Of a stretch of DNA of 64,000 bases, positions 1-64,000 are shown in pieces. Both the position numbers and the translations under genes were made by a program. This DNA is from Spirosoma aureum (GTDB taxonomy: Bacteria > Bacteroidota > Bacteroidia > Cytophagales > Spirosomataceae): positions 3,556,501 to 3,620,500 of the forward strand of contig NZ_CP050063.1 of assembly GCF_011604685.1 (NCBI RefSeq). Direction: 5' to 3'. The notes below the pieces were generated by a model. It did not search any database. It worked only from the letters and a program-made list of their open reading frames with translations, and had not been told where the DNA came from. Every line of letters starts with the position of its first letter. The stretch's first letter is position 1.

Positions 1-1
1 T

Positions 2-415
2 TTCGATCGCCAGTACCGTAGTGATGAACGCTTTCAAACGCTTTTTCTGAATTTTGCCATACTGGCGATTTTCATTTCCTGTCTGGGATTGCTGGGCCTG
101 GCCTCGTATGCTACGGTGCAGCGTACCAAAGAAATCGGTGTACGTAAGGTGCTGGGTGCGTCGACGGGAAGTATTGTCGGACTTTTATCTAAAGACTTCC
201 TGAAACTGGTACTGCTTGCATTTCTGATAGCTTCTCCCATAGCCTGGTATGGCATGCACCGGTGGCTACAGAATTTTGCTTACCAAGCCGATATTCAGTG
301 GTGGGTGTTCGTGCTAGCTGCTACTCTTTCCATAACAGTCGCCTTCGTAACCATCAGTTTTCAAAGTATCCGGGCGGCTTTGATGAATCCGGTAACGAGT
401 TTACGGAGCGAATGA
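2..415 (+). CDS. MacB/FtsX-type ABC transporter permease, C-terminal part
   Basis: The frame is open from the left edge to a TGA at 413-415, so only the last 137 codons are present. The motif RTKEIGVRKVLGAS, followed by two hydrophobic segments and the ending ALMNPVTSLRSE, is the C-terminal FtsX domain of multi-pass permeases of the MacB type. These act in the inner membrane with a separate ATPase, in efflux or envelope remodelling. The end closely resembles the end of the permease at 27082-29814 (KDF.KLV, AWYGMH, ALMNPV.SLRSE), so the two are paralogues. The N-terminal part lies outside the window; truncation is by the window edge, not by mutation. Confidence 0.9.
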   Translation, partial: FDRQYRSDERFQTLFLNFAILAIFISCLGLLGLASYATVQRTKEIGVRKVLGASTGSIVGLLSKDFLKLVLLAFLIASPIAWYGMHRWLQNFAYQADIQWWVFVLAATLSITVAFVTISFQSIRAALMNPVTSLRSE

Positions 416-466
416 GACAGCTCCGTGTTTTTAGGTTACAGGTGGTCGCAAGGCACTCAAAAAAAA

Positions 467-493
467 CGTCCGAAAGCTTAAAACTTTCGGACG
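467..493 (-). terminator. Rho-independent terminator of the first SusC/SusD operon
   Basis: A perfect 10-bp stem (CGTCCGAAAG / CTTTCGGACG) with a 7-nt loop. On the minus strand it is followed by a run of T residues (the A-run at 459-466 on the plus strand). It lies about 30 nt after the susD stop codon. It may also block read-through from the permease on the other strand, but no T-run follows in that direction. Confidence 0.85.
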
Positions 494-520
494 GTTGAAG
501 CTTAGTCTGTTGGTAATCTA

Positions 521-2161
521 TCAATAGCCCGCGTTTTGTTTGAAATCACCTTTGTTCGTCACCGCATCTATTTCGCTCTGCGGGATGGGCCGGAGTACAT
601 GAAATGGCTGGATGCTCGGAGCCGCATCGGGATTGTATTTTTTGACCCGCTCAACCAGTTTGTTCGTCCGTTTTAAATCAAACCAGCGAACCTGCTCACC
701 GGCTAATTCGCGGGCACGTTCGTCCAGAATGAAGTCGAGCGTTACGTCGGCGGCTGCTACACGCATGTTTGCCTGGCGGCCCGGTACGGCAGCCCGCGTC
801 CGGATTTCGTTCACGTAATAAGCCGCCGAATCTTTCTTGCCGAGGTTAAACTGCGCTTCAGCCGCGATCAGATACATCTCACCGAGTCGCAGAATATAGG
901 CATCTCGCGCACTTTGGGTCTCGGCATCTGTCGCCCGAGTTGGATCATCAAATTTCTGAAGTGAAACGTAGTGAAAACGATCGCTGGGCGTACCGTCGGC
1001 TTTGTACATATCATTTACGTCATAAATCTTGTACTTTTTCGACTGTCGGAAAGCGGCTGTTACCGGGTATTTTGTTGTAAAAACGGCCGTATCGCCCACA
1101 TTCATCCCCGCCGGGCGTTTGGTTGCGTCGGTTTCGTTGGCTTTCCAGGCCGACTTGAACGATGCATTATACCGGGAATCATTTTGCTCGTTGAACAGAT
1201 TGAGCAGGAACAGCGTCGGCATGTAGCGAACGTTTGGAAAACCATTGGCTACGTCGCGTTTCATACCCGGTTGGGTGTTGTACTCCATCAGGAACAGCGT
1301 ATGATTCAGGTTACTACCCGCATTGAATGCCAGATTGGTCGAGTAATTTACGGACCACAGCACTTCTGTATTTTGCTGACCCGTTATCGACCATAAACTA
1401 GCGTATGTAGGCAACAGCTTATACGAGTAGCCTGTAATTACCTTTTTGGCGTAATTGCTCGCTTCCTGATTTTTTCCCCTCGTCAGATACACCTTTGCCA
1501 GAAAGGCTTCGGAAGCCGGGCGGGTGATCCGTCCATAGTCTGTGGTTGTGAGCGGAATGGCCGTAACAGCAAACTGAAGATCCTGGAAAATCTGCTCATA
1601 AACCGCATCAACGGGCGTGCGGGTAGCGGTTGTCAGAATGGTTTCTGTAGGCTCTAACTGAAGCGGAACCGGGCCAAAACTTTCGACCAGATGCCAGTAA
1701 TACCAGGCCCGGAGAAACCGCGATTCACCTTCCAGTTCTTTCTGACGAGCGGCAGGAACGCCAGCGCTGGGAAGGTATTTTAGTACGTTATTCGCCAGAT
1801 TGATGGCTGCGTAGCATTGTTGCCACATCCGGGTTTTTACCCAGACATTGTCTGTTGTCAGCCCCTGATACGTCATCAGCGGAGGCTGTGGGAAAAGGCC
1901 ATTCGTACCGGTATTGCCGTTATTGGCGGCATTCGTCCAGATGTCGGAGCCCATTTCCATGAGCGCCTGCCCTTCTTCTTTTCCGTAGAAATAGCGATTG
2001 TATGAGTAAACCCCATTGACACCCGCTTCAATGCCTTCGGGGGTAGTGAACAGGGTTTGGGCGGTTGATCCGGCTGGGTTATATTCCTGCAAATCCTGTT
2101 TGCACGAAAACCCGGTAGCGGTCAGGGCAAGTAGCGCTATGTATTTTATGTATGTTTTCAT
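521..2161 (-). CDS. SusD/RagB-family nutrient-binding outer-membrane lipoprotein
   Basis: A 546-aa protein if started at the ATG at 2161; an ATG five codons upstream (2176) is possible, but 2161 gives a tidy lipoprotein signal (MKTYIKY, hydrophobic core, then TGFSC with the lipidated Cys). The SusD features are present: an N-terminal helical SusD-like part with FLRAWYYWHLVESFGPVPL, and a C-terminal RagB/SusD part with RLGEMYLIAAEAQFNLGK, ERARELAGEQVRWFDLKRT and an ending in PIPQSEID. SusD proteins cap the SusC barrel at the cell surface and bind the glycan. It follows its susC by about 80 nt in the same orientation. Substrate cannot be read from sequence; the neighbouring operons suggest a plant cell-wall glycan. 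Confidence 0.95.
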   Translation of the reverse strand: MKTYIKYIALLALTATGFSCKQDLQEYNPAGSTAQTLFTTPEGIEAGVNGVYSYNRYFYGKEEGQALMEMGSDIWTNAANNGNTGTNGLFPQPPLMTYQGLTTDNVWVKTRMWQQCYAAINLANNVLKYLPSAGVPAARQKELEGESRFLRAWYYWHLVESFGPVPLQLEPTETILTTATRTPVDAVYEQIFQDLQFAVTAIPLTTTDYGRITRPASEAFLAKVYLTRGKNQEASNYAKKVITGYSYKLLPTYASLWSITGQQNTEVLWSVNYSTNLAFNAGSNLNHTLFLMEYNTQPGMKRDVANGFPNVRYMPTLFLLNLFNEQNDSRYNASFKSAWKANETDATKRPAGMNVGDTAVFTTKYPVTAAFRQSKKYKIYDVNDMYKADGTPSDRFHYVSLQKFDDPTRATDAETQSARDAYILRLGEMYLIAAEAQFNLGKKDSAAYYVNEIRTRAAVPGRQANMRVAAADVTLDFILDERARELAGEQVRWFDLKRTNKLVERVKKYNPDAAPSIQPFHVLRPIPQSEIDAVTNKGDFKQNAGY

Positions 2162-2177
2162 TTTTAAAAGAGTCAAT

Positions 2178-2241
2178 GAGCGAAAGAATGAAAGAGTGAA
2201 AGTGCGAATACCTGTAAATACGCTCTGCCTCTCTTTCGCTC
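2178..2241 (-). repeat. Inverted repeat in the susC-susD spacer
   Basis: Ten-base arms GAGCGAAAGA (2178-2187) and TCTTTCGCTC (2232-2241) are perfect complements separated by 44 nt, and the spacer itself holds further GAAAG-type units. It fills the gap between the SusC stop and the SusD start. A stem here could stabilise the susC message or lower read-through, but no T-run follows, so it is not a standard terminator. Confidence 0.5.
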
Positions 2242-2242
2242 T

Positions 2243-5200
2243 TTAAAAGCCAATGTTCAGACCGAATACGTACAGCCGAGAAAGCGGCTGGTCGATGACA
2301 CCTTCGTTTTCCGGATCAAAATCTTTCAGATTGCTGAACGTATACAGATTTTTGCCCGATACGTATAGCCGTAGGTTATCGATTTTAAGCTTACCAGTAA
2401 CTGTCTTGGGAATCGTATAGCCTAATGTAACGTTGCGGAGTTTAACAAATGAAGCCTGCCGCTCGGTCAGGGTTGTGACGTAGGTCGAGCTGCGGTTGGC
2501 GTTCGGACGAGGGTACTCGTTGGTAGGGTTTTCGGGAGTCCAGTAGTCGATGCTGGCGCCGTTATTATTGCCGTTCCGGTTGTACTTGGCATAATAGTCC
2601 GAGCTGATCCACTGTCCGGCCCGGGCGATAAACAGAATGTTCAGGTCAAACCCTTTGTAGCGAATGTCGTTTGACAGACCACCCGTCCACTGCGGCACCC
2701 GCGATCCGATGATTGTCCGGTCTGTTCCGTCAATTTTACCGTCGTTGTTTATATCGGCAATTTTGATGTCGCCGGGAATGGCATTGTATTTAGCTGCGGC
2801 TGATTCTTCGCCTAACTGCCAGATACCCAGTTTTTGGTAGTCGTAATAAATCTGCGACGGCTGTCCTTCGATCAGGGAGTTCCGGTAATCGTCGGCGATG
2901 ACATTGCCGTTTGGCAGTGACTCGATCATCTCTTTGTTGCGGGCAAACGTCAGATTCGTTGACCAGCTAAAGCCTTTCTGATTGATGTTCTGCGTCGTAA
3001 TGCCAATTTCAAGCCCTCGGTTCCGGGTTACGCCAATGTTGCGGTTCACCGTCGTTACGCCCGTCAGCAGCGGCAGGGTATACGGAAAAATAAGGTCGTT
3101 GGTGCGGGCGTCATAGTAATCGATGTTGGCCGTAATGCGATTGTTGAGCAAGCCCACATCCAGACCCACATCGGCGGTGGTGGTTAGCTCCCATTTCAGA
3201 TCCTGGTTCCCAATGGTTGGACTGATCAGGTACGCATTGGCAGCATTGGCGTCGTTGTAGGCAAATGAAACCGTGGTCAGTGAATTTTGTGTCGCGTACG
3301 GATTGATGACGTCATTCCCCGATACGCCATAGCTCGCCCGCAGTTTCAGATCGGTAACTACTTTTTGGTTTTTCATGAACGACTCGTCGCTGATGCGCCA
3401 GCCCAACCCGGCCGATGGGAAGAAAGCCCAGTTATGCCCTTCGCCTAATTTAGATGAACCGTCGCTTCGCCCTGTAACGGTCAGCAGGTATTTGTCTTTC
3501 CAGTTGTAATTGATACGTCCGGTAAATGAAATCAGCCGGTTGCTGCTAAAGCCACTCCCCCAGAACGGGTTTTGGTTAGCCGCTGCCAGGTTATAGAAAT
3601 ACTGGGCCGGAATCAGCTGGTTATTACCGCCCGCGAAGCTTGACGTATTATTGAACGACAGATAGCTCGTAACGCCCGTAATGGTAAACGAGTGGTCCTG
3701 AATGGCTCGCTTATACGTAAATACGTTCTCCCAGCTCATATTTCGGCTCTGGTTGCTGGTGATGGATGCCTGCGATCGGCTTCCGGCGCCATCGATGGTG
3801 TTGCGGCCGTAGTAATTTCCCAACTCTGACGTCGAGAAAATCGCGCCCAGTGTTGAGCGAACCGTGAAGCCCGTAAATGGGGCCAGTTCGACATAGGCCG
3901 AAAGCGTACCGCGATTTGTTTTCTGGTTTCGTTTGTAGGCGTTTGGCTGCTCATCGGCCAGTGGATTGATGACACTTCCACCCAGCGGAAACGGGATAAA
4001 ATTGCCGTTTTCGTCATAAGGTGTGCCCAACGGCGGAATGTTGGAGGCCCGGTTGAACGGGTCCCGGCGAATGTCGTTGTCAATGTACGCGAGTTGGGTC
4101 TGGATGCCTGCCGTAATCCAGTTGTTGATGGTCTGGTCGATGTTCATCCGGGCCGAATAGCGTTTGTACTCGTCCAGTCGCAGGATGCCTTTTTCGTTAT
4201 AATAGCCAGCCGAGAAATACACTTTGGTTTTGTCTGTCCCGCCGGTAACACTCAGTTGGTGGTCCTGCTGAAATCCCTGCTTCAGCAACAGATCGGGCCA
4301 GACTGGAAACTGCTGCTTCTGAATGGCGTCTAACTGGGGGGCATTAAAAATCTTCGAATCATCGGCCGGGCTGCTCCAGGTGCCAGCGGCCCGGTAGGCT
4401 TCGCGCCGGAATGCAATGTATTCAGGACCAGTCATAAACTTACCATAGCCCGCTACCTCCGATACACCCGCATACGAACTCAGGCTGAGTTTAGGTTTGC
4501 CGCCTGTGCCGCGCTTGGTTGTGATGATAATTACTCCGTTGGCCCCACGAGAACCGTAAATGGCCGTTGAGGACGCATCTTTCAATACGTCAATTGAGGC
4601 AATATCATTCGGGTTTATATCGGCGGCATTCACACCCTGCACACCGTCGACGATATACAGAACATTGTTCGAACTGCTGGGGTTAGCAATCGAGCGGTTC
4701 CCCCGAATCCGTATCGAAGCACTGGCACCAGCGTACCCACTATTCCGGGTGATGTCGGCACCGGGAATTTTCCCCTGGAGCGCTTCGACCGGCGTAGTCA
4801 CGGGTATCTTGGTTGTTTCGTCGCCCTTGATGGAAACTACCGAGCCGGTCAGGTCCCGTTTGCGCTGCGTTCCATATCCAACTACGACGACCTCATTCAG
4901 TTGCTTATTATCGACCTGAAGCGTTATATTCAGGTCGGTTTGGTTCGTAATCGGCACTTCCTGAGACAGATAACCGACAAAACTGAAAACCAAGGTAGTA
5001 GCCGCGTCAGGAGCGGTCAATTGATAGAGGCCATTCGCGTCGGTCGTAGTTCCTTTACCGGTGTTTTTGATAACCACGCTAACGCCCGGCAAACCCTGGC
5101 CATTTTCGTCTTTAACCGTCCCTTTGATCGTTCTGTCTGCTGCCGGTTGATCCGATTTTGTATCGGTTGGAGCAAGCGTTAGTGCAGGTATTTTTGCGGA

Positions 5201-5341
5201 TACCAGGTGGGTAAATAATACCGTCGAAGCCTTGTTCTCAGAAACCTGGAGCGTTCGCTCCGGGTTACTAAATACTACAGTTGGGAAACCTACCTGAATC
5301 AGTCCAAGCAGACTGAGAAAGCAGGTATACATATTTTTCAT
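2243..5341 (-). CDS. SusC/RagA-family TonB-dependent outer-membrane transporter
   Basis: About 1032 aa from the ATG at 5341; an upstream ATG at 5389 adds 16 polar residues before the signal peptide and is less likely. After the signal comes a carboxypeptidase-like regulatory domain (IKGTVKDENGQGLPGVSVVI), then the linker LNEVVVVGYGTQ, the plug domain (IRIRGNRSI, VLYIVDGVQG, IDVLKDASSTAIYGSRGANG) and a long beta-barrel ending in LYVFGLNIGF. This is the classic SusC order. It imports oligosaccharides across the outer membrane using TonB energy, partnered by the SusD downstream. It is the last transcription unit of the leftward group that begins with the GH78-like gene, though a 300-nt gap suggests its own promoter. 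Confidence 0.96.
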   Translation of the reverse strand: MKNMYTCFLSLLGLIQVGFPTVVFSNPERTLQVSENKASTVLFTHLVSAKIPALTLAPTDTKSDQPAADRTIKGTVKDENGQGLPGVSVVIKNTGKGTTTDANGLYQLTAPDAATTLVFSFVGYLSQEVPITNQTDLNITLQVDNKQLNEVVVVGYGTQRKRDLTGSVVSIKGDETTKIPVTTPVEALQGKIPGADITRNSGYAGASASIRIRGNRSIANPSSSNNVLYIVDGVQGVNAADINPNDIASIDVLKDASSTAIYGSRGANGVIIITTKRGTGGKPKLSLSSYAGVSEVAGYGKFMTGPEYIAFRREAYRAAGTWSSPADDSKIFNAPQLDAIQKQQFPVWPDLLLKQGFQQDHQLSVTGGTDKTKVYFSAGYYNEKGILRLDEYKRYSARMNIDQTINNWITAGIQTQLAYIDNDIRRDPFNRASNIPPLGTPYDENGNFIPFPLGGSVINPLADEQPNAYKRNQKTNRGTLSAYVELAPFTGFTVRSTLGAIFSTSELGNYYGRNTIDGAGSRSQASITSNQSRNMSWENVFTYKRAIQDHSFTITGVTSYLSFNNTSSFAGGNNQLIPAQYFYNLAAANQNPFWGSGFSSNRLISFTGRINYNWKDKYLLTVTGRSDGSSKLGEGHNWAFFPSAGLGWRISDESFMKNQKVVTDLKLRASYGVSGNDVINPYATQNSLTTVSFAYNDANAANAYLISPTIGNQDLKWELTTTADVGLDVGLLNNRITANIDYYDARTNDLIFPYTLPLLTGVTTVNRNIGVTRNRGLEIGITTQNINQKGFSWSTNLTFARNKEMIESLPNGNVIADDYRNSLIEGQPSQIYYDYQKLGIWQLGEESAAAKYNAIPGDIKIADINNDGKIDGTDRTIIGSRVPQWTGGLSNDIRYKGFDLNILFIARAGQWISSDYYAKYNRNGNNNGASIDYWTPENPTNEYPRPNANRSSTYVTTLTERQASFVKLRNVTLGYTIPKTVTGKLKIDNLRLYVSGKNLYTFSNLKDFDPENEGVIDQPLSRLYVFGLNIGF

Positions 5342-5642
5342 GATCGTACTATTGATTAAGGAGTTGTCTTGTACAGCGCTAGTAGTCAAGCGTTTGTTTA
5401 CTTTACAGCCTCGATGTGAATACCTATGTCATAGCTTCTTAAAAGCAGAATACTTTTAAGAGCTGAAGGGATTTGACAAACTTAGGGCATTAAGTGAACG
5501 TCGGTTTCCACCATTTTCTCTAAAAATTATACAATATTAGCATGGTATAACTTCTTGAAAATTTTGAATTTTTGATGGAGGTGTAAAACGCTGGTTTGAG
5601 TAGTTGACCGAAGTAATCAGAAAGAAGTATCCGACCAAATTT
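5342..5642. other. Intergenic region upstream of susC
   Basis: No credible gene is seen. On the minus strand TAAGTTTG at 5484-5477 fits the Bacteroidota -7 element TAnnTTTG, but I see no TTG at the expected spacing upstream. A 9-bp inverted repeat (TCTTAAAAG 5437-5445, CTTTTAAGA 5453-5461) lies just downstream of this candidate and could be an operator or a 5'-UTR hairpin. Confidence 0.4.
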
Positions 5643-6953
5643 TTAGTGAGCCGACGTAGTGACCTTCTCCTCATATGTACTGGTGGATGTATCCGATACC
5701 GGTCTGCGACGCCAGTAATTTGCCAGAATAGACCCCGAAATGTTCATCCACGGACTGAATACCGCGGCTGGTAGACCAACGGTTCCTAATTTACCCATAC
5801 TGCCTGCCAGGCCCGACGCCATACCGCCGTTTTGCAGGCCAACCTCAAAGGCAACGGTTCGGGCTGAGTTTTTGTCGAGACCGAACAGGCGACTGAACCA
5901 GTAACCAAAAAAATAACCAGCTGCGTTGTGAATCACGGAACTGATAAAGAGCAAAAGACCGACATTAAGAAGGTTATCTCGACCGGCTGCGGTCGTGACG
6001 GCGGTGAAATAGATGATGCCAAACATCGACAAATAAGGCATTAACGCATCCAGTTTAGGATTGCTGGTTGCTACCTGATGATAAATAACGCCGACGACTA
6101 AAGCCGCCAGTAAAAAGCTGAAAATCTCCATGAATTGAAGCAATTCGGGACTTGGTAGTAGAGTCTCAAAAAAGGACCACAAGCCAAATCCGAGTGCAAC
6201 CAACCATCCTGTAGCCAGTCCAGCCAGCAAAAAGGCCATCCGTCTGCTGGTCGTGGAAGCTGTTTTTAGGTAGTCATGTACCAGGGCTGCAAAAATAGGA
6301 ACAATGACAATTTTGATAATTTCCATCATCATGTTCACAAACTTGATTTCGATAAGCGTACCCGCCAGTAGCTTGAGCAATAAAGGTGTTAGAAATGGGG
6401 CCGCCAGCGTTGCCATGGCCGTTACAACAACCGAAAGGACCAGATTGGCTTTGGCTAGATAAACCATCACGTTGGAGGCCAATCCACTTGAGCAGGAGCC
6501 AATCAGGATAATACCAGCCGCTATTTCTGGCTCAAACTTAAATACTTTGGTCAAGAGCAGGCCCATCAGCGGCATCACCGAGAAATGGCAGAAAAGACCA
6601 ATCGCTACACCTTTGCCCGTTGTCGCCAACCCCGAAAAATCCCGGATGCTCATCTGAATCCCCATCCCAAACATGACCAGCTGGATAATCAGCAGAATGA
6701 GCCATTTATTCCGTAGGTCGAACGATCCCCAATGGCTGAAAGCCGCCGGATAAATCATTCCCGCAATCACGGCCACAATGATCCAGGCAGTATACTGATA
6801 GGTTTTCAGGGCAGGAATGGCCTTCATGCCCAGCGCAAAGCTGATCGCAGCCATCACCGCTGCCGGTTGCCAGAGGCTGGCATTTTGCAGGAAAAGGCCA
6901 GCCAGCAATAGAGCCAAGGCAAGGGCAGAGATGATGAGAGGTATTTTATTCAT
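5643..6953 (-). CDS. Bile acid:sodium symporter (BASS) family transporter
   Basis: A 436-aa, almost wholly hydrophobic inner-membrane protein with about ten membrane segments. The BASS signatures are visible: the segment with FGMGIQMSIRDF, the glycine-rich break GSCSSGLASNVMVYLAKAN, and the late AFEVGLQNGGMASGLA motif. BASS carriers move organic anions (bile acids, 2-oxo acids, pantoate) with sodium. A soluble-looking extension of about 25 residues ends the protein. It is 57 nt downstream of the racemase-like gene, in the same operon as the acid-sugar kinase and the RuBisCO-like protein. I infer that it imports the sugar acid those enzymes use; that is not shown by sequence alone. Confidence 0.85.
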   Translation of the reverse strand: MNKIPLIISALALALLLAGLFLQNASLWQPAAVMAAISFALGMKAIPALKTYQYTAWIIVAVIAGMIYPAAFSHWGSFDLRNKWLILLIIQLVMFGMGIQMSIRDFSGLATTGKGVAIGLFCHFSVMPLMGLLLTKVFKFEPEIAAGIILIGSCSSGLASNVMVYLAKANLVLSVVVTAMATLAAPFLTPLLLKLLAGTLIEIKFVNMMMEIIKIVIVPIFAALVHDYLKTASTTSRRMAFLLAGLATGWLVALGFGLWSFFETLLPSPELLQFMEIFSFLLAALVVGVIYHQVATSNPKLDALMPYLSMFGIIYFTAVTTAAGRDNLLNVGLLLFISSVIHNAAGYFFGYWFSRLFGLDKNSARTVAFEVGLQNGGMASGLAGSMGKLGTVGLPAAVFSPWMNISGSILANYWRRRPVSDTSTSTYEEKVTTSAH

Positions 6954-7010
6954 GGGTTTAGTTTTTTGCCATTCCTACGGCGTCGGGATGACAGAAAATA
7001 CGTCTGAACA

Positions 7011-7673
7011 CTACGAAAACTGTGCGGCCAGATGTTGGATCGCTATCGTCGGACTTGCCAGAATCGGTACTTTTTTATCACTGGCATCCAGCGTATCGAC
7101 AACCCGCGCCATTGATGCCTGCGCCAGAACAATCACATCGACTCGGGTGCTCAAATCTTTTAAAGCTGTTGCGACCATCGTATCATGCGTGGCTGTGTCG
7201 CCCTTCATGAGCGCGTCGAATGCCCCTTCGCACAGGACGGATGTGAGTTCGATTTCCTGACCGGCAACCACTGCCCGCCGACGAACCAGATCGCTGGTAG
7301 GGCCAAGGGTGGTTGGCAGGGTCGCAATGACACCAATCTTTTTACCGATCTGAACGGCTTTGTCGGCCATCGGTTGATCGACCCGCAAAACGGGAACCTG
7401 TGTGAGAGCGGCAGCCGCTTCTACCGCAGCGCCAATGGATGAGCAGGTAACCAGAATAAAATCAGCTCCGGCGGCCTCGGCCGAACCGACATAATCGACC
7501 ACGCGCCGGGCGGTATCGGGCGTAAGTTCTCCGCGCTTGATGACGTTTTTGATCAGGCTGTCGTCAACAATGTTAAACGTTTGAATGCCGGGCAAATACT
7601 CGTTGGTTAGTGCTTGAAAAACAGGTACTAACGTGGCTGAGGTATGAATGAGACCTATTGTTTTTACGCTCAT
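7011..7673 (-). CDS. Asp/Glu racemase-superfamily protein, one catalytic Cys replaced
   Basis: A 220-aa cytosolic protein with the two-lobed Asp/Glu/hydantoin racemase fold. The first active-site motif is intact (VTCSSIG, Cys77). In hydantoin and glutamate racemases a second Cys sits in a motif such as LGCAGM; here the matching stretch is LAQASM, so Gln185 replaces that Cys. A two-base racemisation is therefore unlikely. A decarboxylase, isomerase or binding role is possible, since one-Cys members such as arylmalonate decarboxylase exist, although that enzyme keeps the other Cys. The gene lies between the BASS transporter and the DUF1537 kinase (97-nt gap), so it probably acts on the same acid. 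Its reaction is unknown to me. Confidence 0.8.
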   Translation of the reverse strand: MSVKTIGLIHTSATLVPVFQALTNEYLPGIQTFNIVDDSLIKNVIKRGELTPDTARRVVDYVGSAEAAGADFILVTCSSIGAAVEAAAALTQVPVLRVDQPMADKAVQIGKKIGVIATLPTTLGPTSDLVRRRAVVAGQEIELTSVLCEGAFDALMKGDTATHDTMVATALKDLSTRVDVIVLAQASMARVVDTLDASDKKVPILASPTIAIQHLAAQFS

Positions 7674-7770
7674 TTTGTCTGTTTGGTTTTCACTCTGTTA
7701 AGTAATGTCTGGCTGTTATCAGCTCACGTGCCGGCATTGTCCTTTTGGAGAATTCGACCCGCAATCCCGT

Positions 7771-9111
7771 TTAAAATACGTGTCCTTCGAGCAAAATGCC
7801 GAAGTAGTTTTCGGCACCAACCTGGCCACCTTTAAAGTTTACGTCAATTCCATCGATGGGTGATCCTGGGGCCGTGGCTTTACAAAGGGGGGCTCCAGCC
7901 ACCAGCGGAGCGATCATTTCAACGGCTTCGATGCCCATGGCTCTGGCCGCATAGCTCGACGTGTCGCCACCGGCCACAACTACTCGTTTTATCGCTGAGC
8001 ATTGGCCAACTACTTCTCGGGCAATCAATCCCAGCGCAGTACCTAATTTTTGGGAGGAAAACAGCTTGTTTTGTGCTGCACTAGTACCGCCCGTATGGAT
8101 GATGACAGAACGGCCCTCGCTGATGAACTCAATCGCTTTTCGGTTATAATCCGTCATGTGTGGGAGCAACCAGGCCCCAGCGTCAATCTGTTGCGCATCG
8201 ATGATGATTTCGGCAAAGCCATTGGCGGTAGCCCAGGCAATTTGTTTGGCCGTAATGGGCGAACAACTGCCCGATAACACCAGTAAGGGGGTTGCTTTAC
8301 CCGGATCTGGCCAGGGGGTTACGGGCTGTAACGCCCCGATTGACTCCCAGTATTTTCCAAGTGCCATTTCGATACCCGACGAGCCAACCAAAAACAACGG
8401 ATTGTGCGGATGCCCATACGAATCGATCAGTTCGCCAATGGGTGTTAACTGATCGTCATAGAGGGCGTCAAACAGGATTATATCCGACCCGTCCTGCAAT
8501 AAGGCCGTAATCGTGTTCTGAATATCTTCCTGATTTTTAACAAGTTGTAGTATGTCCAGCAAGCCCACTTTTTTAGTTGTTTGTCTGGCTAAATGAAGCC
8601 GGAGATCGCTTTCATCAGCGGGTGTTACGGGATGTTTGCTCATGGACGGATGCCTGTCGAGCCGAAAAATGGCGCCATCGCTGCCAATACCCATCCGGGC
8701 AAACAGGTTACCAAATACGCAATAACGCCCAAGCGACGGTGCCGCGACGAGTAACGGAATGAAATTCTTATGAAAAACCTCTTGGCCGACGTCAATCGCT
8801 TTTCCGATGCTGCCCATCGTAGGGGACGAATCGAACGTTGAACAAACTTTATAATGTACATGCCGTGAACCGAGCTTCCGCAATTCCGTGAATGCCGATC
8901 GCAGAATTGGTTCCATGGACGCTGGTGGTATGGAACGGGTCATGCCAGCCACGCCCATTGCACGCAGATCGGGATAGGATGCCAACTGCTCAGGTGTTGG
9001 CGTTTCAATAAACAAAGCCGTTTTGACCCCTGCCCGGCTCAGGAATTCCAGTGCATCGGTAGAGCCCGTAAAATCATCGCCATAATAGGCCAAGAGCAGG
9101 GAGGAGTTCAT
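7771..9111 (-). CDS. Four-carbon acid-sugar kinase family protein (DUF1537), 3-oxo-isoapionate kinase-like
   Basis: A 446-aa protein of the DUF1537 family. The N-terminal substrate domain opens with YYGDDFTGSTDA (Asp12, Asp13) and the C-terminal nucleotide-binding domain carries VVAGGDTSSYAA and FKGGQVGAENYF. Characterised members phosphorylate D-threonate, D-erythronate, 3-oxo-tetronate or 3-oxo-isoapionate with ATP. The next gene upstream encodes a RuBisCO-like protein, a pairing known from D-apionate catabolism (OiaK with OiaX or OiaT), so 3-oxo-isoapionate is the best guess for the substrate. The class II aldolase or PdxA-like partners of the other family members are absent. Specificity is inferred from context only. 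Confidence 0.85.
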   Translation of the reverse strand: MNSSLLLAYYGDDFTGSTDALEFLSRAGVKTALFIETPTPEQLASYPDLRAMGVAGMTRSIPPASMEPILRSAFTELRKLGSRHVHYKVCSTFDSSPTMGSIGKAIDVGQEVFHKNFIPLLVAAPSLGRYCVFGNLFARMGIGSDGAIFRLDRHPSMSKHPVTPADESDLRLHLARQTTKKVGLLDILQLVKNQEDIQNTITALLQDGSDIILFDALYDDQLTPIGELIDSYGHPHNPLFLVGSSGIEMALGKYWESIGALQPVTPWPDPGKATPLLVLSGSCSPITAKQIAWATANGFAEIIIDAQQIDAGAWLLPHMTDYNRKAIEFISEGRSVIIHTGGTSAAQNKLFSSQKLGTALGLIAREVVGQCSAIKRVVVAGGDTSSYAARAMGIEAVEMIAPLVAGAPLCKATAPGSPIDGIDVNFKGGQVGAENYFGILLEGHVF

Positions 9112-9170
9112 TGAATTGTACTATTGATATGTTGTAATGGTGCTGTAAATCAGGGTTATATGAATTGGGC

Positions 9171-10415
9171 TTAACTTCCACCGAATTTTTCGACTGATTT
9201 CGCAAACTCAGGATAGACGCTAGCCGCTTCCTGAACACTTAATCCATCGACTGCAGCCTTCCAGGCCTGCTGTAGAGCTATTACGCCCGCAGTTGGTCCC
9301 ATTGGATGAGCCAGAATTCCGCCACCGGCCATGTACAGTAAATCGGTTGTTCTGGTTCGGCGATACGTTTCGGGAGCCTGACCACCCCACTGCCCCGACG
9401 ATACTACGGGCAGTATTGAATAACCACCAAACAGCGGAGTCAGGCAGGCTTCAATGGATTGCACAACGCTATCATCCGACTCCCAGAATTTATTCTGAAT
9501 GCCGTTTACGTGAATCTGATCGACACCTGCCAAACGCCAGAGTTTTTGATAGGCCGGAAACGCAATGCCTAACAGGGGATGGCGGGTAAGCATGCCCCAA
9601 CCATTGCGATGCCCATGGATGGCCAGCTCGCGTTGGTCACAGATTTTTTTGGTGGCCGATATACCGACACTATTCAGGCTGATCATGGCGCAGGTTCCGC
9701 CCCGGCTAACTATTTTCTCGTACCGTTGCAGCATATCGTCTACGTCACCGCTGATGTTAAAGGCATACATTACTTTTTTGCCCGTTTTGTCAGCGTGTCG
9801 ATTGATCACGTCCATGACTGCATCGACCCGATCAGCAAAGGGCGAATTGGCCGAAGAGCCGAGCAATTCATCATCTTTTACGAAGTCGATGCCTGCTTCT
9901 GCAAGGGTTTTGACCAGATCGGCAGTTTGCCGGGGACTCAGCCCAATACTGGGTTTAACAATAGTGCCAATCAAAGGCCGATCCTGCACACCAGTGAGCG
10001 TCCGACAACCGGCAATACCGAAAGCTGGCCCTGCATATTGGCTGGCAAATGAAGGTGGTAGCTCGATATCGAGGAGCTTGAGGCCCGTAAATTGCCGTAG
10101 TTCATACAGATTACCCTGTACTGTAGAAATCAGAACCGGAAGGTTATACCCAAAATTCTCGACAGACCACGACACCCGGATAATGGCCCGATGGTAATTT
10201 CCCGATGCGCTAACCGCCCCCGGAATGGCTGGTTCCTGAACCGTTTCTAATCGCTCGACCGATTCGACACGGGCCGCAAACCGGTGTTTTAATTCTTCTG
10301 TTTCACCCGGCACGGCCACGAACGTTCCTGACGATTGCTCTCCCGCCAGTACAGATGCCGCTGATTCAGGGTTAAAGGGTGTTTCTACGAAGTATGTGGC
10401 TGTAATCCGTTCCAA
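9171..10415 (-). CDS. RuBisCO-like protein (form IV), 3-oxo-isoapionate-4-phosphate cleaving type
   Basis: A 414-aa RuBisCO large-subunit homologue. Present are the first active-site Lys (GTIVKPSIGLS, Lys154), the carbamylated-Lys and metal motif VKDDE (Lys180, Asp182, Glu183), the His-Arg pair (HGHRN, His269), His302 and Lys309 (the loop-6 lysine position) and SSGQWGG near 339-345. The second Lys of the KPK motif of true RuBisCO is Ser156, and ASGGI is SSGQW, so carbon fixation is not expected. Characterised RuBisCO-like proteins beside DUF1537 kinases decarboxylate or hydrolyse 3-oxo-isoapionate 4-phosphate. The start is a TTG: no in-frame ATG lies between it and an upstream stop, and the protein begins where homologues begin. 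Confidence 0.88.
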   Translation of the reverse strand: MERITATYFVETPFNPESAASVLAGEQSSGTFVAVPGETEELKHRFAARVESVERLETVQEPAIPGAVSASGNYHRAIIRVSWSVENFGYNLPVLISTVQGNLYELRQFTGLKLLDIELPPSFASQYAGPAFGIAGCRTLTGVQDRPLIGTIVKPSIGLSPRQTADLVKTLAEAGIDFVKDDELLGSSANSPFADRVDAVMDVINRHADKTGKKVMYAFNISGDVDDMLQRYEKIVSRGGTCAMISLNSVGISATKKICDQRELAIHGHRNGWGMLTRHPLLGIAFPAYQKLWRLAGVDQIHVNGIQNKFWESDDSVVQSIEACLTPLFGGYSILPVVSSGQWGGQAPETYRRTRTTDLLYMAGGGILAHPMGPTAGVIALQQAWKAAVDGLSVQEAASVYPEFAKSVEKFGGS

Positions 10416-10528
10416 TGAGATTCTGATAATTAAATAGCACGAAAGTCAAAATTAATAGCAATAATCCCTTATGGGATATGCTATTTTCTCTGGAAATTGT
10501 AGGATGTTGTCGTATTTGCCCAGCTGGC

Positions 10529-12691
10529 TTATAGCTGATAATTCACCTGGTAGTTTTTGCCTTTTTCTACGGTCATTTCATACAGGCCACTACTCACTAA
10601 TCGAATGGCGGCTTGTTTGGATACGGGTTTTATCTTACTTTTAAATCGAAGGGTTCCGATTCCGCCAGCTCCCGTTACTTTGATCTCTTTGGTGCTGCAA
10701 TAAACGCTAACATCACCATCCGGCGTGGGAACTTTTCCGTCAATCCACTGTAATCCACCCAGTTGTGGTTCAATGGAATACGTTGCATAGGCGGGCGCTG
10801 TTGGTTTGACTCCCAGGTAATATTTGCCGAGCAGATAAATAGGACTGGCACCCCAGGCATGGCAAAGGCTTTTGCCAAACTCCCGCCCATACATCGCATA
10901 ATGTTCGGCCCCTTTTTTGGCGGGGTTATATTCTTCCCAGAACGAGGTAGCGCCCAGATTCAACATGCCACCCCAGTAATCCTTTATTTCTTTCGTTACA
11001 TAGCTTTGTTCACCCAGCGCGCAAAGGGCTTCGAGTTCGTAGAAACGCATGTAGGGAGTAGTAATTTTTGGTACTTCCGGGTTGAGGAGCACGTGCTGTT
11101 TGATGGCCTGCTTTTTGGGATCGTCCAGATAATTGAAAAAGATGGCAAACATATTGGCATACCGGGTTACGTTCTGGGTCGGCACACCATCGACCCGGCT
11201 ATGCACCAGCGCCTGTTTGGAATCACTCCAGTAGTTGGTAAACAGCTTCGTTTTTACATCTGCTGCCAACTGACTGTAAGTGGCCGCGTTTGGCGTATCA
11301 TTCACGATCGTGGCACAGAGCGCCATCGTTTCCAGACTTCGTGCGAACAACAACTGTTCAAAACTAACTTCCCCTTTTTTACTCAATCCGTCGGCCCAAT
11401 CGATAAATACCCAATCGCCTGCCAGCCCCTCCAGCAGACCATTTTTGTTCCGACGCGACAGGCAATAGTTCATCAGACTTTGCATACGCGGATAAAATTG
11501 CTGAATAAAGGTTTTATCTCCAGTATATTGGTAGTAATCGTAAATGCCTATGAACCAGTAAAATGTATAGTCCATAATGGTGTTGATGTGGCTCGTGACC
11601 GGGTCTTTACCCCGCAAAGCCAGCAATGTCCGCGTCACAGAGGGCGAGTCGAACAACAGATAATAATTCATCAGGTAGCTCTGGTAAGCATCGCCCGACC
11701 AGATCCAGCGGTCGCGCTTGATACCGTCGATGAAAAACTCACGCGTATTGAGATGCAGTGTATAAGCGGCTACATCGTATATTTTATTGATCTGCTCGTC
11801 GGAACATCGAAAACTCCCCCGATCAGCAACAGGGAGGTATTCGTACAGCATCGAGACCGAATCGATCGAAACACTGCCGTCGAATTGCACATTCACGTAC
11901 CGGAACGCTTTGGTCAATTCCATGATCGAATCGCGCTTCTGGGTCAGATCGATTTCCAGATGATCGGTGGTTTCACAGGTTTCAGTGGCCAGGGCTTCCT
12001 CGCGGGATTCGCCGTAATAAATAGTGACCTGGCCTTTACCCGTCAGCCCTTTCAGTTTGATAAAGCCAAACGTTTCTCTGCCAAAATCAAGCAGCAGTGA
12101 GCCCGCCTTTTTGGTTGCGTTTACTGCCGATAACTCTTTGGTATTCAGCTTGAATTTGGAGGGCGGTTGCTGAGGATCATTAAAGTTCCAGGAGCCAGCT
12201 TTAAGCCAGGTCGTACCGGATTGATCAGATGCTTTCCCGGTTTCATCGATCCATTCCTTGTCTTCAAATGTGACTAACCAGGAGCCATCGGAAACCACGT
12301 TCTTGCCTCGTACATAAATGGCTGGGACACGGTCCTGGCAAAAGACTTTCAGACTTACTTTATGTTTTCCGGCAGGCACAGTAATTCGTTTAGGGTAACC
12401 CGAAAAGGCTTTGCCATCGATTTTTACATTGTATTTCCCTTCCACAAAAAGATCGACTTCTTCCGGCTGCGCCAGATCAAAATCCTTATGAAAATCAATG
12501 AGGTTGTAGTGGCTGTCCAGCTTCCAGAAGGGAGGTAAAAATGTTCCGCGTTCTGTGCGCCGGTTTTGCATGTTATTGCCCAGCCAGATTTCAAAATCAC
12601 CCGGATACCAGATCCAGGTCGCCTGATTCTGAGCGAAACCAGTTAACGTAATAGAGACGAGTATGGCAATGAGGGAAAGTGCTCTTTTCAT
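10529..12691 (-). CDS. GH78-like alpha-L-rhamnosidase, secreted
   Basis: A 720-aa protein with a cleavable signal peptide (ending TLTGFAQ), an N-terminal beta-sandwich part and an (alpha/alpha)6-type catalytic part. The motif DGIKRDRWIWSGD matches the GH78 catalytic block; set against Bacillus RhaB (Asp567, Glu572, Asp579) the spacing is exact, but the general-acid Glu is Asp here. A later FWEEYNPA carries the expected Glu pair. GH78 enzymes remove terminal rhamnose from pectins and plant glycosides. It is the first gene of the leftward operon, 113 nt before the RuBisCO-like gene. Secretion to the periplasm fits a job of trimming imported rhamnose-containing glycans. The Asp may mean slower catalysis or another substrate. 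Confidence 0.82.
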   Translation of the reverse strand: MKRALSLIAILVSITLTGFAQNQATWIWYPGDFEIWLGNNMQNRRTERGTFLPPFWKLDSHYNLIDFHKDFDLAQPEEVDLFVEGKYNVKIDGKAFSGYPKRITVPAGKHKVSLKVFCQDRVPAIYVRGKNVVSDGSWLVTFEDKEWIDETGKASDQSGTTWLKAGSWNFNDPQQPPSKFKLNTKELSAVNATKKAGSLLLDFGRETFGFIKLKGLTGKGQVTIYYGESREEALATETCETTDHLEIDLTQKRDSIMELTKAFRYVNVQFDGSVSIDSVSMLYEYLPVADRGSFRCSDEQINKIYDVAAYTLHLNTREFFIDGIKRDRWIWSGDAYQSYLMNYYLLFDSPSVTRTLLALRGKDPVTSHINTIMDYTFYWFIGIYDYYQYTGDKTFIQQFYPRMQSLMNYCLSRRNKNGLLEGLAGDWVFIDWADGLSKKGEVSFEQLLFARSLETMALCATIVNDTPNAATYSQLAADVKTKLFTNYWSDSKQALVHSRVDGVPTQNVTRYANMFAIFFNYLDDPKKQAIKQHVLLNPEVPKITTPYMRFYELEALCALGEQSYVTKEIKDYWGGMLNLGATSFWEEYNPAKKGAEHYAMYGREFGKSLCHAWGASPIYLLGKYYLGVKPTAPAYATYSIEPQLGGLQWIDGKVPTPDGDVSVYCSTKEIKVTGAGGIGTLRFKSKIKPVSKQAAIRLVSSGLYEMTVEKGKNYQVNYQL

Positions 12692-13126
12692 GGAATGTAT
12701 AGGATTCAGAGACGAGATGGCGAACGATCGGCGTCAAAATGCGAGCGGTCGACCTGAAGATTTCACCGTGTTAAGCGTGTAACTTCTTGGGGATGGCAAA
12801 AATAAGAATATTTTAGAAAGTAAAAGAAAGTAGTCATTCTCCTTTTAAATAAAAAATAAAATAGGTACTACTTTAGAGCAGGAATAAGCTGATTTTGATT
12901 GAAAAATAAGCACATTGCTTGGTCAAAATCTCACTGATTTTCATAGTGCCGATTGCATTGACTCTGAATGACAACCTTATAATACCAAATTAATGCCTCG
13001 TAAATCTTCATTTTATTTCTTTTATTTTCTATTTATTGCTTTTATCTTTGCTCTGGTTACTGTTACTGCGTAGTACAAACGCTCACCAGCAGGCCAATTG
13101 CTTGATTTATTGCGATTCTCCAGATC
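12692..13126. other. Divergent promoter region between the two catabolic operons
   Basis: AT-rich, 435 nt, between the GH78-like gene and the isomerase gene. It should hold the promoters of both operons. TATCTTTG at 13043-13050 fits the -7 consensus on the plus strand but has no matching -33 element. I see no clear operator palindrome, and no sugar regulator gene is adjacent. Confidence 0.5.
12993..13073 (+). CDS. Possible 26-residue hydrophobic leader or membrane peptide
   Basis: An ATG at 12993 opens 26 codons closed by TAG at 13071. The peptide starts MPRKSS, then has about 18 hydrophobic residues rich in Phe, and ends VTVTA. This is the pattern of a single membrane helix or a signal peptide with a basic N-terminus. 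It ends 53 nt before the isomerase start on the same strand. No clear ribosome-binding site is visible, and T-rich DNA readily produces Phe-rich frames, so it may be chance. Nothing similar is known to me. Confidence 0.25.
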   Translation: MPRKSSFYFFYFLFIAFIFALVTVTA

Positions 13127-14551
13127 ATGAGTATAAAATCGACTACCCCTGTAAGTTTAGGCGTCATCATTGGCAACCGCGATTTCTTTCCTGATAAACT
13201 AGTTGGCGAATGCCGGACAGATTTGCTGGACATATTCCAGAAAGTAGGGGTCAAACCCATTATGCTGGATGAGTCGCAGACGAAGCTGGGAGGTGTCGAA
13301 ACCTTTCAGGAAGCTCAGAAATGCGCTGAACTATTTAGAAAACATGCCGATGAAATAATGGGCATTCTGGTGGTTCTGCCCAATTTTGGCGACGAAAGAG
13401 GAGTTGCTGAAACATTAAAACTTGCCCGGTTGGATGTGCCCGTATTGATTCAGGCCTACCCCGACGATCTGAACCGAATGGACGTAGCTCGTCGGCGGGA
13501 TGCCTGGTGTGGGAAGATCTCTGTCTGCAATAACCTGTATCAGTTCGGCATAAAATACTCACTGACAACCAAGCACGTCGTGCATCCGTCAGACCCCAGT
13601 TTTGCCACAGACCTGACGAATTTTGTAGCTACCTGCCGGGTCGTGAAAGGAATGCGGAATGTCAGAATCGGAGCGGTTGGCGCTCGGCCCGGTGGTTTTA
13701 ACACCGTAAGGTATAGCGAAAAAATACTCCAGCGGCATGGTATATCGGTCGTTACCGTCGATTTGTCGCAGATCCTGGGTAATGCCAATAAACTGACGAA
13801 AGACGATCAGTCGGTAAAAGAGCGGCTCGAAGCCATCAAAGCCTACACACCAACGGGCCGTACGCCCGACGACAAACTGGTTCAGATTGCCAAACTGGAT
13901 GTGGTGCTGGCTGATTTTATGGCCGAACACGCGCTGGACGCCACGGCCATTCAGTGCTGGACATCGCTTCAGCAAAATTATGGCTGCAATGTCTGTACGA
14001 GCATGAGTATCATGAGCGAGAACATGCTGCCCAGCGCGTGTGAAGTAGACGTAACTGGCACGCTGAGCATGTATGCCATGCAGCTCGCATCGGGTTCGCC
14101 GAGTGCGTTGGTCGACTGGAACAACAACTACGCCGACGACGAAAACAAGTGCGTTCTTTTCCATTGCGGTAACTGGGCAAAATCGTTTTTGCCCGATATC
14201 GAAATCAGCACGGCACCGATTCTGGGTACTACCGTTGGGGAAGAAAATACATATGGCGCTTTAGCAGGGCGTACACCTGCCTCTCCGCTTACCTTCGGCC
14301 GGATCAGTACCGACGATCCCAAAGGAATTATCAAAGCCTATATTGGCGAGGGTGCCCTAACCGACGATGCCCTGAATACATTCGGCAACCGGGCTGTGGC
14401 GAAGATCAACAATCTCCAGAATCTTATGCAGTATGTATGCCGAAATGGTTTTGAACACCATGTCGTCATGAATGCGTCCAAAACCGCTGGTATTCTCAAA
14501 GAGGCCCTGTCGAATTATATGGGCTGGGAGGTTTATGAGCATCAATCCTGA
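13127..14551 (+). CDS. L-fucose/L-arabinose isomerase-fold aldose isomerase
   Basis: A 474-aa cytosolic protein of the L-fucose isomerase-like family. The putative metal ligands are Glu306 (in SACEVDV) and Asp330 (in ALVDWNNNY), with the same 24-residue spacing as Glu337/Asp361 of E. coli fucose isomerase, and His444/His445 near the C-terminus. These enzymes interconvert aldoses and ketoses through a Mn-bound enediol. It is the first gene of the rightward operon, followed after 46 nt by the split transketolase and, further on, by an FGGY kinase. That set matches D-apiose to D-apulose isomerisation as the first step; another pentose or a sulfosugar is possible. Confidence 0.85.
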   Translation: MSIKSTTPVSLGVIIGNRDFFPDKLVGECRTDLLDIFQKVGVKPIMLDESQTKLGGVETFQEAQKCAELFRKHADEIMGILVVLPNFGDERGVAETLKLARLDVPVLIQAYPDDLNRMDVARRRDAWCGKISVCNNLYQFGIKYSLTTKHVVHPSDPSFATDLTNFVATCRVVKGMRNVRIGAVGARPGGFNTVRYSEKILQRHGISVVTVDLSQILGNANKLTKDDQSVKERLEAIKAYTPTGRTPDDKLVQIAKLDVVLADFMAEHALDATAIQCWTSLQQNYGCNVCTSMSIMSENMLPSACEVDVTGTLSMYAMQLASGSPSALVDWNNNYADDENKCVLFHCGNWAKSFLPDIEISTAPILGTTVGEENTYGALAGRTPASPLTFGRISTDDPKGIIKAYIGEGALTDDALNTFGNRAVAKINNLQNLMQYVCRNGFEHHVVMNASKTAGILKEALSNYMGWEVYEHQS

Positions 14552-14597
14552 TTCTATCCACACCATCAATTTTTAGTGTTGTTCAACTGCGAAGTCT

Positions 14598-15422
14598 ATG
14601 AGCCTACAGGAATTAGCCCGCAAGTCGGTTACGTATCGAAAAAATATTCTGAAGTACATTGTTGGGGCCAAAGCTGGTCATACGGGAGGGAGTCTGTCCT
14701 GTGTCGATATTCTGAATGTACTTTATAATTACGTTCTGAATGTCAGTCCGGAAACAGCTAAATCGCCCAACCGCGACCGCTATATCCAGAGCAAAGGGCA
14801 TACGGTAGAGGCTCTCTACGTTGTACTGGCAGATAAAGGATTTTTCCCGGAATCGGATCTGGAGACCCTGTGCAAATATCAGTCGCATTACATTGGTCAC
14901 CCAACCCGAAAAGTAAACGGAATCGAGCAGAACACCGGCTCGCTTGGGCACGGTCTGGCCTTGAGTGTAGGAACGGCCCTGGCTGCCAAGCTGGATGAAC
15001 TGACCTATCGCGTTTTTACACTCCTTGGCGATGGCGAATTACCCGAGGGCTCCAATTGGGAAGCGGCTTTATCTGCATCGCATTATAAGCTTGACAACCT
15101 CTGCGCTATTGTCGATAAAAACACCCTGCAAATTTCGGGTCCAACGGCCGATGTGTGCAACACCGACCCGCTCGACAAGAAGTTTGAAGCATTCGGCTGG
15201 GCGGTTCGTCACGTGAATGGACATGACTTCCAGGAACTTACCGAAGCGTTCGATTCGCTGCCTTTTGAGCCGGGTAAACCCAGTCTGATTATTGCTCATA
15301 CCATAAAAGGAAAAGGTATCAGTTACATGGAAAATCAACTGAAATGGCATCACGGCGTACCAAATCAGGAACAGTACGCACAGGCATTGACAGAGTTGGA
15401 AGAGGCCGGGATGGCATTGTAG
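14598..15422 (+). CDS. Transketolase N-terminal (thiamine-diphosphate) subunit
   Basis: 274 aa, the length of the TPP-binding half of split transketolases. Motifs are GHTGGSLSCVDIL near the start, DRYIQSKGH, NTGSLGHGL, and the TPP-Mg motif GDGELPEGSNWEAA followed by VDKNTLQ. It needs the next gene product to form an active site; the genes are only 15 nt apart. A split transketolase inside an ABC-sugar operon with an isomerase and an FGGY kinase fits apulose-4-phosphate transketolase, which yields xylulose 5-phosphate and dihydroxyacetone phosphate from apulose 4-phosphate plus glyceraldehyde 3-phosphate. The substrate is inferred from context. Confidence 0.92.
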   Translation: MSLQELARKSVTYRKNILKYIVGAKAGHTGGSLSCVDILNVLYNYVLNVSPETAKSPNRDRYIQSKGHTVEALYVVLADKGFFPESDLETLCKYQSHYIGHPTRKVNGIEQNTGSLGHGLALSVGTALAAKLDELTYRVFTLLGDGELPEGSNWEAALSASHYKLDNLCAIVDKNTLQISGPTADVCNTDPLDKKFEAFGWAVRHVNGHDFQELTEAFDSLPFEPGKPSLIIAHTIKGKGISYMENQLKWHHGVPNQEQYAQALTELEEAGMAL

Positions 15423-15437
15423 AGATTCAATAAACTC

Positions 15438-16412
15438 ATGGCAGAACTAAATACCCTAGTAGCGGATAAGAAAAGTCTGGCAAACTTAGACGTTTTTTCC
15501 AGTACACTTCAGGAGTTGGCTAGTACCGATAAGCATATTCTGGCGGTAACCAGCGACTCGCGTGGATCTGGAAAGCTCGTGCCTTTTGGGCAGAAATACC
15601 CGTCACAGATTATTGAGATCGGCATTGCCGAACAAAATCTGGTCGGCGTGGCAGCGGGATTGGCCTCGACCGGTAAAAAAGTGTTTGCCGTTTCGCCCGC
15701 CTGTTTCCTGACTGCCCGGTCATTCGAGCAGATCAAAACGGATGTCGCTTATTCCAACAACCCGGTGAAACTCATTGGTATTAGTGCCGGTGTGAGTTAT
15801 GGCGCGTTAGGCTCTACGCACCACAGTCTACACGATTTTGCGGCCTTGCGGGCAGTGCATAACCTGATCGTTGTGGCACCCGCCGATAATTTCGAGACGG
15901 AGCAGGCCATCAGGCTGGCGGCTCAAACGGACCATCCCATTTATATCCGGTTCGGTAAAAAAGCGATGCCCCTCTTATCGGAAGAAAATCAACAATTTGA
16001 ATTCGGTAAAGGTCGTATTGTGAATGAGGGCGACGATTTAATTCTGGTCGCTACAGGCGAAACGGTCTATCCCGCACTTCAGGCGGCCCGCCAGCTGGAG
16101 AACGTACACGGTATCCAGGCAACGGTGATTAGTATGCACACCATTAAGCCGCTGGATTATGCGTTGCTGACTTCGGTAGCGGCCAAAGGCTGCCCCATTC
16201 TGACCGTTGAAGAACACAGTGTTTACGGTGGTTTAGGGGAGGCCTGTGCTTCGTTTTTGCTGGAGAATGGGTTTCGTAACCGGTTTAAAATCATGGGGAT
16301 ACCTGATGAATATACAGTAACCGGGTCACAGATAGAGATATTCGATCATTATGGGCTCTCGGAAATCGGAATTGCCGATATGGCGCTTAATCTACTCCAA
16401 AAGCACGCTTGA
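15438..16412 (+). CDS. Transketolase C-terminal (pyrimidine-binding) subunit
   Basis: 324 aa with the pyrimidine-binding and C-terminal transketolase domains. IEIGIAEQNLVGVAAGLA contains the Glu that activates TPP, and a substrate-side stretch VSYGALGSTHHSLHD and a typical C-terminal ALLTSVAAKGCPILTVEEHSVYGGLGEA segment follow. It is the partner of the preceding gene, and the two are almost certainly co-translated. The next gene starts 6 nt after its stop, so the DUF1593 gene shares the transcript. Confidence 0.92.
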   Translation: MAELNTLVADKKSLANLDVFSSTLQELASTDKHILAVTSDSRGSGKLVPFGQKYPSQIIEIGIAEQNLVGVAAGLASTGKKVFAVSPACFLTARSFEQIKTDVAYSNNPVKLIGISAGVSYGALGSTHHSLHDFAALRAVHNLIVVAPADNFETEQAIRLAAQTDHPIYIRFGKKAMPLLSEENQQFEFGKGRIVNEGDDLILVATGETVYPALQAARQLENVHGIQATVISMHTIKPLDYALLTSVAAKGCPILTVEEHSVYGGLGEACASFLLENGFRNRFKIMGIPDEYTVTGSQIEIFDHYGLSEIGIADMALNLLQKHA

Positions 16413-16418
16413 TCCGTT

Positions 16419-17825
16419 ATGAAAAGGTCTATCTGCTTCCTCTTCCTGCTGGCGCTGGCACTAACAATTTGTCAGGCACAGGATGTCAGTAAAAAGTTAC
16501 GAATTCTGGTCCTGACCGATATCGAAAATGAGCCGGATGATGCTCAGTCGATGGTTCGTTTTCTGACCTACGTAAATCAATGGGATGTAGAAGGGCTCGT
16601 GGCGACCACGTCTGTCCACCAGCGAAATCGGGTAGCCCCCGAGCGTATCCGGCGGATTGTGCAGGCCTACGGTAAAGTTCGGACTAACTTACTGCTTCAC
16701 GAAAAAGGATACCCCGAAGAGGCTTATTTGCTGAGCGTTATCAAATCGTCGGTCCCCAAATATGGCATGGACGCCGTTGGGCCGGGCAACGATTCCGAAG
16801 GTTCGGAGCACATCATTGCTGTCGTCGACAAAAAAGATGAACGGCCGGTCTGGATACCCATTTGGGGCGGGGCAAACTGCCTGGCGCAGGCACTCTGGAA
16901 AGTTCGGCAGACCCGTACACCCGCCGAGGTCGACAAATTTGTTGCTAAACTTCGTGTCTATACGATTTCTGATCAGGACGATACCGGGCCGTGGCTTCGG
17001 AAGACGTTTCCTTCTCTATTCTTCATCGTAAGCCCTGGCTTTCATGCACGCGGTGGTTATCATTATTCAACCTGGCGAGGCATCAGTGGCGATGGATTTA
17101 CGCGTGGTTTCGATGGGGCTGATTCCAACCTGGTAAACAATGCCTGGCTGGATGCGAATATTCGTAAAAATCATGGTCCGTTGGGGGCCGAGCACCCACA
17201 TACGGATTTTATTATGGAAGGCGATACGCCCAGTTTTCTCTGGCTGATAAACAATGGCCTGAGCGACCCTGAGCATCCGAATTATGGTAGCTGGGGGGGA
17301 CGTTATGAACTCTACACTCCTCGCACCCGAAAATGGTTCATGGAACCCGAAACCCGACCCATCTGGACCGATGCTGAAGATGAGGTACAGGGGATCGACG
17401 GTGCCTGGCATAACAGCAACAAAGCAACGATCTGGCGATGGCGAAAAGCGTATCAGCATGATTTTGCCGCCCGCATCGACTGGACGGTCAAGCCCTATAA
17501 AGAAGCCAATCATCCGCCCGTTGCCGTTCTGGGTCATGCCAGTGAGCTACAGGTAAAAGGTGGGGAAAAGATTACGCTAAATGCGGAAGGGTCCAGTGAT
17601 CCCGATGGGAATTCGTTGACATACGAGTGGATTTATTACCGTGAACCTGGGACATTCGAAAGCAATCGCCCGCTCGAAATACAGGATAAACAGAAAAAGA
17701 ATGCCTTTATCGTAGCACCCAAAGTAACTACACCTGAAACAATCCATATCGTACTGGCCGTGACTGATGCGGGTGAGCCCGCTCTGACGCGTTACCGGCG
17801 CGTTATTGTAACCGTACTGCCCTGA
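16419..17825 (+). CDS. Secreted DUF1593 protein, nucleoside-hydrolase-like (Sde182 type)
   Basis: 468 aa with a signal peptide (MKRSIC, hydrophobic core, TICQAQ). The N-terminal domain carries [17 protein letters not shown] (Asp34, Asp40, Asp41), equivalent to the calcium-binding DTDxxxDDA motif of nucleoside hydrolases, and [14 protein letters not shown] further on. The C-terminal 90 residues are a PKD/Ig-like domain ([15 protein letters not shown]). Related proteins have been linked to polysaccharide degradation (cellulose-binding Sde0182), but no reaction is established as far as I know. It sits inside a cytosolic sugar operon, 6 nt behind transketolase, so an exported hydrolase feeding the ABC importer is likely. 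Nucleoside hydrolases cut furanosides, and apiose is furanosyl in plants, so an apiofuranosidase is an attractive hypothesis only. Confidence 0.85.
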
Positions 17826-17897
17826 TTTTTTGTCAGTTCGATCAGGGCACAAAGTGAACGGACTGAGAAACGAGTAGCAGTTGTTTCCTAAACCCTC

Positions 17898-18866
17898 ATG
17901 CACAACCTATTCACCTACAGTAGATTACTGGCACTGCTGCTCCTGTTCGCAGTGGCAATTGGCTGTACGACCAAATCGAAAACGGGCCAGCCCAAAAAGG
18001 TAGCGGTTATTGTGTCAACGCTCAATAATCCGTGGTTTGTGGTGCTGGCTGAAACTGCTGCGGCTCAGGCGAAAGCATTGGGCTATGAGGCAAAGATCTT
18101 TGATTCACAGAACAACACAGCCCTGGAAAACGACCATTTCGAGAACGCCATCGTATCTGGGTTTGATGCCATTCTGCTCAATCCAACCGATTCGGATGGC
18201 TCCATCGTGAATGCTATGAAAGCCAAAGAGGAGGGTATTCCGGTGTTTTGTATGGACCGGGAAGTGAACTCGCCCGGGGCAGCGACCTGTCAGATTCTGT
18301 CCGACAATTACTCGGGCTGCGTGGCAATCGGCAAATATTTTGTTCAGACCTTGGGCAAAAAGGCAAAAACGGCGTCCGTTAACTATGTCGAGATTTTAGG
18401 ATTGGTAGGCGACAACAACACCTGGAACCGGTCGAAGGGTTTTCATAGTGTGGTGGATCGCTATCCTGGCTTTAAACTGGTCGCTCAGCAAAGTGCTGAT
18501 TTTGACCGGAATAAGGCGATGGAAGTATTGGAGTCAATTCTCCAGGCACACCCCGATATCGATGCCGTCTTCTGTGGAAATGATGCGATGGCGATGGGGG
18601 CTTATCAGGCGTTGGTAGCGGCTGGCAAGGCCAAAGAGGTTGGCGTGTTTGGGTTCGATGGGGCCGATGATGTGATGAACTCCATCCGTGATGGCAAGAT
18701 TAAAGCCACGGGACTGCAATCGCCCCAGACGATGGCCAGAACGGCCGCTCAGTATGCCGACGAATACATCAAGGGTAAGCGGGATTTTGCCAAAAAAGTA
18801 CCCGTAGCTGTCGAACTGGTCGATCAGGCGAATATCGCTGACTATCAAGATCCTAAAAAGCTCTGA
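17898..18866 (+). CDS. Ribose-type ABC sugar-binding lipoprotein
   Basis: 322 aa. The lipobox VAIGC places it on the membrane as a lipoprotein. The periplasmic-binding-protein (RbsB-type) fold is shown by VAVIVSTLNNPWFVVLAETAAAQAKALGYE, DAILLNPTDSDGS, FCMDREVNS, VEILGLVGDNN, AVFCGNDAMAMGAYQAL and VGVFGFDGADD. It captures a monosaccharide and delivers it to the RbsC/RbsA-like importer encoded downstream. The following DUF2291 gene begins 6 nt after its stop. Ligand specificity is unknown; pathway context suggests apiose or a similar pentose. Confidence 0.93.
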   Translation: MHNLFTYSRLLALLLLFAVAIGCTTKSKTGQPKKVAVIVSTLNNPWFVVLAETAAAQAKALGYEAKIFDSQNNTALENDHFENAIVSGFDAILLNPTDSDGSIVNAMKAKEEGIPVFCMDREVNSPGAATCQILSDNYSGCVAIGKYFVQTLGKKAKTASVNYVEILGLVGDNNTWNRSKGFHSVVDRYPGFKLVAQQSADFDRNKAMEVLESILQAHPDIDAVFCGNDAMAMGAYQALVAAGKAKEVGVFGFDGADDVMNSIRDGKIKATGLQSPQTMARTAAQYADEYIKGKRDFAKKVPVAVELVDQANIADYQDPKKL

Positions 18867-18872
18867 GAAACC

Positions 18873-19502
18873 ATGTCTACAAGTATTCTTAAAAATCTTG
18901 CGTTATTGGTTCTGGTCGGCGTAGTTGCCTATAACTCCGTTTACATCAAAAAACTGGATGAGGTAAAGAAAGCAGCTGGTTCAAGTCTTGGTCCAGCATT
19001 TAATGCAGCCACTTATTCGGAGACGTTCTGGACTACCAAACTGATTCCTGCCACTCAGCAATCGGCAACTGATTTAACCTCGCTCCTGACTCTGTTGAAA
19101 ACAGATAAAGAGAAGGCCATGTCCAGCTATTCACATGCGTTGGGAATTGGTAATATTCGCTATTTTCTGGTAAAAGGGGAGGGCATAATAACCGCCATTA
19201 GCGACGAAGACGTAACGGTTCTATTACCCGATGGCGAGTCCGTAAAACTGGCTACTGAATACATTTTTGGTAATGCGGTCCGGGATGCGTCCGGGTTAAT
19301 CCAGATCACTGAGTTCGACAATACGATGGATCTGAACAACGTGTCTGCCGCACTCAACGATATTATTCGCAGGAAGGTGATTCCTGGTTTGAAAAGCCGC
19401 GCCAAAAAAGGGGATAAAGTCAGCTTTGTGGGCGCAATCGAACTGAATCGGGAGCACCTGCACCTTGATAATCTGGAGGTGATTCCGATCACCGTGAAGT
19501 AA
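18873..19502 (+). CDS. DUF2291 family protein, ABC sugar importer partner
   Basis: 209 aa with one N-terminal membrane segment (IDs ILKNLALLVLVGVVAYNSVYI) and a soluble domain outside. Recognisable family features are the early FNAATYSETFWTTKLIPA stretch and the late IPGLKSRAKKGDKVSFVGAIEL segment. DUF2291 genes are regularly found between the binding protein and ATPase genes of ribose-type importers, as here, but no function is established to my knowledge. An accessory role in uptake is inferred from that constant position. Confidence 0.85.
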   Translation: MSTSILKNLALLVLVGVVAYNSVYIKKLDEVKKAAGSSLGPAFNAATYSETFWTTKLIPATQQSATDLTSLLTLLKTDKEKAMSSYSHALGIGNIRYFLVKGEGIITAISDEDVTVLLPDGESVKLATEYIFGNAVRDASGLIQITEFDNTMDLNNVSAALNDIIRRKVIPGLKSRAKKGDKVSFVGAIELNREHLHLDNLEVIPITVK

Positions 19503-19567
19503 ACCTGTTCAATACCTTGCCGTGGTGTCGCGCTCTTAAAACTCGACACTACCCTAGAAACCCGACC

Positions 19568-21073
19568 ATGCTCGTAGCAGACGATATCACCAAGCGATTT
19601 TCGGGCGTAACTGCGCTTGACAAGGTGTGCCTTGAGTTTCAGGCCGGGAAGGTAACTGCTGTAATTGGCGAGAACGGAGCGGGCAAGTCTACGCTGATGA
19701 AAATTCTGTCGGGTGTTTACCCGGACTACGAGGGACAAATTCGGTTCAATGGGCAACCCGTCCGGTTTTCGTCCGTTCGCGATGCCCAGGATTGTGGTAT
19801 AACAATTATCCACCAGGAGCTCAACCTTATTCCGTATCTGAGTATCACGGAAAATATCTTTCTGGGTCGTGAGATTACCACGCGCTGGGGTACACTCGAT
19901 AAGAAAGCCATGCGGCATACCTGCCAGCAGCTACTGGACAAACTGAAGCTAAGTCTTGACCCCGACAGGCTGATTGCGGACTTGAAAGTTGGTCAGCAAC
20001 AGGTCGTAGAAATTGCCAAAGCGTTGCTGGTTGACTCAAAAGTCATCATCATGGATGAGCCAACATCGGCCATCAGCGAAAGCGAAGTGGCGGTCTTATT
20101 TGGCATCATCGACGATTTGAGAAGCGAGAATAAAGCTATTGTGTACATCTCCCACAAACTGGATGAGCTGTTTACGATTGCTGATCACTTTGTTGTGCTG
20201 CGGGATGGGAAATCGATCGAATCGGGCGATATGCAAAGCATGGACCACGACACGCTCATTCGTAAAATGGTGGGTCGGGATATTACCAGTATCCGGCGGC
20301 AGCGGAATGACCATGGATATAGCCCTCTTTTGTCCGTCGAAAACCTATGTCTTACGCATCCAGTCCGCGCGCAGGAAAATCAACTGAAGAATATTTCATT
20401 GACAGTTGGCCGGGGTGAAATTGTTGGCATTTTTGGGCTCATGGGTGCCGGTAGGACCGAATTGCTGGAAACGCTATTTGGACTTCATCCGAAACGGGCT
20501 AACGGAATCATTCGCCTGAACGGTGAAACTGTTTCCTGTAAGGCACCCATCGATGCGATCAGGGCGGGTATGGCGCTGGTGCCCGAAGATCGCAAAAAAG
20601 ATGGCCTCGTTCTGGGGCTCGATGTTCAAACCAATATTAGCTTATCGACCCTCGACTCCATTGAGCAGACCGGCTTGCTGAACCGGCAAAAAGAGTCGAA
20701 TCTGGCTAAAAAATACATTGCTGAGTTACGGATAAAAACTCCTTCCGAAAAGCAGGCGGCTAAAAATCTGAGTGGCGGCAATCAACAGAAAATCGTTCTG
20801 TCGAAATGGCTGGCTACCCACCCGAAGCTATTGATGCTGGATGAACCCACACGGGGTATCGACGTCAATGCCAAGAATGAAATTTATAAACTCATTCTTC
20901 AACTGGCCGACGAGGGTATGGGCATCATCGTCGTTTCGTCAGAACTGCCCGAAATTCTGGCCATTTCAGACCGCGTTCTGGTCATGAGCGAAGGAACCAT
21001 AACGGCCGAAATGTCGGCAGAGGATGCTGCTGAAGATTCTATACTCAAAGCCGCCATTCCTAAAACCCTTTAA
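19568..21073 (+). CDS. Ribose-type ABC importer ATPase (duplicated NBD, RbsA-like)
   Basis: 501 aa from the ATG at 19568 (MLVADDITKRFSGV); the longer frame from 19517 adds residues homologues lack. Two ABC domains are visible. The first has Walker A GENGAGKSTLMKIL, signature LKVGQQQVVEIAKALL and Walker B VIIMDEPTSAI. The second has the degenerate Walker A GLMGAGRTELLETLFG, signature LSGGNQQKIVLSKWL and Walker B LLMLDEPTRGIDVNAK. This duplicated form is typical of RbsA/XylG/AraG. It energises the permease encoded 13 nt downstream. Confidence 0.95.
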   Translation: MLVADDITKRFSGVTALDKVCLEFQAGKVTAVIGENGAGKSTLMKILSGVYPDYEGQIRFNGQPVRFSSVRDAQDCGITIIHQELNLIPYLSITENIFLGREITTRWGTLDKKAMRHTCQQLLDKLKLSLDPDRLIADLKVGQQQVVEIAKALLVDSKVIIMDEPTSAISESEVAVLFGIIDDLRSENKAIVYISHKLDELFTIADHFVVLRDGKSIESGDMQSMDHDTLIRKMVGRDITSIRRQRNDHGYSPLLSVENLCLTHPVRAQENQLKNISLTVGRGEIVGIFGLMGAGRTELLETLFGLHPKRANGIIRLNGETVSCKAPIDAIRAGMALVPEDRKKDGLVLGLDVQTNISLSTLDSIEQTGLLNRQKESNLAKKYIAELRIKTPSEKQAAKNLSGGNQQKIVLSKWLATHPKLLMLDEPTRGIDVNAKNEIYKLILQLADEGMGIIVVSSELPEILAISDRVLVMSEGTITAEMSAEDAAEDSILKAAIPKTL

Positions 21074-21086
21074 ACGCCTAAGTCTT

Positions 21087-22067
21087 ATGCAGGCACAGTT
21101 GCAAACCTATCGACCCGTTTTTCTGAAATTTCAGTCGCTCATTGCGCTGTTTATACTCTGCCTGGGTATCAGCCTGATGTCCGACAAATTCCTGACAGTG
21201 GCCAATTTCTGGAACGTTCTGCGGCAGATCTCGGTCAACGTCTGTATTTCTACGGGCATGACCCTTGTTGTCCTGACAGCGGGGATCGACTTGTCGGTTG
21301 GCTCCATACTGGCTTTGTCGGGGGCAATAACGGCCGGATTACTCCGGAACGGTATTCAGCTTCCGTCCGCAAATCTCTACATTGGCTTTACCTTGCTCGG
21401 TGCGATGCTGGCCGGATTGCTGACAGGCTCAGGACTGGGCTGGTTCAACGGCTGGGCCATTACCCGGTTTAAGTTGCCGCCGTTTGTGGCTACACTGGCT
21501 ATGCTCACCATTGCGCGCGGCCTGACCATGCTCTGGACCGAAGGCTTTCCCATTACCGGTCTGGGTGATTCCTTTACCTATTTAGGTACGGGTTGGTTTC
21601 TGGGAATTCCGTTACCAGTCTGGGTATCGGGCATCATCGTTGCTGTCGCGGTACTAATTACTGACAAAACCCGCTTGGGCCGGTATATCTACGCGATTGG
21701 CGGTAGTGAAAGTGCTTCCCGGTTATCGGGTGTTAACATCAACCGAATCAAAATTATCGTCTATACTCTCGCGGGTGCACTGGCCGCTGTGGGCGGTTTA
21801 CTGGTCACCTCCCGGCTCGATTCGGCTCAGCCCAATGCCGGTACCAGCTATGAACTAGACTCCATTGCGGCTGTCGTTATTGGCGGTACATCGCTATCTG
21901 GCGGGCGTGGCAGTATTTTAGGAACCGTTCAGGGAGCCATTATTATTGGTGTGTTGAATAATGGTCTGGTGCTGCTCAATGTATCTCCGTTTTGGCAGCA
22001 AGTTGTAAAAGGCTTTGTTATTCTGCTGGCCGTTATTATCGATAAACGAACGGATAATGAGAAATAA
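21087..22067 (+). CDS. Ribose-type ABC importer permease (RbsC-like)
   Basis: 326 aa from the ATG at 21087 (MQAQLQTYRP). About eight to ten membrane segments. Family markers are GMTLVVLTAGIDLSVGSILALSGA, FNGWAITRFKLPPFVATLAMLTIARGL, GGSESASRLSGVN and VIGGTSLSGGRGSI. It forms the inner-membrane channel of the importer with the preceding ATPase and the binding lipoprotein. All the importer parts are present and intact. Confidence 0.95.
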   Translation: MQAQLQTYRPVFLKFQSLIALFILCLGISLMSDKFLTVANFWNVLRQISVNVCISTGMTLVVLTAGIDLSVGSILALSGAITAGLLRNGIQLPSANLYIGFTLLGAMLAGLLTGSGLGWFNGWAITRFKLPPFVATLAMLTIARGLTMLWTEGFPITGLGDSFTYLGTGWFLGIPLPVWVSGIIVAVAVLITDKTRLGRYIYAIGGSESASRLSGVNINRIKIIVYTLAGALAAVGGLLVTSRLDSAQPNAGTSYELDSIAAVVIGGTSLSGGRGSILGTVQGAIIIGVLNNGLVLLNVSPFWQQVVKGFVILLAVIIDKRTDNEK

Positions 22068-22125
22068 ACAGAAATAATCTCTTGTCTGCCAGATTGTTAG
22101 TTGTTCTCATTTTCTGCCAATAAAC

Positions 22126-23619
22126 ATGAACAGTTCCTATATTCTAGCCATAGATCAAGGCACAAGTAGCACAAAGACCCTGCTTTTTGATGAAAATGGC
22201 CAGGTGATTTCGCGCGCTTCGGAACCGTTGAAAACCAATTATTTCGGTGATGGGTATGTGGAGCAGGACCCCGAAGAAATTGTTCGGAACGTGCTCACTT
22301 CCGTTGGCAAGTGCCTTGATTCCTTTGTCGCTCAGGGCGGTAATCTGCGGTCGATAACGGCCTGCGGAATTTCTAATCAGCGGGAAACCTTCGTTGTCTG
22401 GGATGAGGCCGGTGTGCCGCTCTATAAGGCTATTGTCTGGCAATGCAAGCGTTCCATAGCCGTTTGTGAACGATTAAAAGCCGAAGGACTCGAAGAGCCG
22501 ATTCGTACGAAAACGGGCTTATTTATCGATCCATATTTTTCGGGGAGCAAGCTCATCTGGTTGTATGAACAGAATGAAAAAGTCCGTCAGGCTATCGATT
22601 CCGGAAAGGCTTATTTTGGCACGGTAGATACCTGGCTACTTTATAAATTAACCAATGGGCAGCGCTATCTGACCGATTATACCAATGCCTCCCGCACGCT
22701 CTTTTTCAACCTTCAGACGCTTGCATGGGATCAGGAAATCCTGGCGCAGTTTGGCCTTTCCCGACTGAATTTGCCCGAGCCAAACCCTTCCTCGTTTTTG
22801 TTTGGCGAATCGAATTTTAACGGCATGTTCGACCATCCCCTTCCTATTACCAGTATGATTGGTGATTCGCACGCGGCTGCGTTCGGGGAGGGATGTTTCG
22901 CCCCCGGAACGGCCAAAGCGACGCTCGGAACGGGTTGTTCGATCATGATGGATATTGGTCCAGCGTGTAAAGAATCGAATCATGGCATGGTGACGACCAT
23001 CTGCTGGAGCACCGAAGAACGGGTCGACTATGCTCTGGAAGGCGTAATCGTTACCTGTGGCGCAACCATCGAATGGCTGAAAAATAATCTGGAGTTGTTT
23101 GCCGAAAGCCGGGATACGGAAGCATTGGCGACAGCCGTAGCCGACAATGGGGGCGTTTATGTTGTCCCTGCTTTCAGCGGTCTGGGCGCTCCTCACTGGG
23201 ACATGGCCCGGAAAGCGTCTATTTCTGGCCTTACATTTGGCTCCACCAAAAATCACATTATCAGAGCTGCCCTTGAATCGATTCCCTACCAGATCAAGGA
23301 TGTAATCGTTACTATGGAGCAGGACACCGGTATAACGTTAGCGGAGCTAATGGTCAATGGTGGTTTGACCTCGAATGGTTTCGTTCTTCAGTTTCTGGCT
23401 GACCTCCTCAATAAGCCCGTTATCAACCGCGAAATGGCCGATATTTCGGCGTTAGGGGCTGCCTATCTGGCTGGTTTAAAAGCGGGTGTTTATCGGGACT
23501 TAGCGCATTTACAGCAGTTAAACGACTGTAAGTCTGTTATTGATCCTTCGGCGAATCGGCTATCGGTAGGAAAGGCTTACGCGGGCTGGCAACTGGCCCT
23601 GGAAACGAACCTGCACTAA
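22126..23619 (+). CDS. FGGY-family carbohydrate kinase, glycerol-kinase-like
   Basis: 497 aa. The N-terminal ATPase motif AIDQGTSSTKTLLFDE, SNQRETFVVWD (Arg86, Glu87), WQCKRS, DYTNASRTLFFNL and LGTGCSIMMDIG match glycerol kinase closely. In GlpK the glycerol ligands include an Asp-Gln pair; here the matching stretch is GDSHAAAFGEG (Asp247, Ser248), so the Gln is lost, suggesting a bulkier or different polyol or ketose. With isomerase and transketolase genes in the same operon, D-apulose kinase (product apulose 4-phosphate) is the best fit. It is the last gene of the operon and meets the convergent TetR gene after only 11 nt, without a visible terminator. Confidence 0.88.
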   Translation: MNSSYILAIDQGTSSTKTLLFDENGQVISRASEPLKTNYFGDGYVEQDPEEIVRNVLTSVGKCLDSFVAQGGNLRSITACGISNQRETFVVWDEAGVPLYKAIVWQCKRSIAVCERLKAEGLEEPIRTKTGLFIDPYFSGSKLIWLYEQNEKVRQAIDSGKAYFGTVDTWLLYKLTNGQRYLTDYTNASRTLFFNLQTLAWDQEILAQFGLSRLNLPEPNPSSFLFGESNFNGMFDHPLPITSMIGDSHAAAFGEGCFAPGTAKATLGTGCSIMMDIGPACKESNHGMVTTICWSTEERVDYALEGVIVTCGATIEWLKNNLELFAESRDTEALATAVADNGGVYVVPAFSGLGAPHWDMARKASISGLTFGSTKNHIIRAALESIPYQIKDVIVTMEQDTGITLAELMVNGGLTSNGFVLQFLADLLNKPVINREMADISALGAAYLAGLKAGVYRDLAHLQQLNDCKSVIDPSANRLSVGKAYAGWQLALETNLH

Positions 23620-23630
23620 GGTGAAACCCT

Positions 23631-24239
23631 TTATTTTTCTACTTTTATCTGCTCGATCAGCAATTCTACCGTCTTTAGGATTTTGTCCAGGCTGGTTGGA
23701 TTATTGGTCACTCGGGCAATCATGATACCGCCTTCAATGAGGGCAATAATTGACAGGGCACTGCGCTCGGGTTCAACAGTTTCGAGGAATTCGCCGGTCT
23801 TAATGCCCGCTTTGATAATGTCAGTTATCGACTTTTTCCATTCCAGAATTGCTTTCGCAGCTTTGTCTTTCAGAAGATTGTTGGTGTCATCGGCTTCAAT
23901 GGCCGTGTTTAGAATGGGGCATCCGCCTGGCAAAAAGGGGGCGCGAATGAAAGTCCCGTAAACCACGGCATAGACCAGCAATTTCTCTGAATTTGAGATT
24001 GCCTGCACCATGTGCTGCTGAACCGCCTGTTTAATCCGTGATAGGTTGTAATCAAAAACAGCCAGGGCCACTTCTTCTTTGTTTTCAAAGTTGCCGTAAA
24101 TACTGCCCTTCGTTAAGCCGGTAGCCTCAGTTAAATCGGCTAACGACGTTCCTGCATAGCCTTTTGTGTTAAAAATGCCTGCGGTCATTTCTATGATAAA
24201 CTGGCGGGTTCGTTCCGCTTTTGATTGTTTGGTAGCCAT
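23631..24239 (-). CDS. TetR/AcrR-family transcriptional regulator
   Basis: 202 aa. The N-terminal TetR helix-turn-helix is clear: RQFIIEMTAGIFNTKGYAGTSLADLTEATGLTKGSIYGNFENKEEVALAV. The C-terminal ligand domain includes FLPGGCPILNTAIEADD, a motif common in TetR regulators of redox or reactive-carbonyl genes. It is divergent from the FabF-type gene with 246 nt between, which contains a palindromic candidate operator, so it probably represses itself and that ketosynthase. Control of the apiose-type operon is less likely because that operon runs towards it. Confidence 0.93.
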   Translation of the reverse strand: MATKQSKAERTRQFIIEMTAGIFNTKGYAGTSLADLTEATGLTKGSIYGNFENKEEVALAVFDYNLSRIKQAVQQHMVQAISNSEKLLVYAVVYGTFIRAPFLPGGCPILNTAIEADDTNNLLKDKAAKAILEWKKSITDIIKAGIKTGEFLETVEPERSALSIIALIEGGIMIARVTNNPTSLDKILKTVELLIEQIKVEK

Positions 24240-24373
24240 GTTATAAATGTGCTGTCTAGTATTAAAGCTCAGTAAAGCTGTACCTGTAAAAGCCTAATGA
24301 CCTTGCTTATAGAACCTATTTGACGATTATAGGCTGGTAGAACTAATTGTGTCAATAATTTGATTTGATAAAT

Positions 24374-24387
24374 ATACCGATTGGTAT
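24374..24387. promoter_or_regulatory. Candidate TetR operator (ATACC-N4-GGTAT)
   Basis: A perfect 5-bp inverted repeat, ATACCGATTGGTAT, in the TetR/fabF divergent spacer, of the half-site type seen for many TetR-family repressors. It lies 10 nt upstream of TACATTTG (24398-24405), a good -7 element for the ketosynthase gene, so bound protein would block transcription. A second small palindrome, ACCAGGTCTGGT, lies at 24437-24448. Confidence 0.55.
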
Positions 24388-24485
24388 TGTATTTTCATAC
24401 ATTTGCGACGCTTTTTTAACGATAGCTTTACCGAATACCAGGTCTGGTGAATGCAAGGCCGAGTTGTTATTAATCAAAAACAAAC

Positions 24486-25730
24486 ATGTTACACCGAGTT
24501 GTTATTACTGGTGTGGGAGCATTGACTCCTGTTGGTCACGACGTGGAAACGTTTTGGCAAAATGTAGTAAATGGTCAAAGTGGCGCGGCCACGATCACGC
24601 ATTTTGATGCTTCCTTATTTCGCACCCAATTCGCCTGCGAACTCAAAAATTATGACGCTACGCAGTATCTAAGCCGGTCGGATATCAAGCGGACCGACCT
24701 CTTTACACAATATGCTTTAATTGCTTCTGATCAGGCCATTAAGGATTCTGGTTTCGAATTGGATAAGATGGACCCATTCGATGTAGGTGTCATTTGGGGA
24801 TCGGGCCAGGGGGGGATGGATACCTTCGAAGAGCAGGTTAAAGAATTTGCGCTAGGCACTGGCCAGCCCCGGTTTAGTCCGTTTTTTATTCCCAAGCTGA
24901 TTGCAAACATGGCTTCGGGTATGATTTCCATTCGGAACGGCTACATGGGCATTAACTATACGACGGTTTCGGCCTGTGCTACGTCGAATACCGCCATTAT
25001 GGATGCCTTCAACTACATTCGGCTGGGGAAAGCAAAAATCATTGTCAGTGGTGGTTCTGAAGCGCCCATCACACCGGCGTCATTTGGCGGATTTAGTGCG
25101 TTGAAGGCTATGTCTGCTCATAATAGTGAGCCAGCTGTTGCCTCCCGCCCGTTCGATGTAAACCGGGATGGATTCGTTATGGGCGAAGGAGCGGGTGCTT
25201 TAATCCTTGAAGAATACGAACATGCCGTTAAACGTGGCGCACATATATACGGGGAAATTACCGGGGCCTCAATGACCGCCGATGCATATCACATGACGGC
25301 TACTCATCCGGAAGGTATCGGCGCATCGAAAGCCATGCAACTGGCTTTGAATGAGGCCAATATCACCATTTCGGATGTAGATTACCTGAATGCGCACGCT
25401 ACCTCCACGTCGGTAGGTGACCTGTCGGAAATAAATGCGGTGTTAAGTCTGACCGGAACCGAGAAAACAAAACTGAAAATTAGCGCTACCAAATCCGTAA
25501 CGGGGCATTTGTTAGGAGCCGCCGGTGCTGTCGAGGCAATTATTTGTCTGTTATCTATCCGTGACAGCGTTATTCCGCCAACGATCAATACCGCCATTCT
25601 GGACCCGGCAATTCCGGAAAACCTGACTATTGTTACCAAAGAGGCTATGCCGTCTAGCGTGAATGTTGCGATGAGCAACACCTTTGGTTTTGGAGGGCAC
25701 AATAGCATTGTGGTTTTTCAGAAACTATAA
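24486..25730 (+). CDS. fabF: 3-oxoacyl-ACP synthase II (KAS II, FabF type)
   Basis: 414 aa, full length for KAS II. The active-site Cys is Cys164 in VSACATSNTA, the two His are in LNAHATSTSVGD and SVTGHLLGAAGAVEA, and the C-terminal SNTFGFGGHN completes the fold. It condenses malonyl-ACP with acyl-ACP in fatty-acid elongation. It stands alone, without acpP or other fab genes, behind a TetR regulator, so it is probably a second, conditionally expressed ketosynthase and not the housekeeping copy. The first start (MLHRVVITGVGALTP) matches homologues. Confidence 0.93.
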   Translation: MLHRVVITGVGALTPVGHDVETFWQNVVNGQSGAATITHFDASLFRTQFACELKNYDATQYLSRSDIKRTDLFTQYALIASDQAIKDSGFELDKMDPFDVGVIWGSGQGGMDTFEEQVKEFALGTGQPRFSPFFIPKLIANMASGMISIRNGYMGINYTTVSACATSNTAIMDAFNYIRLGKAKIIVSGGSEAPITPASFGGFSALKAMSAHNSEPAVASRPFDVNRDGFVMGEGAGALILEEYEHAVKRGAHIYGEITGASMTADAYHMTATHPEGIGASKAMQLALNEANITISDVDYLNAHATSTSVGDLSEINAVLSLTGTEKTKLKISATKSVTGHLLGAAGAVEAIICLLSIRDSVIPPTINTAILDPAIPENLTIVTKEAMPSSVNVAMSNTFGFGGHNSIVVFQKL

Positions 25731-25757
25731 AGACATTCTGTACATTACAACGTGTAG

Positions 25758-25823
25758 GAGGCAGGGGCAAAGGAATCAAAGCAATAAACCGTTGTGACCA
25801 TTGTGCCTGCCTCGCGTTTTTTT
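25758..25823 (+). terminator. Probable terminator after the ketosynthase gene
   Basis: GAGGCAGG (25758-25765) pairs with CCTGCCTC (25806-25813), and a run of seven T follows at 25817-25823. The loop is long (40 nt) but partly self-pairing. It sits between two convergent genes. Confidence 0.55.
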
Positions 25824-25833
25824 GTCTGAACAA

Positions 25834-26430
25834 CTAATGGGCCCAATTCAAGCCAGCGGTTCTGAACTTGATCTCACGGGCTCCCTGACCGTCGAATCCA
25901 ACGTCGATTACGGTTTCTTTGGCGGTTTTTAACTGATTGATCAGTTTCTGTTCTGAATCAAAAAATATGATATTAGCCCGTCCGTTTTCAGCAGCGGAGA
26001 ACGCATAGGGAATAGCGGGTTTGTTGTCGAAACGGATTCGGGCATTTCCGCCCTGAAAACTCCGGTTGAACTGCCCTTTTGATACCTCCAGATAGACGTT
26101 AGTGCCACTGCTCCGTTTCCGAATGGTCAATGTTGCCGATGACCCACCTTCGTAGGGAAACGGAAATTCGAGCAGGTTGGAGGAAATAATCGATGCTTTA
26201 TAAACCGGATTGTTTGTTCGATCGGTTGTGCGGTCATACTGCCACTTCCCGGCATTGGCAGGGACTTGGTTCGTAGACCCAGACTTCATGGTTCCCTCCC
26301 CGGAAAGTTGTCCACTGGCCGTTTCGGTGGCTGCCCGCCCTGTATCGGTGGCTCCGGATTGGGTTGATTTTTCCTTTGTTGAACAACTGAATAGGGTCAG
26401 AAAACTAAGGCAATACAGGCTTTTTTTCAT
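25834..26430 (-). CDS. Small lipoprotein of unknown function
   Basis: 198 aa with a lipoprotein signal (MKKSLYCLSFLTLFSC, Cys16) and a low-complexity Ser/Thr/Gly linker to about residue 55. The rest is predicted beta-rich (TLTIRKRSSGTNVYLEVSKGQF, IRFDNKPAIPYAFSAAENG) and ends in a motif VDVGFDGQGAREIKFRTAGLNW. I do not recognise a family beyond envelope lipoprotein. It converges on the ketosynthase gene and is divergent from the PadR gene; neither suggests a role. Confidence 0.75.
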   Translation of the reverse strand: MKKSLYCLSFLTLFSCSTKEKSTQSGATDTGRAATETASGQLSGEGTMKSGSTNQVPANAGKWQYDRTTDRTNNPVYKASIISSNLLEFPFPYEGGSSATLTIRKRSSGTNVYLEVSKGQFNRSFQGGNARIRFDNKPAIPYAFSAAENGRANIIFFDSEQKLINQLKTAKETVIDVGFDGQGAREIKFRTAGLNWAH

Positions 26431-26751
26431 AGTGACTTTCTCCGAATAGATCCCAAAACTACTGGATTCTTTGCCATAATTCAGATGATGGATGAGAGTA
26501 GCGCGTTAAACTATTGAAAAACGCCTGCCTTGCACCGTACAGTTTTAGATTGGTAGTAATTCCTTGGGTAGCTGGCTTCCAACGGACTTGGTACGCTGTC
26601 CACATGCGTACAAAAACTGTCCGTTTCTGGACAGCGATCGTCAACTATACCTAAAATAAAAGGCTTTAATGGAGTGCAATAGGCATGTTTTTGGTTTGGC
26701 AGGACATTTGTTTAGCAAATAATAATCAAATGGAGCAAAAACTGTATTCGT
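26431..26751. other. Intergenic region with a CTGTCC-N6-GGACAG inverted repeat
   Basis: No supported gene in 321 nt. An inverted repeat CTGTCC-N6-GGACAG lies at 26617-26634, with a further CTGTCC at 26596-26601. ATTTG-N5-CAAAT is at 26706-26720, close to the PadR start. Either could be a regulator site for the PadR/permease operon. Confidence 0.45.
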
Positions 26752-27078
26752 ATGGGCCGAGCCTACTTAGGTGAATTCGAGGAACTGGTTTTATTGGCCG
26801 TGGCTGTATTGCAGGGAGACGCTTACGGAGTCGTTATTGCTGCTGAGCTGAAACAACGCACGAATCGAATTAGTAGCCTCAGTGGTGTACATATCGCGCT
26901 TTACAGGCTAGAGGAAAAAGGCTTTGTTTCTTCAGAACTTGGAGGGGCTACCATGAACCGAGGTGGGCATCGGAAGCGGTTGTTTACCGTTACGGCAACA
27001 GGAAGGCAAACACTGAATGAGATGCGGATTGTACATAACGACCTCTGGGACTCTATTCCTACTCCTTCTCTGGCATAA
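26752..27078 (+). CDS. PadR-family transcriptional regulator
   Basis: 108 aa, a short PadR winged helix: LGEFEELVLLAVAVLQGDAYGVVIAAELKQRT, VHIALYRLEEKGFVSSE and RRLFTVT-type wing (HRKRLFTVTATGRQTL). The ATG at 26752 is the family start. The stop is 3 nt before the permease ATG, so the two are translationally coupled. This regulator-permease pairing is common in Bacteroidota, and the regulator most likely represses its own operon until an envelope or toxic stress signal appears. Confidence 0.93.
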   Translation: MGRAYLGEFEELVLLAVAVLQGDAYGVVIAAELKQRTNRISSLSGVHIALYRLEEKGFVSSELGGATMNRGGHRKRLFTVTATGRQTLNEMRIVHNDLWDSIPTPSLA

Positions 27079-27081
27079 ATC

Positions 27082-29814
27082 ATGGCAAATCATACACCAA
27101 CTCCCCCGGCCTGGGCCGATCGCTTATTAGCATGGCTGTGTCCACCTCATTTGCTGGAAGAACTGCTGGGTGATCTGCACGAGCAGTTTGCCGAACAGGT
27201 AACCGACCTGGGCGAACAAAAAGCACGACAACTGTATGTGGTGGAGATCGTCAAATTCATTCGTCCTTATTTTTTAAAGCGACGAGTGGGCCATTTTGCG
27301 CAGCCGATGAGCATCCCCGTTTCTCAGGGGGCGCATCGCTTTAAAACCAATGAATTTCCTCAACCCTTTTTTCTCCATCCAGACATGCTACGTAATTATG
27401 CAAAGATCGCCTTTCGTACTCTCTGGCGAAGCAAAGGGTATGCTACAATCAATGTGGTTGGCCTTGCCGTTGCTTTCTGCATCAGCTTATTCCTGTTTCT
27501 GATTGCGTATTTACAGCTCACTTTTGATTCTTTTCATGAGGATGGTGACCGTATTTTTCAGACCTATTTTTTCTCGAATGATCCGGAGCAGGCCAGTAGG
27601 TCGGCAGGTATGCCCTTACCCCTCATGCCTGCTTTAAAGACTGACTATCCGGAAATAGAGGCCGCGGCAAGATTTATTGTTGTCCGGAAAAGTCTGGTGG
27701 AGTATAAAGGGCGTTATTTTGATAAAAGCGTTTATCTCACGGACCCGGATTTTTTTAAACTCTTCTCCTTTCCGTTACGCAAAGGAAATCCGGAAAGCGC
27801 CCTGCGTGATTTAAGCAATGTTGTTATCAGCGAGAATATGGCCCAAACGCTATTCGGTATCGAAGATCCGATGGGCAAACCCGTAGAACTCGGCAGTGAT
27901 GGCAACCGAAAGCAATATATCGTGTCGGGAGTATTGGCTGATGCCCCCTACAACTCAACGATTCATTACGACGCGTTGATTCGGGTCGAGAATCTTCCGG
28001 ATTATCAGTCAGCGAAAGACAGTTGGGGGGCAAGCTCGCATCAGGTCTTTGTGAAATTACCCCCCAATATTGACCAGACCACGTTTGAAAGCCGATTAAA
28101 GGCGTTTGCTGTCAAATACTTTCATGGGTCTCTGGATGACCTCAAAAAGAAAGGTGCAAAACCCGATGAAAGGGGCGATGTGTTTGCGGTCCGGTTGCAG
28201 AAACTGGCTGACGTTCACTTTGGTCGGGAATTATCAGGCGGAAAAGGAGCACCCATTGCCTTGATCTATGTGTTGATGGGCATTGCCTTTTTTATTCTGC
28301 TGATTGCCTGCATCAACTTCATTAATCTGAGCGTGGCACGGTCGTTTACACGGGCAAAGGAAGTGGGCATCCGGAAGTCGCTGGGCGCATTGAAAAAGCA
28401 GCTTTTTGTTCAGATCTGGGGCGAATCGACCGTGATTTGTTTGATTGGTTTTGGGGTTGGTCTATTGCTTTCCTACCTACTTTTACCGGTTTTCAATGCC
28501 ACATTTGATAGCAAACTAACCCTGGATTACGTAGCCCAACCTGGCTTTATCGGGTTAATGCTGCTCGTATTTGCGCTGATCACTTTTGTCGCAGGTGGAT
28601 ATCCGGCCTGGCAGATGGCGAAGTTTAATCCGGTTGAGGTGCTGAAAGGAAAAATTTCGCTGAAACGTCCCGGTATTTTGCGCAACTCACTCATTGTTAC
28701 GCAGTTTACACTGTCTTGCCTGCTGACCTGCTGTACGATTATTGCGCTTCAGCAAATCGATTTTCTGCGGCAGCAACCACTTGGCTTTCAGAAAGAACAG
28801 GTAATCAGTATTCCGGTAGGGAGTCAGGTAAACGGGCGGCAGGTATTGCAACGGCTGCGCAATAAATTAGCTTCTGATCCTACCGTGTTGGCCATAACCG
28901 GTTCTGGTGTCAATTTAGGAAAGGGCAAGGATCGGGTTACTGCAAGAGGTGTGCTTGGCATCACCTACAAAGGGAAAGACATTGCAACCGACTGGCTGCT
29001 TGTTGATTATGACTACCTCAAAACGTTGAATATTAAACTTTTGGCGGGTCGGGATTTTGATCGGGCTTATCCGACAGATTCGGTGAATCGGGTAGTCATT
29101 ACCGAAAGTATGGCCAGAATGATGGGAGAGGCAAATGCGGTCGGAACCCTTCTTCGTGATGATCATGATACATCGGGGGTCAAATCGCAGATTATTGGCA
29201 TCATTTCTGATTTTCACCTCTATTCACTCGCCGACGAGAATAAACCAATTACCATGCATCTCTCACATAATGAGGCTATTCATTATGTATTTGTTCGGGT
29301 AGCGCCCCAGAATCTGGCGAATTCGATGGATAAGCTAAAAAACGTCTGGAAGGAAGTGGCCCCTCAATCGGAGTTTATGGGCTCTTTTCTGGATGAAAAT
29401 GTCGATGCCTGGTATCAGGATGAAGAAATGTTGTCCAGGGTTTTTAGCCTGGCTGCCAGCATCGCCATTCTGTTGTCGTGTATTGGTCTGTTTGCCATTG
29501 CATTGATGGTCATCGAGCAGCGTACCAAAGAAATTGGTATTCGGAAGGTGCTCGGTGCGAGTACACCGACTATTATCCTCGTTCTTTCCAAAGACTTTAT
29601 TAAGCTGGTGATCATCGCTTTGGGGATAGCCATACCACTCGCCTGGTATGGTATGCACACGTGGTTGAAAGGTTATCCGTTTCGAATCGAGATTAGTGCA
29701 TGGGTATTTGTCGTGGTTGCGCTGGCCGCTATCCTCATTACATTCGCAACGGTAAGTTTTCATAGTATCAAGGCAGCTTTGATGAATCCGGTAAAATCAT
29801 TGCGTTCCGAATAA
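27082..29814 (+). CDS. MacB/FtsX-type ABC permease with N-terminal prefix domain
   Basis: 910 aa. Residues 1-75 form the permease-prefix domain (PPAWADRLLAWLCPPHLLEELLGDLHEQFAE). The first membrane helix is near residue 125, then a MacB-like periplasmic domain, three helices with RAKEVGIRKSLGA near 430, a second periplasmic domain, and three C-terminal helices with RTKEIGIRKVLGAS. The duplicated arrangement is that of large permeases of the MacB superfamily. No ATPase gene is adjacent, so the ATPase must be encoded elsewhere. Its C-terminus is a close paralogue of the partial gene at the left edge. Confidence 0.93.
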   Translation: MANHTPTPPAWADRLLAWLCPPHLLEELLGDLHEQFAEQVTDLGEQKARQLYVVEIVKFIRPYFLKRRVGHFAQPMSIPVSQGAHRFKTNEFPQPFFLHPDMLRNYAKIAFRTLWRSKGYATINVVGLAVAFCISLFLFLIAYLQLTFDSFHEDGDRIFQTYFFSNDPEQASRSAGMPLPLMPALKTDYPEIEAAARFIVVRKSLVEYKGRYFDKSVYLTDPDFFKLFSFPLRKGNPESALRDLSNVVISENMAQTLFGIEDPMGKPVELGSDGNRKQYIVSGVLADAPYNSTIHYDALIRVENLPDYQSAKDSWGASSHQVFVKLPPNIDQTTFESRLKAFAVKYFHGSLDDLKKKGAKPDERGDVFAVRLQKLADVHFGRELSGGKGAPIALIYVLMGIAFFILLIACINFINLSVARSFTRAKEVGIRKSLGALKKQLFVQIWGESTVICLIGFGVGLLLSYLLLPVFNATFDSKLTLDYVAQPGFIGLMLLVFALITFVAGGYPAWQMAKFNPVEVLKGKISLKRPGILRNSLIVTQFTLSCLLTCCTIIALQQIDFLRQQPLGFQKEQVISIPVGSQVNGRQVLQRLRNKLASDPTVLAITGSGVNLGKGKDRVTARGVLGITYKGKDIATDWLLVDYDYLKTLNIKLLAGRDFDRAYPTDSVNRVVITESMARMMGEANAVGTLLRDDHDTSGVKSQIIGIISDFHLYSLADENKPITMHLSHNEAIHYVFVRVAPQNLANSMDKLKNVWKEVAPQSEFMGSFLDENVDAWYQDEEMLSRVFSLAASIAILLSCIGLFAIALMVIEQRTKEIGIRKVLGASTPTIILVLSKDFIKLVIIALGIAIPLAWYGMHTWLKGYPFRIEISAWVFVVVALAAILITFATVSFHSIKAALMNPVKSLRSE

Positions 29815-29886
29815 TACAAAGGGGCAGGGAGGAGGGAATCGGCCTCATTCTCGCCCTATGCTTCACACGTTTAAACCCAACTAATC

Positions 29887-30243
29887 ATGAAAACGCTTAT
29901 CATTTGTCTGCTCTTAAGTATTGGTACGATTGCAATGGCTAAAGATCCTGCGTCGTCGAAGGTCCGAACCCGAATCAGTGATGATTCACAAACAATCTCC
30001 ATTCAAATCGATGGATTTAAACACGGTCGGAAGATCCAATACGATCACACTTTTGATGTGTCGGGTATGAACGTTCTGCAAAAAGAGCTCCTTACCTACC
30101 GTGCCTTCGACTCCCAGGGCCTACTGCCGCCACTCCATATGATGAAGTGGTTGATTTTTGCCGCTTTGGGTTTAACAGGGCTGATCCTAACGCTCATACT
30201 GGTCATCATTCAGCGTATGAAGTTTCGATTAAAGGTGTCATAG
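29887..30243 (+). CDS. Small membrane-anchored protein of unknown function
   Basis: 118 aa with a signal peptide (MKTLIICLLLSIGTIAMA), about 65 exported residues with beta-rich character (ISDDSQTISIQIDGFKHGR), and a C-terminal membrane helix (residues about 88-110) followed by a basic tail. That gives a periplasmic domain anchored at its C-terminus. It lies 72 nt after the permease on the same strand and 55 nt before the dehydrogenase gene, so it could belong to either. I do not recognise a family. Confidence 0.7.
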   Translation: MKTLIICLLLSIGTIAMAKDPASSKVRTRISDDSQTISIQIDGFKHGRKIQYDHTFDVSGMNVLQKELLTYRAFDSQGLLPPLHMMKWLIFAALGLTGLILTLILVIIQRMKFRLKVS

Positions 30244-30298
30244 ATGGAGTAAGAGCGTGCCAGAATTCCCTTTTGAGTATGCTCTAAAAACATACTCA

Positions 30299-32656
30299 AT
30301 GAAACGTAAGCTTTCGATTCTAAGTCTGATTGCTTTCTCAATGCTGGTTGTTACCTGTCGGGTCGCTCAGAAATCAGCGACTACGGCTGACCAATCGACC
30401 GCTCAGCAAACACCAGCTGTTCAAGCCGATACAATTCCTGCTTTTACGGCAAATCCATCGCCCGCGCAGCTAACACCCGAACAGAGTGTACGTTCATTTC
30501 GGGTGCCTAAAGGCTATCATATGGAGCTGGTTGCCAGTGACCCCATGATCAAAGAGCCCGTTGCCATAGCCTGGGATGGCAACGCCCGCATGTATGTGGC
30601 CGAGATGAGTAGCTACATGCAGGATGTTGACGGTTCGCATGAACATGATCCAGTTAGCCGGGTCATGCTTCTGGAGGATACCGACAACGACGGCAAAATG
30701 GACAAGAGTTCTGTCTTTATCGATAAGCTGGTTCTGCCCCGAATGATTCTGTGTATCGACCATGAATTGCTGGTTAATGAAACCGATACCTACGATATCT
30801 ACAGCTATAAGGATACGAACGGCGATGGTGTCGCCGACGCGAAAAAGCCTGTCTTTCAGCTTGGGAAAAAGGCTCCCGGCAACCTCGAACACCAGCGGAG
30901 CGGCCTTGACTGGAACCTCGATAACTGGATCTACGTAACCGTCGATCCGGTGCGATTTCGCTATAAAAACGGCGTATTGAAAGCCGATTCGCTTCCGAGT
31001 GGATCGAATGGTCAGTGGGGCCTGACTCACGACAACTACGGCCGTCTGTTCTTTTCGCGGGCGGGTGGCGAAATTCCGGCATCGGGTTTTCAGATCAATC
31101 CAGCCTATGGTGCCCTTGAGTTTCCGGATCAGTATAGCGAGGAGTTCAATGCCGTATGGCCGATCATTGCCACGCCCGATATTCAGGGAGGTTTACGACG
31201 GTTACGACTTCCCGATAGCACGCTGAACCATTTCACGGCTAGTAACGGCCAATCCATTTTTCGGGGCGATAAACTCCCGGCCGATCTGGTTGGCGATTAC
31301 CTGATTGGCGAACCTGTTGCCCGAATTATCCGTCGGGCTAAAGTCATCAATACCAACGGGAAACTGACATTAGAAAATGCCTACAAACAACAGGAGTTTA
31401 TTGCGTCGACGGATATGAACTTTCGGCCGGTCAATACCTATACCGGCCCCGATGGATGCCTGTACATTGTCGATATGAACCGCGGAATCATTCAGGAGTC
31501 GCAGTGGACACCAAAAGACAGTTACTTACGCCCGCAGATTCAGCGGTTAGGACTTGACAAAAACGTACAGCATGGCCGTATTTACCGATTGGTGCATGAT
31601 GGCATGAGACCGGGGCCGAAACCGAAGATGCTTGATGAATCGGCCAGCAAACTCATTACCTACCTCGATCATCCAAATGGCTGGTGGCGTGATAATGCGC
31701 AAAAACAACTCGTAATCCTGGGCGATAAATCGGTTGTGCCTGTTCTGAAGCAAATCGCAGTGGGTGAGCAGGGCTCACTAAGCCGCAAACCATCAACGCT
31801 GGGACGACTTCATGCATTATGGACGCTGGAAGGACTGGATTCCATCGATAAAGACGTGCTGTTTACAGTGATGAAAGACGAAGATCCGCAACTTCGTCGG
31901 GCAGCCATCTGGATCAGCGAACGCTATATTAAACAGGGCGATGAGCAGGTGCTGGATAAAGTGAGTGAGCTTAAAAATGATCCGAGTTATGATGTTCGTA
32001 CGCAACTGGTTTTATCGACCCACGATAGCAAATCGGCGAAGGCTAAAGCCCTTAATAACGAAATCGTAGCGCAGAACGCATCGAGCGAAATGCTGGCCAG
32101 CGCACGAAAAAGCCAGCTCAAGAACGATGCGGTTAAAACATATGGCCTTCGTTTGGGTAGGCTGGAGGAATCTGACCGTAAAATGGTAATGGCCGGAGCC
32201 AGTACGTTCAAGACATTGTGTGCTACCTGCCACGGCCCCGATGGAAAAGGGCTGGCCGTTGGAGGAAGTAGTATGGTTGCTCCGCCCCTATTTGGGTCAA
32301 AACGGATTGTGGGCGAAAAAGATGTACTGATAAAAATTCTGCTGCATGGTCTTCACGGCCCGGTCGATGAGAAAAGTTACCCGGACGTAATGCCATCAAT
32401 GGCAGCCAACGATGACGAATGGATTGCCTCTGTACTGAGTTATATTCGGTATGAATTTGGCTATACCGGTAATTTTCCGCCAAGTCCGCCATCGACGACA
32501 CCCCGCCCGGCTAATGGCGGCATTCCGCCCGAAGTGTTGAAACGCCGGAATTTCAAGCCTTTTGTTCAGACCGATGAGGTTAAGAAGATACGGCAGGAAA
32601 CGGCGGGAAGAACGCAGGCCTGGACACTGGCCGATCTGGAAAAAGCAGGCCAGTGA
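30299..32656 (+). CDS. PVC-type membrane-bound dehydrogenase-like lipoprotein with HEAT repeats and cytochrome c
   Basis: 785 aa from the ATG at 30299, chosen because it gives a lipoprotein signal with Cys20 (LVVTC). Order: a six-bladed propeller of the sorbosone/glucose dehydrogenase type at about 50-430 (PKGYHMELVASDP, EPVAIAWDGNARMYVAEM), HEAT-like repeats at about 450-610, and a class I cytochrome c domain with CATCHGPDGKG (Cys641, Cys644, His645) and a probable Met ligand further on. Such proteins oxidise sugars or alcohols in the periplasm and pass electrons to the bound haem. Substrate unknown. The hydrolase gene follows at 118 nt and may supply it. Confidence 0.88.
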   Translation: MKRKLSILSLIAFSMLVVTCRVAQKSATTADQSTAQQTPAVQADTIPAFTANPSPAQLTPEQSVRSFRVPKGYHMELVASDPMIKEPVAIAWDGNARMYVAEMSSYMQDVDGSHEHDPVSRVMLLEDTDNDGKMDKSSVFIDKLVLPRMILCIDHELLVNETDTYDIYSYKDTNGDGVADAKKPVFQLGKKAPGNLEHQRSGLDWNLDNWIYVTVDPVRFRYKNGVLKADSLPSGSNGQWGLTHDNYGRLFFSRAGGEIPASGFQINPAYGALEFPDQYSEEFNAVWPIIATPDIQGGLRRLRLPDSTLNHFTASNGQSIFRGDKLPADLVGDYLIGEPVARIIRRAKVINTNGKLTLENAYKQQEFIASTDMNFRPVNTYTGPDGCLYIVDMNRGIIQESQWTPKDSYLRPQIQRLGLDKNVQHGRIYRLVHDGMRPGPKPKMLDESASKLITYLDHPNGWWRDNAQKQLVILGDKSVVPVLKQIAVGEQGSLSRKPSTLGRLHALWTLEGLDSIDKDVLFTVMKDEDPQLRRAAIWISERYIKQGDEQVLDKVSELKNDPSYDVRTQLVLSTHDSKSAKAKALNNEIVAQNASSEMLASARKSQLKNDAVKTYGLRLGRLEESDRKMVMAGASTFKTLCATCHGPDGKGLAVGGSSMVAPPLFGSKRIVGEKDVLIKILLHGLHGPVDEKSYPDVMPSMAANDDEWIASVLSYIRYEFGYTGNFPPSPPSTTPRPANGGIPPEVLKRRNFKPFVQTDEVKKIRQETAGRTQAWTLADLEKAGQ

Positions 32657-32773
32657 TTTTCCCGGACGTAGCTGGATTGTAGGCAGGGTTCTCAGAGGGA
32701 AATTGTTCAGTTTGAAAAATAAGACAAGCAACGAATCAGTTTTCTACAAAGCTGATCCATTCATTCATTTATC

Positions 32774-33943
32774 ATGTACATCCGGAATATTATTACCATT
32801 GGTAGTTTATTATTGACACTTGGGGCCATTGCACAGCCAAACCCAGATCGCCCGGATTTGTGCCAGGGAGCCTATTTTACCGAACCGCAGGGGGCCGAAG
32901 CCTTACGTACTTTTGCCGGAACTTACCATGATCGGGCGACCTGGGAGTCACGTGCTTCACTAATTCGGCAGGGCATTCGCGACGGTATGAGCTTACCGAA
33001 AAAGCCGCAGTTTGCGCCCCTTCGTCCCATCCGTCACAGCCTGAAAAAAATGAATGGTTACACCGTCGAAAATGTGGCTTTCGAAAGTCTGCCGGGTTTT
33101 TATGTGACCGGTAATCTATATCGCCCACTTAACGCAACGGGTAAATCAGCCGGAATTCTTTGCCCACATGGTCATGCCGCCAATCAGGATGCCCGTTTTC
33201 TGGAGCAAGCCCAACAGCGATGTGCGACTCTGGCCCGGATGGGGGCCGTTGTGTTCATTTATGACATGATCGGCTACGGCGATTCGAAACAAAGTGCTCA
33301 TAAAGTACCGCAGGCTCTAAAACTACAGACCCTGAATGGGATGCGGGCATTGGATTTTCTGGCCAGCCTGCCCGACGTCGATACCGAGCGGATTGGTATG
33401 TCGGGCGAATCGGGTGGGGGCACACAAACGTTTCTGCTCACCGCGCTCGATCAGCGAATAAAAGTGTCGGTGCCGGTCGTTATGGTGTCGGCCCATTTTT
33501 TCGGCGGCTGCGTTTGCGAAAGCGGGATGCCCATTCATAAACGGCCAACGCATCAGACAAGCAATGTAGAAATTGCTGCACTGGCAGCTCCCCGGCCCAT
33601 GCTTATGGTGTCTGATGGAAAAGACTGGACTAAAAACACACCCGAAGTGGAGTTCCCATACGTCCGCAACATTTACCAGTATTATGGGGCTGCTGACCGG
33701 CTCGAAAATGTGCATTTACCTACTGAAGGCCATGATTATGGCCCCAGCAAACGCGCAGCTGCCTATCGCTTTCTGGCCAAATACCTCAAGTTAGACTTAA
33801 ATAAAGTTCTTAAAGACGGGCAGATTGATGAAGCCTCGAACACGCTGCTGAAGCCAGAAGAACTACAGGTATTCAATGCAGAGCACCCACGACCAGCCAA
33901 CGCTGTTGAAGGCGATGAAGCGGTAATGGCATTGCTGAAGTAA
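32774..33943 (+). CDS. Secreted alpha/beta-hydrolase, acetylxylan-esterase/dienelactone-hydrolase-like
   Basis: 389 aa with a signal peptide ending GAIAQ. The nucleophile elbow is GESGGG near residue 213, the oxyanion region is PHGHAAN, and a late EGHDYG carries the likely catalytic His; an Asp in MVSDGKDW completes the probable triad. The overall form is that of the secreted esterases often found in polysaccharide loci. It follows the dehydrogenase-like gene on the same strand and may release an acyl or lactone group from the same substrate. Confidence 0.82.
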   Translation: MYIRNIITIGSLLLTLGAIAQPNPDRPDLCQGAYFTEPQGAEALRTFAGTYHDRATWESRASLIRQGIRDGMSLPKKPQFAPLRPIRHSLKKMNGYTVENVAFESLPGFYVTGNLYRPLNATGKSAGILCPHGHAANQDARFLEQAQQRCATLARMGAVVFIYDMIGYGDSKQSAHKVPQALKLQTLNGMRALDFLASLPDVDTERIGMSGESGGGTQTFLLTALDQRIKVSVPVVMVSAHFFGGCVCESGMPIHKRPTHQTSNVEIAALAAPRPMLMVSDGKDWTKNTPEVEFPYVRNIYQYYGAADRLENVHLPTEGHDYGPSKRAAAYRFLAKYLKLDLNKVLKDGQIDEASNTLLKPEELQVFNAEHPRPANAVEGDEAVMALLK

Positions 33944-34228
33944 GGATATTATTGTCAGGTTTCGTTCCAGGGTTCATGTAAGAGTTACGGCTACCCGTGG
34001 CATATGACTACCTGCATAAGGCTACTATTACCATATCGTTATTTTTTAGAAAAAACGCCGTTCTACTGGCATTGGGGAATTGTAGCTATAGTCTACGGAA
34101 CTTGTAGAAAAATGGAAACACAAAAGTCTCTTAGGAATCTGTAACCATCAGACTACCAGCGGTTGGCATGGAATTGGCAACAAGGTTAGGTCAAAAACAA
34201 ATAACTAACCTTATAACCAACAGTAGTT

Positions 34229-34939
34229 ATGGCAACGTTTGGAGAACGCATCGCAAATTTTTTTGGTGGAAACGATCTGGAAACACAGGAAGGACTTCGT
34301 GGCTTATTTGCCACTGAACTAAAAGATATCTATTACGCTGAAAAGCAAGCTGTGGATGCCCTGGGTGAGCAGGCTGATGCCTCTACGACCGATGAGGTGA
34401 GAAACGCTTTTTTACAGCATCAGGATGAAACCCGTAATCAGGTTGCAAGACTGGAACAAGTGTTCAGCAGCATCGGAATTGATGTTGAAGAAGGCTCCTG
34501 TGATGCAATCGATGGCCTGGTTGATGATGCCCAACGGGTTGTATCAAATACGGATTCAGGTTCATTAACGCGTGATGCCGGGCTGATCATTGCCGGGCAG
34601 AAAATAGAGCACCACGAAATTGCGTCGTATGGCTCGGTTGTCACATTGGCACAGGTACTCGGCTATACTGAAGCCGCCCGACTCCTTCAGCAAACGCTGG
34701 ACGAAGAGAAAAATGCCGATAAAAAGTTAACGGTACTGGCCGAGTCGTTTGTGAACAGCCGGGCCGCGTCGGAGCGTGATGACGATAATGACACTTATCG
34801 GAACGATACGGACCGTGACGAATTTGATCGCCAGAGTGTAGTCAAACCGGATGGTACCCGCTATAGTGACAGTTCCGTTGGTGGTTCGACTGAATCCGGG
34901 TACACCTCTCGCAATGAGGGCAGCGCCTTTGGCCTTTAG
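34229..34939 (+). CDS. DUF892 ferritin-like protein (YciE/YciF family)
   Basis: 236 aa. Residues about 20-175 form the ferritin-like helical bundle with conserved Glu/His positions (LKDIYYAEKQAVDAL, FLQHQDETRNQVARLEQVF, IAGQKIEHHEIASYGSVV, LDEEKNADKKL). The last 55 residues are polar and disordered, rich in Asp, Arg, Ser and Gly. YciF-type proteins are induced by osmotic or oxidative stress; a di-iron function is suspected. It lies alone, with a giant hairpin 40 nt behind its stop codon. Confidence 0.9.
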   Translation: MATFGERIANFFGGNDLETQEGLRGLFATELKDIYYAEKQAVDALGEQADASTTDEVRNAFLQHQDETRNQVARLEQVFSSIGIDVEEGSCDAIDGLVDDAQRVVSNTDSGSLTRDAGLIIAGQKIEHHEIASYGSVVTLAQVLGYTEAARLLQQTLDEEKNADKKLTVLAESFVNSRAASERDDDNDTYRNDTDRDEFDRQSVVKPDGTRYSDSSVGGSTESGYTSRNEGSAFGL

Positions 34940-34978
34940 TCTGATCGCAACTAAGTAGCTATACTGTCCAGGCTACTA

Positions 34979-35057
34979 CATTGTCAACAGAAACGGGCGA
35001 CATTGTCAACAGAAACGGGCGACGTCAAAATTTGACGTCGCCCGTTTCTGTTGACAA
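34979..35057. repeat. 22-bp tandem repeat plus 27-bp perfect hairpin
   Basis: An exact 22-bp direct repeat (34979-35000 and 35001-35022, each starting CATTGTCAACAG) is followed by an inverted copy. From 35003 to 35029 and 35031 to 35057 the sequence is a perfect 27-bp inverted repeat with a one-base centre. It lies between the convergent DUF892 and acidic-protein genes, where a two-way terminator is expected, though no T-run follows on either strand. Confidence 0.9.
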
Positions 35058-35095
35058 AACCTGTTTTGCCAATTTTTCTCAATAATCAGGATCCC

Positions 35096-35416
35096 TCAAT
35101 TCGAGTAGTCCGACTCCTCCGGATTGTCTTCAGTGCCATCGTTATTGCCAAGCGAATCACTATTGCCATAGTTTGACCGGTCGGGCTCCATGTTAGGGCT
35201 ACCGGAAACGGCACCAGTGCCATCATTGCCCGTAATCGCTTCCTCTTCATCAGTGGGCGTTGTTGGGGCAGAGAAGGCATCGCCCGACAAATCGGTTGGG
35301 TCATATTCTTCGGTCAGCATTTTTCCCTCATCGGGCGTTTGAATGGGTCCGCCCGTATCTGGCCTGAACGTTTGTCCCTGCTCATTCAGCATCGCATCCT
35401 GATTCGTGTTTTCCAT
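35096..35416 (-). CDS. Acidic low-complexity protein of unknown function
   Basis: 106 aa, no signal peptide, no hydrophobic core. The composition is dominated by Asp, Glu, Gly, Asn, Ser, Thr and Pro (for example PTTPTDEEEAITGNDGTG), so it is probably intrinsically disordered. It reads as a small acidic stress- or desiccation-type protein, which would suit the neighbouring DUF892 gene, but this is a guess. It may be the last gene of a leftward group with the next two. Confidence 0.65.
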   Translation of the reverse strand: MENTNQDAMLNEQGQTFRPDTGGPIQTPDEGKMLTEEYDPTDLSGDAFSAPTTPTDEEEAITGNDGTGAVSGSPNMEPDRSNYGNSDSLGNNDGTEDNPEESDYSN

Positions 35417-35517
35417 ATGATCGTTGGTATTTCGGATTGGATAAACAGTTTTCGGTTAGTTCTAAAAATTCAGCCTATTTCCATAAGCTGCCTAGAATAA
35501 CCGAAAATCAAAAACCA

Positions 35518-35958
35518 TTATCCTCTTGTAAATACTTCCCAGAGCCGATTGTTCAGTTTTCGAGCGTACGTCTTAACATCTTTGTGCGATGCATGAATCG
35601 TAAATGATGCAAACTGATTGGCCGATGATTGGAGTGGTTCAATCCGAATTGTGCGACCTGTTGTCCAGCGCCCTGCCAATCGACGTACGGAGCCGGTTAA
35701 CCGAAGACCGGCATCGATCAGATCGACCTGGCATATTTCGGGATACTGAGCAACCGCTAATTCCTGTGAAAAACGTTGTAGCTGGCTGGCATCAAACCAC
35801 GTTAACGTGGGAATTTGCAGGTGCTTTGTTTTTCGATCGTTACGCAGAAGGAAGCGTAATGACAGGAACGATTTTCCGGAGGCCGGCCCAGCAAGTACCT
35901 GTAAGTCGAGGACTTCCAGTGGCTCCGTCTCAGATGCGGTGGCAAGTTCAATGTTCAT
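35518..35958 (-). CDS. Conserved-looking hypothetical cytosolic protein
   Basis: 146 aa from the ATG at 35958 (MNIELATASETEPLEV); a longer frame from 36027 would overlap the SDR gene. Mixed alpha/beta character with QVLAGPASGKSFLSLRFLLRND at the start, a central LTWFDASQLQRFSQELA, and a basic C-terminus (KDVKTYARKLNNRLWEVF). No membrane segment. I do not recognise a family. It starts about 60 nt after the SDR stop in the same orientation. Confidence 0.65.
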   Translation of the reverse strand: MNIELATASETEPLEVLDLQVLAGPASGKSFLSLRFLLRNDRKTKHLQIPTLTWFDASQLQRFSQELAVAQYPEICQVDLIDAGLRLTGSVRRLAGRWTTGRTIRIEPLQSSANQFASFTIHASHKDVKTYARKLNNRLWEVFTRG

Positions 35959-36019
35959 AGGGAGTGATGAAAAAGTGTGAGCAGTAAACGGGACAAAGGT
36001 AGGAGATGTTTTGTTTCGT

Positions 36020-36769
36020 CTACACATAGATCATCTTTCGGGTTATGCCACCGTCCACTATGAAGTTCTGACCGGTAATAAAGTTATTTTCCGGCGCAAT
36101 CAGAAACAGAATCATCCGGGCAATGTCGTCGGCCTGACCCACGCGGCCAGCCGGGTGCTGATCGTGGTCTTCGGGGCGAAGATCGTCAGGTTTTGCCTTT
36201 GCTTTTTTTCGCAGCGCCGACACGTCAATCCATCCGGGACTAATCGCATTGACGCGTATATCAGGCCCCAGACTAACGGCCATAGAATGGGTCAGCGCCA
36301 GAAGCCCACCTTTACTGGCTGTATACGGAAACGTGTCTGGCTCTGACTGAAACGCCCGTGTCGAACACATATTGATGATACTGCCTTTTTGCAAAGCCAG
36401 GTATTGCGCCGTGTGTTTCGCACAAAGAAATGCTCCGGTCAGGTTCGTGCCGATAACCCGGTTCCATTCATCGAGGGTTAATTTGTCGAGCGATTTTTCG
36501 ATCATGATGGCTGCGTTGTTTATCAGCGCATCGATCTGGCCGAAATGAGAAAAGGTCTGTTCAGCGGCCTTCCGAACGTTCACCTCACTGGACACATCGC
36601 AGGAAACGAACAGGATCTGCGCCGATGAGGCTTTGAAGGCTTCCCGAAGTTCTGCCAGCGCATCGGTGTCGGTCTCCCAAATGGCTACACGGTATCCATG
36701 AGTGAGTAAATACTGGGTGGCAACCCGGCCGATACCCTGGCCTCCGCCTGTAATGATAGCTGTTTTCAT
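36020..36769 (-). CDS. Short-chain dehydrogenase/reductase (SDR)
   Basis: 249 aa from the ATG at 36769 (MKTAIITGGGQGIG); the frame's upstream start adds ten residues before the Rossmann strand. NAD(P)-binding TGGGQGIGR, the NNAA motif (ALINNAAIM), the catalytic YTASKGG with an upstream Ser, and a C-terminal NFITGQNFIVDGGIT make this a classical SDR. An Asp-like acidic residue after the second strand (IWETDTDAL) favours NAD over NADP. Substrate unknown. It is divergent from the deacetylase-family gene. Confidence 0.93.
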   Translation of the reverse strand: MKTAIITGGGQGIGRVATQYLLTHGYRVAIWETDTDALAELREAFKASSAQILFVSCDVSSEVNVRKAAEQTFSHFGQIDALINNAAIMIEKSLDKLTLDEWNRVIGTNLTGAFLCAKHTAQYLALQKGSIINMCSTRAFQSEPDTFPYTASKGGLLALTHSMAVSLGPDIRVNAISPGWIDVSALRKKAKAKPDDLRPEDHDQHPAGRVGQADDIARMILFLIAPENNFITGQNFIVDGGITRKMIYV

Positions 36770-36879
36770 AGAAGTTGGATAAACCCTAGAAACGTTCAAA
36801 CGGTACAGATTGGTAACACAATTAGATAATGTTGGGTTAACTAAACCGTATCCTTATCGAACGGGATACTTATTTTTCC

Positions 36880-37782
36880 ATGCTTCAAATTGCTTTTTCG
36901 CCGGTCTATCGGCTCCGATTGCCTGAAGGCCACCGCTTTCCGATGCTTAAGTATGAATTGATTCATGAACAGTTACTTTATGAAGGAACATGTACTGACG
37001 ATAATTTTTTTGCCCCTATGCCCGTTGACGACCACTGGGTGCTGGGCGTCCATACGGCCGATTACGTACGAGCATTGAAAACCCTCACGGTGGCTCCGGC
37101 TATGGTGCGTCGAATTGGTTTTCCACTGACCCACGAACTCATTAAACGGGAATGGATTATTACGCAGGGAACCATCGATTGTACTCATATTGCCTTTCGC
37201 GACGGAGTCGCTATGAATGTTGCGGGCGGTACACATCATGCGTTTCCTGATCGGGGAGAGGGTTTTTGTCTGCTTAACGATGTTGGCGTGGCTGCACACT
37301 ATCTGCTGGAGACAAATCTGGCAAGAAAGATTCTGGTCATCGATCTAGATGTCCATCAGGGCAATGGTACAGCGGTAATGTTTCAGCAGGAACCGCGTGT
37401 ATTCACCTTCAGTATGCACGGGAAAGATAATTATCCACTCAAAAAAGAGCGGTCGGATCTAGATGTTGAATTGTCGACGGGTATTGCTGATGGAGCGTAT
37501 CTGAATAGACTCTACGATCTCTTGCCGGATCTGATCCGACGCGAAAAGCCTGATTTCCTGTTTTATATATCGGGCGTAGATATTCTGGCGTCAGATCGAT
37601 TGGGTAAGCTGGGTGTCAGCCGGGAGGGTTGTAAAGCGCGCGATACATTTGTCTTTGAACAGGCGATTCATTTTGGGCTACCAATTGCCGTTTCAATGGG
37701 TGGAGGTTATTCGCCCCGTCTGACCGACATCGTTGAAGCGCACTGCAATACGTTTCGGATAGCTGCCGATCTGTTTTTCTGA
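36880..37782 (+). CDS. Histone-deacetylase-family zinc hydrolase
   Basis: 300 aa, the size of bacterial single-domain class members. The active-site His pair is His119/His120 (GGTHHAF), and the zinc ligands are Asp157 and His159 (DLDVHQGNG) and the Asp in SGVDILASDRLG, and a glycine loop GGGYSPR follows. Bacterial members deacetylate acetylpolyamines, acetoin-related or other small amides; histones are not present. It is alone on its strand with 605 nt of non-coding DNA after it. Confidence 0.92.
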   Translation: MLQIAFSPVYRLRLPEGHRFPMLKYELIHEQLLYEGTCTDDNFFAPMPVDDHWVLGVHTADYVRALKTLTVAPAMVRRIGFPLTHELIKREWIITQGTIDCTHIAFRDGVAMNVAGGTHHAFPDRGEGFCLLNDVGVAAHYLLETNLARKILVIDLDVHQGNGTAVMFQQEPRVFTFSMHGKDNYPLKKERSDLDVELSTGIADGAYLNRLYDLLPDLIRREKPDFLFYISGVDILASDRLGKLGVSREGCKARDTFVFEQAIHFGLPIAVSMGGGYSPRLTDIVEAHCNTFRIAADLFF

Positions 37783-38387
37783 CCTTCCTGCAATTTCATG
37801 CCGTCAAATAAGTGCTAAAAAGTAACGCAATCAACGTTCCTCAAGCGCCCTTTCCTATACTGTTATTATAAGCTTATAGAAGTTACTTATTTATTAATAC
37901 ACCAATTATCGGATGATAAGGAAGCCGATTTTATCCTCCCTACATTCGCCAACAGCCGAAATTTTACTGTTCAAACAAAACCGTAATCGTCTCGCTCTGT
38001 AATTCGAAATGATAGTTTAGAGCTACATGTTCGTCTCGAATTAAGAAGTATAGTAAATCTATAAGTAAACTAAAAAATAATACAATTGGATAATTAAATA
38101 GAATAATATGATTGATTTGTGTATTTAATCCCTTTCTTTGCGAATCAATAGACTGCTAATCAGACGCGCCTGGCAAAAGTGAACGCCTTAATGATGTAGA
38201 CATTTGATAAGCTGACCAATATGAAGGTAAGACTCCTGATAGCTGACTCCAGACGGGCAGCCAAGGCTGGAACCAACCTTAGGAAAGCTACCTATGGAGC
38301 CCATCTTAAATCTTAGACCGTTTGCCACTGAGATGCCTATTTTAAAAGGATTTCCCTAGTTCATTACCGTAACCCAATTCACTGCAT
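37783..38387. other. Long AT-rich region upstream of the second susC
   Basis: 605 nt with no supported gene. It is AT-rich to about 38150 and more mixed afterwards. It must hold the promoter of the second SusC/SusD operon; I see no TTG-N19-TAnnTTTG match. An open frame of 31 codons at 38221-38316 lacks a ribosome site. Short self-complementary stretches near 38260-38300 could form a leader structure. Confidence 0.4.
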
Positions 38388-41300
38388 ATGATGAATCCCT
38401 ACTTTTCACCTCCTGTCAAACTGCTTGTTGCTGTTTTGTTTGTTTTGAGTTCATTACACCCAGGCTGGTCTCAACCAAACCTGCAAGCCAATAGTAATCG
38501 TCAATCGGCTGACTTTCTACAGGTTCGTGCTTACGAGATTGAAAATCGAACGATTACCGGTACTGTAAAAAATGAGACAAACGAGATGTTGCCCGGTGTG
38601 AGCGTCATTCTGAAAGGCACCAGCCGGGGCACGACAACGGACGCCAAAGGAACCTACAGCCTGACCATTCCAGACGAGACCCAAGCCAATGTTACCTTGA
38701 TTTTCTCGTTCGTCGGTTACCAGAATCAGGAAGTACAGGTCGGGAATCGAACTAGTGTTGACGTGCAACTGGCTCCCGATCAAAAAACGCTCAATGAGGT
38801 CGTCGTGGTTGGTTATGGCGTCCAGAAAAAATCGGATCTAACGGGGGCCGTTGGCACTGTAAAAGCAGAGGTCTTACAGGAAAGACCAGCGGCTTCGCTT
38901 AATCAGGGGCTGGCTGGCCGGATTACGGGGGTCAACGTATCGGTCAATTCGGGACGTCCGGGCGGTCGTTCAAACATACGTATCCGCGGCAACACGTCCG
39001 TAAGTGTCGCCAATAATCCACTTTATGTAATTGACGGGGTTATTCTGAACGCTACCGGATTGGCGAATGGCAGCACGCCTATAGACTACCTCAATCCGAA
39101 TGATATTGCTTCGGTTGAGGTGTTGAAAGACGCTTCAGCGACGGCTATTTACGGGGCCAGGGGCGCAAACGGCGTTATTTTGGTAACCACGAAACGGGGC
39201 AGTCAGAATGGAGGACGGATCACCTATGATACCGATTTTAGTACTGGCGTACTTCCTCGTAAGATCCCTTTGCTGAATGCCAAAGAGTTTCTGCAGGTAG
39301 AAGATAGTGCGTATCAGAATGCCCAGAAATTCGACCCGGTTGGCTGGGCCGGGGGAAAGTATAAAGACCCCAAACTGAAACGAACCAATCCATTACTGTT
39401 TGATGCGAATGGAACTCCGCTCTATGATACCGACTGGCAGGATGAATCCTTTCAGAAAGCATTCACCCAAAACCACCAATTGTCGTTTGCCGGGGGCAAT
39501 GGCAAAGATAGTTACGGCATCTATCTGGGGTATCGGAACGAAAACGGCCTTGTTCGGGAGTCTTATCTAAAGCGATATGCCGGTCGGTTTGTGTTCGATA
39601 GCCAGCTTAAAGACTGGATAAAAGTAGGGGGTTCACTAAGTTATAACGATCAAAATGAAAATCAGGTCGATCCACTGGGTAGTGGTGGCATTATTGTCAT
39701 GCGACAGGTACTGGAAGCGCTACCCATTATTCCGGTCAAGTATCCAGATGGGCGCTGGGGCGGCAATGAAGATTACCCGGGTATGGAAGGGGGCGGCAAT
39801 CCGATCAATATTCTGAAAGATCGGTTTTATTACCTGAAAACCCAGTCGATGCTGGGGGATGTGTACGCCAATCTTAAACTGACCAAAGACCTCGAATTAC
39901 GAACCACGCTCGGTATCAACATTATCAATCAGGAGACCGATGAGTACAATGGACGTACGCTGAACTATATATCCCGTAATCAGCTTGGTACGGCCAGTGT
40001 CACCAATGAACGCCATAATTCATGGCAGTTTGAAAACTATCTGACGTATACTAAACGGATTGCCAACCAGCATGCCCTCACCGGGTTGTTAGGAATAGCC
40101 TGGCAACATGTTGATCGGTTTACCAGTCGAGCGGCTACCCAGAACTTCCAGGACGATTATTTCCGGTTCTATAATTTAGGCGCCGGTTCAGTGCCGCAAG
40201 CGCCCAGTTCCAGTGCGGTTGGGTATGGCTTAAACTCGTATTTCGGTCGTCTGAATTATGGGTTTAAAGACAAGTACCTAGTCACCTTCACGGGGCGTAT
40301 CGATGGTTCCTCGAAATTCGGTACGGCCAATCAGTATGCCTTTTTTCCGTCTGCTGCGTTGGCCTGGCGGGTCATGGAGGAGGGGTTTATGAAAAACGTT
40401 CGGGCCGTTTCTAATCTGAAACTACGGGCCAGCTATGGGGTTACAGGGAACTCCGAAATCACCGCTTATCAGGCGCTGGCTGGATTGGGTAATTACGCCG
40501 TGATTTTTGGGGGAGCCCGGACAGTTGGCATCGGAGTCGGGCGACTGGCCAATCCGGACTTGCGCTGGGAAAAGACACAACAGGTGGATGCGGGGATCGA
40601 ACTGGGTCTGTTTCAGAACCGATTATCGCTTGAACTGGATTTCTACCGGAAACTGACCAGCGATATGCTCCTTAATGCACCGGTTCCGTATAGTAGTGGC
40701 TATGAAACGGTTACTCGCAATGTGGGTAGTATGGAAAACCGGGGCATTGAGTTTGCCGTGAATAGTGTCAACGTCAAGACCAGGGATTTTTCCTGGAATA
40801 CGACCTTTAACATTTCCGTCAATAAAAATAAAGTGGTCAAGCTGACAGGCGGTTCCGACATTTTTATCGGCTCGACCGTTGTTCGTGAAAATGAGCCGGT
40901 CGGTTCGTACTTTGGGTTTGTTCGTCCGGGGTCTGGCACCTGGGGGACTGCTGAAGAGTCTGAAGCGGCTAACTACTTAAAGAGGCCAGGGGATGTCAAG
41001 TATCAGGATACAAACGGGGATGGGGTGATCAACAACAATGATCGAGTTATTATTGGCAAAGGGATTCCCGATGGCTTTGGTACTTTACTGAACAGCTTCA
41101 AATATAAAAACGTTGAGCTCACCGTTGACCTGCAATTTATGTATGGGAACGATGTGCTTTTTAGAAGCCAGCACTCAGCTGAAGATCGGCAGGGAATTGC
41201 CAATAGCTTCAAAACGGTCTTAAACGCCTGGACACCTGACCATCAAAATACACCGATTGCTCAGTTAAGACCTGTGTCGGCTGGCTACGATACCAATGAG

Positions 41301-41567
41301 GATACTCACCGCGTATATGATGCATCGTTTATAAGGGGACGGAACCTGTTATTAGCCTATACCTTCTCTCCGTCGATCACGGAAAAAATACGGATGAGCC
41401 GATTGCGGGTGTATGCTTCCGTACAGAATTTTTTCCTGAAAACTGCTGAGTATAAGGGCTATGACCCGGAAGTGTCAACGACTGGAAGTGCCTTTGATCA
41501 GGGAGTCGTTACGTATGACTATCCCAAACCCCGAGTCTTTATGGTTGGTCTCAATATTGGCCTGTAA
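38388..41567 (+). CDS. SusC/RagA-family TonB-dependent outer-membrane transporter
   Basis: 1059 aa. A signal peptide, a carboxypeptidase-like regulatory domain (ITGTVKNETNEMLPGVSVIL), LNEVVVVGYGVQ, a plug domain (IRIRGNTSV, PLYVIDGVIL, VEVLKDASATAIYGARGANG) and a long barrel ending FMVGLNIGL. Same architecture as the first SusC but only modestly similar in the barrel, so a different ligand is likely. The susD gene follows after 15 nt. The divergent-facing sensor kinase and response regulator nearby may control it. Confidence 0.96.
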   Translation: MMNPYFSPPVKLLVAVLFVLSSLHPGWSQPNLQANSNRQSADFLQVRAYEIENRTITGTVKNETNEMLPGVSVILKGTSRGTTTDAKGTYSLTIPDETQANVTLIFSFVGYQNQEVQVGNRTSVDVQLAPDQKTLNEVVVVGYGVQKKSDLTGAVGTVKAEVLQERPAASLNQGLAGRITGVNVSVNSGRPGGRSNIRIRGNTSVSVANNPLYVIDGVILNATGLANGSTPIDYLNPNDIASVEVLKDASATAIYGARGANGVILVTTKRGSQNGGRITYDTDFSTGVLPRKIPLLNAKEFLQVEDSAYQNAQKFDPVGWAGGKYKDPKLKRTNPLLFDANGTPLYDTDWQDESFQKAFTQNHQLSFAGGNGKDSYGIYLGYRNENGLVRESYLKRYAGRFVFDSQLKDWIKVGGSLSYNDQNENQVDPLGSGGIIVMRQVLEALPIIPVKYPDGRWGGNEDYPGMEGGGNPINILKDRFYYLKTQSMLGDVYANLKLTKDLELRTTLGINIINQETDEYNGRTLNYISRNQLGTASVTNERHNSWQFENYLTYTKRIANQHALTGLLGIAWQHVDRFTSRAATQNFQDDYFRFYNLGAGSVPQAPSSSAVGYGLNSYFGRLNYGFKDKYLVTFTGRIDGSSKFGTANQYAFFPSAALAWRVMEEGFMKNVRAVSNLKLRASYGVTGNSEITAYQALAGLGNYAVIFGGARTVGIGVGRLANPDLRWEKTQQVDAGIELGLFQNRLSLELDFYRKLTSDMLLNAPVPYSSGYETVTRNVGSMENRGIEFAVNSVNVKTRDFSWNTTFNISVNKNKVVKLTGGSDIFIGSTVVRENEPVGSYFGFVRPGSGTWGTAEESEAANYLKRPGDVKYQDTNGDGVINNNDRVIIGKGIPDGFGTLLNSFKYKNVELTVDLQFMYGNDVLFRSQHSAEDRQGIANSFKTVLNAWTPDHQNTPIAQLRPVSAGYDTNEDTHRVYDASFIRGRNLLLAYTFSPSITEKIRMSRLRVYASVQNFFLKTAEYKGYDPEVSTTGSAFDQGVVTYDYPKPRVFMVGLNIGL

Positions 41568-41582
41568 ACTAAAACCTTCACT

Positions 41583-43091
41583 ATGACTTCAATACGAATG
41601 AAAACCGCCACCAGGTGGCTATTTTTTGCCAGCTTATTTCTGGTAGGATCTGCTTGCTCCGATTTTCTGGCAGAAAGCGATAAAAGTAATTTTACCACCG
41701 ATAATTATTTCACCAAACCTGAGCACGCTACCAGTGCGATCAATTCCATTTATGACAATTTAAAAACCACGACCGGTGGTGGATTTGGCGGGGCACCCTG
41801 GATGATGCTGGAATTCGCAACGGGTTTGGCCAATACAGAATTAGGGCAGGCCGTGAATAGTCTGTACGTTCGGAATCTGACCAATACATCGGATAATGAG
41901 TATAGCCGGGTCTATTGGGTCAGTTGCTACAAGGGGATTGCCAACGCAAACCTGGCGATTGCCAGGATTCCCGGGATTGCCATGGATGAAGTGGCCAAGA
42001 AGAAAGCATTGGGCGAAGCCCGTTTTCTGCGAGCTTACTACTATTATACCCTGGTTCGACTATTTGGAAAAGTACCGCTGATTCTGGAGCCAATCGATTT
42101 AAATTCGCCGACCCTCTACCCCGGCCAGTCTGATGAAGAGAGCATTTATAAGCAAATTGTTGATGACTTATCGGTGGCCGAATCATCCGGATTACCCTTC
42201 CTGGACGCATCCGGACGAGTATCGAGCGGGGCTGCCAAATCCCTGTTAGCAAGTGTCTACCTGACCATGGCCGGCTATCCCCTGCAAAAAGGAGCCGACT
42301 ACCATAAAAAAGCAGCGGATAAGGCCAGTGAGGTGATCTCGTCGAATCAGTACAGTTTATTTACAACGTATGACGATTTACATAATCCCGCCAAAAAGAA
42401 TCTTGGGGAGAATATTTTTATGGTGCAGTTTACGGCCAATATTCAACCCTCTGGCTGGCAGACCTCCATCATTCCCTATAACCAGGGCATCTCGGCTTAC
42501 TCCGATGAAACCGGGGCTATTTTCGCCCAGAAGGAATTCGTAGAGTCGTATGAAAAAGGGGACATGCGGGCTCAGGAAAAGCAATTCTATTACCGAAGCT
42601 ATACGCTGAGTAATGATCGCACGAAGACGATTGATTTGGGGGGGTATTACATTTATAAACATTTCGATACGCAAGCCCACCTGACAACGACTAGCAGTGA
42701 TCTGAACTGGCCTTTGTATCGATTTGCCGAAGTTTTGCTGATCTATGCCGAAGCGGCCAATGAAGTGTCTGGCCCCACAACTGAAGCCTATGAGGCCGTC
42801 AACAAGATTCGGCGAAGAGCTAAACTGCCTGATCTGGGTGGCTTAACGAAAGAGCAGTTGAGAGAATCGATTTGGCGAGAGCGTTGGTACGAACTGAGCT
42901 TTGAGAATAAAACCTGGTTTGACATGGCCCGGCTTCGTAAGGCCTTCAATGAGTCGACGCGCACATTTGATGATTTTGTTGGCCATAAGTTTTCTTACGG
43001 CCCCGTTCTTCAAGAAAGAGAATTGTTGTTTCCTATTCCTACGGCCGAAATCAGAAACAATACCAAATTGCAGCAAAATAAGGGCTATTGA
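41583..43091 (+). CDS. SusD/RagB-family nutrient-binding outer-membrane lipoprotein
   Basis: 502 aa, or 497 if the ATG at 41598 is used; neither has a clear ribosome site. The lipobox VGSAC gives a lipidated Cys. SusD motifs are KALGEARFLRAYYYYTLVRLFGKVPLI, RFAEVLLIYAEAANEVSGP, WRERWYELSFENKTWFDMARL and the ending LFPIPTAEIRNN. It is the surface partner of the SusC just upstream. Confidence 0.95.
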   Translation: MTSIRMKTATRWLFFASLFLVGSACSDFLAESDKSNFTTDNYFTKPEHATSAINSIYDNLKTTTGGGFGGAPWMMLEFATGLANTELGQAVNSLYVRNLTNTSDNEYSRVYWVSCYKGIANANLAIARIPGIAMDEVAKKKALGEARFLRAYYYYTLVRLFGKVPLILEPIDLNSPTLYPGQSDEESIYKQIVDDLSVAESSGLPFLDASGRVSSGAAKSLLASVYLTMAGYPLQKGADYHKKAADKASEVISSNQYSLFTTYDDLHNPAKKNLGENIFMVQFTANIQPSGWQTSIIPYNQGISAYSDETGAIFAQKEFVESYEKGDMRAQEKQFYYRSYTLSNDRTKTIDLGGYYIYKHFDTQAHLTTTSSDLNWPLYRFAEVLLIYAEAANEVSGPTTEAYEAVNKIRRRAKLPDLGGLTKEQLRESIWRERWYELSFENKTWFDMARLRKAFNESTRTFDDFVGHKFSYGPVLQERELLFPIPTAEIRNNTKLQQNKGY

Positions 43092-43095
43092 TCCA

Positions 43096-43163
43096 TTCGT
43101 ATACTGATTTCAGAACTGTTACTGATTCTCAAACTAGTAACAGTTCTGAAATCAGTATACGAA
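43096..43163. terminator. 28-bp perfect hairpin after susD
   Basis: Arms 43096-43123 and 43136-43163 are perfect inverted copies (28 bp, starting TTCGTATACTG) with a 12-nt loop. It begins 5 nt after the susD stop. No T-run follows, so it may act by RNA stability or as a two-way block more than as a standard terminator. Confidence 0.75.
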
Positions 43164-43247
43164 GAGAATATACAGCACGCTTGCCAATGCTCAGAGCCCT
43201 GCTGCTGCCAAAGGAAAGTAGGGCCGGCAGAAGAAAAATAAACAAAA

Positions 43248-43273
43248 GGTCGTCCCGTATGAGCGAGACGACC
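43248..43273 (-). terminator. Terminator of the sensor kinase/response regulator operon
   Basis: GGTCGTC / GACGACC arms of 7 bp with a 12-nt loop. Read on the minus strand the stem is followed by TTTTGTTTATTTTT. It lies about 110 nt after the response-regulator stop codon. Confidence 0.75.
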
Positions 43274-43380
43274 GTTGCGTCAGGTGGTCACCAACAATGT
43301 GGATAGAATTTAAGCAAAACTACGTAAGGTGGGTTGGGTGGTCAATACCCGGATTCGGGTATATTTATAGACTGGGTAGA

Positions 43381-44025
43381 CTATAGTCCTGTTTCAACCG
43401 CGAATCGTACTAAATCGGCTATCGTGTTGATGCCAAGTTTAGCATGAATGTTCTTCCGATGGGTATCAACGGTGTGCTGGCTGAGGTGGATTTTATCCGC
43501 TATCTGAGGGCTGCTCAATCCTGCTTTTATATACCTGATAATTTCAACTTCACGAGGGGATAGTTTATATTTTTTTAGAAAAACGTCATCAGCGTGGTTG
43601 CTAAATTGTTTCTCATCAGCAAGTTTAGGATCGAAATACATTAATCCCTGTGACACCGACCTGATAGCCGTTAGCAACTCATCTTTGCTGGATGTTTTTA
43701 ACATATACCCTGATGCTCCGGCTTTTCGAAAATCTTCAATATACCGATTCTCACCATACATACTCACGATCAAAATTCGTTGAGCACCCAGTTCAACTGT
43801 CAATCGTCGCGTGAGTTCAAGGCCGTCAATTTCGGGCATATTAAAATCGATAATCAGAACATCAGGCTGAAGTTTGACTACCTGTTCTGTGGCTTCGCGG
43901 CTGTGATACACCTGGCCTACAATATGTAGGTCAGGAACATCGGTAAGCATCAGGCTCAGTCCATCGTTGAACAAACGATGGTCATCAATAATTAAAATAC
44001 TAATGATGTGGTCCGACTGCGTCAT
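43381..44025 (-). CDS. NarL/FixJ-type response regulator (REC + LuxR HTH)
   Basis: 214 aa. Receiver domain with the acidic pair Asp14/Asp15, phospho-acceptor Asp60 (LIIDFNMPEIDG) and Lys110 (YMLKTSS), then a LuxR-type HTH at about 148-212 (LSPREVEIIRYIKAGLSSPQIADKIHLSQHTVDTHRKNIHAKLGI). Its start overlaps the end of the kinase gene by 26 nt, so the two are co-translated partners. Likely targets are the adjacent SusC/SusD pair or its own operon; this is inferred from position. Confidence 0.95.
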   Translation of the reverse strand: MTQSDHIISILIIDDHRLFNDGLSLMLTDVPDLHIVGQVYHSREATEQVVKLQPDVLIIDFNMPEIDGLELTRRLTVELGAQRILIVSMYGENRYIEDFRKAGASGYMLKTSSKDELLTAIRSVSQGLMYFDPKLADEKQFSNHADDVFLKKYKLSPREVEIIRYIKAGLSSPQIADKIHLSQHTVDTHRKNIHAKLGINTIADLVRFAVETGL

Positions 44026-47000
44026 AAGGAATGTCGAGCATGACGGTATAACTCTGAGCGTTGCTATCCGTAGTTAATACGGCATGCAGGTATTCTGCCC
44101 GATAAGTTATGTTTTTTTGCCCAATTCCTGTACTCACTTGATCAGAAAAAACTACGTTCAATTGTTTATTATCCAATGGGGTTTCTACAAGTAGACTTAA
44201 TTGGCGGGTATGATAGCCTAATTGCACGATTGCTAATCCAGCCCCACCGTGCTTAAGCGCATTTTGAACCAGTTCGGCAATGATTCGGTAGGCAACCAAT
44301 TCGCGCTCGGGTTTTAAGCGACGAACATCGCCAAAGAGAATAAACTCGAAATCGGTTTTAGAGGAGCGATTGGCCCGATCGACAAGTTGCGATACAACAT
44401 CGGGTAAGGCATATTTCTCGAACTCGATAGGCATCAGATCATGGGTAATAGTCCGGAGGTCGTTGCTGGCTTTGTCAAGCAGACCGTATGCTCGTGCCAC
44501 TTCGGGCATTTCAGTGGCTACCGTAAGTCGTTCCTGGGCTATTCCTAATATACCTTTAATTGCGGCTAGTGTATTCCCCACGTCATCGTGCAGGTCTCGG
44601 GCAATACGCCGACGTTCTTCCTCCTGAGTCGCCAGTGTATTGGTGAGTAACCGCCGTTGTCTGGCGAGTTTCTGCCGGTTATAACTAATTATCAAAAAGG
44701 CAATGAACGATGCAATCAGTAATAAACTCAAGAGCCAGAACCACCATTGTTGCCAGAAGGGTGGCTGAATCGTAATCTGTAATTTCGTAATAGGAGTTAG
44801 TTGGCCGCGAGCATCCATCGCCCGAACATGAAACACATAATTGCCGGGTGAAAGCTCGGCGTAGCGAACCTGATTGGCGTTGGGAAGCGGAACCCAGTCC
44901 CGGTCAATACCCGACAAATGATAGAAAAACTGATTTTTGCCCCGACTGAAATAATCTAAAGCTGCGAGGCCAATCGAAAATGTGTTTTGCTGGTGGGTTA
45001 AATTTACAGTGCCCGTTTCACCAACGAATCCATCGGACTTAAAAGGCTGGTCATTAACCTGAAAGCTTACAATCCGCACCGGCACTTTGGCTTTATAAAT
45101 CTCTAACTGATCAGGGGTAAAGTGATCCAGCCCATGTACGCCACCAAAATAGAAAGTCCCCTCTGTGCTGATCATGGCCGCATGACTATTATATTCCCGA
45201 CCTTTAGTGGACACAACCGAACTGGCCATCCCTTCATCGGGAAAAAACTTGGCCAGTCCATTGTTCGTACTTAACCAGAAACGTCCTTTTCGGTCTGGTA
45301 GCAAACAGTAGATGACATCGTCGGGTAATCCTTCCCGAACGGTATACGTATGAATTGCTTTCCGGGTGGCTGGGTCGAAACGAACCAGGCCGCGATCAGT
45401 GCCAAGCCATAAACAATGGCGGGTTGAATCCGGGTAAATCGCCATGATGTTGTGGCCAGGCAGAGTTACATAGACCTGAGCAAACTGGCCCTGTTGATAT
45501 CGGTAAACAATAAGATCCTGATCGCGCCGACCCGTATATAGCAGGTTCGTTACCGGATCAAAATATAAGGAGCCGAAGTAGGTGCCTTCAGGATCAATCC
45601 GGCTTATTGGTTTAAGATCAGGACTAAACAGGTATAAACCTCCATAAGTAGCCATGACGAAGTGACCATCGGGTAGTTCAAGAAGACCTCGGGCAAAGCG
45701 GCAGTCAGGATCATCACACAACGGATTCGGTACCTGAATAAATCGATCCAGTTTAGGATCATAGCGGAGGATTCCCTGTAAATTAACCACGAGAATTTGC
45801 CCTTTGCGTGTACGAATAATTTGCCGGACATTTCCCTCTGTTGTGACACCTTGTTCGGCGGTGTAGGCTTTCATCGAACCCGTCGCAGGAGTATAATAAC
45901 GGATACCGCCATCGGTCGTTCCTATCCAGATACCCCCACGCTCATCTTCGCACAGACCTCTGATGGGGTGATTGTTGAGATCGGTAATGTCGGCAGGATT
46001 ATCGGGTAATGTTTCGATCGTGTAGGCATTCGGGAAAATTACGTCAACGCCAAACGGATCGCCGTTTGTCCAGACCAACCCCAAATCATCGACATAAACA
46101 TCGGCAATCTGGTTGGTTAATAATGAATTAGCCTTTGTTGCGCCCGGTGTTATTTCACGCAATAAGGACATCTTATCCGGATCATAAAGCCAAACGCCTG
46201 ACCCTTCGGCTCCTATCCACCAGCGTCCCTGCGCATCTTCGTCCATACTAACCAGGCGATATTGAGAAATACCTGACCGTAGTGGATGGTGACGAATCAG
46301 TTTCGTCAGGCTGGCGTCGAACTCAAAAATGCCCTGTGGTCCTGCCAGGCAGTAATGGCCGTAATGAGGCCCTCGGACATGGCAATAATGGATGGACTGA
46401 AATAATCGTTCCGGGCGGGGCTCGCCAGCCGCTACGGTACGTATGGGTTGGTCGGTTGGCTGACCTGTCAGAAATGTAGTGAGTTGGTGCGTTTGGTAGT
46501 TATAACGGGCAAATCCCATTGGCAGCAGGTAGATAAGTGACTGATGGTCAACCTGATGTTCGATCCACTCTGTAGTTGTACTGAATTTTGGTTTTACAGA
46601 CGGATCAATGTTCGTTTTTCGCCCCGTTCGGTAATTCAGCTTCATAATGCCCTCTCGGTTGCTGGCATACCAAACCGTTGAATCATCGGCGAAAAAAGGC
46701 TCCTGAAGCGCTGGAAGCCGTTTCCCTTTCCGGTCCGTGGCGTATATTCGCCGGAAGGTATTGGTTCGGCGGACATACTGGTTCAGGCATTCTTCGGTTC
46801 CGACCCAAAGATCGCCGGAGGGAGTTTCTACAATACCTCGAACCTCTCCTTTTCCGATCGTTGTTGAATCCCGGTCGTTGAATCGATAGACGGTGAATTG
46901 TGTACCATCGAAGCGATTCAGGCCATTCTGGCTACTGATCCACACAAATCCGCGCGAATCTTTGCGAATATAGAAACACGATCCTTGTGATAAGCCGTCA

Positions 47001-47086
47001 ATAGTGGTCAGATGGCGGATTGCAAACGGTTGTTGTGCCAGGCTGGGTTGTAATAGAGCAATAAGAATGAAGAATAGCCAGCGCAT
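44000..47086 (-). CDS. Propeller-type sensor histidine kinase (two-component regulator propeller, Y_Y_Y, HisKA_3)
   Basis: 1028 aa from the ATG at 47086; a TTG two codons earlier is possible. A signal peptide leads into periplasmic propeller repeats (WISSQNGLNRFDG, LWVGTEECLNQY, IWIGTTDGG, WLGTDRGLVRFD), a Y_Y_Y domain ending near residue 770, one membrane helix at about 783-802, then the HisKA_3 H-box EEERRRIARDLHDDVGNTLA (His833) and an ATPase domain with N-box ELVQNALKHGG and GIGQKNI. The G1 aspartate-glycine box is poorly conserved (LDNKQLN). Such sensors in Bacteroidota read glycan breakdown products in the periplasm. Partner regulator overlaps its end. Confidence 0.93.
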   Translation of the reverse strand: MRWLFFILIALLQPSLAQQPFAIRHLTTIDGLSQGSCFYIRKDSRGFVWISSQNGLNRFDGTQFTVYRFNDRDSTTIGKGEVRGIVETPSGDLWVGTEECLNQYVRRTNTFRRIYATDRKGKRLPALQEPFFADDSTVWYASNREGIMKLNYRTGRKTNIDPSVKPKFSTTTEWIEHQVDHQSLIYLLPMGFARYNYQTHQLTTFLTGQPTDQPIRTVAAGEPRPERLFQSIHYCHVRGPHYGHYCLAGPQGIFEFDASLTKLIRHHPLRSGISQYRLVSMDEDAQGRWWIGAEGSGVWLYDPDKMSLLREITPGATKANSLLTNQIADVYVDDLGLVWTNGDPFGVDVIFPNAYTIETLPDNPADITDLNNHPIRGLCEDERGGIWIGTTDGGIRYYTPATGSMKAYTAEQGVTTEGNVRQIIRTRKGQILVVNLQGILRYDPKLDRFIQVPNPLCDDPDCRFARGLLELPDGHFVMATYGGLYLFSPDLKPISRIDPEGTYFGSLYFDPVTNLLYTGRRDQDLIVYRYQQGQFAQVYVTLPGHNIMAIYPDSTRHCLWLGTDRGLVRFDPATRKAIHTYTVREGLPDDVIYCLLPDRKGRFWLSTNNGLAKFFPDEGMASSVVSTKGREYNSHAAMISTEGTFYFGGVHGLDHFTPDQLEIYKAKVPVRIVSFQVNDQPFKSDGFVGETGTVNLTHQQNTFSIGLAALDYFSRGKNQFFYHLSGIDRDWVPLPNANQVRYAELSPGNYVFHVRAMDARGQLTPITKLQITIQPPFWQQWWFWLLSLLLIASFIAFLIISYNRQKLARQRRLLTNTLATQEEERRRIARDLHDDVGNTLAAIKGILGIAQERLTVATEMPEVARAYGLLDKASNDLRTITHDLMPIEFEKYALPDVVSQLVDRANRSSKTDFEFILFGDVRRLKPERELVAYRIIAELVQNALKHGGAGLAIVQLGYHTRQLSLLVETPLDNKQLNVVFSDQVSTGIGQKNITYRAEYLHAVLTTDSNAQSYTVMLDIPYDAVGPHH

Positions 47087-47360
47087 AAACAAGTGGAGAA
47101 AGGAGATCTAAATCTAAGCGAGAATAAGGAGTTGTGAAATACCCTGAACCCGGTATTTCGTTAAGAAGTATGCGTTATGATAAAGAATAGCTGTGCGATT
47201 GTCTAACCAGTGTAAAGCTTAGTCTATTCTATATATTCGGAATTGATTCGGTCGTATCTTGCTGCCCTAAACGGACTGATGGTAGTTGATCGGTCCGTTC
47301 TTCCTGTGACCCCAATGAAAATAAGCGGAACGGAACAGTGAAGTTCGTTTTGCAGACTTT

Positions 47361-48119
47361 ATGAAGCAAAATATCGTTAAAACCCGGCTCAAAAATGGCC
47401 AGCCCGTATTGGGCGTTCTCTCGAATAGCACCGACCCTACCGTTGCCGAACTCTGCGGCTTTTCGGGTCTGGATTTTTATATGATCGATGGAGAGCATAG
47501 CCCTGTAACAACGGCACAGGTGCAGGACATTGTTCGGGCCTGTGAACTGAGCGGTATTACGCCTTTAGCCCGTGTGAGGAGCAATGATCCTAAACTGATT
47601 TTGCAGTTTCTGGATTCGGGTGTGATGGGTATCATGATGCCGGGCGTTAAAACAGTTGCAGAAGCTGAAGCATTAGTTCAGGCAGTCAAGTATCCACCGC
47701 TCGGTAAGCGTGGCTTTGGCCCGGCCCGATCGTCAGACTATTTGTTGGGGGCAATGAATCAGGGAGAATACGTGACTTTTTCGAATGAGCAAACACTCGT
47801 TTTGCCCCAGATTGAAGACCGCGAAGCCATTGATAATCTGGACGATCTGTTGACAGTTGAAGGCGTCGATGGATTTGTGATCGGGCCGCGCGATCTGGCG
47901 ATGTCGATGGGGTATTTTGACGGACCCGGCCATGACGAAGTGAAGCGAACCATAGCGGGTGTTGTTGAGAAAATCCGTAAAGCGGGCTTGATCGCTGGCA
48001 CGACCGCTGCTACCGGCGATCAGGCAAAAGCCCTGATTGACCGGGGTGTTTTGTTTTGTCTGAATTCGTTTGCCGGACTGCTGAAATCTGCCGCTGGCGA
48101 ATTTATGAAAGGACGCTAA
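47361..48119 (+). CDS. HpcH/HpaI-type class II aldolase
   Basis: 252 aa. Active-site features of the family: MIDGEHSPVTT (general-base His), LARVRSND (Arg), a divalent-metal pair in PQIEDREA and VIGPRDLAMSMG, and GTTAATGDQA. Members split 4-hydroxy-2-oxo acids such as 2-keto-3-deoxy-sugar acids or 4-hydroxy-2-oxo-heptanedioate into pyruvate and an aldehyde. It is 78 nt before hyuA on the same strand and divergent from the sensor kinase. Natural substrate unknown. Confidence 0.92.
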   Translation: MKQNIVKTRLKNGQPVLGVLSNSTDPTVAELCGFSGLDFYMIDGEHSPVTTAQVQDIVRACELSGITPLARVRSNDPKLILQFLDSGVMGIMMPGVKTVAEAEALVQAVKYPPLGKRGFGPARSSDYLLGAMNQGEYVTFSNEQTLVLPQIEDREAIDNLDDLLTVEGVDGFVIGPRDLAMSMGYFDGPGHDEVKRTIAGVVEKIRKAGLIAGTTAATGDQAKALIDRGVLFCLNSFAGLLKSAAGEFMKGR

Positions 48120-48197
48120 CGAAGAAAAGAGGGTTTGCCGTAACACATCTACTGGAAACGGCAAACCACTTATTGAGACCTGCCTACTGCCTTTCGT

Positions 48198-50294
48198 ATG
48201 TACAAACTTGGTATCGACATCGGCGGAACATTTACTGACCTGGTCCTTCTTAATGAAACGACCGGTGAACTTATTTTTAATAAAACACTGACTACCTACG
48301 ATAATCCTACCAATGGTGTTATTGCTGGTGCAACAGATTTGCTGAGCCGGGCCGGGCTTCAATTTGCCGACATTGGTACGGTCATCCACGGAACCACACT
48401 GGTTACGAACGCTATCATCGAACGGAAAGGTGCGAAAACTGGTCTGATAACCACGCGCGGATTTGAAGACGTTCTCGAAATCGGGCGCGAATACCGCTAT
48501 GATGTATACGACCTTCAGATTACAATGCCAGAGCCGCTGGTGCCGCGTACGTTGCGATTTGGGGTTTCGGAGCGGGTAGATTATCAGGGAAATGTGCTGA
48601 CTCCCTTAATGGAAGACGATGTCGCTCACATTGTCGACGAACTTGTTAGGGGGGGAGTTCAGTCGATTGCGGTCTGTCTGCTCCAGTCGTTTACCAACCC
48701 TGTGCATGAACGGGCGCTGGGCGATTTCATCCGAAAGCACTATCCAGAGATTTATGTCAGTTTGTCGGTGGATATCATGCCCGAACTTCGCGAATACGAG
48801 CGTACATCCACAACGGCAATGAATGCGTACGTGCAGCCGTTGATTGATCAATATCTGGATGCGTTGAGGAGTCAGCTTACTGAAATTGGGTTTTCGGGTA
48901 ACCTTCAGATCATGCTTTCGAACGGTCGGCTGACAACCGTTGAAGTAGCTCGGCAAAAGCCCATTCAACTGCTCGAGTCCGGCCCGGCCGGGGGAGCCAT
49001 GGCGGGTGTGTTTTTTGGGAAACTTACGGGGCATACCGACATCGCTACCTTCGATATGGGAGGAACTACGGCGAAAACATCGTTGATTTTTAATCACCAG
49101 CCTGAACTGACAAACGAGTTTGAAGTAGCTCGTGTACGTCGATTCAAAAAAGGATCTGGATTGCCCGTCCGAATCCCATTGATTGATATGACTGAAATTG
49201 GCGCCGGGGGCAGTAGTATTGCTTACGTAGACAAACTTGGTCTGTTGAAAGTGGGCCCGGAAAGTGCGACGACCGAGTCGGGGCCAGCCTGCTATGGACG
49301 AGGAGGCACACAGCCAACCGTTACCGATTGCGACCTTTTGCTGGGTTATTTAAATGAAGATTATTTTCTTGGCGGCAGCATCCAGTTAGACAAGTCCGCA
49401 GCCCAGCGTGCTGTAGAAGAGCATATAGCCACACCACTTGGCATTAGTGTTCGGGAGGCAGCAATGGGTGTTCACCGAATTGTGAACGAGAACATGGCCA
49501 ATGCGGCCCGCGTTCATATTCTGGAGAAAGGGCATGATCCCCGCAACTACAGTTTATTGGCCTTTGGTGGAGCTGGACCCGTTCATGCCTTCGATGTAGC
49601 ACGGTTGCTGGGGTCGCCGGAGTTGATTATTCCGGTTGGGGCTGGCGTAACGTCGGCGCTTGGTTTTCTGGTATCACCAACTGCTTCCGAACGTGTTCGT
49701 AGTTACGTAAGTCCGATTGCCCGTCTCGATTGGGCACGGCTGAACGATCTGCTTGCCGAAATGGAAGAGGAGGGTTTTCATTTTCTGGAGCAAACAGGCC
49801 ATAAATCAGCTGAAGCTACCGTCACCCGAATGGCCGATATGCGCTATATGGGGCAGGGACATGAGATTTCAGTTAAAGTTCCCAATGGAATACTTTCGAC
49901 CCTGTCAATGGCAGAGCTTGAAGCCAATTTTAGCGAAGAGTATCAACTGCGGTTTGGCATCACAATCGACAATGCCGTTATTGAAGCGGTCACGTGGCGG
50001 GTTATGGTTAGTAGCCTTCCTGTATTCTTTAGCCCAAAGCGAGCAAACATCGAGCAAAAGCGAATTGAAGGCGGTAAAGATTTTTCGGGACTGAAAGGGT
50101 ATCGACAGGTGTATTATAGCGGAGATACTGTTCCCTGTGCCTGTCCGGTTTATGACCGTTACCAGATTCGACCCAATGAATATTTATCCGGTCCGGCTAT
50201 CATAGAAGAAGTAGAGTCGACAGTTGTTATCGGCAATCGAGCGTATGTGCGGATGGATGAACACCGAAATCTGATTATTAGTCTGAAGCGGTAA
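48198..50294 (+). CDS. hyuA: Hydantoinase/oxoprolinase subunit A (HyuA family)
   Basis: 698 aa. N-terminal ATPase motif LGIDIGGTFTDLVLLNE, VIHGTTLVTNAIIERKGAKTGLITTRGFEDVLEIGRE, ELREYERTSTTAMNAYV, LLESGPAGGAMAG, FDMGGTTAKTSLI and GAGGSSIAYVD are all family hallmarks, and the C-terminal hydantoinase A part is complete. With HyuB it forms an ATP-dependent amidohydrolase or carboxylase complex (N-methylhydantoinase, 5-oxoprolinase, acetone or acetophenone carboxylase are known relatives). Which of these is present cannot be settled from sequence. HyuB follows after 85 nt. Confidence 0.95.
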   Translation: MYKLGIDIGGTFTDLVLLNETTGELIFNKTLTTYDNPTNGVIAGATDLLSRAGLQFADIGTVIHGTTLVTNAIIERKGAKTGLITTRGFEDVLEIGREYRYDVYDLQITMPEPLVPRTLRFGVSERVDYQGNVLTPLMEDDVAHIVDELVRGGVQSIAVCLLQSFTNPVHERALGDFIRKHYPEIYVSLSVDIMPELREYERTSTTAMNAYVQPLIDQYLDALRSQLTEIGFSGNLQIMLSNGRLTTVEVARQKPIQLLESGPAGGAMAGVFFGKLTGHTDIATFDMGGTTAKTSLIFNHQPELTNEFEVARVRRFKKGSGLPVRIPLIDMTEIGAGGSSIAYVDKLGLLKVGPESATTESGPACYGRGGTQPTVTDCDLLLGYLNEDYFLGGSIQLDKSAAQRAVEEHIATPLGISVREAAMGVHRIVNENMANAARVHILEKGHDPRNYSLLAFGGAGPVHAFDVARLLGSPELIIPVGAGVTSALGFLVSPTASERVRSYVSPIARLDWARLNDLLAEMEEEGFHFLEQTGHKSAEATVTRMADMRYMGQGHEISVKVPNGILSTLSMAELEANFSEEYQLRFGITIDNAVIEAVTWRVMVSSLPVFFSPKRANIEQKRIEGGKDFSGLKGYRQVYYSGDTVPCACPVYDRYQIRPNEYLSGPAIIEEVESTVVIGNRAYVRMDEHRNLIISLKR

Positions 50295-50379
50295 GCCACT
50301 ATTGATCCACGGATTGTCGATGCTGGTGATGGGTACGGCGTGCTATTTTTTAGAATAGAGTCTTCTAATTATATCAGTA

Positions 50380-52062
50380 ATGCGGCCAACAGATACAGTT
50401 AAAACTTACGATTCCGTTACACTCAGTATTCTATGGGCGCGGCTATTGGCTGTTGTCGATGAAGCGGGTATTACCTTGCAACGAACGGCCTTTTCGACGG
50501 GCACCCGCGAATCGAATGACTTTGCAATTGTGCTCATGGATACCGATGGGAATTCGGTGGCACAGTCAGCTACCAGTGTGCCTGCCTTTATGGGGGTGCT
50601 GCCGATGTTAACCCGAGCCATGTTGTCCGATTATTTTCCGGCCGATACCTGGCAGGCTGGTGATGTTGTTATAACGAATGATCCCTGGCTTTGTGCTGGC
50701 GCCAAAGCTGACGTGGGTTTAGTTACTCCTATTTTTCGGTCGCAAAGCGATTTCGGCGCTATGAAGTTGATCGGTTTCATTGGCTGTATTGCTCACTCTC
50801 CCGATATGGGTGGCATTCTTTGGGGAGCCGGTGCCCGTGATTTATATGAAGAGGGATTGTTAATTCCGCCGACCAAACTGTATGAGGCAGGAAAGCCAAA
50901 TCAGTTATTATTCTCGCTTATTGAGGCTAATGTCCGGGCGGCCCAACAGACCATTGGCGACATTCGGGCGCAGGTTGCTGCGATCGAGCAGGGAATTCGC
51001 TCGCTTATGCGCATGATGGATGAGCATCAAATGGATGATCTGGAAGCCTTGGGTAACCAGGTGATTCGGGCATCGGAACAGGCTATGCGGGAGGCCATCA
51101 GAAAGGCTCCTGATGGAACGTATCATTATTTTTATCCGGCCGATGGTGATGGCCTCGACGAACCTGCCTATATCAATTGTACGGTCACTATTCAGAACGA
51201 TGAGATATGCGTAGATTATGCTGGAACATCAAAAGCACACTCACTGGCGATAAATGCCGTCTTTAATTACGTATATGCTTATACTGCCTATCCGATTAAA
51301 TGCGTATTCAGTCCGGATGTTCCATCTAACGAGGGCTCATTTCGAGCCATCAGGGTTTCGGCCCCAAAAGGCTCCTTGTTAAACGCCCAGCGACCGGTTC
51401 CTTTGGGTGGACGTTATGTGACGGGTAATCTGCTTCATGCTCCCTTATTCGGTGCTCTGGCGCAGGCCGTACCCACCCAGGTACAGGCAGATTGTGGTTC
51501 TGCCTGCTGGAGCATTGTTTTAAACGGCCAGAAAGAAACACTCGTAAAGACAAAAAAGGGGATTGAAAACCGGAAGACAGAATTCGTTGAATACTGTTTC
51601 CTGAATGGGGGCTATGGGGCTCGCCCAAACATGGATGGTATTAACACATTGAGTTTTCCGACCAATGTAGCCAATGTGCCAATTGAAGTGCTGGAACGAA
51701 ATGCACCAGTACTGGTTACCGAAAAATCGTTACGGGCAGGAACTGGCGGGAATGGTCGGTTTAGGGGAGGCTTGGGGCAAACATTCAGCTTTCGCATGGT
51801 AGGTAATGAACCAATCACGATATCGATACTGACCGAAAAACTAAAAACACAGCCACATGGACTTTTGGGTGGCGATGCGGGAAAGGGTGGTGCTCTATAT
51901 AGCACACCAGAGCGATTTTTACCACCCAAAGGCCTGGCCAAATTACGTTTTGGCGAGGAAGTAATCCTACAATTGCCTGGGTCGGGAGGGTATGGCCCGG
52001 CCACTGAACGTGAAGTGTCCGCTATCAAGCGAGATCGGGATTTAGGGTATATTATTGATTAA
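50380..52062 (+). CDS. hyuB: Hydantoinase/oxoprolinase subunit B (HyuB family)
   Basis: 560 aa, full length for HyuB. Motifs include VVDEAGITLQRTAFSTGTRESNDFAIVLMDTDGN, WQAGDVVITNDPW, GFIGCIAHSPDMGGI, SNEGSFRAIRVSAPKGSLLNA and RFRGGLGQ, and the end KLRFGEEVILQLPGSGGYGPA. It is the catalytic partner of the preceding subunit. In the usual carboxylase relatives a third small subunit is present; none is seen here, which favours a hydantoinase or oxoprolinase-type reaction. Confidence 0.95.
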   Translation: MRPTDTVKTYDSVTLSILWARLLAVVDEAGITLQRTAFSTGTRESNDFAIVLMDTDGNSVAQSATSVPAFMGVLPMLTRAMLSDYFPADTWQAGDVVITNDPWLCAGAKADVGLVTPIFRSQSDFGAMKLIGFIGCIAHSPDMGGILWGAGARDLYEEGLLIPPTKLYEAGKPNQLLFSLIEANVRAAQQTIGDIRAQVAAIEQGIRSLMRMMDEHQMDDLEALGNQVIRASEQAMREAIRKAPDGTYHYFYPADGDGLDEPAYINCTVTIQNDEICVDYAGTSKAHSLAINAVFNYVYAYTAYPIKCVFSPDVPSNEGSFRAIRVSAPKGSLLNAQRPVPLGGRYVTGNLLHAPLFGALAQAVPTQVQADCGSACWSIVLNGQKETLVKTKKGIENRKTEFVEYCFLNGGYGARPNMDGINTLSFPTNVANVPIEVLERNAPVLVTEKSLRAGTGGNGRFRGGLGQTFSFRMVGNEPITISILTEKLKTQPHGLLGGDAGKGGALYSTPERFLPPKGLAKLRFGEEVILQLPGSGGYGPATEREVSAIKRDRDLGYIID

Positions 52063-52158
52063 ATAGAAGGAAATTTGTAGTTATTCAATGAAATAAAATA
52101 GTCTAAAACCTTTCAGGTAGCTGGCAGTTATCAGTACAAAGCAAAACTGAATAAACGA

Positions 52159-53355
52159 ATGAATAGAACCGACGAAAAGGCGCAAGCTATGAACCTGCCG
52201 CCGGTCTATAATCATGTTGAAAAACACGGTGCTTTCCCGGAAATTTCTCACGATGAAAACGCCCGTTTCAATTTTCTGACCAATCTCAATCGACATCTTG
52301 ACTCTGTTGTAAAACCAGGCAACAAAGTGGCTTTCGACAAACGCATAAAACCTTGGTTTCAGGAACGAACCGGCCATGATTTTCATACATCGGCAGAGGT
52401 AAAAGAGGCTATGCGGCAAGATACATACTATCAGATGTCGAGCGCATTACGCCGTGCTATGCTGGAAATGACTCAGCAGGCAAGTCGATCTATGGTGCTA
52501 CGCCAAATAGATAGCCTTGCCGATAAAGCCAGCTTTTATAATAACCAGCGCCCCGAAACACTAACCCTGGATCCGGATCTGGAAATACCTCACTACCTGA
52601 AGATAGTAGATTATCACTGTTTGCCTGGAAGTTACTATACCGAATATATTGCAGACGATGTAGCCAATGCAGCTGCTGACGATGCCCGTTTTTTTGTAAC
52701 AACAGCTGGCAAATTTGGTGAACTTTCTGACGGTAGCAGTAAAGCCCTGGTGAACTTTCTGACACACAATTATCCAAAATTCAACCCCCGGCGTATTCTG
52801 GACATTGGGTGTGGTGCAGGTCATAATTTGCTGGCTTTAGCGATGGGATATCCTGATGCTGAGGTAATTGGTATTGATGTCAGTGCGCCAATGCTTCGGT
52901 ATGGACATGCACGTGCGGTTTCGTTGGGAGTCGAAAACGTTCGGTTTATACAAGCGAATGCCGAAACGATTCCGTTTGACAATGACTCTTTTGATTGGGT
53001 TCAGTCGACCATGTTTCTTCACGAAACTTCGACCAGGGCTATAAACAATATTGTCCGGGAAGTTTATCGTGTATTAGTTTCCGGGGGATTAATGCTTCAC
53101 GTTGAGCATGCACAAAATACACCCGATATGTCTTTATTTGAACAGTTTATGCGTGACTGGGATACATTTAATAACAACGAACCATTCTACCGTGTTATGC
53201 ATCAAATGGATAAAACGGAATGGATGAAGTCGGCCGGTTTCCAGTCTGATAACTTATTGCAATTTGGAATTCATATTGTCAATAATAATAACCACCGATT
53301 AACAGGAGATGGCTTTCAGACCCGGCAAAATGTATTTGGTGCCTGGAAAGAATAA
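52159..53355 (+). CDS. SAM-dependent methyltransferase with a novel-looking N-terminal half
   Basis: 398 aa. The C-terminal half is a class I methyltransferase: RILDIGCGAGHN (Asp215-Gly221 region), GIDVSAPML and ANAETIPFDNDSFDWVQSTMFLHE are motifs I, post-I and II/III. The first 200 residues have no motif I know; they are helical with HDENARFNFLTNLNRHL, FDKRIKPWFQERTGHDF and MTQQASRSMV. Such an N-terminus may bind the methyl acceptor or a partner. It is 96 nt after hyuB and 68 nt before the small helical protein, so it likely works in the same pathway. Confidence 0.88.
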   Translation: MNRTDEKAQAMNLPPVYNHVEKHGAFPEISHDENARFNFLTNLNRHLDSVVKPGNKVAFDKRIKPWFQERTGHDFHTSAEVKEAMRQDTYYQMSSALRRAMLEMTQQASRSMVLRQIDSLADKASFYNNQRPETLTLDPDLEIPHYLKIVDYHCLPGSYYTEYIADDVANAAADDARFFVTTAGKFGELSDGSSKALVNFLTHNYPKFNPRRILDIGCGAGHNLLALAMGYPDAEVIGIDVSAPMLRYGHARAVSLGVENVRFIQANAETIPFDNDSFDWVQSTMFLHETSTRAINNIVREVYRVLVSGGLMLHVEHAQNTPDMSLFEQFMRDWDTFNNNEPFYRVMHQMDKTEWMKSAGFQSDNLLQFGIHIVNNNNHRLTGDGFQTRQNVFGAWKE

Positions 53356-53423
53356 ATCCCATGAGTTGGTTTCGGTTTTTATTTTGAATGCATTTTTTAA
53401 AACAGAAATCATAAACTGTCATT

Positions 53424-53783
53424 ATGATTAATGATATTCTTCTTTCGAATAATAAAGCGAAAGGCCATAGACCTTATTTTTTTAGTGATGAAACAATCGA
53501 ACGAGTGCTAAATATTACGATGGCAGTAGCGGGAGAATTAGCCGTTACGCGCGAACGTTTAGATACCTTGGAACGATTGTTGCAACTGAAACAGGTAGTA
53601 ACCGATGACGAAATAGAATGCTTTATTCCAAACCCCGAACAGGCACAAAAACGGCAGCGCTGGCATGCCGATTACATTGCCCGCATCCTTCGTATCGTAC
53701 AACAAGAACTCGAAGCCATCCAACAACCGGATGAAAACAACCGAAATATGGAAGAAATCCTAGAAGAATTGGGAAGAAGCTAG
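53424..53783 (+). CDS. Small helical protein of unknown function
   Basis: 119 aa, no signal peptide. Two or three long amphipathic helices: NITMAVAGELAVTRERLDTLERLLQLKQVV and HADYIARILRIVQQELEAI, linked by an acidic turn. Its size and form recall small coiled-coil partner subunits. It is the last gene of the aldolase-hydantoinase-methyltransferase group. A helper of one of those enzymes is a fair guess, but I recognise no family. Confidence 0.7.
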   Translation: MINDILLSNNKAKGHRPYFFSDETIERVLNITMAVAGELAVTRERLDTLERLLQLKQVVTDDEIECFIPNPEQAQKRQRWHADYIARILRIVQQELEAIQQPDENNRNMEEILEELGRS

Positions 53784-54317
53784 GAAAATGAAAGTTATAT
53801 GAAACCTTTTGTTGGGGATTTAGCAGTTAATACCTATAATTGACCGGTCAAACAATATCCGCTGTTATAAAAAAGAACAGCTATATTTCAACAAAGGATC
53901 ATAGTTGAACTGGTTAACAGAAAAAGGCTGACCAGCTATGTCTTTTAGCAGACCACTCCACACTAATTTATAAATATTATTCCAACGGATAGTGCCTCTA
54001 GGGAATCTTAAAGCAATAGGCTGACTAGAAGACTTTTGGGTGATTGCAGCTTACCATTGGAACCAATTCTTTGTAAAAAAACAGTCTTGTAGAGCAAATT
54101 TGACCGTCTTTGTGCTAAAGTTATAATAGCTTTGTGTGGCAAAAGAAACATTAGTCCGTCTAATAGCCATTTAAAGAATTATAGCGTTTAAGCACTTAAC
54201 TGAAAAGTAGCAAAAACTACTTGACAAGTGGTTTGACCGTTCCATAAGTTTCTTTAACGGCTTTTGGGAGAATTAAAGTTTAGTTTGAAACATTGCGTCA
54301 AAATTAATTACGTACCT
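53784..54317. other. Intergenic region before the outer-membrane protein gene
   Basis: 534 nt, AT-rich, no supported gene. TTGACCGGTCAA, a perfect 12-bp palindrome, is at 53840-53851. TAGCTTTG at 54127-54134 fits the -7 element, with TTTG at 54099 and 54109, neither at the ideal 19-nt spacing. A further palindrome ACTTGACAAGT lies near 54218-54228. Confidence 0.4.
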
Positions 54318-56342
54318 ATGCGAACATTTATCCAACGACACCCCCTGCGGATGCTGGCTGGACTCGTGTTGCTGAGTTTTGCTGCCCCTTTCGGCACACA
54401 GGCCCAACAGGCCGACACTGTTCGGACTAATACCCCGACAACAACTAATCAATCGTACCCGCGAGAGAATATCTATCGCCTGGGCAAAGGAGTTTATACC
54501 GACACTTTACGTCGGGATGAATTCAAGGCTCAGGCTAGCGATGTGGCTGAGCTGGATGATTGCGATACCACATTTCAAACCTTTGTTCTGGTACGCCGGC
54601 TATCACCCTGGCGTGTTGGGCTGTATGCAGGACCGAACTTCGCTTATTGCGGTACCTGGGAAAATACGTTTGGTCCAACTAAACGGGATAATACCTTATA
54701 CAACGGTGCCGGTTTTAACATTACCGCCACTGTTCAGTATTTCTTTACCCCAGCTACCCGACGGCTTCGTTTTGCTTTAGGATCGGCTTTCGGTTATCAA
54801 AACTACATCACCCGAAACATCTATCGCGATTACCTATACGGATTAGCCGCTGCACAAGGCGTTAATCGGGATCAGGTGACAATCCGTCAGCGTGCTTCGG
54901 AGGATATGTTCCTGACCGTCGGACCAGCTATCACGTTTACTCTGGCCCGGAGCCGTAAGAATCCTGATGCTACCACATTCATTGAGGCAGGAGCTTATGG
55001 TGGATTGTTCCGTACGGAAGCAGCTACCATCTCGGCTTTCATTCCATCGCAGGGTGGTATTATCTCAAGTGGCCCACTTGTTGAAGGCGGTCGATTGATT
55101 CGTACAGTCAACCCAAGTTCAAACCTGTATCACTTAGGGGCAATTGGAAATCTGGCTATCTTCTTCCCGATTGGTCGCAATAACTGGAACATCGGTATTC
55201 AGGGACAAGGATTCATTACCAAACTGAACTACCTGATCGTTAACGGTCAGCAGGATGTTCTGTATGAATTCAAGCGTACACATGGTGGTTTCAGCGCTGG
55301 TTTAGCCGTACGTAAAGGCTTCGTTCAGAAAAAGCTGATTCCAAAAGCACCAACGGTTTGCCCAACCTGCGACTCGATTCCAGAACTTCGCGTGCGATTT
55401 AATGGTAATTCGCTTAAAGGTGTATCGCTCGCATTTGTTGACAGCACAAACGCACAGCAACTGCCGCCCGTTAACACTAGTGCAACCGCTCCTGTTATCA
55501 GCTGGCGCAGCACTACTCCCAATCCGAAGAACGAAACCTTCACTGCCCGGTTGTATTACCGTCCGGACTCTGTAGTTGCCGGTGCTTCTGATCAGGTCAT
55601 TGCTCAACTGGAAAACACAACGGATACAACACTGACATTCCCGACTGCTTATTTCTCGAATGGTCAGGTAAATCCAGGTTTCTACTACGTAACAGTACAT
55701 AACCGCCAGAATGCCAAGTGTGGTTCCTGTATGAGTGAAGTTGCTACAACGAGCTTCTCGGTTATCCGCCCAAAAATTCCACCTCGGCCTGAGTGCGAAT
55801 ACCGTCACCGTCTGGAGCGTCTGGAAGTATACTACCGTACTCCCTACACACGTGAAGTGGCTAATGTCTGCTACTGTAATGGAACAATCACATCAGTTGG
55901 CGATACAGTTACCCGCCTGCGCTACCGTGGTCTGAACCGTAAACTGGCAACCAGTGCGATCGAGTTTGATACCAACACGGTTATCCTGAACCTTCGCGAT
56001 CTGCCAGGTGATTTAGCTCAACAGTTCCAGGCTGAGAAAGCTAAAATCGAAAGCGGCAACGCAATCCGTTACAAAGGCCGTCGGGTACGTCCGCAAGTGC
56101 AGTACTTCAAAGCTATATTCACCGTCACGAAACTGCCATGCAACGGTCAGCCTGAGCAGCCAGTGGGTAGCTTCAACACGACGATTAGCGACAACAGCTA
56201 CTCGATCACAGACCTGAAGCCACTGACGGATGAGCAGAAAGCTAAATTACTGGCACCGCCTGCACCGGTTAAGAAAAAAGCAACGCGTCGTCGGGCTGGT
56301 AACAGCGGCCGTCGGTCAGACGCAATGTTCGGTGTCGAATAG
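54318..56342 (+). CDS. Outer-membrane beta-barrel protein with C-terminal cysteine-containing domain
   Basis: About 674 aa from the ATG at 54318 (MRTFIQRHPLRML), which gives a clean signal peptide ending GTQAQ; the frame extends 18 codons upstream without signal-like character. Residues about 90-330 have alternating strands typical of a porin-like barrel (RVGLYAGPNFAYCG, NITATVQYFF, RFALGSAFGYQNY, GGFSAGLAVRKG). Next comes a beta-sandwich region with CPTC and CGSC pairs, a further Cys cluster (VCYCNG) and a basic tail (KKKATRRRAGNSGRR). Codons are strongly biased to CGT, GGT, GTT and ATC, which suggests high expression. I do not recognise a named family. A strong terminator follows. Confidence 0.8.
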   Translation: MRTFIQRHPLRMLAGLVLLSFAAPFGTQAQQADTVRTNTPTTTNQSYPRENIYRLGKGVYTDTLRRDEFKAQASDVAELDDCDTTFQTFVLVRRLSPWRVGLYAGPNFAYCGTWENTFGPTKRDNTLYNGAGFNITATVQYFFTPATRRLRFALGSAFGYQNYITRNIYRDYLYGLAAAQGVNRDQVTIRQRASEDMFLTVGPAITFTLARSRKNPDATTFIEAGAYGGLFRTEAATISAFIPSQGGIISSGPLVEGGRLIRTVNPSSNLYHLGAIGNLAIFFPIGRNNWNIGIQGQGFITKLNYLIVNGQQDVLYEFKRTHGGFSAGLAVRKGFVQKKLIPKAPTVCPTCDSIPELRVRFNGNSLKGVSLAFVDSTNAQQLPPVNTSATAPVISWRSTTPNPKNETFTARLYYRPDSVVAGASDQVIAQLENTTDTTLTFPTAYFSNGQVNPGFYYVTVHNRQNAKCGSCMSEVATTSFSVIRPKIPPRPECEYRHRLERLEVYYRTPYTREVANVCYCNGTITSVGDTVTRLRYRGLNRKLATSAIEFDTNTVILNLRDLPGDLAQQFQAEKAKIESGNAIRYKGRRVRPQVQYFKAIFTVTKLPCNGQPEQPVGSFNTTISDNSYSITDLKPLTDEQKAKLLAPPAPVKKKATRRRAGNSGRRSDAMFGVE

Positions 56343-56360
56343 GATACATAACAATAACAA

Positions 56361-56392
56361 AAAAGCCGGAAGCCAACGCTTCCGGCTTTTTT
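56361..56392 (+). terminator. Strong Rho-independent terminator after the outer-membrane protein gene
   Basis: AAAAGCCGGAAGC / GCTTCCGGCTTTT, a 13-bp perfect stem with a 4-nt loop and a T-run to 56392, 18 nt after the stop codon. Textbook form. Confidence 0.93.
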
Positions 56393-56433
56393 GTTTACGA
56401 TGAAAAGAGAGGAAGCTCTATGAAGCACTTGCC

Positions 56434-56490
56434 AAGTACTAAAGCTAAAAGCCAGCCTATACTGTAGGCTGGCTTTTAGCTTTAGTACTT
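56434..56490. repeat. 26-bp perfect hairpin between convergent genes
   Basis: Arms 56434-56459 and 56465-56490 (starting AAGTACTAAAGC) are perfect inverted copies around a 5-nt loop (TACTG). It lies between the terminator above and the convergent small gene. Likely a two-way transcription stop, without T-runs. Confidence 0.85.
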
Positions 56491-56551
56491 AATTTCAGTT
56501 ATTGACTAACTGAAGCAGGGTCTATTTTCATTCTATAGTAGTAGCAGTCGA

Positions 56552-56941
56552 CTAAGGAATAAGCAATCCTTTTACCCATTGTACTAGGGCTGAGTTCGAC
56601 TTTATAGTCGGCATATTAGGGGGCAGTTGATCTGTCGAATTTGTGTTCAGCAACTGGCTGGCTTCAATTCTGGTAACCGCCTGAGCAAGCGGCTCTCTGC
56701 TTAAAACCTCATCGTAGAAACCCCGTTTAGCCTGTTGAAAACGCTTGGGAACTGTTGAGTCAATCGCTGTCAGGTCGATTGTATAATAGCGAAAATAATT
56801 TTTTTTGCCAGTAAAGAAATAAATCTTCTCATAGTCATCAGACGGTCCAACAACAACAATTCGTTCACATCGTCGAATCGCGTCTTGAACGGCTTTATTA
56901 ACGAACTGAATACTAATGCTGGCAAATGACGATTTTCTCAT
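56552..56941 (-). CDS. Hypothetical protein, 129 aa
   Basis: No signal peptide or membrane helix. Starts MRKSSFASISIQFVNKAVQ; a beta-alpha pattern with RIVVVGPSDDYEKIYFF and KNYFRYYTIDL, then a low-complexity Asn/Ser/Thr/Pro part and a short hydrophobic end (ALVQWVKGLLIP). The frame is open without in-frame alternatives and has genus-like codon use, so it is probably real. No family recognised. Confidence 0.6.
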   Translation of the reverse strand: MRKSSFASISIQFVNKAVQDAIRRCERIVVVGPSDDYEKIYFFTGKKNYFRYYTIDLTAIDSTVPKRFQQAKRGFYDEVLSREPLAQAVTRIEASQLLNTNSTDQLPPNMPTIKSNSALVQWVKGLLIP

Positions 56942-57199
56942 AGTAAAAAATAAGTTGGGTTACCATCTCTATCACTGAGGTGGTATACCTTTAAGAGAGT
57001 GTTGCAACCGATTATTGACTCAGTCTATATACACCCAAGTTATACGTTCTAACAAAGATTAGTTCTTTTGACTGCTGCTGCCAGTCAATCTGTCTGAATG
57101 CCTGAATTGCCAGGCTAAATCGCCTGTTTTCCCTGCTGAATATTACCCCTTACTATGGATATGTGGGTTTCTAACAGATGAAGCAAGAATTCAGACCAT

Positions 57200-57475
57200 T
57201 TACCTTACCGCAGCTGGGGATATATTCTCGCAACTGGAGGGAGCATGATATCTGGCCGTTATGGCTATCGGCTGCCCCTGACTCAGTTCCCAGTCCTGGC
57301 ATGAGTCATTCCAGTCAAATTGTAGCAGATAGTTGCTCAGTTGGCCACTTTCACTTCTGAGAGAGATAGGTAAGGTGATAAAACGAAGCTTATGATTCGG
57401 ATTCTCAGGCAGCGCCATAAAAACAATCATAAGCTCATCGATACTGATGTAATAGGTTGGGTACTTACTATCCAT
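57200..57475 (-). CDS. Hypothetical protein, 91 aa
   Basis: Starts at 57475 (MDSKYPTYYISIDELM), with AGAGAAAG as a weak ribosome site just upstream. Contains two short hydrophobic stretches and a Cys near each end of the second half. No signal peptide, no recognised family. Small size and isolation leave real doubt whether it is translated. Confidence 0.45.
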   Translation of the reverse strand: MDSKYPTYYISIDELMIVFMALPENPNHKLRFITLPISLRSESGQLSNYLLQFDWNDSCQDWELSQGQPIAITARYHAPSSCENISPAAVR

Positions 57476-57973
57476 AGACTTTCTCTGGCGGGTTATCGGC
57501 GTAAACTAGTGAGTGGATTTCATAAATAATTGACTGGCAACTGCTGAGTAGCCAATTATCAATGATAAGTATCTCCTCACTTGTTTAAATAATAGACACT
57601 AATTCTAGCCAGGAAGTTTTAGGCCTTTTGGCTAAGGCAAAACAGTAGTATGCTATATAAAGAAAGCAACTATACTAGTATAGACTGGTTAGCTATCAAT
57701 TAGTAACAAGGAGTTTATAAGTATTTTCAGGGAAATCGTTATGAATGGAATTTTGGGAATAACTGAAGATTCGACGCATTCACTTTACTGACTTACTCAG
57801 AAAAAACAAAAGCCCTATAGGGCTTTCCCTGGCTAAATCTCTGTTAACCCAACGAGAGGAGTGAAGCAAAAGGAAAGCACTATAGAGCCAATACGCACTT
57901 AAAAAAACAGGCAGAAAAGGTATCGCTTTTCCCGCTGACAAGTTATGGAACATTAGCTATGTCAACACAGATT
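57476..57973. other. Intergenic region downstream of the GH3 gene
   Basis: 498 nt with no supported gene. It is AT-rich and contains the GH3 terminator near 57809. The part from 57500 to 57770 shows no clear signal to me. Confidence 0.5.
57803..57826 (-). terminator. Terminator of the GH3 gene
   Basis: AAAGCCCTATAGGGCTTT (57809-57826) is a perfect palindrome; on the minus strand it runs into TTTTGTTTTTT. It is about 150 nt after the GH3 stop codon. Confidence 0.75.
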
Positions 57974-60313
57974 TTATTTCATACTCAGTGCCGCTTTCCT
58001 GTACTTGTTTGTGCGAGCATCCTGAATAACACCTTTCCAGTTTAGTCCATACCCAAAATCATAAATGTTCCCTTCAGAGTCTGTATAAGGTTTCATATCA
58101 CGCGGAACATCTTCAGACTGGACTTCTACTGTCTTCATATCGGCCGGAAATTGCATTGGTAGTAAAGCCGATGGTTCACTGGCTCCTGTTAGAATATCCA
58201 GCAAAGCCTGATCCAGAACACCAAAGTGTGCCAGTATTGCATTCGATTGTTTTTCAAATTCTCCAACTACCGTTGGATTCGATACCTGTAGTGAAACAAT
58301 TACTGGTTTGCCTTTCATTTTAGCATAAGTATCATTCACCATGCCCAGGTCAGTACCGTTGATTGTTTTTGCCGTTTTGCCGTTGTAAGTCCGGTTGGTG
58401 AATTTTTCGAGAGGGTCGCCACCGCCAATGCTGGGATCACGTGTCCCCTGCGCTGTATAATCACCATATTGAAGACTAACCGGAACATAACCAGTACCAC
58501 CAGATTTTGCATCGGCGCTATTGTAGCCACCACCTGAATTCGGACTTTGGATAAACACCAGTGCATAATCAGCTTCGTCGGGATTGTCCGTAACAGTGAA
58601 GTACTTCTTTACAATGGCTAAATTGACTGGATATTCCAGCTTTTCGGGCGTTTCCATCCCCAAAAAGTTGCGACCTGCAGGCGTAAATCGTTTGGGTACG
58701 TACACCGTTTTTCCTTTCACCAATGGCAGGGCTTTTGCCTTGTTTTTCAATAGTACGACCGATTGCAACTGTGTCTGGTAACCTGCCTCCATAAACTCAG
58801 GTTTACCGACTACACTACGAGACGTTTCTGGTTCGAGGTATGGGTTTTCAAACAAACCGACCTGAAAGATATTTTTCAGCAACCGTACCGCCGATTGTTC
58901 AAACCGTGCACGCATTGCGGCTTCGCCTTTTTCTTTAACCCCCATTTTATAGGCTTCAATTACAGGCTCTGCATCGTTATTACCGCCAAATTGGTCAGCT
59001 CCTGCCAGTAGTACTTTATAGTGACGCTCCGGGACTGATAGTTTTTCTACACCCCACGATTTGCCCGTCAGAAAAACATCAACGGCTGTTTCGTCGGCTG
59101 TTATTAGCCAGTCGGTACAAACCACGCCATCATAGTGGTACTTTCCCCTCAATAAATCACCGATGATGTATTTATTGTAGCTATTGCCGACATTCTCGCC
59201 GTATTTTTTGTCCTGATTGAACGAAATGGTATAGTACGGCATGACCGCTGATGCCGTACCCGTTTTTCCACTGAGTTTAAAGGCACCTTCGGTAAAGGGC
59301 CGAAAATGCGATTCAAAGTTCTTACCTGGATAAACGGCATATTTGCCATACCCATAGTGGGCATCACGACCACCTTCGCCCGAACCACCACCTGGCCAGT
59401 GTTTAACCATTGCATTTACACTATTGTAACCCCAGCCTCCCTTTATTTCCTTTGCACCAACAGAAGTCTGGAAACCGTCAATATAAGCGCGGGCCATGTC
59501 GGTAGCCAGTTGTGGATCTTCCCCAAAGGTGCCACTTACCCGGTTCCAGCGTGGATCGGTTGCCAAATCGACCTGTGGAGACAAGGCCGTGGCAATGCCC
59601 AAAGCCCGGTATTCGGTAGCGGCAATCTGGCCAAATCGTTTCACCAGATCCGGGTTAAATGTAGCAGCTAGTCCCAGCGAACCAGGCCACATTGAAATTG
59701 AGCCACCGGCCCCTGCATTGTATTCCGCATCGGCTCTCGTTCCGTGACGCGGGTCTGAACTGCTGTTGATCGGAATACCCAGACCAAGGCTTTCTACCAG
59801 TGCCTGAGCATTGTTGTTCCACTGTGCTGCTGCTTCCGGACTTTGGACTGACGTAACCAGCACATGACGCAGGTTGTCTTTGGTCAAAAACTCCCGCTGC
59901 TGATCGGACAGGTCAGCTACATTTGCGCCACTTTGCGCAAATACTTTTCCCCCATACGTACCCGCAAAAGGTCCACCAGCCGCAGCCGGAATTGGCTGAT
60001 GTTTGCTATAAAGCATCAGGCCGGCAATTTGCTCAACCGATAATTTCGAGGCCAGATCTTTGGCGCGGGTTGCAATGGGTAATCGCCAGTCTTCGTAGGG
60101 GTCCAGTTTGCCGTTTTTATTTAGGTCTTTAAAGGCCAAACCGTCGACGGTTAGTAGCTTGACGCCAGAGCCTGGCGAGTACCCCAGCGTTTGCCCACCT
60201 TTATTGATGACTTTGGTCCAGCTTCCTATTTTTGTTTCTGTCCAGTTTTGACCAAACCCAATCGATGCCGACAGTAACACAAGCAGACTGGCGGAGATAA
60301 TTACACGTCTCAT
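57974..60313 (-). CDS. Secreted GH3 beta-glucosidase-like hydrolase
   Basis: 779 aa with a signal peptide (MRRVIISASLL, ending GFGQ). An NGKLDPYEDW start, the (beta/alpha)8 domain with SSDPRHGTRADAEYN, ATDPRWNRVSGTFGEDP and AMVKHWPGGGSGEGGRD, and the nucleophile region YDGVVCTDWLI (Asp in CTDW) identify GH3. The second alpha/beta sandwich domain and a C-terminal Fn3-like end follow. GH3 enzymes remove terminal beta-glucosyl or xylosyl units in the periplasm. It stands alone with its own terminator; a CAZy subfamily cannot be fixed by eye. Confidence 0.93.
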   Translation of the reverse strand: MRRVIISASLLVLLSASIGFGQNWTETKIGSWTKVINKGGQTLGYSPGSGVKLLTVDGLAFKDLNKNGKLDPYEDWRLPIATRAKDLASKLSVEQIAGLMLYSKHQPIPAAAGGPFAGTYGGKVFAQSGANVADLSDQQREFLTKDNLRHVLVTSVQSPEAAAQWNNNAQALVESLGLGIPINSSSDPRHGTRADAEYNAGAGGSISMWPGSLGLAATFNPDLVKRFGQIAATEYRALGIATALSPQVDLATDPRWNRVSGTFGEDPQLATDMARAYIDGFQTSVGAKEIKGGWGYNSVNAMVKHWPGGGSGEGGRDAHYGYGKYAVYPGKNFESHFRPFTEGAFKLSGKTGTASAVMPYYTISFNQDKKYGENVGNSYNKYIIGDLLRGKYHYDGVVCTDWLITADETAVDVFLTGKSWGVEKLSVPERHYKVLLAGADQFGGNNDAEPVIEAYKMGVKEKGEAAMRARFEQSAVRLLKNIFQVGLFENPYLEPETSRSVVGKPEFMEAGYQTQLQSVVLLKNKAKALPLVKGKTVYVPKRFTPAGRNFLGMETPEKLEYPVNLAIVKKYFTVTDNPDEADYALVFIQSPNSGGGYNSADAKSGGTGYVPVSLQYGDYTAQGTRDPSIGGGDPLEKFTNRTYNGKTAKTINGTDLGMVNDTYAKMKGKPVIVSLQVSNPTVVGEFEKQSNAILAHFGVLDQALLDILTGASEPSALLPMQFPADMKTVEVQSEDVPRDMKPYTDSEGNIYDFGYGLNWKGVIQDARTNKYRKAALSMK

Positions 60314-60599
60314 ACGTTAGTTTTAGGTTAATTAAAGGCATTGATATGGCCCGATCAATATGAAGTGGTCCTATGCGCTCCAAGACTTTCACTCATTAAA
60401 ATAATTATTTTTATCATGTATAGAATACAATTTACTATAGAAATAGGACATCTAAATAGTTTACCAAAAAATTGATACCCACTTCGTGTTCGCAACCAGT
60501 ATTTCAATAAAGTATCGGCTACATTAAAGTCGCCCGATGATAATGACTTCAGCTGGCATTACTACCAACTGAAGTTTAGTTCTGAAACTCGATGGATAG

Positions 60600-60630
60600 C
60601 AAGCGCTCCGATATTATATCGGAGCGCTTG
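60600..60630 (+). terminator. Terminator-like hairpin in a divergent spacer
   Basis: CAAGCGCTCCGAT / ATCGGAGCGCTTG, a 13-bp perfect stem with a 5-nt loop (ATTAT), followed by TTGTTAT. It stands 300 nt before the nearest downstream gene and is not after any known gene on this strand. Confidence 0.6.
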
Positions 60631-60885
60631 TTGTTATGAGCGAATACTGCTTCTGAGCCGCAGATATATCTTTTTAACCTGATTTTAGATCTTAAAATTT
60701 CATTAAAAATTTGCCTCGTACTGGGAATAATTTTACTTGTAAGTAAAAGAATATATTAGGTTGATATTTATAATGAATTGATAGTGAGTGAATTGTAAGA
60801 ATTATTGGCTCTTTTTGTAGTAAATTTATTATTGAAATAATCTAATTTATCAATTAGAGTCTGCTGAATGTCGTTTACACAAAAC

Positions 60886-60915
60886 TTGTTTAAACAAATG
60901 TTGGTTATACCTTTG
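60886..60915 (+). promoter_or_regulatory. Promoter of the MarR-efflux operon with overlapping operator palindrome
   Basis: TTG at 60886-60888 and TACCTTTG at 60908-60915 are separated by exactly 19 nt, the Bacteroidota TTG-N19-TAnnTTTG form. The palindrome TTGTTTAAACAA (60886-60897) covers the -33 element and the start of the spacer. The MarR ATG follows 17 nt after the -7 element. Confidence 0.75.
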
Positions 60916-60932
60916 TCACACGATTAGAAAAC

Positions 60933-61364
60933 ATGGGAAATCTGTTCAAAAATGAACACCATCGGCTCATTGCCAATCTGCACCAGACTGATGGATACAT
61001 CTTTAACCATTTTCAGCAGAAACTATCGCCATTCGATTTGTCAGTGCAGCAATACATCGCTTTGCGTCGATTATCGGAGGTCTATCCGCATAGTCTGAGT
61101 GCGGGTGAACTGAAAGAAAAAATGACTGATTTAAACTCAGACATGACTCGGCTGACCGATCGGCTAGTCGCAAAAAGCCTGATTATACGGGAGATCGATC
61201 CGCAAAATCGTCGGCGGGTCAATCTGCGGCTTACACCAGAATCGCATCAGTTTGTGGAGAAAGTAGCACTTGAATTTAAAGATTTTGAATCGATCCTCAG
61301 CCACTTAACTGACGAGGAAGTACAGATAATGAACACACTCCTTGAAAAAATTAGAAATCGTTAA
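60933..61364 (+). CDS. MarR-family transcriptional regulator
   Basis: 143 aa. Winged-helix region LSVQQYIALRRLSEVYPHSLSAGELKEKMTDLNSDMTRLTDRLVAKSLIIREIDPQNRRRVNLRLTPE with the conserved wing DxxNRRRV. It is the first gene of the efflux operon; the TolC gene ATG is only 1 nt after its stop codon. It probably represses the operon from the palindrome in its own promoter, and is released by a small aromatic or cationic compound, as for EmrR/MarR. This is the inferred control. Confidence 0.93.
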   Translation: MGNLFKNEHHRLIANLHQTDGYIFNHFQQKLSPFDLSVQQYIALRRLSEVYPHSLSAGELKEKMTDLNSDMTRLTDRLVAKSLIIREIDPQNRRRVNLRLTPESHQFVEKVALEFKDFESILSHLTDEEVQIMNTLLEKIRNR

Positions 61365-61365
61365 C

Positions 61366-62697
61366 ATGAAAAAGTACATCATAGGAGTTGGATTGTGGCT
61401 AACAGGTATAGGACTGGCAGTTGCGCAGACAGCGCCAACTGTGGTGCCTCTGGACAAGGCAATTCAACTGGCGTTGCAAAACAATAAGGGAATTAAGCTG
61501 GCTGATTCGCGCACGCAGGCTGCCGAAGCACATTTACAGGAGACAAAAGATCGTAGTTTGCCACAAGCCAATGCATCGCTGGCTTATTCTCGCTATAGCC
61601 TGACCGGCCCGTTTTCGCTGGGCGCCGGCAGCGATGGAAAATCGGCATTGACGATACCAGCCGGTGCATTTAATGCAACAATGGGTGGGGTTACGATTAG
61701 CAAGGAAGTATTTGGAGGTTTTGCCGAAAAGTCGGCAGAGCGGTCGGCTGATTTGCTGGCTAAAGCGAGCCATCTGGATGCACAGCGAAATCGTTCCGAG
61801 CTTGTCTATACCGTAACCGATGCCTACTACAACATTGTTAAGCTAGCGCGTTCGATTGGTGTTATTGAGCAGAATATCAAACAGTTCGACGAAAAAGAGC
61901 GTGAAGCCACCAACCTACAGAAAGAAGGAATCGTAACGGCCAATGAAGTGCTAAAGATTCAGTTGCAGAAAAACAATTTGCAATTGAGCCGTTTACAAGT
62001 CGAGAAAGCCCGACAGACGGCTCTCTACAACTTCAATTTGCTGGTTGGCCTGCCTGAAGACCAGACTATTGCGATTGATACCACGCTGGCCAATCCGGTC
62101 GTTACTGCCGAACCCCTGAGTTCATTTCTAACACGGGCAGTACAGGCCCGGCCTGAAGTGCAGGCGAATAATTTACGGGTTCAGTCAGCTGAAGCAATGC
62201 TTCGCAATACGAAGAGTAGTATGTATCCGCATCTGGGTGTATCGGCTGGCTACAATTACATAAACCCAACGGCTCAGGTCATTCCGGAGGGGGGGGCATT
62301 CATTAGCGCCTGGAACGTAGGAGCGGGGTTGACATATAACATCGGTTCGCTGTATAATTTGAAAGGGAAACTGCATGGTGCCCAAACTGCCATTGATCAG
62401 GCGAATCTGCAAGGCCAGCAACAAACCGATCAGATTCGGAGTGAGGTCGTTACGGCCTATAATAACTACCAACTGGCCCTTGAACAACAGAATGTAATTC
62501 GTACGTCTGTAGGGCAGGCACAGGAAAATTATCGCCTTACGGAATCCCGTTTCCGTAATGGACTGGTCGGTTCGACCGATCTATTAGAAGCTGATAGCTT
62601 TCTGCTTCAGGCTCAACTAAACGTCATAAATGCCACCGTGGACGCGCAGCTTGCTTACCAACGCCTGTTAAAAGCCACTGGCAACAACCTTAATTAA
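61366..62697 (+). CDS. TolC-family outer-membrane efflux protein
   Basis: 443 aa from the ATG at 61366 (MKKYIIGVGLWLTG); the frame begins eight codons earlier inside the MarR gene, without signal character. Signal peptide ending VAVAQ-like (AVAQ). Two OEP repeats of long helices (KGIKLADSRTQAAEAHLQE, EQNIKQFDEKEREATNLQKEGIVTANEV, VTAYNNYQLALEQQN, TESRFRNGLVGSTDLLEADSF). It makes the outer-membrane exit duct of the tripartite pump with the next gene. Confidence 0.93.
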   Translation: MKKYIIGVGLWLTGIGLAVAQTAPTVVPLDKAIQLALQNNKGIKLADSRTQAAEAHLQETKDRSLPQANASLAYSRYSLTGPFSLGAGSDGKSALTIPAGAFNATMGGVTISKEVFGGFAEKSAERSADLLAKASHLDAQRNRSELVYTVTDAYYNIVKLARSIGVIEQNIKQFDEKEREATNLQKEGIVTANEVLKIQLQKNNLQLSRLQVEKARQTALYNFNLLVGLPEDQTIAIDTTLANPVVTAEPLSSFLTRAVQARPEVQANNLRVQSAEAMLRNTKSSMYPHLGVSAGYNYINPTAQVIPEGGAFISAWNVGAGLTYNIGSLYNLKGKLHGAQTAIDQANLQGQQQTDQIRSEVVTAYNNYQLALEQQNVIRTSVGQAQENYRLTESRFRNGLVGSTDLLEADSFLLQAQLNVINATVDAQLAYQRLLKATGNNLN

Positions 62698-62723
62698 TCT
62701 TGTTTCGACAATAGCATACAATC

Positions 62724-63833
62724 ATGGATAAGAAAATTTTATTCCGCGTAGGAGGGGTCGTAATCCTGGCCATTGCCCTCTTTTTCGGGTACAGCGAATT
62801 TCGCTACCTGCAACGTCATGAAACTACCGACGACGCTCAAATTGATGGTGATGTAAACCCGGTAATACCCAAAGCGGGTGGTTATGTGAAGGAAATTCGC
62901 TTCAAAGACAACCAGTTCGTTAAAGAAGGCGATACCCTTATTGTGCTCGACGATGCCGATTATCGCATTCGGGTCGATCAGGCTGAAGCTGCCATGCAAA
63001 GTGCTATGGCTGCTGTCGGGGTTTCCCGTTCGCAGGTAAACGTTGCGTCGGCGACCGTACAAAGCTCGCAGGCAAGTGTACAGACTGCCCGCGACCAGGT
63101 AGCCACAGCCCAGGCTAACGTAGCGGCTGCTCAGGCACGTGCTCGTAAAGCCAATCAGGATTTTGACCGTTATAGCCGACTGCTGGCTGAAAAAACCGTT
63201 CCCCAACAACAGTTTGATGTTGCTCAGGCCGAACGCGATGCCGCTCAGGCTCAACTGCTGGCTGCTCAGGCTCAGTTGCAAACAGCTCAATCGCAGGTAA
63301 ACGCGGCTGGTACACAGACCAGTGTTACAAGTTCGCAGCGTCGGGCCACACAAGGCCAGATTACGGTAGCCCAGTCGACGATTAAACAGCGCCAGGCTGA
63401 TTTAGACATGGCTAAACTGCAACTTTCGTATACGATCGTACGTGCTCCAGCCTCAGGTGTTGTATCGAAGCGTTCCATACAAATCGGGCAACTAGTTCAG
63501 GCAGGTCAGGCTGTATGCTCTGTGGTAGGTAACACTAATCTGTGGGTAACGGCAAACTTTAAAGAAACGCAATTGCATCAGATGGTGCCTGGCCAGACGG
63601 TAGATATCGATGTCGATGCTTTCGGTGGTGAGAAATTGACGGGTCAGGTTGGTTCGTTTGCTGGTGCAACAGGTGCCAAGTTTTCATTACTGCCCCCCGA
63701 CAATGCTACGGGCAACTATGTAAAAGTCGTACAACGCATTCCTGTGCGTATCGAACTGGACAAAAAAAGCCCACTGTACGCTAAACTTCGCCCTGGTATG
63801 AGTGCGACAGTAGCCGTGGATTTACAGAAATAG
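62724..63833 (+). CDS. HlyD/EmrA-type membrane-fusion protein
   Basis: 369 aa with one N-terminal membrane helix (VVILAIALFFGYSEFRY), the family sequence ETTDDAQIDGDVNPVIPKAGGYVKEIRFKDNQFVKEGDTLIVLDD, a long Ala/Gln-rich coiled coil (about residues 85-225), the second lipoyl half YTIVRAPASGVVSKRSIQIGQLVQAG and a beta-barrel end. It bridges the inner-membrane pump and TolC. The rest of the pump gene begins about 107 nt downstream. Confidence 0.94.
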   Translation: MDKKILFRVGGVVILAIALFFGYSEFRYLQRHETTDDAQIDGDVNPVIPKAGGYVKEIRFKDNQFVKEGDTLIVLDDADYRIRVDQAEAAMQSAMAAVGVSRSQVNVASATVQSSQASVQTARDQVATAQANVAAAQARARKANQDFDRYSRLLAEKTVPQQQFDVAQAERDAAQAQLLAAQAQLQTAQSQVNAAGTQTSVTSSQRRATQGQITVAQSTIKQRQADLDMAKLQLSYTIVRAPASGVVSKRSIQIGQLVQAGQAVCSVVGNTNLWVTANFKETQLHQMVPGQTVDIDVDAFGGEKLTGQVGSFAGATGAKFSLLPPDNATGNYVKVVQRIPVRIELDKKSPLYAKLRPGMSATVAVDLQK

Positions 63834-63840
63834 AACCGAC

Positions 63841-63921
63841 TTACAGTATTCCGTCTACCGGTTTTGCCAGACTAACGTTACTTGTTGGTCGTGCTGGACG
63901 ATCGTTAACGGAATACTGTAA
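63841..63921. repeat. 14-bp inverted repeat flanking about 53 nt, inside the efflux operon
   Basis: TTACAGTATTCCGT (63841-63854) and ACGGAATACTGTAA (63908-63921) are perfect inverted copies. Shorter complementary pieces (TAACG/CGTTA, TCGT/ACGA) lie within, so the transcript may fold into a branched stem between the fusion-protein and pump genes. Confidence 0.8.
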
Positions 63922-63940
63922 ACCGTAAACCTTTGGCATT

Positions 63941-64000
63941 ATGAAGTTAGGATTTGATAAATGGATCGTCGTACTTACGGTTACGACAGCCGCCCTGCTG
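63941..64000 (+). CDS. EmrB/QacA-type MFS pump, first 20 codons
   Basis: ATG at 63941 opens MKLGFDKWIVVLTVTTAALL and continues beyond the window. A short charged start followed by a hydrophobic helix fits DHA2-family drug pumps (first helix often ALLExxDxTIVNVALP). Position behind MarR, TolC and EmrA-type genes makes EmrB the expected product, but only 20 codons are visible. Confidence 0.7.
   Translation, partial: MKLGFDKWIVVLTVTTAALL

Follow-up and report, generated by a model that had tools for sequence, protein, structure and literature searches.

The window (the whole stretch of 64 000 nucleotides of Spirosoma aureum DNA that was analysed) carries two divergent gene sets which, on balance, appear to serve two rare branched sugars of the same pectin, rhamnogalacturonan-II (RG-II, the most complex pectin of plants): apiose and aceric acid. 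By homology, the plus arm (13127-23619) probably enables the use of D-apiose, and the minus arm (521-12691) may well break down L-aceric acid, the substrate that we favour with some reserve. As the initial annotation had described, the two arms diverge from one spacer (12692-13126, 435 bp), and every gene that it had named is an ORF at the position given, matching its named family by Pfam profiles. It had passed over three genes, for a racemase-family protein (7011-7673), a nucleoside-hydrolase-like protein (16419-17825) and a DUF2291 protein (18873-19502). The genes, their families, conservation, linkage and co-occurrence are observed, and their grouping is not due to chance; the minus set recurs in related loci and the plus set in Enterobacterales.

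Starting from the spacer, the minus-strand genes encode a GH78-type alpha-L-rhamnosidase-like protein (10529-12691; PF21209 292 bits, PF17389 103 bits), an OiaX-like RuBisCO-like protein (RLP; 9171-10415; PF00016), an OiaK-like DUF1537 sugar-acid kinase (7771-9111; PF07005/PF17042), an Asp/Glu-racemase-fold protein of 220 aa (7011-7673), a BASS/SBF anion symporter (5643-6953; PF01758 103 bits), a SusC-like TonB-dependent transporter (2243-5389; PF13715 and PF07715, the TonB plug; 83-84% identity to L012-L014) and a SusD-like lipoprotein (521-2176; PF07980 128 bits; 79-85% identity to the RLP-operon copies in L012-L014). The RLP, which contains TIVKP and FVKDDE segments, is the sole RLP match in the genome. 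The best NCBIfam model for the BASS protein is PanS (216 bits, under the cut-off of 400). By Pfam profiles the operon is without a dehydrogenase or other redox enzyme and without a Gfo/Idh/MocA gene. One scan confirmed 406 relatives of the RLP; the best 80 were retained, all of them Bacteroidota by their titles. Several of the corresponding loci are short contigs, and L025 and L048 stem from a single genome, as do L030 and L049. Genes in these 80 loci were counted by tblastn (at least 45% identity, 60 bits, E ≤ 1e-20), and these counts supersede those of the ORF caller for window genes because the caller misses some genes in GC-rich loci. Homologues were found for the RLP in 80, the racemase-fold protein in 76, the kinase in 75 and the BASS protein in 74 of the 80 loci, some of which end at contig edges; the GH78-type protein has one in 27.

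The minus operon follows RG-II genes and aceric acid hydrolase rather than apionate genes. The Spirosoma genome itself encodes an aceric acid hydrolase 49 kb from the RLP locus (C1:3514650-3516689; NF049879, 1182 bits against a cut-off of 950) and, 12 kb from the RLP and 3 kb left of the window, an RG-II alpha-D-galacturonidase (C1:3550715-3553498; 1562 bits against a cut-off of 1300 for NF049878, a family which we take to be RG-II-specific). The stretch left of the window also holds GH106, GH141, GH2, GH95, GH78 and a BT_1020-type propeller. In all 51 RLP-operon genomes (this one and those of 50 of the 80 loci, leaving out 28 MAG loci, the short contig L019 and L048) a GH127 scores 826-1187 bits against the RLP-linked query, the next paralogue reaching at most 355. 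The NCBIfam cut-off for aceric acid hydrolase is exceeded in 50/50 Bacteroidota genomes tested; in that comparison a Croceibacterium record, not counted among the 50, took the place of L091. A GH127 of more than 400 bits lies in 39 of the 80 RLP loci, on the strand of the RLP in 38 and ending less than 155 bp upstream of it in 29; it is missing from the examined DNA of the other 41, some of them short contigs. Among 295 genomes drawn from the class, 4 have the RLP and 10 the GH127, and all four RLP genomes are among those 10 (Fisher P = 2.0e-5, own genome excluded and kinship ignored). In the PDB, the RLP-linked GH127 comes closest to 5mqo (788 bits; next 382), presumably BT1003. Two reports describe the RG-II GH127 BT1003 as an aceric acid hydrolase (PMC5698469; PMC10850190). 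The known RG-II loci of Bacteroidota, such as that of BT1003 in B. thetaiotaomicron, share with this genome an aceric acid hydrolase and an RG-II alpha-galacturonidase over the cut-offs; here, by contrast, they are joined by genes for breaking down rare sugars inside the cell. The RG-II hydrolases are well described, and the work on RG-II known to us deals mostly with them.

L-aceric acid is 3-C-carboxy-5-deoxy-L-xylose. The substrates and reactions of both arms we infer, and for the minus arm we propose the following order: (i) the GH127 aceric acid hydrolase would cut L-aceric acid from RG-II; (ii) the BASS symporter would import the free acid; (iii) aceric acid would be converted to the 2-ketose, the candidates being the one-Cys racemase-fold protein, the isomerase of the apiose arm or some further sugar isomerase; (iv) the DUF1537 kinase would phosphorylate C1, yielding CH2OP-CO-C(OH)(COOH)-CHOH-CH3; (v) the RLP would decarboxylate this ketose-acid 1-phosphate to a 5-deoxypentulose 1-phosphate; and (vi) a DHAP aldolase would cleave the latter into DHAP and acetaldehyde. 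The chemistry fits an OiaX-type RLP, as the aceric ketose 1-phosphate would be a one-carbon homologue of the OiaX substrate, and the lack of a redox enzyme in the operon fits as well, since an aldose that is already carboxylated would need none. The proposed last step resembles the DHAP-shunt, the same two products having been suggested for 5-deoxyribulose 1-phosphate (PMC6302742). Our literature search, mostly of sources outside subscription journals, found no published breakdown route for aceric acid. If true, the proposal would assign a substrate and a pathway to an RLP clade spread over many Bacteroidota families, and annotation as OiaK/OiaX alone does not mean apionate. It is a more tentative, and on present reckoning doubtful, suggestion that the pathway is dedicated and self-contained (hydrolase, carboxylate symporter, the one-Cys racemase-fold protein as an aldose-ketose isomerase for branched sugar acids, DUF1537 kinase, and an RLP decarboxylating a compound whose shape resembles that of RuBisCO's six-carbon intermediate) and that the genome holds up to three modules for rare RG-II sugars (apiose, aceric acid and possibly Dha) as an island.

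The racemase-fold protein has the fold of Asp/Glu racemases without their full pair of catalytic cysteines: C77 is retained, and the other position, which we take to be the second catalytic cysteine site from the motif, is Ala186 in 75/76 homologues and a gap in one. Structural matches give the family fold only, no reaction being shown by any of the matches listed. The gene is present in 4/4 RLP genomes of the class sample and in 0/8 of its other genomes tested. Of 7997 proteins scored, 6982 are homologues at E ≤ 1e-20, with only generic names among the 120 matches listed. Rhizobial homologues were considered as well, and the three inspected adjoin amino-acid-type or peptide-transport-type genes, not an RLP. 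Matches to the protein occur in 168 plasmid records. A Croceibacterium plasmid carries an RLP and a kinase with a gene annotated as beta-L-arabinofuranosidase (GH127-type) beside them, and a racemase homologue of 55.6% identity; Croceibacterium was set aside as cross-phylum support for aceric acid and counted against it, since nothing on the plasmid matches the model for aceric acid hydrolase at E ≤ 1e-100.

A rival reading, that of the initial annotation spelled out, gives the minus arm D-apionate or 3-oxo-isoapionate as its substrate, which would enter through the BASS protein or arise from apiose through enzymes whose genes lie outside the locus. The route would end in OiaK and OiaX, so that the locus would serve apiose in both its aldose and its acid form. 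This we now hold to be unlikely. The curated models speak for it: the kinase scores highest on OiaK (409 bits, cut-off 700; second best OtnK, 179) and the RLP on OiaX (516 bits, cut-off 700), and the adjoining of an OiaK-like DUF1537 kinase and an OiaX-like RLP is shared with the oxidative D-apionate pathway (ApsD, ApnL, ApnO, OiaK, OiaX/OiaT) as represented by a Shinella cluster (L092). The RLP and kinase of that oxidative-type cluster also fall short of the OiaX and OiaK cut-offs (472 and 472), the former scoring lower than the RLP of the window; the cut-offs therefore do not discriminate, and we dropped them as a separator of apionate enzymes from those of the minus arm. Placement on a tree, by which the initial annotation had proposed to judge the matter, goes against it, as the Bacteroidota RLPs form a clade of their own outside the branch of the Shinella RLP, albeit in a tree with a thin outgroup (34 rows: 28 Bacteroidota, drawn from the loci after thinning by locus number and supplemented by the window and Rufibacter, as against 6 others with flagged long branches).

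The enzymes that would lead to OiaK tell against the apionate route. With one Shinella protein assigned as ApnO as query, no match was found in the Spirosoma genome at E ≤ 0.001; ApnO is missing from 50/51 RLP-operon genomes, for which reason we consider the route not supported, although L014 (S. profusum) has a homologue of 46% identity. ApnL gives a partial, weak match in the Spirosoma genome (97 bits, C1:5508643), a distant one that can still be counted in favour of apionate, and matches in 5/51 genomes (best 114 bits). A search of the 80 loci revealed no ApnO and no ApnL; in two of these loci an ORF shares 22-23% identity with ApsD of Shinella. As the initial annotation had noted, an apiose dehydrogenase is missing from both arms, here by Pfam profiles, and the racemase-fold and BASS genes are extra to the oxidative pathway. 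Linkage to apiose genes speaks in its favour: both arms are linked in 8 of the 80 loci besides the window, and the apiose isomerase is present in 31/51 RLP-operon genomes against 4/295 of the class sample (5 and 1 of these matches, respectively, having one stop codon; Fisher P = 2.1e-4 for RLP and isomerase, own genome excluded and kinship ignored). The isomerase is nevertheless missing from 20/51 RLP-operon genomes, the minus operon has no dehydrogenase, and we know of no pectin with D-apionate as a component, which we also count against this route.

The next alternative we judge unlikely too, slightly more so than apionate: the minus arm would serve RG-II, but through another sugar or by-product (e.g. 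an oxidised form of apiose set free by oxidoreductases of the periplasm, or some other acid), its RLP catalysing a different reaction of the RuBisCO family. The RG-II alpha-galacturonidase is found in 9/295 class-sample genomes, including all four with the RLP, and thus tracks the RLP as tightly as aceric acid hydrolase does; that RLP and GH127 occur together is accounted for equally well by RG-II in its entirety. Clusters of Gfo/Idh/MocA oxidoreductases, moreover, occur near the RLP in 20 and 15 of the 80 loci (neighbour families being clusters named from one member each). Against this, the commonest named gene directly upstream of the RLP is that for aceric acid hydrolase (29 loci), the next named family being GH78 (6), and among the RG-II acids known to us only aceric acid would yield a beta-keto-acid phosphate decarboxylated by an OiaX-type RLP.

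The plus arm begins with an L-fucose-isomerase-family isomerase of the apiose isomerase type (13127-14551; PF02952, Fucose_iso_C), followed on the same strand by the AptA-like N half (14598-15422; 49.6% identity to AptA of E. coli SE15, 55.8% to the Listeria copy) and the AptB-like C half (15438-16412; 41.9% to AptB) of a split transketolase, a secreted nucleoside-hydrolase-like protein of the Sde182 family (16419-17825; PF07632 374 bits, PDB 2yhg 294 bits), a ribose-family binding lipoprotein (17898-18866; PF13407, Peripla_BP_4), the DUF2291 protein (18873-19502; PF10054 200 bits), the importer ATPase (19517-21073; PF00005; 40.6% to the SE15 apiose cluster) and permease (21024-22067; PF02653; 43.5% to the same cluster), and an FGGY kinase (22126-23619). 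To judge from homologous clusters that have been linked with growth on apiose, the ABC system would import D-apiose, the isomerase would convert it to apulose, the kinase would phosphorylate apulose, and the two-subunit transketolase would split apulose 4-phosphate. The isomerase is 54.8% identical to a Klebsiella isomerase adjoining AplK/AptAB-type genes; the kinase and transketolase halves of Klebsiella and Sodalis are 70-79% identical to those of the E. coli SE15 D-apiose cluster. The isomerase had no informative match in the PDB, and a sulfosugar role for it was rejected (SftI model 93 bits against a cut-off of 700).

The non-oxidative D-apiose pathway (ApsI, AplK, AptAB) was reportedly described by Carter et al. 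in 2018. An apiose cluster of E. coli/Pectobacterium is also described in PMC13001218. The initial annotation's assignment of the plus arm to this isomerase/kinase/split-transketolase set stands on grounds of homology as well as of gene content: both have an ABC importer with DUF2291, a split transketolase, an isomerase and an FGGY kinase, and the set is common to Klebsiella, Sodalis and Rahnella clusters, the E. coli cluster having all but the isomerase; the DUF2291 gene is present in all four. The window differs in its Bacteroidota host, in identities of 32-55%, in lacking a sugar-binding regulator gene in the arm, and in having the secreted nucleoside-hydrolase-like gene. Naming the FGGY enzyme an apulose kinase stands on its context and on 39.1% identity to AplK over nearly its full length; by sequence it is glycerol-kinase-like, exceeding the cut-off of the GlpK subfamily model NF000756 (560 bits, cut-off 498; TIGR01311 549, cut-off 590), unlike the AplK-type kinases tested (SE15 490, Klebsiella 468 and Listeria 485 on NF000756; SE15 495 on TIGR01311). 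That the plus arm handles another substrate, such as ribose, is improbable: this kinase score and a binding protein much nearer the T. maritima ribose-binding protein 2fn8, its closest solved structure (361 bits), than 5ibq (205 bits), which we take to be an apiose-bound structure, would favour it, but the combination of isomerase, split transketolase and FGGY kinase is that of the apiose set, as in Klebsiella, Sodalis and Rahnella, and in Listeria an isomerase (26% identical to that of the window), both transketolase halves and the kinase are clustered with an apiosidase-family gene.

The window occupies C1:3556501-3620500 of a single-contig, 8.9-Mb genome, with a GC content of 46–51% over 521–23619, the locus for which the initial annotation had proposed use of both apiose and apionate. 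Every gene that it named there is present: SusC/SusD, a BASS transporter, a DUF1537 kinase, a RuBisCO-like protein (RLP) and GH78 in the minus-strand arm (521–12691), and an isomerase, a split transketolase (TK-N and TK-C), a ribose-family importer and an FGGY kinase in the plus-strand arm (13127–23619). Three genes had been missed, coding for an Asp/Glu-racemase family protein (7011–7673), a nucleoside-hydrolase-like secreted protein (Sde182; 16419–17825) inside the apiose arm and a DUF2291 protein (18873–19502). The Sde182 protein could be an unrecognised furanosidase; a 65% homologue adjoins the RLP operon in one other locus (L041). Judged by RLP, the closest named relatives are Spirosoma validum, Fibrella forsythiae and Spirosoma profusum (85–86% identity; best 80 of 406 relatives).

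Homology indicates that the plus arm likely encodes the known non-oxidative apiose route, with two caveats: its kinase exceeds a GlpK cut-off and its binding protein most resembles a ribose-binding protein. Four Escherichia strains with a D-apiose cluster, three of E. coli and one of E. fergusonii, are reported to grow on D-apiose; E. coli SE15, not among the strains described as grown, has the same cluster, with genes named including aplK, aptA and aptB (PMC13001218). The Escherichia cluster is described there as being without apsI, with two oxidoreductase genes in its place, and the two SDR genes of the SE15 cluster are proposed to replace ApsI (PMC13001218). The SE15 region (L002) codes for a binding protein, DUF2291, ATPase, permease, FGGY kinase and both transketolase halves; two SDR genes lie at 27042–28657 and the isomerase is absent. 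By blastp, the window proteins are 49.6% (TK-N), 41.9% (TK-C), 39.1% (kinase), 32.3% (binding protein), 40.6% (ATPase) and 43.5% (permease) identical to those of SE15, and the window DUF2291 has no match in that cluster. The window isomerase is 54–55% identical to isomerases of Klebsiella, Rahnella and Sodalis clusters with the same gene set, and the kinases and transketolase halves of Klebsiella and Sodalis show 70–79% identity to their SE15 counterparts. A single Listeria cluster combines an isomerase (26% identical to that of the window), both transketolase halves, a glycerol-kinase-like FGGY protein and an apiosidase-family protein (PF13204). On the GlpK subfamily model (cut-off 498), the kinase of the window reaches 560 bits, three AplK-type kinases score 468–490 bits, under that cut-off, and AplK of SE15 reaches 490–495 bits on GlpK models, so that a glycerol-kinase look is common to AplK-type kinases. 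The nearest relative of the window binding protein is a ribose-binding protein.

While the apiose half of the initial proposal is thus upheld by homology, the apionate half fares poorly. The best curated models are OiaX for the RLP (516 bits) and OiaK for the minus-arm kinase (409 bits), both below the cut-off of 700. These models are not decisive, since the RLP and kinase of a Shinella cluster also fall under the OiaX and OiaK cut-offs. That cluster (ABC importer, Gfo/Idh/MocA protein, a 545-aa protein at the place of ApnL, an ApnO-type protein, RLP and kinase) is what we take to be an apparently complete oxidative set, its three enzyme names being assigned from gene content. In the RLP tree, the Bacteroidota RLPs, including that of the window, form a single group (support 100/100, stem 1.58), and the Shinella RLP clusters apart from them with Croceibacterium and Rhizobium. 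The Bacteroidota RLPs thus appear separate from the oxidative-type RLP of Shinella, which is modest evidence given the long branches of the six-row outgroup. In two Rhizobium loci (L011 and L093) an SDR gene and a KDG-permease-like gene come after the RLP–kinase pair, and the DNA fetched there shows no ApnO; these pairs perhaps serve another substrate.

The surroundings of the RLP point elsewhere. A single scan of named genomes confirmed 406 RLP relatives, and the best 80 loci, all Bacteroidota by title, were fetched. By tblastn, the kinase was found in 75, the racemase in 76, BASS in 74 and GH78 in 27 of the 80, and eight loci had plus-arm genes; ApnO and ApnL were found in none. GH127 (>400 bits) occurred in 39/80, on the RLP strand in 38, and ended <155 bp upstream of the RLP in 29/80 (25/70 among loci with >2.5 kb upstream). 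Clustering and Pfam added GH106 (28 loci), GH141 (20), GH2 (17), SASA esterase (17), GH88/105 (13) and a BT_1020-type propeller (7), enzymes of the rhamnogalacturonan-II (RG-II) type, as well as symporters. A further gene group recurs near the RLP operon in seven loci (L039, L040, L052, L063, L071, L074 and L080): it comprises class III CoA-transferases, SBP-type proteins, MaoC and a Gfo/Idh/MocA gene, joined in six of these loci by an MFS transporter.

The association holds at the genome level. With one RLP-linked GH127 as query, a single copy (826–1187 bits; all other matches ≤355) was found in 51/51 RLP-operon genomes (our own and 50 named isolates). The RG-II GH127 enzyme BT1003 is an aceric acid hydrolase (PMC5698469; PMC10850190). 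The NCBIfam cut-off for this hydrolase was exceeded in 50/50 Bacteroidota genomes; the 51st item, a Croceibacterium plasmid, gave no match to the model at E ≤ 1e-100. In a draw of 295 genomes from the class, GH127 was found in 10, galacturonidase in 9, RLP in 4 and the apiose isomerase in 4; the RLP genomes had GH127 and galacturonidase in 4/4 and the isomerase in 3/4 (Fisher P versus RLP, own genome left out: 2.0e-5, 1.3e-5 and 2.1e-4, respectively). The racemase was present in the four RLP genomes and in none of the eight other genomes tested. Among the 51 RLP-operon genomes, 31 have the apiose isomerase, one has ApnO (own genome without a match) and five, our own included, have weak partial ApnL matches. 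The RLP operon can therefore exist without apiose isomerase or ApnO, and the overall pattern argues that it accompanies RG-II use. In S. profusum, whose genome also carries the RLP operon, C11:54920-61864 contains a homologue of ApnO (46%) and, ~5 kb from it, a weak match to ApnL.

In our own genome, an aceric acid hydrolase (C1:3514650-3516689; 1182 bits, cut-off 950) and an alpha-D-galacturonidase (C1:3550715-3553498; 1562 bits, cut-off 1300) lie left of the window, and C1:3490000-3547305 also carries GH106, GH141, GH95, GH78, GH2s, a BT_1020-type propeller and two SusC/SusD pairs, which puts the minus arm on the margin of an RG-II-type locus. The minus arm is probably a new use of an OiaK/OiaX-type pair, and we lean towards L-aceric acid from RG-II as its substrate. 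Co-occurrence alone does not single out this sugar, because galacturonidase tracks the RLP equally well; it is the adjacency of hydrolase and RLP that favours aceric acid among RG-II sugars. The substrate of OiaX is CH2OP-CO-C(OH)(COOH)-CH2OH, and the 2-ketose of aceric acid, phosphorylated at C1, is CH2OP-CO-C(OH)(COOH)-CHOH-CH3, i.e. the same compound with CHOH-CH3 replacing CH2OH. Its decarboxylation by the RLP would yield a 5-deoxypentulose 1-phosphate, which might then be split into DHAP and acetaldehyde; such cleavage has been suggested, in another context, for 5-deoxyribulose 1-phosphate (PMC6302742). This route would need no oxidation and so fits a minus operon without a redox enzyme, and the PanS-related anion symporter fits import of a branched hydroxy acid. 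Among the matches listed in the open-licence literature, no paper on aceric acid catabolism was found.

Within the RG-II-type stretch, C1:3494893-3499347 is an operon-like run coding for an Fe-alcohol dehydrogenase, a DHDPS-family aldolase, a PdxA-type dehydrogenase and a second DUF1537 kinase, followed by a gene resembling a symporter. The run is possibly a route for Dha (3-deoxy-lyxo-heptulosarate), in which the aldolase would give pyruvate and a tetruronate, and reduction to threonate, the kinase and a PdxA2-type step would lead to DHAP and CO2. The PdxA-type protein scores above the cut-off of the general pdxA model (332 versus 290) but below that of the D-threonate-4-phosphate model (309 versus 583), and the kinase is far under the D-threonate kinase cut-off. 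Elsewhere in the window, an additional SusC/SusD pair lies at 38388–43091 (+), and the stretch 47361–53355 (+) carries an HpcH/HpaI aldolase gene and, after it, genes for hydantoinase/oxoprolinase A and B and for a methyltransferase.
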